Positions 1-64,000 of a stretch of 64,000 bases of DNA are shown one piece after another. The notes beneath the pieces are model-generated. The model had not been told where the DNA came from, did no database searches, and was given only the letters and a program-made list of their open reading frames with translations. Position numbers and translations under genes: made by a program. The stretch is from assembly GCA_963920705.1 (NCBI GenBank), contig OY987239.1, positions 6,997,871-7,061,870 on the forward strand, given 5' to 3'. Numbering within the stretch: position 1 is the stretch's first letter; the number at the start of each line of letters is the position of its first letter. Source of the stretch: Odiellus spinosus. Its lineage: Eukaryota > Arthropoda > Arachnida > Opiliones > Phalangiidae.

Positions 1-3000
1 CTAAACGTGTCACTTGTAAAGGGCAAGAAATTGGTTCTTTATGTTTTTGCGGAACCTTTTCAGAGTATACAATAGTACCGGAAGTTGGACTAGCCAAGGT
101 AAATCGTTTTCAATTGACGTCAATTCTCTTAAGAAACAGAGAATTTATGTTATGATTCAAATTAAAAATATCCATAGTAGCACGAGCTAAGCCTAAATAC
201 GATTTAAAAACGACTTAATGGCGACCTCTATCGAGTTAATTGTGATGACGTCATTTGGAGTTAGGCCTAAATCGAGTTAAAATCATCCCTAGTGGCACGC
301 GCTATCGGGTTCCACATTTCTATTAGTTAATTTTACGCTGTTTAAAATAATTTTGTGATATTTTTAGTAGAAACAGAGGTATATAATAACCCCCTTCGGG
401 GGTAAGTATGAAAGCCCCTATACTACCAATGCTAAAAATCACGAACAACAAGAGCCCGCTGCTGACTATCTAGGCCACTAGCTCGCGCTGGACTTCTCAA
501 TGTCGCTACTCTAGTAAATGGTCTTTGTATAAACAAGACGGCTCGATTTGTGTTTAGAACTTCCTGTCTCGGGAGTCAGGCTGTCTGTTAAATTGGAGTC
601 GAAGGTTGACTTCAGCTCGCGAGTTCCGGAAGTGTGCGTAAGGAAAATTTAGTGAGGTTCAAAATGGTGTAACTATTTTTTGGGAGTAAAGCGGTGTGTC
701 GATCCGCCGCGATTTACGCCGGGCACTTGTTGTTCGTCGATTTTGCCTACCTTTCATACTTCACCCCGAAGGGGGTTATTATATACCTCTGGTAGAAATT
801 TTATCCTTTAAAAAATATATATATTTTTTCACTATCCCTTTAAAATTAAAGGTATGATGAAGTAATTGCGTTCTTATTTTTATTAGCAATTTGAAATTAG
901 TCTCTAAGAATAGAATATATATTTTTTAATAGATCAAATCCAATACTCCACTTAATAAGATTGCCCCATTCGGGTGTTGCGTTCCAACCGGATATGGAGC
1001 GGCTAGATTTACAGCCAACGTCAAGAAAGGTTCGACCGTTGCTATTTGGGGTCTTGGAGCAGTAGGTTTATGCACCGTATTGGGAGCTAGAGACGCCGGA
1101 GCCGCTAGAATCATCGGAATTGATCTAAATTCGGAAAAATTCGTATTGGGTGAGTGAATACGTTTTTTATTTAAATTAGTTCAGCTTCCAGGATTTGAAT
1201 TTAGGTCAGATTTGAGTTTGAATCTTTGAATTAGGATAAATAAGGAACAGCTCTACATTGGTAACGTCTTAATAAGTTAATTATTAGTGGGGCAATTTGA
1301 GTCTAAATATCCTCGAGATATGATTTCAATATTTTTTAGGTTTGCGTCCGTTTCCCACTTGCGTATTTTCATTTGCGCAGTAGCCATTTGCGCGGTTTCC
1401 CATTTGCGCATTTCCATTTGCGCATTTCCATTTGCGCGGTTCCCATTTGCGCAGTTTTCCATTTGCGCAGTTTTCCATTTGCGCAGTTTTCCATTTGCGC
1501 AGTTTTCCATTTGCGCAGTTTTCCATTTGCGCAGTTTTCCATTTGCGCAGTTTCCCATTTGCGCAGTTTCCCATTTGCGCAGTTTCCCATTTGCGCAGTT
1601 TTCCATTTGCGCAGTTTCCCATTTGCGCAGTTTTCCATTTGCGCAGTTTTCCATTTGCGCAGTTTTCCATTTGCGCAGTTTTCCATTTGCGCAGTTTTCC
1701 ATTTGCGCAGTTTTCCATTTGCGCAGTTTTCCATTTGCGCAGTTTTCCATTTGCGCAGTTTTCCATTTGCGCAGTTTTCCATTTGCGCAGTTTTCCATTT
1801 GCGCAGTTTTCCATTTGCGCAGTTTTCCATTTGCGCTGTTTTCCATTTGCGCTGTTTTCCATTTGCGCAGTTTTCCATTTGCGCAGTTTCCCATTTGCGC
1901 AGTTTCCCATTTGCGCAGTTTTCCATGAGCGCAGTTTTCCATTTGCGCAGTTTGCCATTCGAGCTGTCCACAAGAGGGACAGGCTAGTTCGAGGGATTAA
2001 CTAACCTAACCCAACTTATAATATAACAAGAGGGACAGACTAGTTCGAGTGATTAACTAACCTAACCTGCAAATGACCATTGCGCAAATGAAAATTGAAA
2101 TGGAAACTGCGGAAATGGAAAATTGCGCAAATGAAAAACTGCGCAATTGGAACTTTACCATTTGTTATTAAGATAGGTTAGATTAGGTAATACTCGGAAA
2201 TGTTATATTTCTTTATATTTAAATAATTAGTGGCAATTAATTTAATTACAGCGGCCAAATTTGGTTGTACTAAATGCCTTAATCCATCGGAATGCCCAAA
2301 ACGAAGCACGAAGGATCAACTTGATGATATTACCAGCATGGTTGGAATAGATTACGCTTTCGTTTGCGTCGGAAGCAGAGCCGCTGCTGTAAGTTTATTT
2401 TCCTCATTTACACCGTGTGTCTAGAGTTAGAATTTCCATATGAACTTTATAAAATTAAATTTTTAATCGAATTCTTGACAGAATTTAGGTTTTGAAATAT
2501 AGAATCTGTAGAAAAAAAGACGTTCTTTCAAACGGTAAAAATTTCGTTCGTGTAAAGGGCCTTTCACACCAGCCAATTTTTAGCTCCAACTAGTTGTGGC
2601 AACTCAAATTGCCCCAACTAGTTGCTCCGTGTGAATAAAAATTGGTGGAGTTGGCAAAATTAAAATTGTCCTGAAAAAATTGGGTTACTGACCCAATTTC
2701 ATGGCAACTTGTCGCGCCAACTTTAAGAGTTTGACCAATCAGAGACCTCTCAGTCACGTGATAGGAATTAGTTTCCGGTCATAAAAATAATCCCTGTCTT
2801 CTGGCATTGATTGGTAGCCATTTTCTTTTTGATTCGGCTGGTTGGTGGACATATCGTTTTAATTCTAAATTGAAGGTACGTTAACACATAAAAGTGTGAA
2901 ATTAAACTTCTATTTATCCTTAAGTGCAATTAAATAAACGATAACTGTGTCGCGAAACCCAGGAGTCTGACCTCTCTTGAGTCTCTCTAGTTCTTCACTC

Positions 3001-5180
3001 GATATCTGCTAGGTGGCGCCCGCGCATAATTTTTAAAAATAAGCCGCAAAAATTCGGCCGCAATTATTTAAAAAGTACCAAAAAAAAAAAAAAAAAAAAA
3101 AGACAGGGAGTGGCGAAAATTATGCTTCTCGACCATTGGACAGAATTCCATTGGACAGAATCCCATTGGGCAGAATCCCATTCGATCCACAATCCCATTC
3201 AACCGATACGTTTTCGTAAACTAGAATCCCATTCGACCGAATCCCATTCGACCGAATCCCATTCGACCGTCAATCCCATTCGACCGAATCCCATTCGACC
3301 GTCAATCCCATTCGACCGACGTTCACAATCAGAAGTCCATTAACACATTCTAACCTAACCTAACCTAACCTAACCTAACCATTATCGGCTTAAATTCATC
3401 GGGACGCCCTTTTTGGTTTCGGCCCAATGGGAAATTCGGTCTATGGGGGATTCGGTTCAGCGGGATTCGGTTCAGCGGGATTTCGGTTCAATGGGAATTC
3501 GGTGCATTGGGCTCGGTCGGCCAAGATTCGGTTGATTGGGACTATTTATTTTTTATTTCGGACCAATGGGAATTCGGTCCAATAGGATTCTATTCAATGG
3601 GTATATACCAAAATAATGATGACATCACATTAACCCTTAATGATTGACTGTTCATAAAAATTGAAGGAAAATTTTTATACATTTTTTTAAGTGTGTGAAC
3701 GGTGGAGTTGGACCAACTAATTGCTCCGATTAGTTGTACCAACTAGTTGGAGCTAAAGATTGGCTGGTGTGAAAGGCCCTTAAAATAATTCCAACTCTCG
3801 TTAAAATTTATTTCCGCAAGGCCTTGTAATGAAAAATCGAAATATCAATTTTCTAAAATTGATAATTCCTGGGGTCGGATGTTTAAGTCCGTATCTTTTT
3901 TCAACTTTGACCCACAATCTCAAAATTATGTTTTTCGAATTCGGGACTATTTAATCTACAGAATGAGCTATTTATCGATGAATTTGAGACACTCAAAGTT
4001 TAGATATTAATTATTAAAGATAAGTGTTCGAAGTTAGAATTGCAAAAAAAATATTCGTCTTCCTTTAAATCATGTTTTTATCATTGATATCGATTTAGAT
4101 GGAGGCTATCCAATGTTGTAGTCCAAATGGCGGAGAAATTATCGTAGTGGGATTATTATCTGGTGACCTTCAAGTCAATCCAAATGACCTTATATTCGGC
4201 AAAACTCTAAAAGGATCACGGGGAGGTGGTAAGCTGATACTCTTTACATACTCTAGATAGTCATTGAGAATTTACACGAACTACTTCTCTATGAAGTTTA
4301 GCATTGTGTATCAATACGCGTCAGCTTCACACGTACGCGAAACTCTTATCTTATATTTGAGCCTCATATCTTAATTTAAACGCTTTTATATATTGAATCG
4401 GCACCGTCCTGCCTTTGACTATATTAATTCGAATAGGGAAGTAACATGGTGTGCTGAATCTCTATATAAGTATCTAAATTCAGAGAACGCGATAGCGTTC
4501 TATGTTATGGGCCCATCATCATTTGTAATGCAATTTCAATTTCCTTAAAAAATTATACCCTTAGCCAATCAGAACGCTCGATTTTTTCTTAAAATTGGTT
4601 TGATATTAAGCAGACGACAACAATTACCAAGAACTAATTAAGAATTTAAACCGGGAACTACAAAGGGAGATTGAGTGGTATCAAGAATCCATTCAGGTTC
4701 CATAAGAATATGGGAGCATAGCTTTAGCCTCTGGTACCATCCTCCCAAACTTTGTAACAAAAGTTCGTCCGCAATTTTCGCAACATTTGTACGCTTAGAT
4801 CTTTTTTCGGTCGGCTAAATTTTTATTACCCAAAATATTATGTCAAGGTCGTTAGTGGCGCGGGTTAATAATAGATGGCAGGAGCGATTTACTTGAAAAA
4901 TCGATTCGAAGCAGACGAACTTTTGCTACAAAGTTTGGGAGGATGGTTATTGAATCGCGGCCCTCCCATATTCTTATGGAACCTGAATGTATCTTGGTTG
5001 TATTACTTTAAAATAAGAGTAATCTTTGCGTGTGGCGTTAGATTGTCACTTCAGAGAAGACATTCCTAAACTTGTCGATTCATATATGAATGGTGCATTT
5101 CCTACGGATGATTTAATCACGCATAATCTTCCATTGGAAAAAATTAACGAAGGGATTGCTTTGCTCAAACAAGGAAAAAG
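1..5180 (+). CDS. zinc-type alcohol dehydrogenase (class III-like), partial
   Basis: Five exons in consistent phase: 1-98, 933-1149, 2252-2388, 4099-4228 and 5042-5180, all with GT..AG introns. Exon 1 reads CKGQEIGS, then GTFSEYTIVPEVGLAK. Exon 2 has the GCCVPTGYGAA segment and the NAD-binding glycine motif GLGAVG followed by ARIIGIDLNSEKF. Exon 3 carries DYAFVCVG, exon 4 EIIVVGLLSG and exon 5 the C-terminal HNLPLEKINEGIALLKQGK. Order and spacing match medium-chain zinc ADHs, which oxidise alcohols (or S-hydroxymethylglutathione in class III) with NAD in the cytosol. The N-terminal zinc ligands lie left of the window. Exon 5 ends two bases into a codon, so a short terminal exon is expected downstream; I could not locate it. 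Divergence from the usual class III sequence (GCCVPTG instead of GCGISTG) suggests a paralogue. Introns 1-4 hold a 418-bp transposon, a 16-bp satellite, a Harbinger-like element and a 320-bp MITE. Confidence 0.85.
374..791. mobile_element. 418-bp CAGAGG-terminated inverted-repeat element, copy 1
   Basis: Terminal inverted repeats begin CAGAGGTATATAATAACCCC and end with the complement. The 7-bp duplication GTAGAAA flanks it at 367-373 and 792-798. It lies in intron 1 of the alcohol dehydrogenase gene. It has no coding capacity, so it is a non-autonomous element. The second copy at 7171-7588 has exactly the same length. Confidence 0.9.
1340..1975. repeat. 16-bp minisatellite (CATTTGCGCAGTTTTC)n
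   Basis: About 35-38 head-to-tail units of 16 bp, nearly perfect between 1440 and 1960, with small variants (CATTTCCATTTGCGC at the left edge; TTTCCC for TTTTCC). It fills most of intron 2 of the alcohol dehydrogenase gene. The unit has no stop codon in several frames and 16 is not a multiple of 3, so long reading frames appear on both strands; these are not genes. Decayed copies of the same motif continue at 2065-2155. Confidence 0.95.
1975..2160. repeat. GAGGGACAGGCTAGTTCGAG repeat with AACCTAACC runs
   Basis: The phrase AAGAGGGACAG-(GC/AC)TAGTTCGAG-(G/T)GATTAACTAACCTAACC occurs twice at 1970-2070. It reappears in reverse near 9965-10015 and in variants at 33480-34020. It borders the 16-bp minisatellite and includes short telomere-type CCTAA runs. 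Confidence 0.6.
3140..3345. repeat. CCCATTCGACCGAAT minisatellite
   Basis: Irregular 15- to 17-bp units of the type ATCCCATTCGACCGA, with CAGAATCCCATTGG forms at the left. A matching diverged block in the opposite sense (GATTCGGTTCAGCGG, AATGGGAATTCGGTCC) runs from 3415 to 3605. It lies inside the Harbinger-like element. Confidence 0.8.
3351..3380. repeat. interstitial telomere-type repeat (CCTAA)n
   Basis: Six consecutive TAACC/CCTAA units, the arthropod telomere motif. Because the run is short and lies inside a transposon, it is an interstitial array and not a chromosome end. Confidence 0.85.
4680..4998. mobile_element. 320-bp CCAAGAATCC MITE, copy 1
   Basis: Long imperfect terminal inverted repeats of about 120 bp (ATCAAGAATCCATTCAGG at the left; CCTGAATGTATCTTGGT at the right, both mutated relative to other copies). 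Inside each arm CATAGCTTTAGCCTC on one side is replaced by an unrelated GGCCGCGATTCAATAACC stretch on the other. It lies in intron 4 of the alcohol dehydrogenase gene. No clear target duplication remains. Confidence 0.85.
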
Positions 5181-6210
5181 GTACAAATATTATTAATCTT
5201 TAATTTTAAAAGGGTAGGGACTGCAATTTTAATTAAATATAATTTTTAATTATATCGTTACTATTATTTTTAAACCTATAGTCAAACTTCTGGTTTTAAA
5301 TCGTATTTAGGCTTAGGAGCCTTTTAACTAACTGTCGATAGTAAAATTGATTACGCGCTGTTGTTATAGCAAGGGAGAGGTTAGATCCTAATGACATCAC
5401 TATCAGTTGGTGCGCCACTAAGGACCTTTTTAATACGTATTTAGGCTTAGCTCGCCATTACTATTATTAGACCTAACTCTCATTGTCGATAATAAAAAAA
5501 ATTATAGCAAGGCAGGACTTAGATCCTAATGACGTAGTTATAATTTTGTCCCCGAATTAATAGTTGAAGTCAAAAATGCAGATTTTACATATTTTTTTAT
5601 CAAAGGATAATTTAATTGGAGTCTCTACCCATTATCAGAAGCCGATGAAACCCTCTTTTGAAGTCTACTACTCTAATGTTCCATATAGCGCTCCTCTCTG
5701 TATGGGTAAAATTCCCAATTTTACGAGATCGGAGGGGTGCTACTTCATACCCCCCCTGTCTACGGAAAATTGGAAATTCTCTCTCTCCACAAACGACGAC
5801 GTTTTTTTGACGAACTCCAAGGCTGCTAGAGATATTCGCTCGACGAACTCCCGCTCCGAAAACATCTAACGTTAGGAGGCGTACGAATCGCGCTTTTTGA
5901 AACTAACCCATACAGAGAGGGGTAGACGAGACCCGGGAGTAATAGACTTCAAAGGAGGGTTTCATCGGCTTCTGCCATTATAAAATCTTATTTCATTAGT
6001 TTTATTATTTATATTGCAAATATACGACTGTTTTTTACGTTTTATAGCATTCGAACAGTCTTGAATTTCCAGTATGAGAAGACTCAAAAATAAAGTTAGC
6101 GAATAAAGTTTATTTTTAATGGGAGAGTGAAAATCAAATTGCAATTTTTTATCGATTGCACTGTAATCAAAAGTCCATCACTTTGTTTCCTAAAAATAAA
6201 CGTATCTTAT
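5181..6210. other. non-coding region downstream of ADH exon 5
   Basis: I find no convincing ADH terminal exon here. Two copies of a CGTATTTAGGCTTAG phrase (about 5306 and 5440) match, in reverse, the segment near 185-205, so this is a diverged dispersed repeat. A 339-bp transposon occupies 5636-5974. The rest is AT-rich with no visible coding signal. Confidence 0.5.
5636..5974. mobile_element. CAGAAGCCGATG 7-bp-TSD MITE, copy 1
   Basis: Begins CAGAAGCCGATGAAACCCTC and ends with the complement; inner inverted segments include CTCTGTATGGGT and ACCCATACAGAG. The 7-bp duplication CCATTAT is exact at 5629-5635 and 5975-5981. Short open frames in this element recur in every copy and are not genes. 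Confidence 0.92.
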
Positions 6211-6675
6211 TGATTTGGGTCCACTTGATCGACTCCCAAATGATCGACAAGAGGTCCACTTGATCGACACCCAAATGATCGACTCACAATTGATAGACTC
6301 CCAAATTACCGACAACAAAGGGTGCATTTGTTCGTTTCCCAATTGGTCAACTTCGTAATAACGATTATAAATAGATTAACCAACCTAACCTAACCCAAAC
6401 CTAACCTAACCTAACCTAACCTAACCGACAAACGAGTACTCTGACCCCATTTTCACGGAATAATTATTATTTGAATTAGTTCTTATTTATATACCATAAT
6501 TTAACCTTTAATAGTTTCTTGCAAAAAAACTTTGACCTATACTCGTTACTCGCTAAAAAACTGGGCTGTCGATCAATTGGAATGGCTTGTCGATCAAATG
6601 GGAGTCGATCAAACGGTAGTCGATCAAACGGACTCCTTGTCGATCAATTGGAAGTCGAGCAAATGAACCTAAGCC
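6211..6675 (+). mobile_element. TCGATCAAGTGG inverted-repeat element, copy 1
   Basis: The imperfect inverted ends are TTGATTTGGGTCCACTTGAT and GTCGAGCAAATGAACCTAAG. The body is made of repeats of the type CAAATGATCGAC on both sides of a (CCTAA)n run. The left flank ATCTTAT resembles the right flank ATCTTGA. A reverse-oriented copy is at 10076-10945. Confidence 0.75.
6381..6426. repeat. interstitial telomere-type repeat (CCTAA)n
   Basis: About nine CCTAA units with one CCCAAA interruption, inside the TCGATCAAGTGG element; the same array is present in reverse at 10612-10662. Confidence 0.85.
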
Positions 6676-6994
6676 ATCTTGATTACTATCAGCAAAGGTC
6701 CCGTTTTATTTCAAGCCTTATCACTTAAAACTAGCCAAAAAAGTCATCACCCCTGTCTGCCTCGAGTGATTTGGACTCTTCAGCTCGATATTCCAAATCG
6801 GGAGAGAGATACGGAATTAGGCGGGCCGCGCTTGATTATGTTGTCTTCCCTCCCAACTGCGAAATTTCTCCGCAGAGTGTCGCTTCCTCCGTTCATTATT
6901 TACACGGCAACTGCGGCCGCTAGAGTGTCTCGAATCAGAATCGGACGGTACATTTACCTTTTCGTCAACTTTTGTATTGATCCTGATCTATGGA

Positions 6995-7913
6995 AACCAG
7001 GATATTTTTAGGGATGGACAAACAGGTCGCCATCCTCTTTCCCTTCCCGAAAGCTTGGATTCGTTTGCCTTAATTCGCGTCATAATGCCCCCTATACTTT
7101 CTAATTGGTGGAGATGTATTTGCACCTAATGGCTGTGATAGGTCAAAAACAAGACGTCACTCCCCATCATCAGAGGTATATAATAACTCCCTTCGGGGTG
7201 AAGTATGAAAGCCCCTATACTACCAATGCTAAAAATCACGAACAACAAGAGCCCGCTGCTGACTATCTAGGCCACTAGCTCGCGCTGGACTTCTCAATGT
7301 CGCTACTCTAGTATATGGTCTTTGTATAAACAAGACGGCTCGATTTGTGTTTAGAACTTCCTGTCTCAGGAGTCAGGCTGTCTGTTATAATGGAGTCGAA
7401 GGTTGACTTCAGCTCGCGAGTTCCGAAAGTGTGCGTAGGGAAAATTTAGTGAGGTTCAAAATGGTGTAACTATTTTTTGGGAGTAAAGTGGTGTGTCGAT
7501 CCGCCGCGATTTACGCCGGGCACTCGTTGTTCGTCGATTTTGCCTACCTTTCATACTTCCCCCCGAAGGGGGTTATAATATACCTCTGCCATCATATATT
7601 GTCAAAAGCCCCAATCAAAGCTTAGAAATAATTGATCTCAGAAACAACTTAGAATTAACTTAGAACATCCGTTGATTTGACAAATAAGAAATAAGTCCTC
7701 CGTTCCCTTGACAACCGTGATCAAACAACCGTTTCCTTGACAACAGATATCAAACAAAACTTTCTATTTTCCAAACGAGAATATCTCTCAGGAAATAATT
7801 AAAACTTTAACCCAGGCTGCTGTTCCATTTCGATCCCGAGGAAGAGCTCATTTACAGGGTATTCGGCGAAAAAGTAAATTGAAAAATATCCATTAAAACC
7901 ATGTTTTCGTGGT
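6995..7913 (+). repeat. dispersed repeat, copy 1 (interrupted by a 418-bp element)
   Basis: Starts near CCAGGATATTTTTAGGGATG and runs to CATTAAAACCATGTTTTC. Apart from the inserted element at 7171-7588 it matches 13726-14213 almost base for base. No terminal inverted repeats and no reading frame are seen, so the class is unknown. Confidence 0.85.
7171..7588. mobile_element. 418-bp CAGAGG-terminated element, copy 2
   Basis: Same ends and length as 374-791. The 7-bp duplication CCATCAT is exact (7164-7170 and 7589-7595). The uninterrupted copy of the host repeat at 13886-13896 reads CCCGTCATATA, showing the empty site with only one TSD-length segment. Confidence 0.93.
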
Positions 7914-8387
7914 TGCCAAGGAGATGACCGCGTTACTATTTCGTACCTAAGAATCTATAACATTTAATTACGGTTCAAGTACCAGTCCAAAATCTATTAC
8001 AAACTGTAAAACTCTTGAAGGGAGAATGCAACCTTACAAACAAGTGCTTCTTTATCGGCCTAATCCGATGGATTAACGCCTTCGCAAATCTAAAACAACT
8101 CTATTCAAACTATCGCGCGCCAAATACCTACAAAACTGGAAGATTAAATTGGGATTAAGCAATGAGGCTTACGATATAACGAATATTTGTTTGCGTATGC
8201 CGAATCAGGCCGAGTTCCGCGTAATACGCTAGTTATTTTGGAAATGATCCAAATATTATAACCATCATTTATTGAATTCCACATCATTCAACGGAAACTT
8301 TGATCATAAAATTGAAAGATTTTCGGTTAGCTCGTGTCAATCGCGACGCGTCAAATTTTGAAAATAGATTTTAATTTATATGGTAAT
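7914..8387. other. AT-rich non-coding stretch
   Basis: I see no gene, RNA or repeat here that I can name. Confidence 0.4.
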
Positions 8388-8707
8388 ACCAAGAATGCAT
8401 TCAGATTCCATAAGAATATGGGAGCATAGCTTTAGCCTCTGGTACCATCCTCCCAAACTTTGTAACAAAAGTTCGTCCTCAATTTTCGCAACATTTGTAC
8501 GCTTAGATCTTTTTTCGGTCGGCTCCATTTTTATTACCCAAAATATTATGTCAAGGTCGTTAGTGGCGCGGGTTAATAATAGATGTCAGGAGTGATTTAC
8601 TTGAAAAATCGATTCGAAGCGGACGAACTTTCGCTACAAAGTTTGGGAGGATGGTTATTGAATCGCGGCCCTCCCATATTCTTATGGAACCTGAATGGAT
8701 TCTTGGT
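8388..8707. mobile_element. 320-bp CCAAGAATCC MITE, copy 2
   Basis: Ends ACCAAGAATGCATTCAG and CTGAATGGATTCTTGGT with 3-bp duplication AAT on both sides. Same internal arrangement as the other copies. Confidence 0.9.
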
Positions 8708-10075
8708 AATACACGGTGACAACGCCACTTTAGACGAAATAGAACAGAATTTCAAAACGATTGTTTTAAGCGAAATGTGACGATTCAATTGGAAACTGAC
8801 AGCGCGAAAGATGCTGTACTTTAGCCATTATGATATCTACGAAGGGAGATATTCGAGAACCTGTTTAACAGCTTCGTCCTCGCTGCCAATTCGTATTGGA
8901 ATTGACTCGTGAGTGTTAATGACACGCCCTATCATTAACGCTACAAATCGTTCAAAATGACAAAACGGTTTCGTGTCCAAACTAAACCCGCTTTCACTTC
9001 GATCGAGTGGAAAGCAACGTAGAGATATTTCGCGGAAAAGTCAAATTATTTCGAAGACGATCCCGATCGAGGCAAGATTACCGAACATGAACATGGAAAA
9101 CCAAAATTTTAATTCGACAAATCCCTATAATTTTACTTTCAGCTATTTAGAGGTAAGAAACCATTTTGGGAATCCTAATCGACGGTTTCGCTAAAGCTTA
9201 AAGTCTATAAGCGCGAGTTCGACGAATAAAACGGGTTTAATTTCGCGAGAATTGTCCGTTCAAGGGAGGGTGAAGCCAAAAATTTATCGCTTTAGTTTTA
9301 TCGATTCTATTCTTCCAAAAATAAGAGTAGTTTGCTTAGCGAAACTTTCGAGAAACGTTCTGAATTGTAGAAAAAAAAAAAAAAATCAGAAGAGATTTAG
9401 TTTTGCGCACTGAATTAAACAAGTCCCTCCAAGAAGTATAAATATTTTATCGGAAAATTGCACTCTCTGGGTTCTTTCAATGGGGTTATTATACTCTTCA
9501 GCCCTTTATTTTGAGTATTTTAATATATCAGGAGTAGCCCCTTATATTTCCCAAAAACCCTAGATAAAGGCTTGGTTAACAAAGGAAAAAAAAAAACTAA
9601 ATTTTCATTTCCTACATGAAACTGAAAAATCCGTACAAGACTTTTCGAAATCCTCCGAATGTATACTCCAAAAAATAGTGTTAACGAAATATTTCCATTA
9701 ATTAATACTAATACGATAGTTGATTTGTGACTGTAATCGCCACCAAAAAATGTAATTGGAATGTGGTCTGAATACTTGTTATCCCTTACGAGTAAACATA
9801 CAAATCTCGAAATTCAAAATCTCAAAATAAAGATGGGGGCACGCCCGACGGGGACCACGTTATGTTACTCCCGCTTTTATTAATTATTCCACCCATTTGT
9901 TTCAATTAGCGATTCAATATTGTAAAATTTAAGTTTTAATTAGGTAATAAGTTTTTAGGTAGGGTTAAGCTAGGTTAGTTAATCACTCGAACTAGCCCAC
10001 AACCCTCTTGTAATATTTTAGACAAAGAGGTTGCTTCGCACCATTTTCTATGTTCGGGTCAAACAAGGGAAAGAA
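8708..10075. other. 1.4-kb non-coding stretch
   Basis: Mostly unique AT-rich sequence. CAAGGGAGGGTGAAG near 9260 matches the terminus of the TTAA/AGGGAG element family (28867-29098) and probably marks a decayed copy. Near 9960-10015 the GGTTAGTTAATCACTCGAAC phrase of the CCTAA-associated repeat appears in reverse. No coding signal is recognised. Confidence 0.4.
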
Positions 10076-10219
10076 ATTGGCTTAGGTTCATTTGCTCGAC
10101 TTCCAATTGATCGACAAGGAGTCCGTTTGATCGACTACCGTTTGATCGACTCCCATTTGATCGACAAGCCATTCCAATTGATCGACAGCCCAGTTTTTTT
10201 AGCGAGTAACGAGTATAGG

Positions 10220-10536
10220 CAGAAATAGATGAACCGAAATTATCAACGAGAGCTTAGATTGGGAAATGCATTTTATTTGGAGTGAATGGGGAGGGTAAGC
10301 ACTGGGGGAATGGGCTTCCTCGGCCTCAATGAAATACCGAGGAGGATCTTGGGAAACTGATCGCCCCACGAAGCGACGGCTGCAAACCAAGCCAGGTGGC
10401 GCATTCAACGTTTCTCGGCTAGGCGAAATTCCGCGGGGGAGGGGGCTACAACTGTCGTCTAAGAGAGGGGAAACGGAGAACTTGCCTGTGGCGTTAGAGG
10501 AATAGCTCGTTGATAATTTCGGTTCATCTATTTCTG
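10220..10536 (-). mobile_element. 317-bp CAGAAATAGATG element, copy 1, nested
   Basis: Ends CAGAAATAGATGAACCGAAA and complement. The 7-bp duplication GTATAGG is exact at 10213-10219 and 10537-10543. The unoccupied site is visible in the other copy of the host element near 6535 (complement of GAGTATAGGTCAAA). Opposite orientation to the copy at 17332-17648, same length. Confidence 0.93.
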
Positions 10537-10611
10537 GTATAGGTCAAAGTTTTTTTGCAAGAAACTATTAAAGGTTAAATTATGGTATATAAATAAGAAC
10601 TAATTCAAATA

Positions 10612-10662
10612 AGTTAGGTTAGGTTAGGTTAGGTTAGGTTAGGTTTGGGTTAGGTTAGGTTG
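10612..10662. repeat. interstitial telomere-type repeat (TTAGG)n
   Basis: About ten TTAGG units with one GGTTTGGG interruption. This is the mirror copy of the array at 6381-6426 and is carried by the same transposon family. Confidence 0.85.
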
Positions 10663-11304
10663 GTTAATCTATTTATAATCGTTTTTACGAAGTTGACCAA
10701 TTGGGAAACGATCAAATGCACCCTTTGTTGTCGGTAATTTGGGATTAGGCCTCAATCATTTGATCCCTTTGTCGATCGTTTGGGAGTCGATCAAGTGGAC
10801 CCTTTGTCGATCATTTGGGAGTCGATCAAGTGGTCCTTTTGTCGATCATTTGGGAGTCTATCAATTGTGAGTCGATCATTTGGGTGTCGATCAAGTGGAC
10901 CTCTTGTCGATCATTTGGGAGTCGATCAAGTGGACCCAAATCAAGAAATTAACTGTTAGAGAAAATATAGTTAAAAAATAGTTATTATTTGGTTTTATTT
11001 TAATATTCCAAAGATACCATTACGATTAATTGGTTTCTGTAGGTCGACTTTATCCATTTATTTGGAAATTTTGCGGGCTTAAATTAACGACGTAATTAAC
11101 AATGTGACTCAATACTAATTACGAAACCCGAGATTCAACGCTGGTTACAGTCAAAACTTTGAGGCAGAGAAGGTGGCAACCCGCGCTTTGTTAATTATAA
11201 AACTTTGTGTTGGCGATAAAGTTCAATTATATAACACCTACAGAACATTAGTAAGATCTACGTTTTAGAGAGCGCAAATTTAAAGATTAAATTGCAATTG
11301 TAGG

Positions 11305-11582
11305 AATCCTATTCAAAGAACCAAGATTTGAAGAAGCAGATCCGAATGCTTAGACAGGCTCATTGGCAGATTAACGAAAAGATAACTCAACCATTGATCA
11401 AAGGCCAAGCTGTGGTAATGGGCGAAGATACATTGCGTCTGGCACCTACCCTATTCAAGAAGTTCAAACGAAAGAAGAAGAAAATGTACGTGGGAAACAT
11501 CAAATACCAAGAGTCCATGGGGTTCATGTTCTTCAACAAAAGACTGCCTCGCGACATCAAGGAGAACGTCGACTATCTGTAA
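11305..11582 (+). CDS. unrecognised terminal coding exon, basic protein
   Basis: An open frame follows a possible acceptor (CAATTGTAG, ending 11304) and ends at TAA 11580-11582, about 91 codons. The predicted product contains QIRMLRQAHWQINEKITQ, then MGEDTLRLAPTLFKKF, a basic KRKKKKMYVGNI segment, and ends RDIKENVDYL. Codon use and composition look genuinely coding and the frame is not part of any repeat family here. There is no ATG near the start (the frame continues upstream into an intron-like sequence), so it is probably the last exon of a gene whose other exons I could not find, or a processed fragment. I do not recognise the family. The charged, lysine-rich character could fit an RNA-binding or ribosome-associated protein, but that is only a guess. 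Confidence 0.5.
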
Positions 11583-12423
11583 GGAAATTCGGAGTCACTC
11601 TGGACAAAACTAAAGACGTTCGCAAAAATATAAGCGGTTTTCCTTTAGGGTAACGAGAATAACCGAAACGAAACAGGATGAGCACTTTTTCAGAAAAACT
11701 AATTTCAATAAACGTGGCCAAGTATTTGGATCTGGTAATTCGGGTAACTCGGTATCCTTCACGCCCATCAACACGGTGTTCCTGACGATCATTTTTCGTG
11801 TTTGGATGATCGGCCTTTCATTGTCCGCATTAACCTTTTGCTTCGAATGTTTCGCGAATGAGGATTTTCGAGAAAGGTCCGTATTAATTTAGGCGTTTGG
11901 CGTAAATATACTTTTAAAGAAGTGAAGCTGGTTTTTCTATCATTCTTTTAAATGAAAGGCGTAAAACCTAAATAGACGATCACCATAATGTTAGGCGTAA
12001 CTCGAAACTATATTATCCTATTTGAAAAATCAGCATTCCCTTGTGAACTCCAACAAAATGGGAGGAAATTATCATTTTTCAAATTGGGACGAAAAGGTCT
12101 AACAGAGGCTGTTTCTGAATGGAAAGACGCCACTTGGCTGGGAGGAAAGTTGGGAAATTCCTTCCGCCTTTACTTTGACCGGGCAAAAGTTCTGGGTACC
12201 AGTGGCCTCCCTCGTTCAAGACGCGTTCGTGTCTTAGTCTTTTAAAAAAATATATTTTTATTTTCCACAATTTAATGACAGATTCCGCTGGATCATCGTC
12301 AAGATTTGTAGAAAGATAAGAGCAAACTTCTAACCGTAAATGCTAAGGGAATACGTCCGAATACCATCGATCATGGAGTTGATCAGCGCACAAGTCTGTA
12401 GCTTTGACTGGACTAAAGATATT
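11583..12423. other. region downstream of the unrecognised exon
   Basis: Probably includes its 3' untranslated sequence. No further coding exon, RNA gene or repeat is recognised. Confidence 0.35.
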
Positions 12424-12743
12424 ACCAAGAATCCATTCAGGTTCCATAAGAATATGGGAGCATAGCTTTAGCCTCTGGTACCATCCTCCCAAACTTTGTA
12501 ACAAAAGTTCGTCCGCAATTTACGCAACATTTGTACGCTTAGATCTTTTTTCGGTCGGCTCCATTTTTATTGCCCAAAATATTATGTCAAGGTCGTTAGT
12601 GGCGCGGGTTAATAATAGATGGCAGGAGCGATTTACTTTAAAAATCGATTCGAAGCGGACGAACTTTTGCTACAAAGTTTGGGAGGATGGTTATTGAATC
12701 GCGGCCCTCCCATATTCTTATGGAACCTGAATGGATTCTTGAT
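12424..12743. mobile_element. 320-bp CCAAGAATCC MITE, copy 3
   Basis: Ends ACCAAGAATCCATTCAGG and CCTGAATGGATTCTTGAT with the 3-bp duplication ATT on both sides (12421-12423, 12744-12746). Confidence 0.92.
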
Positions 12744-13099
12744 ATTACGTAACTGTGTTCGTATTTTGCATCACCAATGGCTGCAGTCTTTTACATAATC
12801 GTGGTTAATCACTCACCACCGACCTCGCCACCGATTTAGGAAATAAAATCTATCAAGGAAAAACAAAACCCAGAGAAACGTTAAAAGACCAAGTTTAAAT
12901 ATCGGCCAAACGTTTAAAATCGCGGCCGTTGATATATTCGCATCGATCACCTCAAAAATTAAAATTAAATGCAATATCCATCCCATTTTATTAATGTTAA
13001 AAAACTATACGTAAGAATTATATTTAATTTATTAATATAAGCTTCAAGTAGCCGTAATTCGTCACCTTTAAATATAATTAATAATGAATATTTGTCGAT

Positions 13100-13340
13100 G
13101 AAATGATAACCTAATTGTGTTGGGGAATGGTTGGCACGACAAGATGGTCCGGGTTCGAGTCCATCACCAAGAACTTGGCTGTAAACCTTCCGCCTTGAGT
13201 TTTCAAAGGGGTTTTTCCCCCGAGTCCTTCGATTTCCTCTTTGCACGAAAACTCACGGAGGTTAAGGGTATATTATTAAGCTAGGGTCGCTAGTGGTTTA
13301 CGGTGGCATCGGGGCTAACTACTTCCACCCTACGCTGTTT
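13100..13340 (+). repeat. possible tRNA-derived SINE fragment
   Basis: GGTTCGAGTCC at about 13150-13160 is a perfect pol III B-box, preceded by TGGGGAATGGTTGGCACG in the place of an A-box. It is followed by a body with GGGGTTTTTCCCCCGAGTCC. It does not fold as a complete tRNA. Only one copy is in the window, so this is a suggestion from the promoter box alone. Confidence 0.35.
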
Positions 13341-13725
13341 AAAACAGCCCTTGTTATAATATAATAGAACCAGCTTAAATTAATGTTATTATAAATTGAT
13401 AGTCGATGTTTAGAATGGCCGATGATTTGTCCATTTAACTATTATTAAAAACGTTAAGTGAATCGATGTTAAATAAATTATTGTAAGCAATTTCAATCAA
13501 TAAATTAAATGCTTGATAAATTGTGATTCGATAAAATATGTCTACTTAATCCGTTTCATACACCTTCGCAACCTTAAAAATATTGTTAAATTCAACGAAG
13601 AATAAACTGCTCTTTGTGGAAATATTTACGGATAGAGAATCAAATTTCTCTTTTCTGATTGTCGGTCCTTTCAATTTGTCAAATAAATTTGGTTATTTGT
13701 TTCCTTTTCGTCATGGACACCAGGA

Positions 13726-14213
13726 TATTTTTAGGGATGGACAAACAGGTCGCCATCCTCTTTCCCTTCCCGTAAGCTTGGATTCGTTTGCCTTAATTCG
13801 CGTCATAATGCCCCCAATACTTTCTAATTGGTGGAGATGTATCTGCACCTAAGGGCTGTGATAGGTCAAAAACAAGACGTCATTCCCCGTCATATATTGT
13901 CAAAAGCCCCAATCAAAGTTTAGAAATAATTGATCTCAGAAACAACTTAGAATTAACTTAGAACATCCGTTGATTTGACAAATAAGAAATAAGTCCTCCG
14001 TTCCCTTGACAACCGTGATCAAACAACAGTTACCTTGACAACACGCGATCAAACAAAACTTTATATTGTCCAAACGAGAATATCTCGTCATGAAATGATT
14101 AAAACTTTAACCCAGACTGCTGTTCCATTTCGATCCCGATGAAGAGCTCATTTACAGGGTATTCGGCGAAAAAGTAAATTGAAAAATATCCATTAAAACC
14201 ATGTTTACGCGGT
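13726..14213 (+). repeat. dispersed repeat, copy 2 (uninterrupted)
   Basis: Near-identical to 6995-7913 without the 418-bp insertion, which gives the pre-insertion sequence. After its right end the phrase CCATGTTTTCGCGGTT is repeated once. Confidence 0.85.
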
Positions 14214-15044
14214 TGCCAACCATGTTTTCGCGGTTACAATTATTATTTGAAATCGCGAATCCTTACAATTACTTTATCATCCCACTCCCGAATACTTATG
14301 ATACAATAATAATTTTAAACGCAATTAATCTACAATTACTTGATGAGCAAATTAAAAAGACGCGAAGTATCAAGAAAACAAAGTTCTTCTTTCCAGGAAC
14401 AAGACTTGAAAGTAGCTGAAAATCACAAAAACAGCAACGCGAAGTAGGATTCTTAACCTAAAACCCATTCCCACAGGACCTAACAGTCCCTAAGTGACTC
14501 TTAGCGAGCTCCAACCCAGAAACGGACGCCCCAGCGCATCGCAAAATCTTACGGGGTCCTTGTTGACCCGGCAGAGTTAATGGCCACATTTCTCTAAGGG
14601 TCAAAGGTCCTGCGACCGGGAGAGATACGCTCGAGTCGGTCACAAGTGCCTAACTTTCCGAATGACCTACGTTCTCTCCCAAACGTAACTAATAACTCCG
14701 CGCTCGTAATGTAGGCGCGCGTTAATTAGATTAAAATAAATGAACACTGCTGAAAACACCGAAGGGTTGTAGGCAAAATAAAATTATCAGGGTCAAAAGA
14801 GCGAAATGTGTGAAAATGTCGCCACTTTTAACCCCGTTTCGATTCTTAGCGCTCGTTTGACCCCGATAAGTTATGTTTGGTAATTAAGAGAGTGTTGGCA
14901 TAATGCCATTAACTACGTATAAAAGTATGAGTAGGAAAGTATAGGCTTTGATTAAGGTTAGTATTTGTTGACCGAATCGCGATTGTAGATCTTGTATGCT
15001 TTTCCAATTGCATTTTCGGAAGAATGATTAGAAGGTTTTTGCCA
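14214..15044. other. non-coding stretch
   Basis: No gene or repeat family recognised; some GC-richer sequence at 14455-14660 without coding support. Confidence 0.35.
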
Positions 15045-15830
15045 TGGAACGTTCTTTCCTGGTTACACGTTCGACGTAATGGTTAGAAAAAGTTCTTTCG
15101 AGGTTACGCGTTCGACGGAATGGTTATGGAACGTTCTTTCCAGGTTACACGTTCGACAGAATGGTTATGAAAAGTTCTTTTGAGGTTACGCGTTCAACGG
15201 AATGGTTATGAAACGTCCTTTCGAGGTTACGCGTTCGACGGAATGGTTATGAAAAGTTCTTTCGAGGTTACGCGTTCGACGGCATGGGTATGAAACGTTC
15301 TTTCGAGGTTACGCGTTCGACGGCATGGGTATGAAACGTTCTTTCGAGGTTTCGCGTTCGACGGAATGGTTATGAAACGTTCTTTCGAGGTTACGCGTTC
15401 GACGGAATGGTTATGGAACGTTCTTTCCAGGTTACACGTTCGACGGAATGGTTATGAAAAGTTCTTTCGAGGTTGCGCGTTCAACGGAATGGTTATGAAA
15501 CGTCCTTTCGAGGTTACGCGTTCGACGGAATGGGCTTGAAACGTTCTTTCGAGGTTACAGTTCGACGGAATGGTTATGAAACGTTCTTTCGAGGTTACAG
15601 TTCGACGGAATGGTTGTAAAACGTTCTTTTGAGGTTATGCGTTCGACAGAATGGTTATGAAACGTTCTTTCGAGGTTACAGTTCGACGGAATGGTAATAA
15701 AAAGTTTTTGCAAGGTTTATGCGTTCGACGAAATGTTAATTTAAAGATTTAGTCAAGCTTCGCGTTTGACGGAATGGTTAAAAAAGTTTTTTGGGGATTA
15801 CGCGTTCGAATGAATGGTGATGAAATGTTC
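15045..15830. repeat. 41-bp satellite array
   Basis: About 19 head-to-tail units; the core is GAATGGTTATGAAACGTTC followed by TTTCGAGGTTACGCGTTCG. The period is 41 bp (for example TGGTT at 15121 and 15162). Units near the right end lose two to three bases (GAGGTTACAGTTCGACGG) and diverge. No frame is conserved. Confidence 0.93.
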
Positions 15831-15954
15831 ATATTCCCGTAACAATAATAATACACCAAAAACACAAAAATAGAAAAGAAAATAGCCATGCTAAAATGGC
15901 AAGAAAATTATTGTGGTACTTACGTGTTTGTTGTCCCGATTGGCTAGATTCAAA

Positions 15955-16681
15955 TTTGAAGATTTTTAAGTAATCCATTCTGGCACAAATTTGAAGATCT
16001 TGAAGTAATCCATTTTGAGAAAAATTTGAAGATCTTGAAGTAATCCATTTTGGCACAAATTTGAAGATCTGGAAGTAATACATTTTGGCACAAATTTGAA
16101 GATCTGGAAGTAATCCATTTTGGCACAAATTTGAAGATCTTGAAGTAATCCATTTTGGCGCAAATTTGAAGATCTGGAAGTAATCCATTTTGGCACAAAT
16201 TTGAAGATCTTGTAGTAATCCATTTTGGCGCAAATTTGAAGATCTGGAAGTAATCCATTTTGGCACAAATTTGAAGATCTTGTAGTAATCCATTTTGGCA
16301 CAAATTTGAAGATCTGGAAGTAATCCATTTTGGCACAAATTTGATGATCTGGAAGTAATCCATTTTGGCACAAATTTGAAGATCTTGAAGTAATCCATTT
16401 TGGCACAAATTTGAAGATCTTGAAGTAATCCATTTTGGCACAAATTTGAAGATCTTGAAGTAATCCATTTTGGCACAAATTTGAAGATCTTGAAGTAATC
16501 CATTTTGGCACAAATTTGAAGATCTTGAAGTAATCCATTTTGGCACAAATTTGAAGATCTTGAAGTAATTCATTCTGGCACAAATTTGAAGATTTTGAAG
16601 TAATCCATTCTGGCACAAATTTGAAGATCTGGAAGTAATCCATTTTGGCTCAAATTTGAAGATCTTGAAGTAATACATTTT
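15955..16681. repeat. 35-bp satellite array
   Basis: About 20 units of 35 bp built on TTGAAGATCTTGAAGTAATC and CATTTTGGCACAAA, with GATCTGGAAG and GATCTTGTAG variants arranged in alternating higher-order fashion. All three minus-strand frames stay open because the unit lacks stops and 35 is not a multiple of 3; the predicted proteins are period artefacts. Confidence 0.93.
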
Positions 16682-17331
16682 GCAGCTTTAAATAAACTCC
16701 AACACTCGATAAAGACTCATTTTTGGGTCTAATTTAGCAGTTCTAGTGAGCAAATTTTAAGACTTTGCGCTTCAGAGACTATCTATGAAGGTCATGATGA
16801 CGTCACGTTGAAGTAATAACGTGGGAACTGAAATTAAATGATTGTTTTTAGATTCCATAATTGTACTATATTTTTCCATTAAAATAAAGGAAATTCTAGT
16901 GTTCAATTTTTCCTGATGTGTTTATTTAAATAAATGTAAATATTCTAAGCCTAAACCTAAAATCATTGTAGAATAGCCCATGCCCTCCAAATATAATAAA
17001 ACTTATATTAAACACAGGCTTTCCTTGTTCGATGTTTAATTTATAATTAAATTATATTTAATTGACATTAAAACAACATCAACAGGTCTTAACATTCAAT
17101 ACTTATTTGAAGGCGAATTCATACCTAACATCTTAGGTTAGGTTGAGTTTTTGCTTAAATTATTCATTTGTCTTCACATTTGCATTTATTTCGTATAAAT
17201 ATTGCTAAGCCTAATCTTAAAAAATAGAAACAATATCCAATATTTAATTTGATTAGCACTATGATTAATTACATCATAATTTGTGACTCTCTAGAATGAC
17301 TTAGAATATACTTTCTTAAATACGCTAATAA
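16682..17331. other. AT-rich non-coding stretch
   Basis: Contains several diverged TAAGCCTAAT phrases also found elsewhere in the window. No coding signal. Confidence 0.35.
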
Positions 17332-17648
17332 CAGAAATAGATGAACCGAAATTATCAACGAGCTATTCCTCTAACGCCACAGGCAAGTTCTCCGTTTCCC
17401 CTCTCTTAGACGACAGTTGTAGCCCCCTCCCCCGCGGAATTTCGCCTAGCCGAGAAACGTTGAATGCGCCACCTGGCTTGGTTTGCAGCCGTCGCTACGT
17501 GGGGCGATCAGTTTCCCAAGATCCTCCTCGGTATTTCATTGAGGCCGAGGAAGCCCATTCCCCCAGTGCTTACCCTCCCCATTCACTCCAAATAAAATGC
17601 ATTTCCCAATCTAAGCTCTCGTTGATAATTTCGGTTCATCTATTTCTG
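17332..17648 (+). mobile_element. 317-bp CAGAAATAGATG element, copy 2
   Basis: Ends CAGAAATAGATGAACCGAAA and complement; exact 7-bp duplication CTAATAA at 17325-17331 and 17649-17655. Confidence 0.93.
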
Positions 17649-18009
17649 CTAATAATTAAAACTAATCTTAATTAAATTATAATAATTAACTGACCTTTAA
17701 GGCGAATCTGTAAATCCGTCAAAATTACCAAACAATCATCATCGATAGATAATGATGTGGTTTGTTACAAAATCCATCGAAATTATAATTTTAAATTTAA
17801 ATAATCCGGAACTATAAGTTTAATAATCCGCGTAAGACGACTAATTTTACGTTTCACGCTTAATTTAAACGTTTACCCTCGTAATAACCATTTACAAACA
17901 AAAGCTGTACGCTTAAAGATCCTAGCTTTTGACGTTAGGCCTAACTCTTTTTGATAAGTGTCAAAAAAAGGCTAAGCGTTTGGCTCGAATCCAGCCGCGG
18001 TCGATAGAT

Positions 18010-20640
18010 ATCGCAATAGAGCCCGAATTGACACCAAATGAGTTCGCCAATTCCGGAAAATATTAGAAACTACTTACAAGAGGTAGCTTTCAAAGTTTTC
18101 ATAATGTATTCATCTTCATCGTATCGCCGACACAATCGGGATTATCCCGCCCCTTCTACGAATCATCTCGTCAAGTGGGTTCAGGATTCGACTTATTTTA
18201 TCTTCATCTGTTATAATTTAATGATAATTACCAGTTATTTTTGGTGAAACCACAGACTAGGCAACTTAAACTAACTAATACAAACAAATTTGGATAATTA
18301 ACTCGAAATATTTCGACATTTTCAATCAAAACTGATCATCTAACCGAATGCCGCTAACTGGCATTGCTTTGAATGGAAACTGAACTGGTTTGGTATAAAT
18401 TATTACGCTGCTCTAACAACGAGCCCATTATCTATGACTTTATTCGCGAGCAATACGTCGTCTGCTAAGGAGTTATTAACTTTACATACATTTTAATAAT
18501 TGGAAACGGATACTTCGTGGAAATTCTTTTTAATTATAGAAAAAAATAATACTTAAAAACGCAAGCTTTCGGACCAAAGCCCCTTCTCAAGCGGTAGTGT
18601 TGTAATTAAACTTAAAAAACTCTACTATTTACCTCGGTGGGCGTTAAGCCTCGTTTTCAATCAACGTATTTCAAGTTATTATGAGGAAAAAACCAGGTCA
18701 GAATCAATCAAATTCTCCAAATAATACATTATTATTTATAGCTTTTTTTGGTGGATTTGGGTTGCTTTTGGGGTTCTATTTCCATTAAATCGAACTGGGT
18801 CCAATCAGTTTTGTTAAAATAAAATATTTAAAATCCAGATTTCGCCAGGTTAATCCCCATAGGGCGCCAATAAGGTACTATTTGGAGTATTTGGTTAGTA
18901 ATATTCGTTTCACAACCGAAGTTGTAGGCAACCACAGATGCGTAGCCTATAACTGGTGGTTGATTCTAACAGGGTTTTTTTTCCTTATAAATAGTTACGT
19001 TAATTACTTCAAACAACTGCCTATGAAGATACCAATACAAAGCAAGCATGGTGGCTTCATTGCAAATTAATTTTCAAATATATATCTTATAGCCCCAATC
19101 GGGTTTGTTTTTCAACGATAAGAGATCTCACCAAATCCCTAAAAATATTTTAGAGCACTTACCTGAGATAGCTTTTAAAATATCCATCTTCATCGTACCG
19201 CCGACACAATCCGGAAATTCCCGCCCCTTCTGCAAATCATCTCGTCTAGTGGGTTCAGGATTCAACTTATTTTATCTTCATCTGATATAATTTCGCCATA
19301 ATTACCAGTTCTTTTTGGTGAAATCACAGACTAGGACACTTAAACTAACTTATATAAACAAATTTGGATAATTAACTCGAAATATTTCGAGGTTTTCAAT
19401 CAAACTGATCAGCTAACCGAATGCCGCTAACTGCCATTGCTTTGAATGGAAACTGAACTGGTTTGGTATAAATTATTACGCTGCTCTAACGACGAGCCCA
19501 TTATCTATAACTTTATTCGCGAGCAATACGTCGTCTGCTAAGGAGTTATTAACTTTACATACATTTTAATAATTGGAAACGGATACTTCGTGGAAATTCT
19601 TTTTAATTATAGAAAAAAATAATACTTAAAAACGCAAGCTTTCGGACCAAAGCCCCTTCTCAAGCGGTTGTGTTGTAATTAAACTTAAAAAACTCTACTA
19701 TTTACTTCGGTGAGCGTTAAGCCTTGTTTTCAATCAACGTATTTCAAGTTATTACGAGGAAAAAACCAGGTCAGAATCAATCAAATTCTCCAAATAATAC
19801 ATTATTATTTATACCTTTTTTTGGTGGATTTGGGTTCCTTTTGGGGTTCTATTTCCAATTAATCGAACTGGGTACGATCAGTTTTGTTAAAATAAAATAT
19901 TTAAAATCCAGATTTCGCCAGGTTAATCCCCATAGGGCGCCAATAAGGTACTATTTGGAGTATTTGGTTAGTAATATTCGTTTCACAACCGAAGTTGTAG
20001 GCAACCACAGATGCGTAGCCTATAATTGGTGGTTGATTCTAACAGGGTTTTTTTTCCTTATAAATAGTTACGTTAATTACTTCAAACAACTGCCTATGAA
20101 GATACCAATACAAAGCAAGCATGGTGGCTTCATTGCAAATTAATTTTCAAATATATATCTTATAGCCCCAATCGGGTTTGTTTTTCAACGATAAGAGATC
20201 TCACCAAATCCCTAAAAATATTTTAGAGCACTTACCTGAGATAGCTTTTAAAATATCCATCTTCATCGTACCGCCGACACAATCCGGAAATTCCCGCCCC
20301 TTCTGCAAATCATCTCGTCTAGTGGGTTCAGGATTCAACTTATTTTATCTTCATCTGATATAATTTCGCCATAATTACCAGTTATTTTTGGTGAAATCAC
20401 AGACTAGGACACTTAAACTAACCAATAAAAACAAATTTGGATAATTAACTCGAAATATTTCGACATTTTCAATCAAAACTGATCATCTAACCGACTGCCG
20501 CCAACTGGCATTGCTTTGAATGGAAACTGAAGTGGTTTGGTGTAAATTATTACGCTGCTCTAACGACGAGCCCATTCTATATGGCTTTATTCGCGACCTA
20601 TACGTCGTCTGTTAAGGTGTTCCCATTATTTACATTGAAT
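18010..20640. repeat. 1,073-bp head-to-tail tandem repeat, about 2.5 copies
   Basis: Landmarks repeat exactly 1,073 bp apart (CGTCGTCTGCTAAGGAGTT at about 18457 and 19530; AACGATAAGAGATCTCACC at about 19114 and 20187). The copies are nearly identical, with a few substitutions and small indels. The third copy stops near 20640. The minus strand contains GAAGGGGCTTTGGTCCGAAA, a phrase reminiscent of the terminal region of Penelope-like or other retroelements that also accumulate head to tail; this is only a weak resemblance. A 139-residue open frame (19724-20143) is broken in the first copy and has no recognised domain. Confidence 0.85.
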
Positions 20641-20918
20641 GATAAATAAAAAGTCTTTTTAACAAAGCTTACTCCAATTGTTATCGCAAATGCTAACTGT
20701 TCATAGGTTTAATTTTCCATTTTTTTTAATATATGTGCTTTATTTCTATTCAAGTATAGTCTTATCTGATAATTTAGGCATCTTGTATTTCGGTAAACAA
20801 AACTGCGAAATGGTAGAAGTCCATTAAAATTTAAAGAAATGGGTAAATTTCTGCTAAGCCTAATTTATAATTAATATTTATATTAACTATTTTGATGTTT
20901 CTGCTCTATTATTTGACA

Positions 20919-21256
20919 CAGAAGCCGATGAAACCCTCCTTTGAAGTCTACTACGATAATGTTCCATATAGCGCTCCTCTCTCTATGGGTAAAATTCCCA
21001 ATTTTACGAGATCGGAGGGGTCCTACTTCATACCCCCCTGTCTACGGAAAATTGGAAATTCTCTCTCTCCACATACGACGACGTTTGGTTGACGAACTCC
21101 AAGGTTGCTAGAGATATTCGCTGGACGAACTCCCGCTCCGAAAATATCTTCCGTTAGGAGGCGTACGAATCGCGATTTTTGAGACTAACCCATACAGAGA
21201 GGGGTAGACAAAACCCGGGAGTAATAGACTTCAAATGAGGGTTTCATCGGCTTCTG
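20919..21256. mobile_element. CAGAAGCCGATG MITE, copy 2
   Basis: Same ends as 5636-5974; the flanking 7-mers TTTGACA and TTTGAGA differ by one base. Confidence 0.88.
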
Positions 21257-22280
21257 TTTGAGATAAAAATCCATTTTTTTTTTCTCTTGTACGTCACCGC
21301 TGTGGAACTTCGATATGATTCACTTACAAGATAAGCAGTAAAAGCTTTCTTGATAGTGACAGTTTCAATTATGCATATTTTCTCCTTCAGATTAAACGAC
21401 AAATTCGCAATATTATGAAATCTATCGTAAATAATAACGATAGGAATAATAATCTTGGAACGCCCATATCTGATGCGCTGTTAATAGACCTTAACAATGG
21501 ATCAATTCATGGCCATGTGATAGTTACAAAACATTGTTACACTTAACGCAATGATGATAGACAGATAGGCTACTGTTATCAAATGTTCAATGAAATAATA
21601 TCTAGGTATATAAAATATAGAAATAATTTAGTTGACTTAAAATTCAATTGATTGTTCAGGTATGTTGTTTGATTTACTTCCATTAGTCGAGCCGTTTGAA
21701 ATTAATTCTTATTTAAACATAACACTAATTTTAGACGGTATACGTATACCGTTTTTCCTCAAATTTATTGAGCAAGGTGGGTCAAGCCCATAAGGGAAGC
21801 CACACCCCGAGAGGCTATGTTATCGATGTGTAATAGCGTCCCAAAAATCACCAAATCTCAATTGAAAACCCCAAATATCTATCGAACTGGTTTCGTACAC
21901 GACCTGGAAAACCTGAAAAAGTCAGGGAATTTGCAAATTGGCCCAAAAGGTCAGGGAAAAGTCAGGGAATTTGAAAATAGCCCAAATGGTCAGAGAAAAT
22001 AAATATTTTGGTATGTGTCAAGGAACTGTTTATGATTTGTTTACCTTATCATATTAATATTGGTCAGAAAAAATTATTTAGAAAAGGTCAGGGAAAATCT
22101 AGAAAAGTCAGGGAAATTAACTTCCAAAATTTTGTACGAACCCTATCGAAATCCGTAAATCTTTATCGAAATCTCCAAATCTCATTTCCAAAATCTCTAT
22201 TAAACTTCGTTTCTTAAGCCGCGTTCACACTAGATATTTTGAAAATAAACAAGATGGTCAAACCTATATGGTATAATACG
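21257..22280. other. non-coding stretch with GGTCAGGGAAAA simple repeats
   Basis: Between about 21900 and 22110 the phrase AAAGTCAGGGAATTTG and related GGTCAGGGAAAA forms recur irregularly. AAGCCGCGTTCACACTAG near 22216 looks like one end of a Harbinger-like element. No gene is seen. Confidence 0.45.
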
Positions 22281-23355
22281 AACGAAACTTTTTCATTTTT
22301 CAAACGAAACTTTTTCATTTTTCAAACGAAACTTTTTCATTTTTCAAACGAAACTTTTTCATTTTTCAAACGAAACTTTTTCATTTTTCAAACGAAACTT
22401 TTTCATTTTTGAAACGAAACTTTTTCATTTTTCAAACGAAACTTCATTTTTCAAACGAAACTTTTCATTTTTCAAACGAAACTTTTTCATTTTTCAAACG
22501 AAACTTTTTCATTTTTCAAACGAAACTTTTTCATTTTTCAAACGAAACTTTTTCATTTTTCAAACGAAACTTTTTCATTTTTCAAACGAAACTTTTTCAT
22601 TTTTCAAACGAAACTTTTTCATTTTTCAAACGAAACTTCATTTTTCAAACGAAACTTTTCATTTTTCAAACGAAACTTTTTCATTTTTCAAACGAAACTT
22701 TTTCATTTTTGAAACGAAACTTTTTCATTTTTCAAACGAAACTTCATTTTTCAAACAAAACTTTTCATTTTTCAAACGAAACTTTTTCATTTTTCAAACG
22801 AAACTTTTTCATTTTTCAAACGAAACTTTTTCATTTTTCAAACGAAACTTTTTCATTTTTCAAACGAAACTTTTTCATTTTTCAAACGAAACTTTTTCAT
22901 TTTTCAAACGAAACTTTTTCATTTTTCAAACGAAACTTTTTCATTTTTCAAACGAAACTTTTTTATATTTCAAACGAAACTTTTTATATTTCAAACGAAA
23001 CTTTTTCATTTTTCAAACGAAACTTTTTCATTTTTCAAACGAAACTTTTTCATTTTTCAAACGAAACTTTTTCATTTTTCAAACGAAACTTTTTCATTTT
23101 TCAAACGAAACTTTTTCATTTTTCAAACGAAACTTTTTCATTTTTCAAACGAAACTTTTTCATTTTTCAAACGAAACTTTTTCATTTTTCAAACGAAACT
23201 TTTTCATTTTTCAAACGAAACTTTTTCATTTTTCAAACGAAACTTTTTCATTTTTCAAACGGAACTTTTTCATTTTTCAAACGAAACTTTTTCATTTTTC
23301 AAACGAAACTTTTTCATTTTTCAAACGAAACTTTTTCATTTTTCAAACGAAACTA
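22281..23355. repeat. 22-bp satellite (TTTTTCATTTTTCAAACGAAAC)n
   Basis: About 49 nearly identical head-to-tail units of 22 bp, with shorter 17- and 21-bp variants repeated in the same order at about 22438-22460, 22633-22655 and 22740-22760, showing a higher-order duplication. It ends about 97 bp before the start codon of the NRF-6-like gene, so it lies in its upstream or 5' untranslated region. Confidence 0.95.
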
Positions 23356-23451
23356 TTCTATTCGACACTAAGGTGTAACCCCCTTTCTACTACTATTGAT
23401 ATACTGTTTGAATTCTATTTACAGAACTCCAGACACGATTATAATATCAAA

Positions 23452-26400
23452 ATGAAATCGTTTCTGCAAGTTCGACTCATGTTAGCGACATTACTCATCA
23501 TCTGCAAACTGTTGAATGAAGTTTCCACCAACGAAACTAAGATCGACTTCAAATTTGATAATGATTCTATTGTCAATTATCATCAACATATTTTCGAACA
23601 AGAGAAAGCTCTCGAAACACTGTTTTTACTTTTCCCAGAAAGTCAAACGACGCGATCTTTATTTCAAGTCGGTAATGTGAAAAGTACTCGAGCATTGAGT
23701 ACCAAAATGACCGACAGTGCGCGGTGCAAAACAGATCTTCGTAACTTAGGGTCTTCTTTAACTCAGCAATGGGCCTTACCACGTAAGTATTAATCTTAAA
23801 ATAATAATATTTTATTTCGCATGCAATAAAATGCAGGCAACCACAAAGGCTTTACAAGGTTGTCGGGATAAAATAAATCTAAGAATTTTGAGGAAGCTAA
23901 ATCTAGGAAGATGAAGGGTAAGGAATACCGCCTCATGTTATAACTTGCGTCGTTCAAAGTCAGCTTATGCTTTCAATTCCCCCTTTGTTTCCCCCCTTTG
24001 CGCCTCCTTTTTCGCGCACGGTACGTGTAACACTCGTGACTCCTTGCTAGAGAAGGAGCGAGCTATGGATTTTCTCAGCAAACTGCCAATTTACAATAAG
24101 GTTTCGATTCCACCGCAGTTTGCACCGCGTAAATATTTACCTTATCCGTTATCCTTACGAATAGTTTATTTATTGGGATATTGAGCGCCTCGCTTTACGC
24201 GCGTTGATCATCACGTTTGGTGACCATTCGCCCGCAGCTGGTTCACTATCTGTGGTTCACCTTAATTTGGCAGCGCGTATAAACCTACTCTTTCCTTTAT
24301 TTCTAAGAATTGTTTACTTAGAAATGTAAGGAGGGTTATTGAAAGAGGGTCCCCAACTTCATGTTGTACGAAATTTGTCACCCGCGAATAAAAGGATGAC
24401 CTTGTACCATTACAATCCGTGAGAGAGCGGACTAAAACACTCCCCAAGCCCACTCTTCCAGGGAAATCCGAAATTATTCAGGCGCAGCTAAGGCGCCTAG
24501 GATATAGCCTGCTGTAATTTGATGCGAGATGATGTAGGTATGTCACGTGAGTGCGCACCAAAAAAGCGCAGTTAGCTTCTTTGGACACAGAAGCGAGAGA
24601 GGAAAACTACGTCATCTTCAGACATTTCACGGACGGGTTGTGCTATACTAGTGGCCGTTCCTTACCCTTCATCTTCCTAGGCTAAATATTGTAGTTTGAA
24701 ACCTAGACCGAAATAGAGGTATGGAGTATTTAATATTTGTTAATAGTCCTAGATTCATTCGGTAAACCCCCGAGTGGCATCTTAAAAAGTTACTTTCGAT
24801 TTTGGACTGGTAATTACGATCAATGCAGAAGTTTCAAAGCACCCAAGTCAATTTTGTTTCCATCGGGACTCGAAGGAAAATATTGCATCGCGACAATCAT
24901 TCTTAATAATGTAAGCTTCAAGCCTTCAAAAATAAACTCAAAGGTTAAATTTATATTAATTTTTAAAGGCTACGTTTACCCGTACCGCAATTTGTATACC
25001 CAACAGTTGCGACTCCGAACAAATTAATGACGTGCTTCCTGAACTCATGGCTCTTTTAAGTCAAGTTCCAAATATTAAAAACGTCTTGAAGATTCTTCCA
25101 GAAATACAAGTCAATTGCTTGCCAGAAAGTTCACCCTTGAACACATCTTCAATCGTATTTATGTAGGTTTAGTGATAACTATTTACAATGGATAGCTATC
25201 TTAATAGACAAAGATAACGAACTCAAGCCTTGGTTTAAGAGTCCTCTAACGGACAAAACAGTGCGGAGAAAAGTATATAGAAACTAACAAAACCTCGTGC
25301 TCGTCTGCCTTTTCTTTATTCATAGCAGCAGAAGCCGATGAAACCCTCCTTTGAAGTCTATTACTCCCGGTTCTTGTCTACCCCTCTTTGTAGGGGTTAG
25401 TTTCAAAAAGCGCGATTCGTACGCCTTCTAACGGTAGATATTTTCGGAGCGGGAGTTCGTCGAGCGAATATCTCTAGCAGCCTTGGAGTTCGTCAAAGAA
25501 ACGTCGTCGTTTGTGGAGAGAATTTCCAATTTTGCGTAGACAGGGGGTATTGAGAATTTTACCCATACAGAGAGGAGTAGTAGACTTCAAAGGAGGGTTT
25601 CATCTACTTCTGATAGCAGCTACATCTTTACCTATTAAGGTGGCTAATTCTAATAGTCCTAAGTCAATCATAAAGACACGTTTCTTCCGCAGAGTCCTGG
25701 TATCTATTATAGCCACTTTGATCATAGCCGGAACCGGATATGACTTGTATTTAAGATATAAACCTAGTTCAAACATTTTACCAACATCGAACTCGAATTC
25801 AGAGCGTCAAAAAGCCCCGGATGAAGTAATGGCCAATACGGGCGTGGCTTCTTTCGAAGTAGTTGACAAAGAAAAAGAATTTAAAGATGCTCCACAGTCC
25901 ACGAATGTTCCTACCATAAATAAAAGAAAAAATTGGTGTAAGTTTTTTTTTTTTTTTTTGAAAATGCAAGGAATTAATTTATTTTACTAATATTTTTTGA
26001 TAGTCGGAGAATTTTTGTTGTGTTTCTCGGTCTTGAAAAATAGCGAATCGCTATTGGATACATCTGTTAGACCAGGACAATTGAATTGCGTCCATGGAAT
26101 TAGATTCATTAGCATGACTTGGGTTATTTTGGGACATACTTACGTTTTTGGTATCACGCAAGTTTGTAAGTTAATTTTTAACATAGATATTAAATTAAAC
26201 GTGATTAAATTTAAGTATAATGTTTGAACATCGTGTCTTCAGCGAATTTCCTCGATTTATTCAAGCAGTTCAGTGATTGGACATTTCAGCCACTTACAAC
26301 TTCAACATTTTCGGTTGATACCTTTTTCATGTTGAGGTATGTTTACAAATTTAATTGATTTTTTATGGGGGCGAAGTTACCGATTTCAAAAATATCGTTA

Positions 26401-29400
26401 GATGTCGCTTTCTTGAGGATAAAAAAACCGGGAAATTCAAATGTAGGCGGATAATTCATAAAGGTTAATGACCGAGAATACGTCTTTGTAAGAATTAATT
26501 GGGATTTATTTTAAGCGTCAAATAATTAATCCGTGATTTTAAAATATATATATATTTAAAATTAACAATTTCTAAATCAAATCGTAAAAACTCGAGATCT
26601 TTATATTATCACTTAGATGTCGATAGGGGATCTACGATCTTACTTCGATCGAGCTTTATCTAATTGGCTCTTGGCGACGCGAGACTCGCGATTGGTTATT
26701 CATTACGTAATCCCCAGACAGATTCCTTAGGAAAGTGACATCTATCTCGGACAACTTACAAATTGAAAATGACCAAAATAAAAACCTTGTACCTAATATT
26801 TCGAGGCCTAGTATTAGAGAGGCCTAGTATTTGTTAAAATGTTAAAATATTTTCATATTTCAGCGGGTTTCTTCTGACGTATTTATTTCTAAAAGATAAA
26901 AATCCGTTTACATTAAAAAAACTTGGAGCTTTTTACTCACACAGATACATCAGGTAAATAAATACCACGGAATTATTATTAAATCCAAAATATTTAATTC
27001 CTTGTCATCAACGTATCCAGAAGCCGATGAAACCCTCCTTTGAAGTCTACTACTCCAATGTTCCATATAGCGCTAGTCTCTGTATGGGTAAAATTCCCAA
27101 TTTTACAAGTTAGAAGGGGTCCTACTTCATCCCCCCCTGTCTACGCAAAATTGGAAATTCTCTCTCTCCACAAAAGACGAGGTTTTTTGACGAACTCCAA
27201 GGCTGCTAGAGATATTCGCTCGACGAGCTTCCGCTCCGAAAACATCTACCGTTAGGAGGCGTACGAATCGCGCCTTTTGAGAATAACCCATACAGAGAGG
27301 GGTAGACAAGACCCGGGAGTAATAGACTTCAAAGGAGGGTTTCATCGGCTTCTGACGTATCTCAATATTTAAATTAGATTAACACCAGTTTACATGATGA
27401 TTGTATTCGCTTACGCCTCATTGTATAATTTCATTGGTGACGGTCCTTTTTGGCCGTACCAGGACCAAGAAAGCAATATTTGTACCAAATACTGGTGGAG
27501 AAACGTTCTTTACATCAACAACTTATTTCCCAACGAGCAAAGTGTAATTACACATTTATAAATCACTATCTCTCTACTAGTTAAACACTCGTGACACACC
27601 GCAGCCCCAAGGGGCATTATTTTCTAATTTAAAGCAAAAACAAGATGTTTCGTTTAACCGCGGAAGTTACGTAACATAACGACTCGTTCCGTTTTGCTTG
27701 ACTAAAAAAACGGCATTTCTTTAATGGTTAAGGCGGTAGTAAAGTGTTATTTAGTACGATAATAGGACCTCAGTTTTTCCCAGTCTTTCCCTAGTATCCC
27801 GCCTCTAGCGGCGGGTGGGTTTGATGTAGGCCAGACGGTGAGGGGTACCCATTCAACCGAATACCGTTGGATCGAATCCCATTTGTCTGAAGTTTTCTAG
27901 CCAGTATTTTAAAATCTAGCCCAATGGCGACTTTCTATTAAATGGGAATATTTTCCCATTCAACCGAAAACTTCAAGCTAGTATTATAAAGTCAAAAAAG
28001 CTCAAATAAATATAATAGATTTCGATGGAGTCTTCGTCTCACCGTGGTCTAGTGGTGAAATCCAACTATTTAGAACGGATTAGAAAATTTTACGTTAGGT
28101 TAAATAAGTGTTCTTTGGCTTAGGTTCTGTTGTGTTGGGTTCGGGTGGGTTAGGTGAGGTTAGGTTCACCTAATTATTATTTCATGTCCGATTCGTGTAT
28201 TACCAAGAATCCATTCAGGTTCCATAAGAATATGGGAGGGCCGCGATTCAATAACCATCCTCCCAAACTTTGTAGCAAAAGTTCGTCCGCTTCGAATCGA
28301 TTTTTCAAGTAAATCGCTCCTGACATTATATTTTTAACCAGCGCCACTAACGACCTAGACGTAATATTTTGGGTAATAAAAATGGAGCCGACCGAAAAAA
28401 GATCTAAGCGTACAAATGTTGCGAAAATTGCGGACGAACTTTTGTTACAAAGTTTGGGAGGATGGTACCAGAGGCTAAAGCTATGCTCCCATATTCTTAT
28501 GGAACCTGAATGGATTCTTGGTATTACAATATTTAACTTACCGCCCAATTTGGCTACATTTCGGTCGAATGGGATGCGGTTGAATGGGCCAGGAGCTCTA
28601 ATAATAGGCTCTATTGTGGCGACATCGGTTAGTTTATAATATACATTTCTTATCATAACTAAAGAAATTTTATTTTAAATTGTAAAATTATACAATTTAC
28701 GGTTTTTAGATTTGCTAATTTCTTACGTTATAATTACATCATCAACTATAAGATTTCAATTAAAATTTAAGTGTAAACCGCGAACTGATAGCGTTTATAG
28801 TTCGCTTGATAAATAGGTACCGCGAATGACCCTTTTTGGTGAGTTAGCCATTGACTACCGTCTTAAAGGGAGGGTGAAGAGGAAAATCAAGCGATTGCGC
28901 AGTGTTTGGCCAAATGGGGGAAAATAAAAACGAGGATTTGGAGGGTAAAGCGCAGTTCTAGATGCTATGAACGACACGAGTTATAACGTGTGCCCGCTCT
29001 TGCATCTCTGGTTCTTCTATGATTATAGCACGAGCTGTGATAAATAATAAGCGCGATGTCTATTATATAATCACTTGATTTTCCGCTTCACCCTCCCTTT
29101 AAGAGAGGTCGTTGCTTAACTCGGAGTAAATCGCTGGCTCCGTTTCTCATTATAACAGACGTTTAACCAAGAATCCATTCAGGTTCCATAAGAATATGGG
29201 AGCATAGCTTTAGCCTCTGGTACCATCCTCCCAAACTTTGTAACAAAAGTTCGTCTGCAATTTTCGCAACATTTGTACGCTTAGATCTTTTTTCGGTCGG
29301 CTCCATTTTTATTACCCAAAATATTATGTCAAGGTCGTTAGTGGCGCGGGTTAATAATAGATGTCAGGAGCGATTTACTTGAAAAATCGATTCGAAGCGG

Positions 29401-32400
29401 ACGAACTTTTGTTACAAAGTTTGGGAGGATGGTTATTGAATTGCGGCCCTCCCATATTCTTATGGAACCTGAATGGATTCTTGGTTTAACTAAATAGAGA
29501 TGGTAAACTTACGACAGTTTTTAGGATTTAAGTCATGATAAACAATTTATTTCACACTTCCAAAACAGTGCGCTAATTGGTCGTGGTATCTTTCCAATGA
29601 CATGCAGTTTTACATAATCAGTCCGTTATTTCTAATCTTAATTAAAAGGTAAGGCAATATATTACGTTGCTAATTTAATTATAATCAAATAACTTAATTG
29701 ATTAAGATAATGGTAATGGTTAATGTAGGAACGTCTCTAGTGGTTAGACCTAGGAATATTAACAATATATCTTAATAGATAATAAGCGCCATCTAGCGGC
29801 GAACATATAGGGCAAAAGTAGGAACTAAAAAACCAAGTCTGCTCAGTTGTCAAAAGAGCAGTTCACATGTGCGCACTTCCATAAGAGCGTTTTCTTACAC
29901 GCGCAGTTTTACCAAAATAGCGGTTTCCAAAAAGCGCGGTTGCCAAATGAGCAGTTCTCATTTGCGCTCTTCCAAAAGAGTGTTTTTTATAAACGCGGGT
30001 TCTGATGTTGTATGCGAGTGCTGAGGTTAGGTTAGGTTTGGTTGTGTTTGATTGAATTTGCCCCTAATTTCGTGCACGTCTTTCGTGGAGAAATTCTCTT
30101 TTGGGAATTGCGCTTTCGAAATTGCGCTTTTGGGAACTGCGCTTTCGAAATTGCGCTTTTGGGAACTGCGCTTTCGAAATTGCGCTTTTGTGAAATGCGC
30201 TTTTGAAATTGCACTTTCGGGAACTGTGCTTTCGGGAAACTGCGCTAATTTGTCTACAAAATGAAGCAACGCACGAGGTTTTGTTAGTTCCATCTTTTTT
30301 TCCGCGCGTTAGAGAACGAACGGAAAATTTTGTTATTCATCCGCATCTTTTAAGGTAGATGTCCATTGTTAATAGTCATAAGTGTCAGTGTCAACACCCT
30401 CTTATAAATAAGACAAAGACCTTAAGAGAATATTTCCTTTTGTAGAACAATTTATAAGCTTATATAATTATTAACATTAAGTTAATTAATTTTTTTGTTC
30501 CACTTCAATTAAGTCAAAAACGTAAATTTCGTTACTTGGGTCTATCCATCATATTGCTCCTTCTCTTAACCTCTTGGATCATAACGATAGTAATTGTTCT
30601 CGATAAGAAGATTACCGGTTACCCATTCGCTCAAAGCCTAACGTAATTATTTCGAAATTTGTATTTTTACCTTCAACAAGATTCTATTTAACTTCGTTCG
30701 ATTTCTCAAACTCCTATTTTTTTTTTTAAATCAGCATAGGCCCTGTTTTCGACGTAATCTACTATAGACCATGGGCCAGAATAGGTCCTTATTTGATCGG
30801 TTGTATTTTAGGCTACGTCATAGTCGAATTGAAAGGAAAAAGAAACTTTATGACATGGGTAATATCAGAAGTCGATGAAACCCTCCTTTGAAGTCTACTA
30901 CTCCAATGTTCCATATAGCGCGCCTCTCTGTATGGGTAAAATTCACAATTTTACGAGATCGGAGGGGTCCTACTCCATACCCCCCTGTCTACGGAAAATT
31001 GGAAATTCTCTCTCTCCACAAACGACGACGTTTTTTTTGACGAACTCCAAGGCTGCTAGAGATATTCGCTGGACGAACTCCCGCTCCGAAAATATCTACC
31101 GTTAGGAGGCGTACGAATCGCGCTTATTGAAACTAACCCATACACAGAGGGGTAGACAAGACCAGGGAGTAATAGACTTCAAAGGAGGGTTTCATTGGCT
31201 TCTGATAAAATATAAAACCGGAACAGTATAGAAGAATTCGAAATTGAAGAGGAACTTGCAGGGGCAGCGTGCCATTGGGGTACACTCTTTACGCGCCGAT
31301 CTGTTAACAGGTGTTGCTATCTTAGTTCCCATTCTGATCCTATTCTGATTGGCTAAGCTATGACGAGAGAAACAAAATAGGCGGTAATCCCGCCCCTCGC
31401 GCTTCGAGACTCGACGCGTTTCCCATAGCAACGGTTGTAATACGTGGATAGGTACGAGAGCGAGAGATAGCGTGAGGCGCGGGCGCGCCATCTATTGTGA
31501 TAATTCATCATTATATTTGTACCCCAATGGCCGTAGCCCCAGGAAGTTGGTTTATGAGTATGGATATTTCGAATTCCTCAAGAGGTACTTTAAATATCTA
31601 TAGATTTGGACTTTACCCTTTTGGATTATTACTTTGGCTCTGGGTCTAGTTACCGTCTATGGCGTTTACGATTCAGACATGAATCAGATAACTAGCGCTT
31701 TTTACTACGGTTTATCACGGTCGGCTTGGTCTTTGGCCGTGGCTTTGGTCATTTTTGCTTGCCTAACTGGACACGGAGGTCAGTAGTAATTAAGCGAGGC
31801 TAGTTCAGTGCGGGCTTGCTAAAAGTTAATTCTTAATTAAATCCTAAGGTACTGGTTAAAAAGTTAAAAATCTGAAAATTTCGATATAAATTTTCAGGAC
31901 CAGTCGATAAATTTTTGTCGTGGAATCTTTTTTTCCCATTGGGTCGTTTGGCATACTGCGCCTATTTGGTCCACCCCTTGATCCAATTCTATTACTATCA
32001 GAACTTACGTGGTCAAGTCACCATGTCCAATACTTATATCGTAAGTTAAACATGAAATATTATTTAAATAATTATCGGCTTATTGTTTAAATATGTTAAT
32101 TGAGTTTTAAAGAAAATTAATTTTCCTTAAATGGCAAAATCAAGCATTTTTCCGAGCCGTACTTCACTTGAGATAAAAACCAGTTTCGTAGGTTTATTAT
32201 AATTATTTCGTTACTTGATAATGGAAATAATTAATATTCATTTTTAAACTTAGTTAATTAATGAAAAAAAATAAATCTATTTCGGCAGGATTTATTCTAA
32301 AACAGTCTTTTGTTTCAATATACTCGTAACTTGCCCGAGAGACTATTAATTTAATTAATTAACACTAAATTTTAATTCCCCTTCAAAGTAACCCTATATT

Positions 32401-33047
32401 TGAGATTAATTTTCAATAATTATTAAAATAACTATATATTTTAACGAAACGACTTCGAAATTTGGTTAAAAAATAATTTATATGTTCATTAGTTCGTTTG
32501 GAGACTACAACTCCAATTGTTTGACGTCCGCTATATAAGTTTAATCAGAAGCCAATGAAACCCTCATTTGAAGTCTATTACTCCCGGGTCTTGTCTACCC
32601 CTCTGTGTATGGGTTAGTTTCAAAAAGCGCGATTCCTACGCCTCCTAACGGTAGATATTTTCGGAGCGGGAGTTCGTCCAGCGAATATCTCTAGCAGCCT
32701 TGGAGTTCGTCAAAAAAACGTCGTCGTTTGTGGAGAGAGAGAATTTCCAATTTTCCGTAGACATGGGGTATGAAGTAGGACCCCTCTGATCTCGTAAAAT
32801 TGGGAATTTTACCCATACAGAGAGGAGCGCTATATGGACCATTAGAGTAGTAGACTTCAAAGGAGGGTTTCATCGGCTTCTGGTTATAGTTTCGCTATGA
32901 TAAGAAATGTTCCACTATTTTTCACAGGCCGTTCATTATTTGGGATTCACCGTTCTATCGTATGGTGGAGCCTTCATTACGTCACTCGCCTTCGAGTCCC
33001 CGATAATAAGGCTCGAAAAATTACTTAAGCAAGGCGTTAATTCTTAG
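23452..33047 (+). CDS. NRF-6-like / acyltransferase-3 multipass membrane protein, 14 exons
   Basis: Exons 23452-23782, 24747-24910, 24969-25154, 25640-25937, 26004-26165, 26243-26336, 26864-26953, 27378-27543, 29569-29648, 30514-30642, 30735-30858, 31604-31778, 31898-32040 and 32928-33047 total 2,262 bp, 753 codons plus stop, with every phase matching. Residues 1-25 form a signal peptide. A cysteine-containing NRF domain follows (CKTDLRNLG at 92; CIPNSCDSEQ in exon 3). The first membrane helix is near 246-265. The acyltransferase-3 domain starts at about 350 with HGIRFISMTWVILGHTY, then FSVDTFF, SGFLL, YRP/RIGPYLIGCILGY and RLAYCAYLVHP, ending AFESPIIRLEKLL. C. elegans NRF-6 relatives act in lipid or xenobiotic transport; the enzymatic substrate is unknown. 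The 25154/25640 junction is the least certain. AATAAA lies about 50 bp after the stop. Confidence 0.93.
23903..24680. mobile_element. 778-bp CTAGGAAGATG inverted-repeat element
   Basis: Ends CTAGGAAGATGAAGGGTAAG and complement; exact 7-bp duplication GCTAAAT at 23896-23902 and 24681-24687. It fills most of intron 1 of the NRF-6-like gene. A segment near 24513-24580 (TGAGATGATGTAGGTATGTC type) recurs at about 55680-55740. Confidence 0.88.
25329..25612 (-). mobile_element. CAGAAGCCGATG MITE, copy 3 (internally deleted)
   Basis: 284 bp, reverse-oriented relative to most copies and lacking part of one arm. Exact 7-bp duplication ATAGCAG at 25322-25328 and 25613-25619. The left duplicate follows a pyrimidine tract (TTTTCTTTATTCATAGCAG) that looks like a good splice acceptor. 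The element lies just before exon 4 of the NRF-6-like gene. Confidence 0.9.
27018..27354 (+). mobile_element. CAGAAGCCGATG MITE, copy 4
   Basis: Exact 7-bp duplication ACGTATC at 27011-27017 and 27355-27361. It makes up most of the 424-bp intron 7 of the NRF-6-like gene and ends 23 bp before exon 8. Confidence 0.92.
27843..28590. repeat. CCCATTCAACCGAA inverted repeat element with nested MITE
   Basis: CCCATTCAACCGAATACCG near 27849 faces GGTCGAATGGGATGCGGTTG near 28570 in reverse. The MITE at 28202-28522 sits between them. The arms use the same CCCATTYRACCGA core as the minisatellite at 3140-3345. It lies in intron 8 of the NRF-6-like gene. Exact ends are unclear. Confidence 0.5.
28202..28522 (-). 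mobile_element. 320-bp CCAAGAATCC MITE, copy 4
   Basis: Ends ACCAAGAATCCATTCAGG and complement; 3-bp duplication ATT at 28199-28201 and 28523-28525. Reverse orientation relative to 12424-12743. Confidence 0.92.
28867..29098. mobile_element. 232-bp TTAA/AGGGAG inverted-repeat element
   Basis: Ends AGGGAGGGTGAAG and CTTCACCCTCCCT, both flanked by TTAA (28863-28866 and 29099-29102). A TTAA target is used by piggyBac and Kolobok elements. Decayed relatives are at about 9260, 40430-40755 and 44290-44600. Intron 8 of the NRF-6-like gene. Confidence 0.85.
29166..29485 (+). mobile_element. 320-bp CCAAGAATCC MITE, copy 5
   Basis: Perfect ends ACCAAGAATCCATTCAGG and CCTGAATGGATTCTTGGT; 3-bp duplication TTA on both sides. 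It lies in intron 8, about 83 bp before exon 9. Confidence 0.92.
29850..30250. repeat. diverged GCGC minisatellite
   Basis: Left part has loose AAGAGCGCAGTT-like units. The right part (30095-30245) alternates GCGCTTTTGGGAACT and GCGCTTTCGAAATT. It resembles the 16-bp CATTTGCGCAGTTTTC array at 1340-1975. Intron 9 of the NRF-6-like gene. Confidence 0.75.
30866..31204 (+). mobile_element. CAGAAGCCGATG MITE, copy 5
   Basis: Starts seven bases after the 5' splice site of intron 11, directly following GTAATAT; the right flank ATAAAAT is only a partial match, so the duplication has decayed or the ends were altered. Confidence 0.85.
32546..32882 (-). mobile_element. CAGAAGCCGATG MITE, copy 6
   Basis: Reverse orientation. 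Flanks GTTTAAT and GTTATAG are a poor duplication. It ends 45 bp before exon 14 of the NRF-6-like gene. Confidence 0.85.
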
Positions 33048-33571
33048 TTGCAATTATCCATCACTATTTATGGTTTTCTGTGATTAATTTATTTTTAAAT
33101 AAATATTTAATTATTTCGTGTAAACATTATTTAAAAAATTGCATATTAAATTGTTAATCATTATATAAATTTCATATATTTACGTTTTTTACAAAAACGA
33201 GGTTGCTTCGTACCCTTAAAAAGGCTCTTTATCTGATTCGGTTCCAACCCGTGAAAGGACACAAATTAATTGTTAGAGAAAGTGCAATTTAAATTTCCTA
33301 TAAAGACGACTCTCTTTTTGTCTTTTAATTCTTCCCACTGTCTTCTCTAATACTATGTCTATCCTTAGGAAAAATAATGGTGGCGGAGGTAACGCTTCGT
33401 CTTTTCCACAAGCCCTACTTCTACTACTACAACAGCGAAATACATAATAATAGCTTACACCCCCTTTTTGGGGTGAGGCTAAAAAGAGGGATATGACCCG
33501 AGGGATTAACTAGTTGGGGGGAAGCTAGTTCCCGGGAAAAATTAACCTAACGTAACCTTATCTTAAACATT

Positions 33572-33890
33572 ACCAAGAATTCATTTAGGTTCCATAAGAA
33601 TATGGGAGGGCCGCGATTCAATAACCATCCTCCCAAACTTTGTAGCAAAAGTTGGTCTGCTTCGAATCGATTTTTCAAGTAAATCGTTCCTGACATCTAC
33701 TATTAACCCGCGCCACTAACGACCTTGACATAATATTTTGGGTAATAAAAATGGAGCCGACCGAAAAAAGATCTAAGCGTACAAATGTTGCGAAATTGCA
33801 GACGAACTTTTGTTACAAAGTTTGGGAGGATGGTACCAGAGGCTAAAGCTATGCTCCCATATTCTTATGGAACCTGAATGGATTCTTGAT
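33572..33890 (-). mobile_element. 320-bp CCAAGAATCC MITE, copy 6
   Basis: Slightly mutated ends (ACCAAGAATTCATTTAGG; ATTCTTGAT) with 3-bp duplication ATT. Confidence 0.9.
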
Positions 33891-34647
33891 ATTACAAGAT
33901 GGACTGGCTAGCCCGAGGGATTAACTATTTGCAGGGATGGGCTAATTCGTACGATTAACTAACCTAACCTTACCTTAGCTAAAAAGCTACAAGAGGGACA
34001 GGCGAGCCCGAGGGATTACATAATCTAAACTTAAATATTACAATATTGAATCGAAAAAATTGTCATTTAAGGCGAAACAATTAATTAAAGCGGGAGAACA
34101 CAATCAGGGGTTCTCAAGAACTAGCCAGTCGGGATTATATAACCTGGGTCAATTATAACCTATTGACCTCAAGGCGATGAGTCGAAACTTGCTATTGCCC
34201 AACAAATAGCAACCATGCAGCTGAATCATTCACCTCAACCCGACACACGCCTTGTCGCATCATACTAAAAATTACAGTTAAATACACGCTTTAAGCCAAA
34301 TGATCAATGGGAGAAAATCGTCTGTTACGTTTTCTCTTAATTATTTGTGAGTGAACAAAATCAGTTGAACTGTTAGATTATGACAGGGCTCCCAGCCCAA
34401 AGTCCACAAAAAATAATAGGTATTATATCTCCAAAATGCAAAAATTATAGGATATTATAGGTGAATAAATTATGTCATATTAGTTTTACATATTTAAAAA
34501 CACGAAATACTTGAGTTTTATAATCAAGAGCAGTAGGCTGTAGTCTATTTGTAAAACTTAATAGGCCCCAAAATTGTAGAAAAGGGCCCAGAGTTTCTTA
34601 AAAGTGGGCCCTAAACTTACATATGGGAAAAATGGGCCTGTATGGCA

Positions 34648-35020
34648 CGCTAGTTATTCGAAAATCGTACGTGAATGTTTAAATTAAAATTCACTCACCA
34701 AATAGGGCTAGGGACATAGCGTTCCAAAACTTCATAGCACTTAAATTTCGTCATGAGAACAATTCTGTAATCAGCCGATTCAATGCCTCATGAAAAACAC
34801 GTCGATTCATTTTAAACTTATTTCGTTCATTTCACGATAGTCCAGCGAATATTATGACAAAAACTGTATTAATTAGACGAAACTTAAGCTAAATATTACC
34901 GATTATCATAAAATTAGACTTTAAGCCCGCGAGAAACACTTTGAAAACCGGAGTATAAATCCGCCGACCGTTAATGAAGAACTTCTAAAAACAAGCAGAC
35001 GACACAAAAATTGCAGTTCT
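34648..35020 (+). repeat. dispersed repeat, arm A
   Basis: GGCACGCTAGTTATTCGAAA through TGAATTCACTCACCAAATAG-like sequence to the GCAGACGAC segment; about 370 bp. The reverse complement, moderately diverged, lies at 37215-37592. Confidence 0.75.
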
Positions 35021-35802
35021 GAAGCCGGACTCGCGACGGATTTATGTTAAATCGTAAGAGGCTATAATACGAAATAACTTGGATCTTTGAGATAGGAAAT
35101 AAGTATTAAATAATAAGGACAAGATCGATCCTTTTTGTGTGAGTGGAGTTATTATGCAAAGGAATCCCCTCAGAATAATGAAAATTGGTTCACAACTAGA
35201 ATCCTTAAAAACATAACCGTTACAGCTAATTCGGACCGGTGTCATTTACGCCGCGATTATTAATCTAAAATCGTGACAAACATTTATTAACGCCATTAAA
35301 ATTAAGTAAACTAAACCAACTAAATAGTTGTTTAAGTTTTAACTTTAAAGATTTCACGGGAGAAGCAGCCGCGTCTCTATTTTCGCGGGAAAACATCAGC
35401 CCCGTAAATAGGGAGAGAAAATACGCCTAGCATAAGGTTGGGGGAGTGCTTTTTTTTAGTTGAGTTTGTATTGAATTGCATACTTATTTTTACTTTTGAT
35501 ATTTGCTTAGCTTAAAAACTGAAAAAGATCATTGAATATAAATAATTTATTTGTTTAGTTTAACTTAATGAAATTAGTAAAAACTAAAGCTTTAGTACTT
35601 TACAAAAGTGTTTAGCTGTAAAAAGGCTAGTTAGTATTAATTTAAGTTATTTGTTGGCAGTTCACTTCGGCATCTTTAAAAACAGTTTTCTTGATGATTT
35701 TCGTCTCTCTCGTTACTTTAATATTTCTCTTCGTTAGTTTGCCGGTTTTACTAACCTGGAACCTAAAATCGAAGTGTATTTAGTTAATGTAACGTAACTA
35801 AT

Positions 35803-36122
35803 ACCAAGAATCCATTCAGGTTCCATAAGAATATGGGAGAGCCGCGATTCAATAACCATCCTCCCAAACTTTGTAGCAAAAGTTCGTCCGCTTCGAATCG
35901 ATTTTTCAAGTAAATCGCTCCTGACATCTATTATTAACCCGCGCCACTAACGACCTTGACATAATATTTTGGGTAATAAAAATGGAGCCGACCGAAAAAA
36001 GATCTAAGCGTACAAATGTTGCGAAAATTGCGGACGAACTTTTGTTACAAAGTTTGGGAGGATGGTACTAGAGGCTAAAGCTATGCTCCCATATTCTTAT
36101 GGAACCTGAATGGATTCTTGCT
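35803..36122 (-). mobile_element. 320-bp CCAAGAATCC MITE, copy 7
   Basis: Ends ACCAAGAATCCATTCAGG and CCTGAATGGATTCTTGCT; 3-bp duplication AAT on both sides. Confidence 0.92.
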
Positions 36123-36421
36123 AATACGAAGTAAATTATTATCAAATTCGATTCGTGGGATTCATGAAGAAAAAAACTACCCAAGTTTTCAAAACGTTTA
36201 AAACTATTTGGTCATAAAGGGATATTTCAAGTGTTGCCAGATTTTTTTGCAATGGACTTTTGGGATTTGAATTAGCTATCTTTGTCCATTCCGAAATAGA
36301 GAGAGTAAAACTTTAATATTATTTTCGTTAACTATTCAAGCTCCTTTAGTGTAGATTAAAATATTGTTCTACCCCCACGTGGATATTCTAAAATAGAAAC
36401 TATTTTCACAGGGATGCTGTG

Positions 36422-39400
36422 TTAAAAACACTTACCAGTCCAGGTTAGTCGATACAAATTAAGATGACCTCTGTTTTTAGCCAAAGTGTGTCCTTGACCT
36501 ATAGCCAGATACGCGTGACCGTCATTGGCCAAAACCTTTTTGATGCTGTAAGCGTGTCGGCAAGGGATGACGCTGTGCCCGTTGAATCCACCGTGACTCT
36601 CGGCTAGATGTCCCAAAGTCAAATGAGTTCCGTTAACCACACCCAGATACTGGTAACCGTCCTCCATTTCGAAGTATTCGAACGCCGCCACGTTAGGAAT
36701 AGAGACTGAATAAGAGTACTCGAACTTTTGGAAGAACCGGTCGTCTCGGCGATAAAACTACGTAGAGTCAACAAGAAATTTGTTAAAATATGAGCTGAAG
36801 CTCCAGTTTCGTTTTAAAAAAAAGAAACACGCTGAAAACATTTCATAATATTTAACAAAGGATTGGTTACAAGGAGACACAAAATGATTTGACACTCGCG
36901 TCAAGACACTTCGAGAAAGAAAATTAAATTTGATGAAAACTGATATCTCCTATTATAACCGCCATTTGTATCTCGTGCTAGAATGTCAGGATTCCCAGAG
37001 CACCAATAATCCCTACAAATAACTATATTCCCAGGGGTCCTATAAAATCCCATAATTCGTACATTTATTCTACAAATACCCATTTTTATTCTGTTCGTTA
37101 GACACCGTTCCATATTTTTAGCTGGTTGGAACTTAATTTAAAAATAAGGGATCACCTTTAGATGTTTTTATCTAAAACTACCCATCTATTTAAATCCGTC
37201 ACGAGTTCGGCTACCTAATTCTGCGTCGTCTGCTAGATTTTGAAAGTTCTTCACCTTCGGTCAATCGGTCCGCAGATGTAGAGTCCGGTTTTCAAAGTGT
37301 TTCTCCCGGTTTAAAAGTGAAATTTTACGATAATCGGTAAAATTTAGCGTAAGATATGTCTAATTATTACAAGTTTTGTCATAATATTCGCTAGAACTAT
37401 CGTGAAATGATGGGTATAAGTTTAAAATATCTAGCCCTTTTTGATGAGGCATTGAACGGGCGGTTTAGCGCTATTTTTCTCGTGACGGGATATAAGTGCT
37501 ATGAAGTTTTGGAAAGCTACGTCCCCAGGCCTATTTGGTGAGTGAATTTTAATTTAAACATTTACGTTCGATTTCGAGTAACTAGCGTGCCTTAGTATCA
37601 GTTTTAATTGTTTAATTTACTCGGAAAGTAATTGTTACGAAAGCTATCATAGTTTTTTTCGCGAGGCGGCGCCGCTTGGGGTCAATTTGAATGATTTTTC
37701 GCAACAATAATGAAAAATACCTTAATTTCGGTGTTTGGATTTCGATTGCCGAAATTGACGTCCGATTTGGCCAAATAATGAATGCCGTTCTTCTCGAAAG
37801 CCGCCATGTGTTTAGTAGCTCCCTCTATTCTTTGAAAAAATTGAACGCTTTTGCTCGTAACATCCCAAATGTAAATCACAACAGCTGAAGCGCTATCCAC
37901 GTAACACACATCACCGTTGTTCGATGGAGATAAATCAATGGCAACGTACACTTTGGTCGAGGTTTTCAGCAAATGTACTGAAACCGCATCTGTAATTGTC
38001 AATGAATTAACCTACTTTTTCGTTCAGATTAGTCTCCAAAAGCTAGAACTATTAACAATCGACACCTATCTTAATGATATCAGCGGCCTAAATCGTCCTG
38101 TTAAAAGTAGTAATTAACCTCTGCCTATTCTCTATTAATAGCAACCTTCATTTATATTTTTTATTTTCTACATTTCCATATATCTATATGGTCAGTCCTA
38201 AATCTGAACGCTTCTAATTCTGAACACTTTCATTTAAAAATGTATAGCTTAACTTTGGTTGGGTCTATTTAAAGCTGGCAGGGCTCATTTTGTAGATTAA
38301 GAATGGGGCTATTCGCGGAACACAACTTTAACACTCTAGGAAAAGACCCGGAGAATACGACCCTAATTAACCAACCGCGATAATTAGCCTAATTAGACCC
38401 TTTTTAGGGGAATGTTTCCGAGAAATAAGATTTTACGAGAGTCGGAAAAATTTCGGGCTTACTCACTCGATTTCGTTGTAAATTCTTAGTTTCCCCGCTA
38501 CAAAATAAACTTCTCAAACCCATAATTTGGCCAAAATCTTCGCGAAAACGTAATTTCAAAATATGTATAAGAATTTTTAATTCTGTACGGTGAAAAACTC
38601 CCAATCCTCACTCTATTAGTAAAAGCCCTAAGCAAATAGCGGGAACTTTGGTTGTTTTCGAATAATGTGTAGCTATTTACCTGATAGACCATCAATAACA
38701 TTAGAAGAAATTTCGAGCAGTTGGCCCAATTCGTGGTTGAGCATCATTTCAAGTAACTGGCAAGTATTTTCCCTCAAAACAGCAACCAAAACAATATCGT
38801 CCGTCAATTGTTTAAGATCACCGTGTACGAAACCGCTGAAGTTAGCCAAATAAGAATGTCCATCTCCAATAACTCCGTGTCCGTGAAGGTCTGACCATAA
38901 CGAAAGAACTCGGGATCCTACTTTAACCGTCGTTATTAAGAGCATTAGGTTTTTTTCAACCGTTTCGACGACGAAATTTCCAGACGCGTCTAAAACGTAG
39001 GTCGTCACCGTTGTAACTTCTTCCTTAGAGTTGACCAATCTGACACGGTTATCGCCAATTTCCACAGCATAGCCGCTATAGTTAAAGCCTTGGTGCAAAT
39101 GAACGTGGTCCAAGTATTTAGCCGAACGTTTAGCGACGTTTTCTAGATAAGACACGGCGCGGTCAATGTCCTGGTTATGGCGAACTAACTGATGGCTTGA
39201 TTCTTCGGCTTCCAACTTTAGGCTCAAAACATCTCCTTGAAAGTCGTTGATGTCAAGTCCAGCCACACGTCCTTCTACAATAACGTCGTGAACGGTAATA
39301 TTAAGGAAGCGTAGTTCGCCGTCGATAACTTGCTCGGTGTTTGTGTAAACAGCAGTAGCAGCTAGTTCGGGTAGGTCCACGTCGCAAACAAGTCCTGTTA

Positions 39401-42400
39401 ATTGAATAATTGAGATTTAATTGTTTAAGTGGGTAGTACCACAAGATTTCGGGCCGGCGATTTTTTTTAGATTTAAGTTTATCCTACAATATCAGGGAAA
39501 CTTTATTTGTTATTTATAATAAGGGAAATTCATGGGATTTTATTATTTTCAAGCGTAGTGGACACTAAAAAATTAACGTTTTTGTGGTTTTCTAAACCCT
39601 CGTACCTGGAAATCAGGAGAAATTCACCAATAAAAAGCGGAAAATTCAGGGGAATTGTTTTTTTAAAATGTTGTATGTGCAATGTACGCTTATTCCACGC
39701 TTATTCCACAAATTTTCAATTTGGCAAGTCAAATGGCAATTATATTACCACTGTCAAAACTGCAGCTAAATTGTCAACTGTTTTTATTATCTGACTAAAC
39801 TGATCCGTCCGAAATTCGCGTTTTTTTTTAAAGCACCAAGCTTCAGTTTTAAAATGAATCTCTTGAAGTCTTTCGGAAATTTCAGAAATATACTAGCAGA
39901 AGGCGATGAAACCCTCCTTTGAAGTCTACTATAATGTTCCATATAGCGCTCCTCTCTGTATGGGTAAAATTCCAATTTTACGAGATCATAGGGGTCCTAC
40001 TTCATACCCCCTGTCTACGGAAAATTCTGAATTCTCTTTCTCCACAAACCACGACGTTTTTTTGACGAACTCCAAGGCTGCTAGAGATATTCGCTCGACG
40101 AACTCCCGCTCCGAAAATATCTACCGTTAGGAGGCGTACGAATCGCGCTTTTTGAAACTAACCCATACAGAGAGGTAGACAGGACCCGGGAGTAATAGAC
40201 TTCAAAGGAGGGTTTCATCGGCTTCTGATACTAGGGAGAGTAACAAATATTCTGAATGAAAGGACATATTTAATTTCTTTAATTCAGAGTGTTTTCGTCC
40301 CAAACTGAGCAGGCAATGTATTATCTATCCCCTTAAAGTAGGAAGAGGAAAAGTGATTCTTATCAATAGCACTAATTTTTATCGAGTTCGCTCTAAAACA
40401 TAAGAAATATCTCAATTGGACAAAAAATTAGCAGAGTTTGAAAACTAAATTAAAGGAGAACCTTCGACCAATCAAAAGGCTAGCCTGAAGCGAGATATCC
40501 GCTATACGCTACGTTGTACGAGTGATTGTGCACGTGAAAACAATCAAGTGCTTAATTTAGCCCGATTCTAAGACTGTGTTGCGGGAGTTTCATTAAGTCA
40601 ACGGAACAAGGGTGTCTTTCTATAGGTCAAAGGGTCTCAATGCCCAAAATCAGGTTTCCGTTATTTCGTACAATTCAAAGACACTGCCTGAGGGATTTTA
40701 ATTTTAGAAGCAGAAAAATAAAAAATATATTTTCCTCTTCATCCTCCCTTTAGAAGAATAATGAAAAATTGAAATTAAGACAAATTATTTTTAACACAAA
40801 ATTGACCAACCCGCTTGTAAGTTTCCTTCGACCAATAAAGCGCCGTCGAAAATGATGTTACCATCCATAACGACCTCTGGACCTTCTAAAAATATTGTTT
40901 CCTCCTCCAGATTAATGTTGTTAACGCGTCCATAAACTTCGTCGTCGAATGTAACGAATCCCTAAAAGTAACGAGATATTTACAAAATTAACAAAGTAGC
41001 ATTAGAGAATCTGATTTAGTGCTCGGAGTTTTTGTTAATTTTTATTAATTGGATAAATGTTCCGAATTATATTCAGATAAATGCGTCAATCTAATTTAAA
41101 CCAAGAAGCTTGGTTTTATTGTTTTATTTTTTATCGAATTGTAAGCGAGTTTGAGTGATTCCTTATTGTTTCACAAAATTTCCAACGTTATACGTTTCAA
41201 TACGAGTAACTAGTTAATAGATAAAGCTAGGAGGATATTAGCGGTGAAGGAGAGTTGGACTGCCGGTTTTGGCATTGAAACGCCCCCTTTTTCCCTTCGT
41301 TCTGGTGGTACATTCACGCGCAACTAGTTTGGCGCAGGTCGTCAAGACGTCTATTGGTAAGAGCCGAGGATCGCGTGATGCGCGTAGCCAAGGCAACTGG
41401 ATGAGCGTGAGTGTCTCTCCCTGCACCAAACACGAGGTCTAAGAACAGGCAGTCAAACTTCTTCACCCCTATACCCTCCTAGGTTCGATCCTATTCCGAG
41501 CACTAGTCTGATCGGGTAATGAATATTATCAACTCACTTCCACACTTTTATGACCTCGAATAGTTTGATCAGTATTAACGGTGAATGTATCCAAATGCAA
41601 AGATGGCAAGTGATACTGATGATTAATTAAACCTACAACTTCGACGTTAGTGGCAACCGTCAAATAATCGAAGGTTTTTACACCCAATACCATTTGAGGC
41701 TCTGAAAATAAAATTACAATACTTGTAAAGGAACTTACGAACACTAATCTCAAAATGGTTGTCTAGGGAAACAATGGATAAAGCAGTAACGAAATAAAAT
41801 CCATCGTGTCGTGGAAATATTGTAATTTTCTAGTCTTGGTTCATAAATTATGTAAATATTTGTCTGGTTTTATTGAAAACGCGTCATAGTCTTATGGATG
41901 GGTCTTACTTTCCCTAGGCAAAACTGGGGTCATAACCATGGCAATCATATTTTTTTGAAATTCCCGTCATTAACGTCAGCTACGTACTTCCAAGGGGTTA
42001 ACCATCATGACGCCAGGTACTTCAGGACATTTTAGTGGGCAGTACTTAATTCTAATACAGTTCCAAATATGTTTAGCAGTGAGTTTTTGGTGTAAAATTA
42101 CTAAAATTTCGCATTGTCTTTATTTTCTATCGTTTCTAGTGTAATTTTTACGGAAATTGGGCTTAACTGCCGCAAGAAGGTTCAGACAAGGAGAGGAAAA
42201 GTGGTGCTGCTTTGAGTTAGAGAGAGAAAAGCCAACCTCCCACTCGGGTGGAAAGGGGGGGGGGGATAGGAAATTCTCGAGGTAAGCTGTTGTCACGTGG
42301 TCGCTAGCGTCATCGGGTACTACGCGTATCATAAAGGATCCGTTTTACCCACGTGACAACAATTTACCACGAAGCATCTCTACCCCCGACTGTCCCCCGT

Positions 42401-45400
42401 TCTCCCAGAGTGGGAGTTTAGTCGAACGCAGTAGGAACCGCGCCGTTCCCACTTTTCCTCTCCTTGTCTGATCCTTCTTGACTGCCGAAAGAAGATTTCG
42501 CGTTAGGTTTCAAAGTACATTTTCGTTAATTATTCAAAGATTTCAATAAATTAACCGAACATTTTACTGTATATGTTTGGGTTAGGCAGGCTTAAAATGT
42601 TGTTTTTCGAAGTAATGGGATAAGCTGAGCTACACACGATAATTTTAAAAACGTCTGAAAAATGACCCCGAAGGGCTTAGCACCCCTATATTTCAAAGGG
42701 AACATGAAGCTATAGATTTCGCCTCCTTAGAACTCAAATTTAATAAATCAACTCACGGTCAGTATTAAGCAAAATGAGGTCTTCGGGCCAATTAACAGTA
42801 TTAATTTTTCCGACCACGACAGTAGTTCCATCGAATACTGTATCTTCCTCGAATACAATCTCGCCTAAAATATGCCAAGTAAAGATTAAAATACTGAAAA
42901 ATGTATTAGTTTCTAAAAAGAAAATATTTTTACTACATTAAAAACACGTATTCTACATGACAACAACAAATATTGGAAATCAAAAGTGGCTTCTAATTTT
43001 CTGATGGTTTATTTCAAACAGACACTAAAGCCTCGTTCACACTTGAAGGCAAAAACGGTTTCAAAACCAGTTCGAAGCGTTTTCCGTTTTCCCTGGTTCA
43101 CACGCTGACAAGACGGTTCGTGGCCGTTCGCCCCGGTTCGACCTAAGCCAAGGCTTAGCGTCGTTTTAAAAAAATGCCCAGAATTTAAAATTTTTAAATA
43201 GTTACCTCAAACTAACTAGTAAATCGTGTTTGTAACTCGTTGGTTAATAATTTTTGACAGAAAGTATAATTTTAATCGCGTTATTTTAAGATTTATCAGC
43301 AAATTTGTCTCCCCGCCTCGTTATTTTCAAAGCGGATTGAACCGAAGCGACTTGGCCAAGCTGCTTCCCGAACCAACACGAACTGATTTCTCACGTTGGT
43401 TTGATAACCAGTTATAGAAATCGAACCGCAACGAAGCGCATTTAGGCCTATGTATGAACGAGGCTTAAGTAACGTTTGGGATGGCAGAAAAAGCTACTAA
43501 AATATCAGTTACGGCCCTTTTCAATCCTTTTTTACTGTCCCAACACGAATAAAACAATGGCTTAGTCAGTAAATTCAATGAGCTGGTGCCATCTTATAGA
43601 TGAGTAATTGGACAACTAAATGTCGTCACCGCGGACCACCAGCTGGGAACCACTGCCTTAAATTATTAAGTCTCACAACCTAATAGCACACTTGTGAACA
43701 ATCTTTACTTACCCTGAATTATCAACGGATAATCGACGAAAGCCGCTTGATCTGACCATTCGGGCATGTTGACCCCCGAGACTAAACCTTTGACCTCGAA
43801 ATCACCAGCCACGTAGACATTACCGGAAATGGCCACCGGTTTAAGGAAAGTCTTGGGCCCATTAATGTTGCCGTCGCGGTTAATCAGCGCCATGTCCGAG
43901 AAAGCCGCGGAGAGATTCACCGTATTCAATTGACCGACCAAAAACTGACCCTCGATAGTGACTGGCCCGGCAAGGATCTTGCTACCGCCTATCAGTAATT
44001 CTTGACCCAAAGCGTTGTGCCTAATCGCTTCATCCTTTAAAGCGCTCAAATCGACTCCGTTGAGAAGACCAGCTACGTCCAAGTTACCCAATACCTTCAG
44101 TGGTTGCGTGAAATGCAAGTTCCCGTTGACAGTGTTGACTCCGTCTTTCTTCAACACCGAATGGCTAAGAAGCGAGATATCTAGCCCGTTGACCAGTTGC
44201 AATGGATTGAAGTTAGAAGAAACATCAACTCGTTCAAAGACGTACATTCCTAGGGAAAAAAGTTAGAATTTGCAAATCGTTGGGCGATATTTAAAAATCC
44301 GGTGGAAGAGGAAAATGAAAGCTGTTAAAATTTATCTCAGTTGCGCAAAACGTCTTAAAATATTCAAATTTTGCCGACTTGCTTCGTAAAATATTTGCGA
44401 CACGCGCTTTTCTACGCAAAGTGAAAATAATCAAGAATCAGATTTAGCGCGATTCAAAGAGTTAATTCCACGGCACGTGTCGCGGGGATTATATTGTCCC
44501 AAAGGCACAAGGGGTCCTTTGATTAGTCGGATGATGATCTTTTAATTCTATGCCAAAATCAAGTTTCCGATATTTTTTTCACAATTCAGACTTCAGAATT
44601 GGTTGTGCGCAATGTTTTTGGGGCGGGTTTGGTCGAGCTAGAGCCGCGTCACACTGATCTTCGGAAGCTGATTGGATTGGGACAGCTACCAACTGAAGTT
44701 TTTATCCCTTTTACTAAATGTAAATGCTCTTCAAGTCCGCGAAGTTTCTGGTCTTTGACATAAGAGACTGAAGAGTTTAATATCGAATAAGTGTGCTTCT
44801 TTGACCAATCAAAGTCCTAATCAAAATTTACAAGGACGTATTAGAAGTAGCTCTTTGTTAGCAAGGTTATATAAAATAAGATTTTGCTACTGGGATTGGC
44901 TAAACCCGCGTCAATGAAAGGACAGTATTAAAGTTATTCTGTAAATTTGAAAGGAATTGCCGATTTCCAAATGACTCTAATTTTAGTGTACTCATATTTA
45001 CCAGTTATCGTTTGATCTCTAGTCTTGAGGAAAAGTACATCATCCAAAACAACTCCGTTTACGAGGCCCGCGTCAATATTTCCGCGAATGAAGGCGTCTG
45101 ATACGAATCTGTTTACACCGGTCAAAGCACCGCCGGTAGATTTCTTTAAAACCGTCTGGGCTACTTTGTTTAAGTCAATTCCGTTTAGGCTAAGGGCTTC
45201 CAAATTCCCTTTGACGACTAGACCATCCGGGAAAGTGGCGCCGTTGGGAAAGTTGTCAAAGTCGCTTAACTTCGTGACGCGATCTTTCAACTCGTTCAAT
45301 TTGTAGCCGTTGATGCCGTTGCTCGTTTTTATGTCTCCAAATACATTTGTGTCTCCTAAGTAAGAATAAAATTGCGTTACAATAAATTGCAAGTTTACCG

Positions 45401-48400
45401 TCTCTCGGTAATTAACTGGTATTGACAAATTTATTAATTTGAATATGGGGTAATTTACGGATTTTACACTCTAGGAGTAAATGGGCGAAATACAAAAGAA
45501 GACTTACCGTACCACGCGAAAACACCTCCAAATATACTTTGTGGAGTGTTAAGAGTGACGTAATCGTTAATCAAATCCGAGTAGTCTTTTCCGTTGATGT
45601 GAACAGTCTCGAGGTTATCGACCAGGTTTCCGTGGCCGAGACCGAAAAACCCAGAAAGTGCTTGGTTAGAAGATAAAGTTACCCTTCGATGTAATAGGTC
45701 ATTAATGGGAATTCCGTCTAATAAACTTGAAACTATCAAATCGCCGTTCAGTTGGACGTCTCCGGCTTTGACGCCTTTCAAGAATCGTTTGCCGACGATC
45801 GACTGTTCTTCCAGCGTGTCTCTAAAGACTACGTCGAGAGGGAAAGCCAGTCCATCTAAAGTACCGGCTACTGTTAGTCCATTTTCAACGTAAACCGTAT
45901 CGAAACACTTCAATGAGCCTGGCATAGTTGAATTTCTTCCGAGGGAAACTCTATTGTGATAAAGCTCCACGATGTTGACTCCGTCTACGATATTTTTACC
46001 TTTCAAAATAAATTAAAAGCTGTTAGCATTCATTGTAAGTCTAGTTTTTTATTATAAAATACATATTCAAAATGTATAGTAACAATAAAGAACCAGTCGT
46101 AAAATCATGGATTAGGGATCCGAAACGGAACTCCAAACACAAGTGCCAACTTTTTTTTTTTAACTTGTAAGACTAGGTGCTGTTTTAATAAAGAATTTCG
46201 GGTGTGAAAGCAAGTCATCACGTTACGTAACGTGGCCTCCGTGCTATATTTAACCATATAAACATATGAACTCGAAATTCTTGAAGCTGGGATTCCTGGT
46301 CCCTTTTAATACACGATAGAAAGGGGCAGTAAATCGCTTTTACTCAAATTCCGCAAATTCTTACCCGTATCTATATCATGGTCAAAATGTACGGGACCTT
46401 TGAAGATCTTCACACCTAAAAAAATTCAAAACGAAACATTAAAACAATGAAGGTTAACAAAAAGTTCCAAGAAATATTTGACGAAGAAAGGTAATTACCT
46501 CTAACAATTTGATCTCCCTTCAGATGGACGAAGTCGTCCTTGATGTTATAGCCATTTAGTGTTCCACTCAAGAGGACTGAAGGGACGGTTACTGAAGTTA
46601 AACTTTTTTTCCCCGTTATCTCGAAAAAACGGTCTTCCGGAAAGATTAAGTCACTTCTTAAAGTTTCCAAATCGACGTCCGTAGGTCGAGTGATCGCGAA
46701 GTGCCTTTCCACTACTACAGTCCCGTAGAAAATGGCATTTACCCCTTCCGCGTTATCCACGGTAACTGACGTGGCCTGGTACAACAATTCACTGAGGTCA
46801 ACTCCGTCAATTAAGCCGGTCACCGTTAGTTCGTTCTCGACATCGATACCGTTCGCGAAAGCCAATGGGAAGGGAAGGGCTTCGTCCTTCGTCAATCTAA
46901 CGACATCTTCAGGAAGTTTCAGTCCATCGACTAAACCGTCAACGGTAATCAAGTCCTTGAAAGTCGCTTTGTTGAAACGTTTGGAGGACAATATAGAAGC
47001 CGGGTTCAACAATTTTGGGAGGAACAAAGAATCAGGGAAACGTAAACCGTCGTACAATCCAGCCACGAACAGACCGCCATCAAATACGGCGTCGTGTAAA
47101 ATCAAATGGTTCATCTTGTAAGGACGATTTCCTCTCACGATGTTCCTGTCTAAGTAACCCGTGTCAATCCCATTAACGAGTCCGTTGACAAAGACGCTGG
47201 AAAACTGAGACGGAAAGCGAGATTCGGGGTAAACGTCCAGAACTTGATCTTGGTTAATTCGGAAGGCGTTTTGAGATAGTTCGTTCACATCCACGCCATC
47301 GATTAAAGGTGAATTAAACTCTCGAGTTACGCGAACTGTCGACGTGAAATGGACTCTCTTGGTTATTTGCTGCGCGCCGGATAAGGGTATTACTTGGTTC
47401 AAATTAACACCTCCGAGATCACCGTTCGCGATTTCAAAATTTCCGTGAATGTTTAATGGGGTTTCAAAGTTCACATTTCCTAAAATAACAAAATTAATTT
47501 TAAAAGGTGAAGCATGCTCAAAAGATTGAACAGAAGAAGAAAAAATATATAGTTGTACATTTAGCACTCGTTTTCTACCCTCAACGTTCAAATATTTCAA
47601 CAAGAAAGCTCAGAGTGAAATTCCGTTAAGGGGTCAATTTCAAATTACTTCAAACTATAGCGAGATTTTAAATAAAATCAAGATTGGCATGCGCTGAAAT
47701 TCGCGTGCTTAACTTGAATTCTGGTGAGATTCAAATAGGACAATAATTTGCCCATTCCCTTTGAGTTTAAATTTCTCACGAAGAAAACCGGGTCTTGACG
47801 CGAATTAAAAATCCTCTTTCCAAGAAAACGGTTAAATATTTGTTGCGTGAAATTTTTTATAGACTACTTGTGTTAAAAATACTGCACCCATATTCGAGCG
47901 GAATTCTTTTGGTTTAAAATTGCCTCAAATTAAGCAAAAACAAAGATTTCTTTCATGATTTTCAAACTAAACCCCTCGAAACCCTTTTCGACGTTATTCC
48001 TGTCCTGATCATCGAATCATTTCTAAAAACGATCAGAGCACGCCGATTTAAGTAGATCACGCCGAAGTAAAGTTACGGCGTTATCTACAATTTGGGCCTG
48101 AATTTTTATCCATCCCTAGAAATGGCGCTAAGATGTTTCAAGGTTATTTTGGTGTTTATCTCCTTTATCGTATGGTAAAACGTGGTCCTGAACCTCTCAA
48201 AATTGCTTGTAGGCTATACTGTTCTTCAGCCTACCCTTAAGTACTACCAGCCCCGATCAACGCGAATTTCCAAAATATTTTTGGATGCAGATCATCTTAC
48301 CAGCGTAAACCTGAGGAACCGATGTTAATAAAACATCGTGCAAAAGATTGAGTCCATTGAAGTCCTCGGTGTGTAAATTTCCCTGCACTCTAAGATTCCC

Positions 48401-51400
48401 TTTAACCAGGATTTTTACCAATTGAGGATGAGGCTTATTTAATCTAAATTAAAAAAAAATGTTACAAGCCTACGACAAAGTGTTTTTAAAAGAAACATAC
48501 CTATATATGTCTGCCATTACTCTTTTGATATCGTACGATCCAACGAGTGGTAGTTCCAAAGTCGTGAACTTCATCGAGGTCGCCGAGACTGCGCCGTGAA
48601 TGGTTTTATGACCAGTAATGGCCGAAGCCGCGTCTCTTAAAACTAAATCTTGAGTTTCACGCTCCAAGTTAACAAGTTCGGAATCGATATCTTTCAGGCG
48701 TTTTCCCAACTCGTATACTCCTAAAGCCAAATCGGCTTTGGTCAACTTAGATCCTTGCCAAATAACTCGACCCCCGTTCGGCGATAAGTGCGCCGCATCG
48801 ATATGGGCACCAGGAGCCTCAAGTACTAAACTGGTCAAGACGTGATTGGTGGAAATTCGTTGGTAAGCTTTCACTGATTGGCTAAGAACGCGAAGGTAGT
48901 ACTGCACATCCTTTTCGTATTTTTTTATACGCGACTGTAAAATATGTTAATTTAGAAAATAGACCTTCATTAAAAACCTACAGGTTTGCTTTTCGGCAAT
49001 AACAGATCCCATTAACCCTTAAGTTTAACCCTTGAATATGAACAAAGGCGACTGCTTGGAATGTAAAACAGATTAACGGATGAAAAACTTAAAAAGGGAC
49101 GAGCTTAAGGCACCATCTAGAAGACAGCAAGTGAAAGCTCCATAGCAAACCGAGTAGCAAACCTGTAGGTGATTTTTTTTATTCTGCTAAATAGTTATAA
49201 GAGAAACTCAACCTCAAGATCTTCCATGACGTCAGATACAACGTTTCCCCTAACTAAAGTTGGATTGGGAATTGGTCTCGTTACGGAGTTAATTGAAAAC
49301 ACTCGAGATTTCCTCGTGACCTGGTCGACCAGGACTACATACATAGTTTGATTCTTGGAAAACGCGATCAAAGATCGCGGGGCGGGTCTGAACGATTCGG
49401 GCAGTACCTCTCGGGGCACTGGCTCGAAAGATTTCTTACGATTAAACCAGTTAAACAAAGAGTATATCCGCTGCTCCGTTATGGCTAAGAGAGTGACGTC
49501 ATCGCGGCAAAATGAGGCGTAGAAGACCGACATCTGAGAGACATCAGCCATGGAGAAGCGTTGCTTCAAAATCAATTCGTTCTCGTCGACGTTAAAGAGC
49601 AATTGCTCGAAACTGCCGACTACCAATAAGTATACATCAGCCCCAATTCGAAAAGTCTCTAAATCCACGATGTTCCGCAGGCCGATTCTAAATCAAACAG
49701 TTATAATATTGAAACGTAAATAAGACCAAATGAATGAAACATACCGATCAAAGGTGATGAAATTCGACCCATCTTGGTATAAGAAAACGTCACACACGGA
49801 ATCGTTTGTCACGGCCACAAAACTACGGCCACGGGCTACGAAAGTCACAGCGTCAATGGGATAGTTTACAGACACTTTGGCTATTTTGAAATCCCTTTCT
49901 ACAAAAATTTATTTTAATTAATGATGCTACCAGGCTGGCGAAACGACTAGAGAAAATAAGTACCAATGTCATCCTCAATCGTAATTTCGGTGTCCTGAAC
50001 GATAACGGATGTCCTAAAGGTCAGAAATACACCTTCACCTTCCAGATAAGCTAGTCTAGCTATTGGCTCATCGGATTTGACGTAAAATACTGGAGTAATT
50101 CTATCGTGGTGAACGATATAGATATGAACCACTGAATAGGCCTCGCGGTATGTTGCCACCGCGAGATATAACTTTTCGGTATCAGAATTGCTTTTGATAA
50201 AGAATGTGCAATCTATTAATTTCCCTATAAAAAACGAATATTTCATCAAGAATGAAAATTGTTAAATAGTTTTTATTCATAATCAAACTAATTAAGACTA
50301 AATGGTGGGAATTAAAACGCATTAAAGCGCTACACGCAGCTAAAAAAAAAATAAGAAAAAAATTAAGTACCTACCACTTAAAAAACACGATTTCTACCCG
50401 CTAAATGACAAAAAATAATATTGCAACAAGAGCTGTAAGTGAAATTCCAAGAGGAATGTATTCGTGTGAACGGGAAACCGGTTTTCGTCAATCGATTTGA
50501 ATCGATTTCTCGAAACTGCTTCGGGAACCAGTTTCAAACCGATTCGGCTTCAACAACCTACAGCTTCGCTAATGTGCCTCTTTTAGCACAAAGTTATATG
50601 AAATCTAACTGTATTAGTACTGTAAGCAGGTTCTATAACAGAAGTTAATGAATCGATAGCGAATTATATTAAATTAAACTCTTAAGTGTAAAGTCTGAAA
50701 CTGATTTCTTTTGTTTTATGATCAACAAATTAATTTTCGGTCTATTAAAAAATATTAAAAATTTAATGATTCAAAGCTAGCTCCGTTTTTTAATTTTTCC
50801 GATTTGCGCAAAATTTTCCGCGTTTTACTTCTCCTGAAAATTAACAACACTATAAATGACTAATACTGGTCCACTCCCCTTTCCTAAAATTATTTTAACA
50901 CGAATCCTCTTCGCGAGAAAACGGTGTAATATTTATTGAGTGAAATTTGTTATGGACGCTTAAAAGGCTACACACATTTTATAGGTTTTGACTGAATTTA
51001 TTTAACTGCGTGTCTCAATACCTAGTCACTGAGCTGATTGGGTGGTATCTTTAAGCCTAATTAGTTCGATGATTTCGATCACTAACATTATAAGTAATAA
51101 TTACCTGACTCGTGGTTGAGGATAGCGAAAGCGCTTTGAGCCCGGAAGTCGAACGCTTGAGTTCCATTTAATTCGCGCCTCCAGATAACCAAATGTTTAT
51201 TCATGATGGCCAAAAGAACGTCATTGTGGTTGAACCGGATGTAACGCCAACCTCCTACCCCAAGCAAGTCTTCGAAGAGAGGTTTTTCTTCGATGGTTGT
51301 AACGTACGAATCTAAATAAAAATTTCAATATTAATGCGGTTTTGTAGAAAATTAGGTATCATAAAATGTACTACCTTGCCTGTTGGCTGTTCCCGAGCCC

Positions 51401-51938
51401 AGGGTGTAAGCATGCATCACCTTGGTGTCCCACAATGGAACCCTGGGAATCTGACTCGAATAATGTTCTAAATACGTCGACCTATCTTGTCTGTGGAGCG
51501 TGGCAACATCTAGAGCTGCTTGATAAAGACGGTCTTTGAAATCTTGATCGATGTAGGAACTACTACTTAAATTATGTTTATCCAAAAAATGCTGAAGTTG
51601 ATCATCCAAAGACGGCAACACGGAAGCCTCGCTGACGCTGATGGTCGAAGGCGGCTTCACAACATGGCGAATTAAATTTATATCACGATAACGTTTAATC
51701 ATAATAATAATAATAATATTTCGCTACTCTGTATCAGGCAACCACCGAAGTTTAGCCTACAAAATGTGGTTGCCCGGACAGTACAGAGTACATACATTTA
51801 AAATTTAAATTGTTACATGATTGTAACGCTTTAAACTATATAACAAAGCCTAAGTGGTTTATTATTTATACTTACAGTTGTTTGACTAGATATAATAGAG
51901 GAGTGCAATAAAACCATCAACAACGCAAGAACGAACAT
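36422..51938 (-). CDS. large secreted EAR-repeat protein with central GLVNGVDL repeats, at least 19 exons
   Basis: Exons from the 5' end: 51876-51938, 51375-51723, 51105-51311, 49964-50224, 49745-49898, 49213-49687, 48501-48910, 48301-48443, 46499-47479, 46365-46415, 45508-45999, 45002-45355, 43713-44249, 42757-42864, 41538-41701, 40811-40961, 38681-39394, 37721-37989 and 36436-36757; phases match throughout, about 2,070 residues. Exon 1 is a signal peptide (MFVLALLMVLLHSS). Exons 3-6 carry EAR/EPTP-type repeats (LYLAVATYREAYSVVHIY; FVARGRSFVAVTNDS). Exon 7 is helical. Exons 8-17 hold 47-50-residue repeats around GLVNGVDL/GLIDGVDL followed by QxIxGxKxF. Exons 17-19 return to EAR-like sequence. 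EAR propellers act in extracellular adhesion (TSPEAR, LGI). Size and architecture invite comparison with insect Nasrat/Polehole eggshell proteins, untested. Without the last splice, translation ends GKCF at 36422; the true terminal exon is uncertain. Confidence 0.85.
37215..37592 (-). repeat. dispersed repeat, arm B
   Basis: Reverse-complement partner of 34648-35020 (shared TCATAATATTCGCTAGAAC / ATTCGCTGGACTATCGTGAA type segments). It sits between exons 18 and 19 of the EAR-repeat gene. Confidence 0.75.
39897..40227 (+). mobile_element. CAGAAGCCGATG MITE, copy 7
   Basis: Exact 7-bp duplication ATACTAG at 39890-39896 and 40228-40234. It lies in the intron between the exons at 40811-40961 and 38681-39394. 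Confidence 0.92.
40430..40755. repeat. decayed TTAA/AGGGAG-type element
   Basis: Ends TTTCCTCTTCATCCTCCCTTTA on the right, the terminus of the 28867-29098 family. The body (GCCCAAAATCAGGTTTCCG) resembles 44550-44580. Intronic. Confidence 0.5.
42173..42480. mobile_element. 308-bp CAAGAAGG inverted-repeat element
   Basis: Ends CAAGAAGGTTCAGACAAGG and CCTTGTCTGATCCTTCTTG; exact 7-bp duplication ACTGCCG at 42166-42172 and 42481-42487. It contains a run of nine or more G. Intronic in the EAR-repeat gene. Confidence 0.9.
43029..43465. mobile_element. 437-bp Harbinger-like element
   Basis: Ends AGCCTCGTTCACACTTG and TATGAACGAGGCT with 3-bp TAA at 43026-43028 and 43466-43468. The inside repeats AAACCAGTTCGAAGCG-like segments. 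A related fragment is at about 50450-50560. Confidence 0.8.
44290..44600. repeat. decayed TTAA/AGGGAG-type element
   Basis: Begins GGTGGAAGAGGAAAATGAAAG and shares body sequence with 40430-40755. Intronic. Confidence 0.4.
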
Positions 51939-52932
51939 CGTTAAGAAACCGAAATTAAATTAAATATGAAACGCTATCGACGAGGACTAAAAGAATTGTG
52001 GTGATCTGCCTCGGTGAACTGCCGCAAATGATAAATGATTATCTCAAACTCTCTAATCTGGTATACTTTTTTTTTAGATCTAATTTGTAGGAAAAGGATT
52101 AAAAATTTCGGGTATTATTGATTTTTTTTCTTTCCATGAGAAATTGATAAAAAATTTTGGTGATATTTAGGGGTGGAAAGAACGATTAAAGAAAGAGGAA
52201 ATGTTTTTTAAATATGATGCGTGCTTTGTCACGTGACATCATATCAGAGTCCTAAATTTGGGTAGGTAAAAGGGGGTTTCGATCACGAGATGCTGTGCAA
52301 CGTACGCGGGTTGTACGCGAAACTTAGATTTAACGTTCCTTGTCACCACATGTAGCTGACTGTCCCTATGATACATGGCCCGCGGGTGATGGCAACGATC
52401 ACCAAAAAACGAAATCAAATAGTGGGTCTAAGTTGTTATAAATTATATGTCTATGTCGTCAAAAAATGGAGAAAAAACCACTTTTGTCGTCTGTGGCTGA
52501 TACCATACCTGTCCTGGGAAATAAAGATTCTTTTAACTGGACAAATGGCCAGTAGAGCCCATGTAGTTTTATTAAAAAAAAAAAACCAAAAAAAAAGGGG
52601 CCAGTAGACCCCCAGCTAATTTTTCAACAGGGCATTTGTCCAAGGTTCCCACAGCCCCCTCAACACCGGGAAGTGTTGTGCTATGTCTGCAATGGGTCAA
52701 TGCTTTCAAACCCATAGTCCTATTCCCTTCGTTGATGGCACAATAGATCTCTTGCGTTTATTTCGACCCCCCTCCAAGGGTTAGGAAACCCTCAGAATCA
52801 CACAAAGGGGGGTGAAACATCGCCTTCACTGTGCATGAGCTCATCATCCCGTTTACAGGTCTGATTCAATGGGCTGCCCAGTGCCCACCCCCGAATGGTT
52901 CTCTTGCAGTGTAAACTAAAGAGCGGCACATA

Positions 52933-53140
52933 GCCGGGAGTAGTGGCGTACTCCTGTAAATTGGCGTCTCAGTGGCAGAGTCTGGGTGTTGTGCTGTTCG
53001 AATTGCAAGTCCCTTGCCCATAGGCAGTGTTGCGAATGGTCCGCGGCGGTATGGTCCTTCATCTTCCCCATTCCCATCTCCAACCGTTGCGTGGGCAATT
53101 CCCAGTCCTCATACTTGCGAGTCTTGCGTAGTCTCGTAAC
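52933..53140 (+). ncRNA. SRP (7SL) RNA-like sequence, possibly a pseudogene or 7SL-derived repeat
   Basis: The first 28 bases, GCCGGGAGTAGTGGCGTACT followed by CCTGTAAA, align without gaps with the 5' Alu domain of animal SRP RNA. The conserved GTGGCG and CCTGTA loops are kept and the stem is replaced by a compensated pair (GGAGTA with TACTCC). Further on, GTCCGC, TATGGTCC and TGGGCAA..GCGAGTC resemble later SRP segments in order. The helix 8 core (GGAAACGGAGCA) needed to bind SRP54 is not seen and total length to the last match is short of 300 nt. It may therefore be a defective copy, a 7SL-derived SINE, or a diverged gene. Not verified by a covariance model. Confidence 0.35.
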
Positions 53141-53201
53141 TCAACTGACCTAGTGGCTAAGTAATTAGCCCCCTGTACGGGTGCAAAAACTATGCTGTTA
53201 A

Positions 53202-53528
53202 AGGGAGCCCAAAGGGGGTGCAAATAGAGGGGTCGACATTTTTAAAATATGTCATCATGGGAACCAATTGTGGGGTTCAAAATAGCCGCTAGAACTATCC
53301 TGGCGCTAGGTGTTTGGGCGCGTTCCCCGATATGTAGTATTCCGCGTTTCCCCGAGTCCTCCCACTCCCTACTCCAACGTGGGCCTCGTGGCTCCACCCC
53401 GGATCCGGATGATGCCTATTTACGCCAGGGCTCTTCACGAAAAATAGTTCCCTATCACGTGATAGTGACGTTTTTTAAAAATGTCTTCCCCCCCCATATT
53501 GGTCTTTTGCACCCCCTTTGGGCTCCCT
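53202..53528. mobile_element. 327-bp TTAA/AGGGAGCCC inverted-repeat element
   Basis: Ends AGGGAGCCCAAAGGGGGTGC and complement, each bounded by TTAA (53198-53201 and 53529-53532). It is followed by the poly-A run. The ends start AGGGAG like the 28867-29098 element, suggesting the same transposase. Confidence 0.8.
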
Positions 53529-53540
53529 TTAAGCACCATT

Positions 53541-53541
<1 letters not shown>

Positions 53542-53579
<38 letters not shown>
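53542..53579. repeat. poly-A tract
   Basis: Thirty-eight consecutive A residues, 51 bp before the mRpS18A start codon. Confidence 0.95.
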
Positions 53580-53582
<3 letters not shown>

Positions 53583-53629
53583 GCCCAGTTCAAAATAAAC
53601 TTTTTTTCCATCTGGCAACGCTGTTCAAA

Positions 53630-56600
53630 ATGGCTGCGGCCTGGAGAAGAAGTTGTGTGCTTGGTTCATTCAAAACACTATTTAAATGTACTATAAGAAG
53701 AGATTTCAGGACTGGAAATGCTTCTTTAGTCAAACAAAGTAAGTTTATTATAATATTCATAAAACAATAAAATCCTAGGTTTCTTATTATGTGAAAAATT
53801 TATGTTTAACCTAAGCCTATCAGTAATTGAACAGTTATGGCCATAATCGATGTGTCTATTTTGGCTCGGTTTGGGGGCTAAATTAGACATATACAATTTG
53901 ACCCGGTTTCTAGGCCTAAATATCAACCAAACTAACCTATTTTATCCAGGTCAAAATAGTCGAGGAAAGATTGTCAGCTATTTTGGCCCCGTTTCCTTGC
54001 AGAAATAGCGGAGCTTTTGATGGCTGATATTTACGTCAGGAAACCTGGTCAAAATAGCGTACCTGATCATATAGACACTGCAATACTATATTAGCAATCA
54101 GACTTGTAAATAGTTAAAGTACACACTCAATTTGGGCCTCGTCAAATTGATCTCGTGCCAAACATGTTCCTTTATAGGTTATTGGCAGTTGTATGTCAAT
54201 AAACTTCTGTATATCCCGTTATTGACGGATATATTTGCACGGAAGGTACAAGGGTGTATCTTTTTGTTAATTATTCAAGGAAATATAATTAATATTATAC
54301 TTTTAAATATGGAAGTCTGCAAACATCACTTACCATCAAACATGATAAACCATGTGCTTCATAGATATCTTTAAACTCCTGAACTTAATAAGCACATGGT
54401 TAGAGGTGTTAAATTGAGGCAATATGTATGGCTCATTTGATTTAATGACATTTATGGGCAGACATATTTAGGGAGTGTCCATAAACGACATCACGCAATC
54501 CAATTTTTAACCCTCCATCCCCCATCGTCACACTATCCTCACAAAGAGTTAACCCCCTTTTATTGTACGTCACATGAACATCGCCAGCTCACCTAAAATA
54601 TGAAAACAATATGACTCAGCTTAGAATTCCCTTTTTTATTTTCCCCGTCTTCAATGCTTGTTATTATCCTTTTTCCCGCATGCTAGAGAAGGAGAGAGTG
54701 GAGGAATTTTTAGGGGGCTGGAATGGCGACCCGTATAGCTGAACCCCTCCATTAAAAGTCTTAAGATGACGCAGGGTGACCACTTTTCCTATATTTCCAA
54801 TATTTTCACCTCCTTCCTATTTTCTCCTATAATTTAATGGCAATTCCTATAATCTCCTATATTTCTATTCAAAATCTCTAGTTAAGGGTAAAGTTCTAAA
54901 TCATACTGTGGCTGACGCTGTATAAGATTATTTTAGCTTAACTGTACATTTTCCAGTTAAAATAGTCTGTAAAATTTCATACTATTTAAGCAATTGGATC
55001 ATATTAATGCCATGTTTAAACCGGTGGCGAGAGTTGTGATGCAATAATCTAGGAATATAATACTCGTTCCTCTGGAACAGAAAATTGTATTCCCCCAACA
55101 CGAGCTGCGCGATTCATCTACGGCTGCCTCGGCCGAGCCAAAATCGACGGACATAGTAGGTAGCGCCATCATATGAGAGGCGTAAGAAGCTCGAAATATA
55201 TAGTAAAATATATAATATGTTATAAAATTAGTCTGCTATTTAGTATTTCGAATTAAAATGGGGAGATATTGCTGTTTCGATAATTGTCGTAGCGATTTTT
55301 AGCTGCCAGAAGAATTTAACTTTTCATCCAGTTTAAAAACCTGGACGAAAATAGTAATATAGTTTCTCAATCTTTCCGTTAGGTGGCAGTCTATAGTTAT
55401 GTCACGCACAGTTCAGTATATGCCGTTCATGCAACACTTGCTTTCTTCTGCAGAGGTCCCCCTTCATCCTCCTAGCAATAATAAACATGGTTCCTACTTT
55501 TAATTATTTTCCTATTTTATCATATATTTTACATTTATTTCTTCCTATTTCATCCTATATTTTACCTAAAATTCTTCCTATATTTTCATATATTTCGCGA
55601 AGAAATTTCCTATATTTCCTATATAGGATTTTCAAATTTTCAGTGGTCACCCTGATATAGTTTTGCTTTCTGGTTTCTGTAATTTGACGTGAGATGATGT
55701 AGGTATGTCACAAGGTGCGCACCAAAAATGTGCAGTTAACATTTTGGGCTACACTGTAACTAGTGCTAGACAATAAAACTAATTCTATACTACGGTGTAA
55801 ACCTGTTTAATGAATTATTTATAAGATATTTAGGACTGATTACATATTTAATATAAGAATAACAGTAGATTCGTCTCTGGGTCGTCTGTTAGTATACCTC
55901 AAGTGAAAGTTCTTCCCTGGGTTATATAGGGTTCCACGTGTCATCAGCTAGGACCATGTGAATGATCAGTAACGCCCTCTCTTGGAGGTTTCCTCAGGGG
56001 TTGAGAGTTTGATTGAATCCTATTAGATAGCACGCAAGACATGAACCTAGGTAAGCTTTGAGTCTTTCATTACAATACCCCCGCGTCACATAATGAAAGA
56101 CCTCCCAAAAAGAGGAAGGAAAGAAACAACAAGGAAATGTGCGAAGGGTTTAATACGAGAGGAGAAAAACCACACACAAGAAATACGACCCTTACCGAAA
56201 ATAGTCTAATCTGAAGAGGTCCTAAAGAACACTTCAAAAGCCTTGGGGAAGTCTAACTAACTTTTTTTTGGTAAGGGGAAGTTTGCGTTTAATACCGCAA
56301 CATCAGAGAAAGGAAAAAAATAAAATGATGGAAGTAAAATTAACAAAATTTAGCCATATAATCAATGAAATGACAATATTCGAAAACTTTACAATGAAAA
56401 AGTCTAACACCATAAATGATACAAACGGGTGATTGCCATCAGTATGGAAATAACAAAAATTAAATCCTATTAAACTCCAATAATCCTATAGGTACCATCA
56501 GAAGAAAATAGAGGAAGTGGATTGCTTGGCCTTAATCGCGAGGCGTCCCGTTTCCTTTTTTTTCGCGCCATTTGCTACCCCTGGGGGTAGAGACAGATTG

Positions 56601-59600
56601 GGATTTTATCGCGCATTAACACGCGAGTGACGTAACATATAAGGGGCTACGCCGCTTCGCGTCTTCCAATCTTCGTCTCTGTCGAGGTGTAAATTGGCTG
56701 GCAAGTAGTGATTAATTAATCTTATTATTTTATTCGGTTTCATTATTAAATAAAAACTTACTATGAATTTCTACTTTGAAAATGAATTTGTCAGAGATTT
56801 TGAACCCTGATAGGGAAGATTACAAAGCAACATAAGACCTAAAGAGCAGACGACAGAACTATACCTGCCGGTCAAAGGTTAAAGATTGATTCCACAACAC
56901 GCTACATGGTGGCGCCTTCCCTTAAAAATATTCCGAGAGAGGATTTTTTTAAGCTTTGTCCCGATTGGCTAGATTCAAATTCTAGGGGTGGAGGGTGATA
57001 TGACTATTGTTACGCTGGGGTAAGGGACGACTTGTATGGCTCAAAGGTACAGTAACCCACTTCCTCTATTTTCTTCTGGTATCATCCCTGATTTGACACT
57101 TACCAAAAAAGTTAGTCATCTGAGGTGTTGGGGAAGTCTTTCGGATGTCTTATGTAGTCTTAAGAGGTCTTGGGGGAGGTCTTGGGGAAGTCTTCTATTA
57201 TGTCAATAAGTCTTGGGGAAGTCTTAAAGACTTCCCCAAGACTTTTGTAGTGTTCTTGAAGATCTCTTCTGATCAGATGAACTTTTTTTCGTAAGGGGAT
57301 AAGCCAGTTGGAAAACCGACTCCTTACGGATCTTAGCCATAACATGGAGCAAAGGGTGAATTACCCCAGAGGCACAATGTTTATTTTCCAGGAGGGGAAA
57401 GACCAATGGCTTTGATCATAGGTACATTTGATTCAACCAGAATGCGATTAACAGGGATATGTATAAGGGCTGTACGGGTTGCATCAGTATTAAAACTGGC
57501 TAACAGGGGAGTGAACGTGAAATAGACTTTGGAAAAAGAACCAATATATTGGCGAACCTGGAATCCCCCATTTTTAGGTGCAAAAATTATATTTTTCCCG
57601 GTCCCGTAATAATTTTTCCCGGTCCCGTAATAATTTTTCCCGGTCCCGTAATAATTTTTCCCTGCAAAATTCCCCCTTATTTTTTTTAAATTTTCGCTTG
57701 TAATATTAGCCCTAAAACTAATTTTATTTAAAATATTTCCTTTTGCTTACCATCAAAGATTTTTTAGTTTTACTGAAAGGAAATAATTTTAACTAGAATT
57801 TATTTTTATAGATTTTGTTAAAAATAAAAATTAAAGCAATTTTTTTTTACAAATATATTGCAAAAAATATAGAACTATACTAATTACACATTTTTTAGTT
57901 TCGAATAAGTATAATTATTTACGTAAATTTTTTTACGGTTAGCCTCCTTGACTCAGGAGACCCGATTCAAGGAGGCTAACTGTAAGAGTGCGGCTACGCA
58001 TGCCTTTCAGTTGGGCAGCGGCAGCCAAACACCTAAACAGTTGGAATTTTCCAAGTTTTAGGTGGAAAATTCTGTTTTTCACCGGACTGGTGAAGGTGGT
58101 AGTAGATTTTCAAACTCCAGTCACAAGTTAAGCCGCTGTGTTACAATTTTTGACCAGCGCTTGATAAAAATCAGGATATTTTTATGGAGAAAGTCTTATG
58201 TAGTCTTAAGAGGTCTTGGGGAAGTCTTTCGTGTGTCTTATGTAGTCTTGGGGAAGTCTTGGGGAAGTCTTCCATTACCCCAAGAAGTTTCGGAGAGGTC
58301 TTAAAGACTTCCCCAAGACTTTTGTAGCATTCTTGAAGACCTCTTCAGATCAGACTAACTTTTTTCCGTAAGGGGGTTATCCTGCACTGGTATGGGGACA
58401 GCGTCCGAATTTTTATTAGTTGCCGAGTGATCATGTCTAAGGACGTATAAATAAGATATATTTTTGACTTTTAAAACCTATGCTCTGGGAGCCCTGAATT
58501 GTACGTTAAGGTGTCATCCGTAAATGATTCATTTCGTAACTCTGAAATGGCGCCCCCGTACGAGAAAACGTCATAGAACATTTTCATCTTAAAATGACCC
58601 ATAGAACCTACTGTAGGTTGGTCCTACCACCATTTTCGAAACACCCTGTATATACAGTGAATGTAATTTTAATAAAACTATTTTGTTAGCTTATTTTATA
58701 CAAATAAAGTAGAAATTTTATTGAAATTTGTTTCTAATTATTAATATTTTCATTCTCAGTTTTACGTGAAGAAAAAAATGGAGTGACTCGTATTGAGGGA
58801 GTGTTCATTAAATCACCGAGAGATGGAAAAATTCTAGAATCACAACATAATTCTTCCGCCTGTCCATTATGTCGACTGGGAATAGAAAACTTAAGACACA
58901 CAGTAAATATAATTTCATTAATTGACCTTATTCCCAATGCCGTTTGGTAAGGCTTAGCTAATTCCCAAGAACTGAAGAAATTGGCCATGATACATTACAT
59001 TACCTACGATCACACCATTTCAAACCAGCTATTTCAGCTCTTAATGTAATTTTTGGACTAAAAATCTTCACAACTGAACCCAAAGATTACAATCTGACCT
59101 GTCATATATCGTTTAATCCGTTTCAAGTCTTAAGCAAGTCTGTGGATATTGTCTGCTGTGAAAATCAACTGCAGTTTGAGCAAGAGGCGCTTCCCTTACC
59201 GAAAAAAGTTAGTCTGATCTGAAGAGGTCTTCAAGAACGCTACAAAAGTCTTGGGGAAGTCTTTAAGACTACCCCAAGACTTCTTGACATAATGAAAGAC
59301 TTCCCCAAGACCTTTTAAGACTACATAAGACACCCGAAAGACTTCCCCAAGACCTCTTAAGACTACATAAGACACCCGAAAGACTTCCCCAAGACTATAT
59401 AAGACACCGAAAGACTTCCCCAAGACCTCTTAAGACTACATAAGACACCCAAAAGACTTCCCCAAGACCTCTTAAGACTACATAAGACACCCAAAAGACT
59501 TCCCCAAGACCTCTTAAGACTACATAAGACACCCAAAAGATTTCCCCAACACCTCTTAAGACTACATAAGACACCCGAAAGACTTCCCCAAGACCTCTTA

Positions 59601-61907
59601 AGACTGCATAAAGACACCCAAAAGATTTCCCCAACACCTCTTAAGACTACATAAGACACCCGAAAGACCTCCCCAAGACCTCTTAAGACTGCATAAAGAC
59701 ACCCAAAAGATTTCCCCAACACCTCTTAAGACTACATAAGACACCCGAAAGACTTCCCCAAGACCTCTTAAGACTACATAAGACACCCGAAAGACTTCCC
59801 CAAGACCTCTTAAGACTACATAAGATACCCGAAAGACTTCCCCAAAACCTCTTAAGACTACATAAGACACCCGAAAGACTTCCCCAAGACCTCTTAAGAC
59901 TAACTTTTTTTTTTGTAAGGGTTACATTATTGTATCGTAAACATTGAATTCAGTGACACAATCATTTTTGTTACATAACTGTAACCAATGTCAAGCTATG
60001 TTTTATTATAGTTGTAGAATCTCCTTAACCAACAACATTACGCTGTGATAATAATTAGGAGAGTTCTAGCTTCTTGTTAAAGTTTTGGCAATAGCCAAGA
60101 TAAACATCTATGTGTTTGCGAGTGCCCAGTCGAGCTTCCAGGCGAGCGCTCGGCTCGAAGCTTGATAAGAGTTTTTCAAAAGCTCGTCAGGGTTCGAGTC
60201 CAAAAATCTAGAGCTCGTCAGGGTTCGAGTCCAAAAATCTAGAGCTCGTCAGGGTTAGACCTCGATAAAAGCTGGGCGAGCCCTGAACAAAGACGACCTT
60301 ATCTAATTTAATCTTGTATTGTCAGCGCACTCCTTCTTTATCTATTTTTTATTCTATAATGCTTGCAAAAAAGGTTTTTAGCTTGTAAACGCTTGAAATA
60401 ACCAATTTTTAGGCTTAATAAAATCATACCAAAAGCTTAAAAGCTCGATAAGCAAAATTCAGTGCTCAAGCTCGACTCCCAGCTCGATAAGAAAATTTTT
60501 CAGGGCTCAAAGCTTGATAAGAAAAATTTTCAAGAGCTCGAGCTCGGCTCCAAGCCTGAAATTTAGGGCTCTCACACCTCTCTAGTTGTGGGCGCAATCT
60601 TTTGGTTGACTTGGGTATCAAAAAAGGTTTCATTAGCTGGCCTAGTGTGCCCTTTGCTTTAGCTGAACAAAACTAACGTAAATCGAGGAAAATATACAAG
60701 TTCGTTGAATTTCCTAAACCAGTATTGTTTAGTATTAACTTTTAAATTTAATGTTACTTCAAGGATGTACTTATTCTGGAGCAATTTGTGGATTCCGAGG
60801 GAAGTATCGTTCCTCAGCAAGTGACAGGTTTATGTGAAAAACAGCATCGTATTTGTCAATCACTTGTTATTCAAGCTCAAAAAGCCGGTAAATATAAAAA
60901 GAACATCTTAACTATCTCAACCTTAAAGTGTCATCTAGCGCAACGCCTTATTATAAGAAAATAATTTCAAGTCCAAAAAATCTTAACTAGGCTTAGCCGT
61001 TGAACTGAGGGCTTTTCACAGGTTTCATCAAGAGTAATTAAAGGATTTAGGTTGATCAAAATGAAATTCTCGATACTTTGAGGCCAGATACGACCTAATT
61101 TAACAAATAGAACACCGTAAAGAATTATATTAGTTTTTCTCAAGATTGTTTAATTTCAAAGGAACTAAACGCCGTTAGATTATCTTCTCTGTTTTTGATT
61201 TGCGATACGGCTATTTAAAGCGTTTATTTCATACACAAACTATATTACGAATTCATCCTTGCTACTTTAGTCCAATTTAGTCTAGTCAGACTCTTCCCAG
61301 CTGTCTTCAGATAACCCCAAAGCTCGTTAATGTAGCTTCCAGTCGCAAATTATTTAGAGATATCAGTAATCCACCAAAAAGATATTTGTTTCAGTTAGGG
61401 TGTGTGCTGCTTTGAGTTATTTTGGACATAATTTTCATAAATATATGAAAATGTACTATCTACTATTCGCTTTTCTGATCGAAGGGGGGGGGGACGTCAG
61501 AGCTTGAAGGGTGACATTACGATTTTAGCGCCATCTAATAAACACATACAATTAACAAAATGCGGTAAATTTGAAGGGGTGACTTCCCGTTTATAAAAGC
61601 AGTAAGAGAGTCACTATTATAAACATATTTCCCCGGTCATCCTGGTATCCCTTTTACATTGCGTTTCAATTTACTTCAGCTTTTCTCACTTTGCTAAATT
61701 AACATTTAAAATTTTGCGGTAGTGACAGACATTGTTACAAAGATCGAATTATATAATTTGATAGGTCTATTACCAAAAAGTACAAAGGCTGATGATCCTA
61801 CAGCTAAAGAAGGTTGGAGAAAGCCAAACACTTACTTCAAGAAATATAGTCAAATCAAACATATGGACAATCGCCGAGATGATAAAACCTTCAAGAAACC
61901 GTATTAA
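53630..61907 (+). CDS. mRpS18A: mitochondrial ribosomal protein S18A
   Basis: Four exons, 53630-53738, 58760-58902, 60764-60887 and 61765-61907, join in phase to 172 codons plus TAA. Exon 1 starts MAAAWRRSCVLGSF, a basic mitochondrial targeting peptide. Exon 2 holds the S18 zinc-type motif SACPLCRLGIENLRHT. Exon 3 continues DVLILEQFVDSEGSIVPQQV and TGLCEKQHRICQSLVIQAQK. Exon 4 gives AGLLPKSTKADDP and a basic tail. The CPxC, DVLxLxQF, TGLC and AxxAGLLP blocks and their order match animal MRPS18A, a subunit assigned to the mitochondrial ribosome that has a bacterial S18 fold. Human protein is slightly longer (about 196 aa). Introns of 5.0, 1.9 and 0.9 kb are packed with repeats. No AATAAA is seen in the first 60 bp after the stop. 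Confidence 0.93.
54772..55654. mobile_element. hAT-like CAGGGTGACCAC element, long copy
   Basis: Ends CAGGGTGACCACTTTTCC and GTGGTCACCCTG; arms are rich in CCTATATTT. CAGGG termini are typical of hAT elements, but I find no 8-bp duplication. Relative to the copy at 62003-62785 it carries an extra 440-bp middle segment (about 55046-55485). Intron 1 of mRpS18A. Confidence 0.75.
56189..56277. mobile_element. CCCTTACCGAAAA foldback element, short copy
   Basis: 89 bp; ends CCCTTACCGAAAATAGTC and GACTAAC..-like GGTAAGGG, with CTTGGGGAAGTC inside. The smallest member of the family at 57099, 58188, 59193 and 63427. Confidence 0.7.
56499..57078. mobile_element. 580-bp CAGAAGAAAATAG element
   Basis: Ends CAGAAGAAAATAGAGGAAGT and complement; flanking 7-mers GTACCAT and GTATCAT differ by one base. 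Near its right end a 25-bp segment (56957-56981, TGTCCCGATTGGC...) is identical to the sequence at 15932-15956 beside the 35-bp satellite. Confidence 0.85.
57099..57296. mobile_element. CTTACC foldback element, copy 2
   Basis: Ends CTTACCAAAAAAGTTAGTC and GAACTTTTTTTCGTAAG; internal GTCTTGGGGAAGTCTT units face their complement AAGACTTCCCCAAGAC. Confidence 0.75.
57592..57665. repeat. 21-bp tandem repeat (TTTTTCCCGGTCCCGTAATAA)
   Basis: Three full units and a partial one. Intron 1 of mRpS18A. Confidence 0.9.
57933..57985. other. 19-bp stem hairpin
   Basis: TTACGGTTAGCCTCCTTGA (57933-57951) pairs with TCAAGGAGGCTAACTGTAA (57967-57985), with a single G-T wobble and a 15-nt loop. Could be a minimal foldback or a small hairpin RNA; nothing else supports a function. 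Confidence 0.5.
58188..58376. mobile_element. CTTACC foldback element, copy 3 (left end lost)
   Basis: AGTCTTATGTAGTCTTAAGAGG units and the right terminus CAGACTAACTTTTTTCCGTA are present; the left terminus is not recognisable. Confidence 0.6.
59193..59921. mobile_element. CTTACC foldback element, copy 4, expanded by a 42-bp repeat
   Basis: Terminal CCTTACCGAAAAAAGTTAG and CTAACTTTTTTTTTTGTAAGG enclose about 13 head-to-tail units of 42 bp (CTCTTAAGACTACATAAGAC then ACCCGAAAGACTTCCCCAAG). The repeat grew inside the element. Open frames here are periodicity artefacts. Intron 2 of mRpS18A. Confidence 0.85.
60130..60565. repeat. AGCTCG-rich simple repeats
   Basis: GAGCTCGTCAGGGTTCGAGT is repeated in tandem at 60180-60265, and AGCTCGATAAGAAAAATTTT-like units at 60430-60545. 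Intron 2 of mRpS18A. Confidence 0.75.
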
Positions 61908-62002
61908 TGAAGAACAAAAGTTTTGTAAATATATCTGCTAATTGAAATTAAAAAAAAATCTAGAAACATAGTTTGTTTCAAGTGTGCTTAGATTCCAGTA
62001 AC

Positions 62003-62785
62003 ACAAGGTGACCACTTTTCCTATATTTCCTATTTTTTTCCTATATTTTCACCTCCTTCCTATTTTCTCCTATAATTTAATGGTAATTCCTATAATCTCC
62101 TATATTTCTACTCAAACTCTCTAGTTAAGGGTAAAGTTCTAAATCATACTGTCAGCTGTGGCAGAAGTCGATGAAACCCTCCTTTGAAGTCTACTACTCT
62201 AATGTTCCATATAGCGCTCCTCTCTGTATGGGTAAAATTCACAATTTTACGAGTTAGAAGGGGTCCTACTTCATCCCCCCTGTCTACGCAAAATTGGAAA
62301 TTCTCTCTCTCCACAAACGACGACGTTTTTTTGACGAACTCCGAGGCTGCTAGAGATATTCGCTCGACGAACTCCCGCTCCGAAAATATCTACCGTTAGG
62401 AGGCGTACGAATCGCGCTTTTTGAAACTAACCCATACAGAGAGGGGTAGACAAGACCCGGGAGTAATAGACTTCGAAGGAGGGTTTCATCGGCTTCTGGC
62501 TGTGGCTGTATAAGATTATTTTAGCTTAACTGTAAATTTTCCAGTTAAAATAGTCTGTAAAATTCCATACTATTTAAGCAATTGGATCATATTAATACCA
62601 TGTTTAAACCGGTGGCGAGAGTTGTGATGCAATAAGAAACATGGTTCCTACTTTCAATTATTTTCCTATTTTATCATATATTTTACACTTATTTCTTCCT
62701 ATTTTATCCTATATTTTACATAAAATTCTTCCTATATTTTCCTAAATTTCCTATATAGGATTTTCGAATTTTGAGTGGTCACCCC
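62003..62785. mobile_element. hAT-like CAGGGTGACCAC element, short copy with nested insertion
   Basis: Matches 54772-55654 at both ends but lacks the 440-bp middle. It is split by the MITE at 62162-62498. The undisturbed site in the long copy is at about 54911-54930. Confidence 0.8.
62162..62498 (+). mobile_element. CAGAAGCCGATG MITE, copy 8, nested
   Basis: Exact 7-bp duplication GCTGTGG at 62155-62161 and 62499-62505, inside the short hAT-like element. Confidence 0.93.
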
Positions 62786-63426
62786 GAATAACAGGTTATT
62801 TTTAATCAATTTTGACTGTTAAATAATTGAAAAACAATTCAAAAATACACGAAAGGTTTTGGGGCTAATTTAGACTTATTTATAATAATCCACGCACACT
62901 GCACCCATACCTGTGGAATTTCACAACCTGTTTCACAAACTATAACCAGAGTTTGGTGGTCTTCAAGGAGGTACAAGATATGATTACGAACCTTTAATTG
63001 TAAAGTAAAACTACCTTTATCATCACGGTAAATTACATTCCCCAGCTAGGCAGGATATAGACCATGACACGGGGGAGGTTACTTTATTTGCTGCTATAAA
63101 CTGGAATCTCAATTGTAACTAAATTTTGAATGTGGGATTTACTAGTCTTTTTCCTCTTTCGCTATCTCAACTACTTGCGGAGGAAGTCATAAATAAATAT
63201 TTAAATCTAGATGCGTTCCTCCTAAAACATTGGTATTGAACACCATGTACTAATCTTTCCCTCCAACTCGACTTTCCTCGGGGTTCACTAACGGTATTAG
63301 TGTACTGATCTGCTAGATCAAATTACCTTCCAAATAATTCCCTGGTTACAAAAAATGAACGGGAAATAAACAAAACTAAATTCAGGATCCTCAGTAAAGA
63401 TATTGAAAAAAATGGTGACAGCCTCT
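62786..63426. other. non-coding stretch
   Basis: No gene, RNA or named repeat recognised. Confidence 0.4.
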
Positions 63427-63613
63427 CCTTACAAAGAAAGCTAGTCTTCAGAGGTCTTGGGGAAGTCTTTCGGGTGTCTTATGCAGTCTTAAGAGGTCTA
63501 TGGGAAGTCTTCCATTATGTCAAGAATTCTTGGGGAGTTATTAAAGACTTCCCCAAGACCTTTTTAGTGTTCTTGAGGACCTCTTCACATCAGACTAACT
63601 TTTTTCGGTAAGG
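63427..63613. mobile_element. CTTACC foldback element, copy 5
   Basis: Ends CCTTACAAAGAAAGCTAGTC and GACTAACTTTTTTCGGTAAGG, with the CTTGGGGAAGTC body. No target duplication is evident. Confidence 0.75.
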
Positions 63614-64000
63614 GATCACTTTAAATAAATATTTTAAAGCTTAAAAACAACTAAAACTATCAATTCTGATTATTAAAATCGTGTGGCAATGTTTTGACGT
63701 CATCAAATGGATACAATTTTTAAATTAGAAAGTCGATTTATGATGTTGATCATCGAAAGTAAAAAATGGCATTGAAATTTCGAGAATTTTTGGCTCTTAC
63801 ATATCTACTCTTGACTAAGAGTCTGATTCTTGTAGGCCGGGATATATAATTCTTTAGCACGCAATTGATTCGGTCGTGACTTAATTGAGGAGGTGCATCA
63901 AACAATCACGAGAAAAGAAATAAAAACATAGTAGATTTTGAGGCCCAAATAGGATTAAAAATTATGGTATACGAAACAAGCTGCGTTAAATTAACAGCGT
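63614..64000. other. right edge, non-coding
   Basis: AT-rich sequence with no recognised content. Confidence 0.35.

Follow-up and report, generated by a model that had tools for sequence, protein, structure and literature searches.

The described transposons closest to the elements reported here belong to the P superfamily, and the statements on published systems in this text follow the sections of the cited papers that were available. In D. melanogaster, the P-superfamily element 1360 (hoppel/ProtoP) has a modal target-site duplication (TSD) of 7 bp, observed at 274 of 279 sites, with the target motif GTTNAAC (PMC3276498). The P element has a TSD of 8 bp with the motif GTCCGGAC, and the hAT element hobo also has a TSD of 8 bp, with the motif GTNCGNAC (PMC3276498). 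Since the hobo motif has the GT...AC form, a motif of this kind is not unique to P. Galileo, another P-superfamily transposon of Drosophila, mostly has a 7-bp TSD, with 8 bp in three D. willistoni copies, and its target motif is GTANTAC, also given as GTATTAC or GTAGTAC (PMC4168063, PMC2775673). The Galileo subfamilies have a common TSD consensus and have been interpreted as being moved by one transposase (PMC2775673, PMC4168063). In Anopheles gambiae, many P-MITE families with a TSD of 8 bp have been tied to several P subfamilies (PMC1562414). Neither MITEs related to P nor P relatives with a 7-bp TSD are new. In the sections of the literature surveyed, 7-bp P-superfamily elements are described only for Drosophila, which is not a claim that they are absent elsewhere.

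The window, which is the whole 64-kb stretch of DNA analysed here, contains 22 copies of seven unrelated-looking families of miniature inverted-repeat elements (MITEs), recognised by BLAST and by their terminal letters (Table 1). There are two copies of family A, eight of B, two of C, seven of D, and one each of E, F, and G. Copies of A to F were added by BLAST of one member per family against the window, and G was added from its terminal letters; a 71-bp E-like piece at 55677-55747 has been left out of the tally. The terminal inverted repeats (TIRs) of families A to F are 23–91 bp long. A BLAST comparison of these six families shows no similarity between their interiors at E below 0.05. Read from the ends, the sequence GATGAA is common to B, C, and E near the end. 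The earlier note had described six unrelated families sharing a 7-bp TSD. The unrelated short families are real, and their number is seven, not six, because D (CAAGAATCC, seven copies) had been overlooked. Each of the 11 exact 7-mers it listed does flank an inverted-repeat element.

Table 1. Copies of the seven MITE families in the window, with the duplicated 7-mer (both flanks where they differ)
Family and ends	Position	Strand	Length (bp)	TSD	Remark
A MITE, CAGAGG	374..791	+	418	GTAGAAA	
A MITE	7171..7588	+	418	CCATCAT	96.9% identity to other A copy
B MITE, CAGAAGCC	5636..5974	+	339	CCATTAT	
B MITE	20919..21256	+		TTTGACA/TTTGAGA	1 mismatch
B MITE	25329..25612	-	284	ATAGCAG	
B MITE	27018..27354	+	337	ACGTATC	
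B MITE	30866..31204	+		none	flanks GTAATAT/ATAAAAT
B MITE	32546..32882	-		none	flanks GTTTAAT/GTTATAG
B MITE	39897..40227	+	331	ATACTAG	
B MITE	62162..62498	+	337	GCTGTGG	
C MITE, CAGAAATAG	10220..10536	+	317	GTATAGG	
C MITE	17332..17648	-	317	CTAATAA	99.7% identity to other C copy
D MITE, CAAGAATCC	4682..4996	+		GTGGTAT/GTTGTAT	1 mismatch
D MITE	8390..8705	+	316	GTAATAC	
D MITE	12426..12741	+	316	ATATTAC	
D MITE	28204..28520	-		GTATTAC	
D MITE	29168..29483	+		GTTTAAC	
D MITE	33574..33888	-		ACATTAC/ATATTAC	1 mismatch
D MITE	35805..36120	-	316	CTAATAC	
E element, CTAGGAAG	23903..24680	+	778	GCTAAAT	
F MITE, CAAGAAGG	42173..42480	+	308	ACTGCCG	
G element, CAGAAGAAAA	56499..57078	+	580	GTACCAT/GTATCAT	1 mismatch

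The two B copies that lack a TSD form an inverted pair. At 28202-29485 and 30866-32882, paired inverted repeats were considered as large transposons; this reading was rejected, since each pair is made up of two separate inverted MITE copies. A Pfam search with five open reading frames of the window gave no match.

We consider P-superfamily transposons with a 7-bp TSD, similar to 1360 and Galileo, to be the likely group to which the seven families belong as non-autonomous MITEs; the transposases of this group combine a THAP domain with an RNase-H-like domain carrying a GTP-binding insertion. This assignment is based on the TSD length, on the target motif, and on the presence of such transposases in the genome, and not on shared ends.

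At a length of 7 bp, the TSD is exact in 16 of the 22 window copies, has one mismatch in four, and is lacking in two, while an exact duplication of at least 8 bp is found in none of the 22. A de novo scan, in which inverted termini were combined with any flanking duplication of 4–12 bp so that the length was not preset, returned 20 rows, with 7 bp in 12 of them, 4 bp in seven, 5 bp in one, and 6, 8 or more in none. Family B is large in the source genome (443 Mb in 286 contigs), which yielded 1,346 first-look candidates for it, 40 of which were scored. Eight B loci were read in the genome, one of them being a window copy; seven of the eight have an exact 7-bp TSD and none has an 8-bp TSD. Five E loci were measured, two of which (L043 and L045) represent one insertion within an inverted duplication, their flanks being identical at 120 of 120 positions. 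The four independent E loci have the exact TSDs GTACTAT, GTGAACC, and ATTTAAT and, with one mismatch, GTTAAAC/GTCAAAC. The E locus L047, in which the right end lies beyond the locus, has been left out of the TSD counts. Taken together, the 34 independent insertions (22 in the window, seven further B loci, four E loci, and the P element L039 described below), among which the copies without a TSD are counted, show an exact 7-bp TSD in 26 cases, a TSD within one base of it in 31, and an exact duplication of at least 8 bp in none. In the B and E loci read beyond the window, the 7-bp length is consistent, and the 8-bp duplications that the earlier note had set against it were not seen.

The duplicated 7-mers have the palindromic consensus RTWNWAY over 31 sites, of which 20 are in the window, six are B and four E sites elsewhere, and one is that of L039. 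The B copies without a TSD (those starting at 30866 and 32546, and L003), L001 (the window copy), L045 (the duplicate of L043), and L047 were dropped from the motif counts. All 31 sites, and thus all seven families, have a pyrimidine (C or T) at position 2, and 23 of the 31 have an A at position 6. The palindrome is extended by a T at −3 (18/31) and an A at +3 (19/31). Of the 186 positions compared with GTWNWAC, 123 match, whereas a null of 7-mers sampled from the sequence flanking these insertions gives a mean of 72.3, and the observed value was reached by none of 20,000 resamplings. The 30 MITE sites without L039 match at 120 of 180 positions against 70.0, again reached by none of 20,000 resamplings. 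In the 20 window sites alone, position 6 is a purine in 17, and the result for positions 2 and 6 jointly was unmatched in 20,000 random draws. Families D and E follow the motif most closely, and B and F least. The mean match is 5.14 of 6 positions in D (n = 7) as against 3.42 in B (n = 12), both of which are small samples, and the single TSD of F, from one copy, fits the motif at one of six positions. Family A is represented by two motif sites and G by one.

Transposases of the P type are abundant in the source genome. A search with the P-specific domain PF21787 gave 150 scored hits of 386 candidates genome-wide, many of them in long open frames, and the domain was found in 0 of 14 control genomes. 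None of the 150 scored hits lies inside the window. One of the loci, L039, contains a P element of 5,670 bp (2106-7775) with perfect 38-bp TIRs and the exact 7-bp TSD GTCTGTC, which deviates from the motif at position 6. Its frame at 2543-5023 has THAP, TNP-like_RNaseH_N, and TNP-like_GBD domains. Among solved structures, it matches the Drosophila P transposase 6p5a at E 5e-19. The core of this element is 99.88–99.94% identical over 3,429 bp in four loci, L039's own included, and this near-identity at the sequence level suggests recent activity. The transposases of L039 and of a further locus, L040, are only 35% identical. For L040, a search for ends flanked by an exact TSD of 5–12 bp found none, and relaxing the TIR criteria gave no exact 7-bp TSD either. 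Element boundaries sought at the points at which copies diverge were not clearly readable. The statement that P elements of this genome make 7-bp TSDs refers to one insertion, because L039 is the only element delimited of the two examined.

A second gene has also been observed in P loci. In three P lineages (L039, L040, and, as a cut-off part, L028), an open frame on the other strand converges on the transposase. The proteins encoded by these convergent frames are related across the three loci (E 2e-12 to 2e-11). A Pfam search with the convergent proteins of L039 and L040 identified no family, and the best match of the convergent proteins in a PDB sequence search has an E of 0.46. They have an RGGL motif in common; L032, L037, and L038 carry this motif downstream of the catalytic domain, on the same strand as the transposase. 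Five proteins were compared, and in this set the convergent proteins are weakly similar to that downstream part (E 0.007–0.04 for L039 with L037, L040 with L037, and L039 with L032), and the L028 protein gave no match to it. A structure model of one convergent protein has a mean pLDDT of 53.8, which is too poor to decide, and a PDB fold search with this model produced nothing at or below E 0.001.

The earlier note had proposed to look for a long element that shares a family's ends and encodes a transposase. No such element was found, the genome-wide partner search having covered family E. The 21-bp end of this family, with two mismatches allowed, has 45 matches in the whole genome (one in the control), among which no inverted pair about 2–12 kb apart was detected. 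None of these matches is closer than about 12 kb to a PF21787 hit among the 150 scored of the 386 candidates. The E partner may therefore have been lost, may have more diverged ends, may lie beside an unscored candidate, or may not be a P element. The E copy of about 1.9 kb in L047 is, within the 1.5 kb read, a MITE with a 1.1-kb insertion and not an autonomous element. None of the seven MITE families has a TIR like that of L039 (CATAGACTAAGAACGGG...). In 30 P loci, extending 1.5 kb to each side, no MITE ends were found, the best E being 0.15, and tblastn of 421 open reading frames from P loci against one copy per family, two further E copies, and the window returned nothing at E 1e-3 or 1e-4.

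Based on these observations, we propose that the MITEs are moved by the P transposases of this genome. The combination of a 7-bp TSD and the target motif matches what has been published for 1360 and Galileo, and this indicates a P transposon of that kind. A P-type transposase encoded elsewhere in the genome would bind the MITE ends, excise the element, and join it to a target with the palindromic form GTWNWAC. The two strands would be joined 7 bp apart, so that repair would leave the 7-bp duplication. It is more likely that the families are moved by several related P lineages than by a single one, given the abundance of P-transposase loci in the genome and the differences in motif strength between families, although in small samples. 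A more elaborate reading, which we regard as speculative and rather doubtful, is that this genome, possibly one distant from Drosophila, holds a two-gene branch in a radiation of 7-bp-TSD P transposons. In such a branch, the transposase would be encoded on one strand and a conserved, convergent RGGL-motif protein, possibly a detached C-terminal part, on the other, and these elements would drive the movement of several unrelated MITE families by way of a common choice of target.

The number of enzymes is the point at which the P reading has its nearest competitor. It had been suggested earlier that one active or recently active transposase lineage mobilises many unrelated non-autonomous elements, and the data agree with one kind of transposase, the TSD length being the same and the common motif being best developed in D and E. 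Cross-mobilisation of all seven families by a single P-type lineage would account for the common TSD length, the pyrimidine at position 2 in every family, and the GATGAA near the ends of B, C, and E. We nevertheless consider it unlikely, as the ends differ past their first bases, the interiors are unrelated, and the many P-transposase loci of the genome include divergent ones. The motif also varies in strength between families such as D and B, as different enzymes would give, with the caveat of small samples.

The earlier note had left the superfamily unassigned, with an atypical hAT or P or a Dada-like element as options. Among these, P is the best answer, and no atypical superfamily is needed because 7 bp is the published length for the P relatives 1360 and Galileo. 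If the families were hAT MITEs with an atypical 7-bp TSD, which seems to us quite improbable, the CAGAGG end of family A would be explained, this end being hAT-like (compare Tol2 and hobo). The hobo target motif likewise has GT at its start and AC at its end, but of 1,198 hobo sites in the available sections, 1,196 have an 8-bp TSD (PMC3276498), as against the absence of any exact duplication of at least 8 bp here (0/34), a count on which an 8-bp hAT reading is rejected. Because the GT...AC motif alone would not split P from hAT, the TSD length does most of that work. A Dada-type origin is extremely improbable. The 6–7-bp TSD of Dada overlaps in length with that of the families, but Dada has no TIRs and inserts strictly into small-RNA genes, namely snRNA or tRNA genes, as described in the available sections (PMC3706591). 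The families have long TIRs and diverse targets, and Dada is contradicted by the TIRs of 23–91 bp in A to F together with the lack of any Rfam match in the window at the gathering score. An undescribed transposase superfamily with a 7-bp TSD would be in keeping with the outcome of the partner search in family E, in which no autonomous element was found. We regard it as very unlikely, since the genome already abounds in a known type that has the same TSD length and a comparable motif, and a new superfamily is therefore not required.

With the assignment to 7-bp P-superfamily transposons, a previously unassigned 7-bp signature becomes a testable P assignment, and TSD length combined with the target motif could help to place other orphan MITEs in the P superfamily. 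As in the available account of the Anopheles gambiae P-MITEs, many MITE families are found together with several P forms within one genome. The Anopheles P-MITEs have 8-bp TSDs and ends matched to master P elements, whereas the TSDs here are 7 bp and no ends have been matched. The TIRs of Galileo are described as very long, in contrast to those of families A to F, and its three subfamilies have their terminal 40 bp in common, a sharing that the seven families here do not show. The extended palindrome, with its T at −3 and its A at +3, is also unlike the ANAGT...ACTNT form given for the P group (PMC3276498). By TSD and motif, the families are likened to 1360, which has a 7-bp TSD and a palindromic motif; a D copy has GTTTAAC, and an E insertion has GTTAAAC/GTCAAAC. 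On the same two features they resemble Galileo, with D copies carrying GTATTAC and GTAATAC at a TSD of 7 bp. The 7-bp mode of P-type transposition, which the available sections describe for 1360 and Galileo of Drosophila, would thus be seen here across many MITE families.

Three P-transposase loci elsewhere in the genome carry a second gene, and its proteins in L039 (a delimited P element with an exact 7-bp target-site duplication, TSD), L040 and L028 (a cut-off frame) are related across three lineages of the P superfamily, with E-values of 2e-12 to 2e-11. All three proteins contain an RGGL motif, and in the P loci L032, L037 and L038 this motif is located on the transposase strand. The convergent second gene may represent the C-terminal portion of the transposase, split off from the rest, but this link is weak.

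Positions of the second-gene frames, tandem arrays and other repeat features
Feature	Location	Positions	Strand	Remarks
Second-gene open frame	L039	5799-6793	(-)	opposite transposase strand, convergent
Second-gene open frame	L040	5621-6824	(-)	opposite transposase strand, convergent
Second-gene open frame	L028	3055-3453	(-)	opposite transposase strand, convergent
Long tandem array	window	1341-1959		16-bp unit
Long tandem array	window	15044-15830		41-bp unit
Long tandem array	window	15951-16682		35-bp unit
Long tandem array	window	22281-23354		22-bp unit
Long tandem array	window	59294-59902		42-bp unit
Family-B copy	window	30866-31204
Family-B copy	window	32546-32882
Inverted-arm unit	window	34662-37574		~2.9 kb
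Run of open frames	window	38673-49692	(-)
Element within family-E copy	L047	1603-2740		~1.1 kb

Among family-E copies elsewhere in the genome, L043 and L045 (G000 C2, ~17 kb apart) represent one insertion present twice. Since the same insertion and identical flanks recur in opposite orientation, this region is an inverted duplication. The copy at L047 is interrupted by an element with 111-bp perfect inverted ends.

Within the window, the two family-B copies tabulated above are mutually inverted, spaced 1.3 kb apart, and neither has a TSD at its own ends. The inverted-arm unit has long arms (~300 bp, 84–89%) and lies outside all seven miniature inverted-repeat families. The run of open frames contains repeated 'NGVDLSEL'-like stretches and probably represents the exons of a single large repetitive protein; a Pfam search with five frames found no match. 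More than one reading frame stays open across the tandem arrays at 1.3, 16 and 22 kb.

In the P-transposase loci L013, L014 and L016, a stretch of ~600 bp forms an inverted repeat of its own (~90%), which recalls foldback-like structures.
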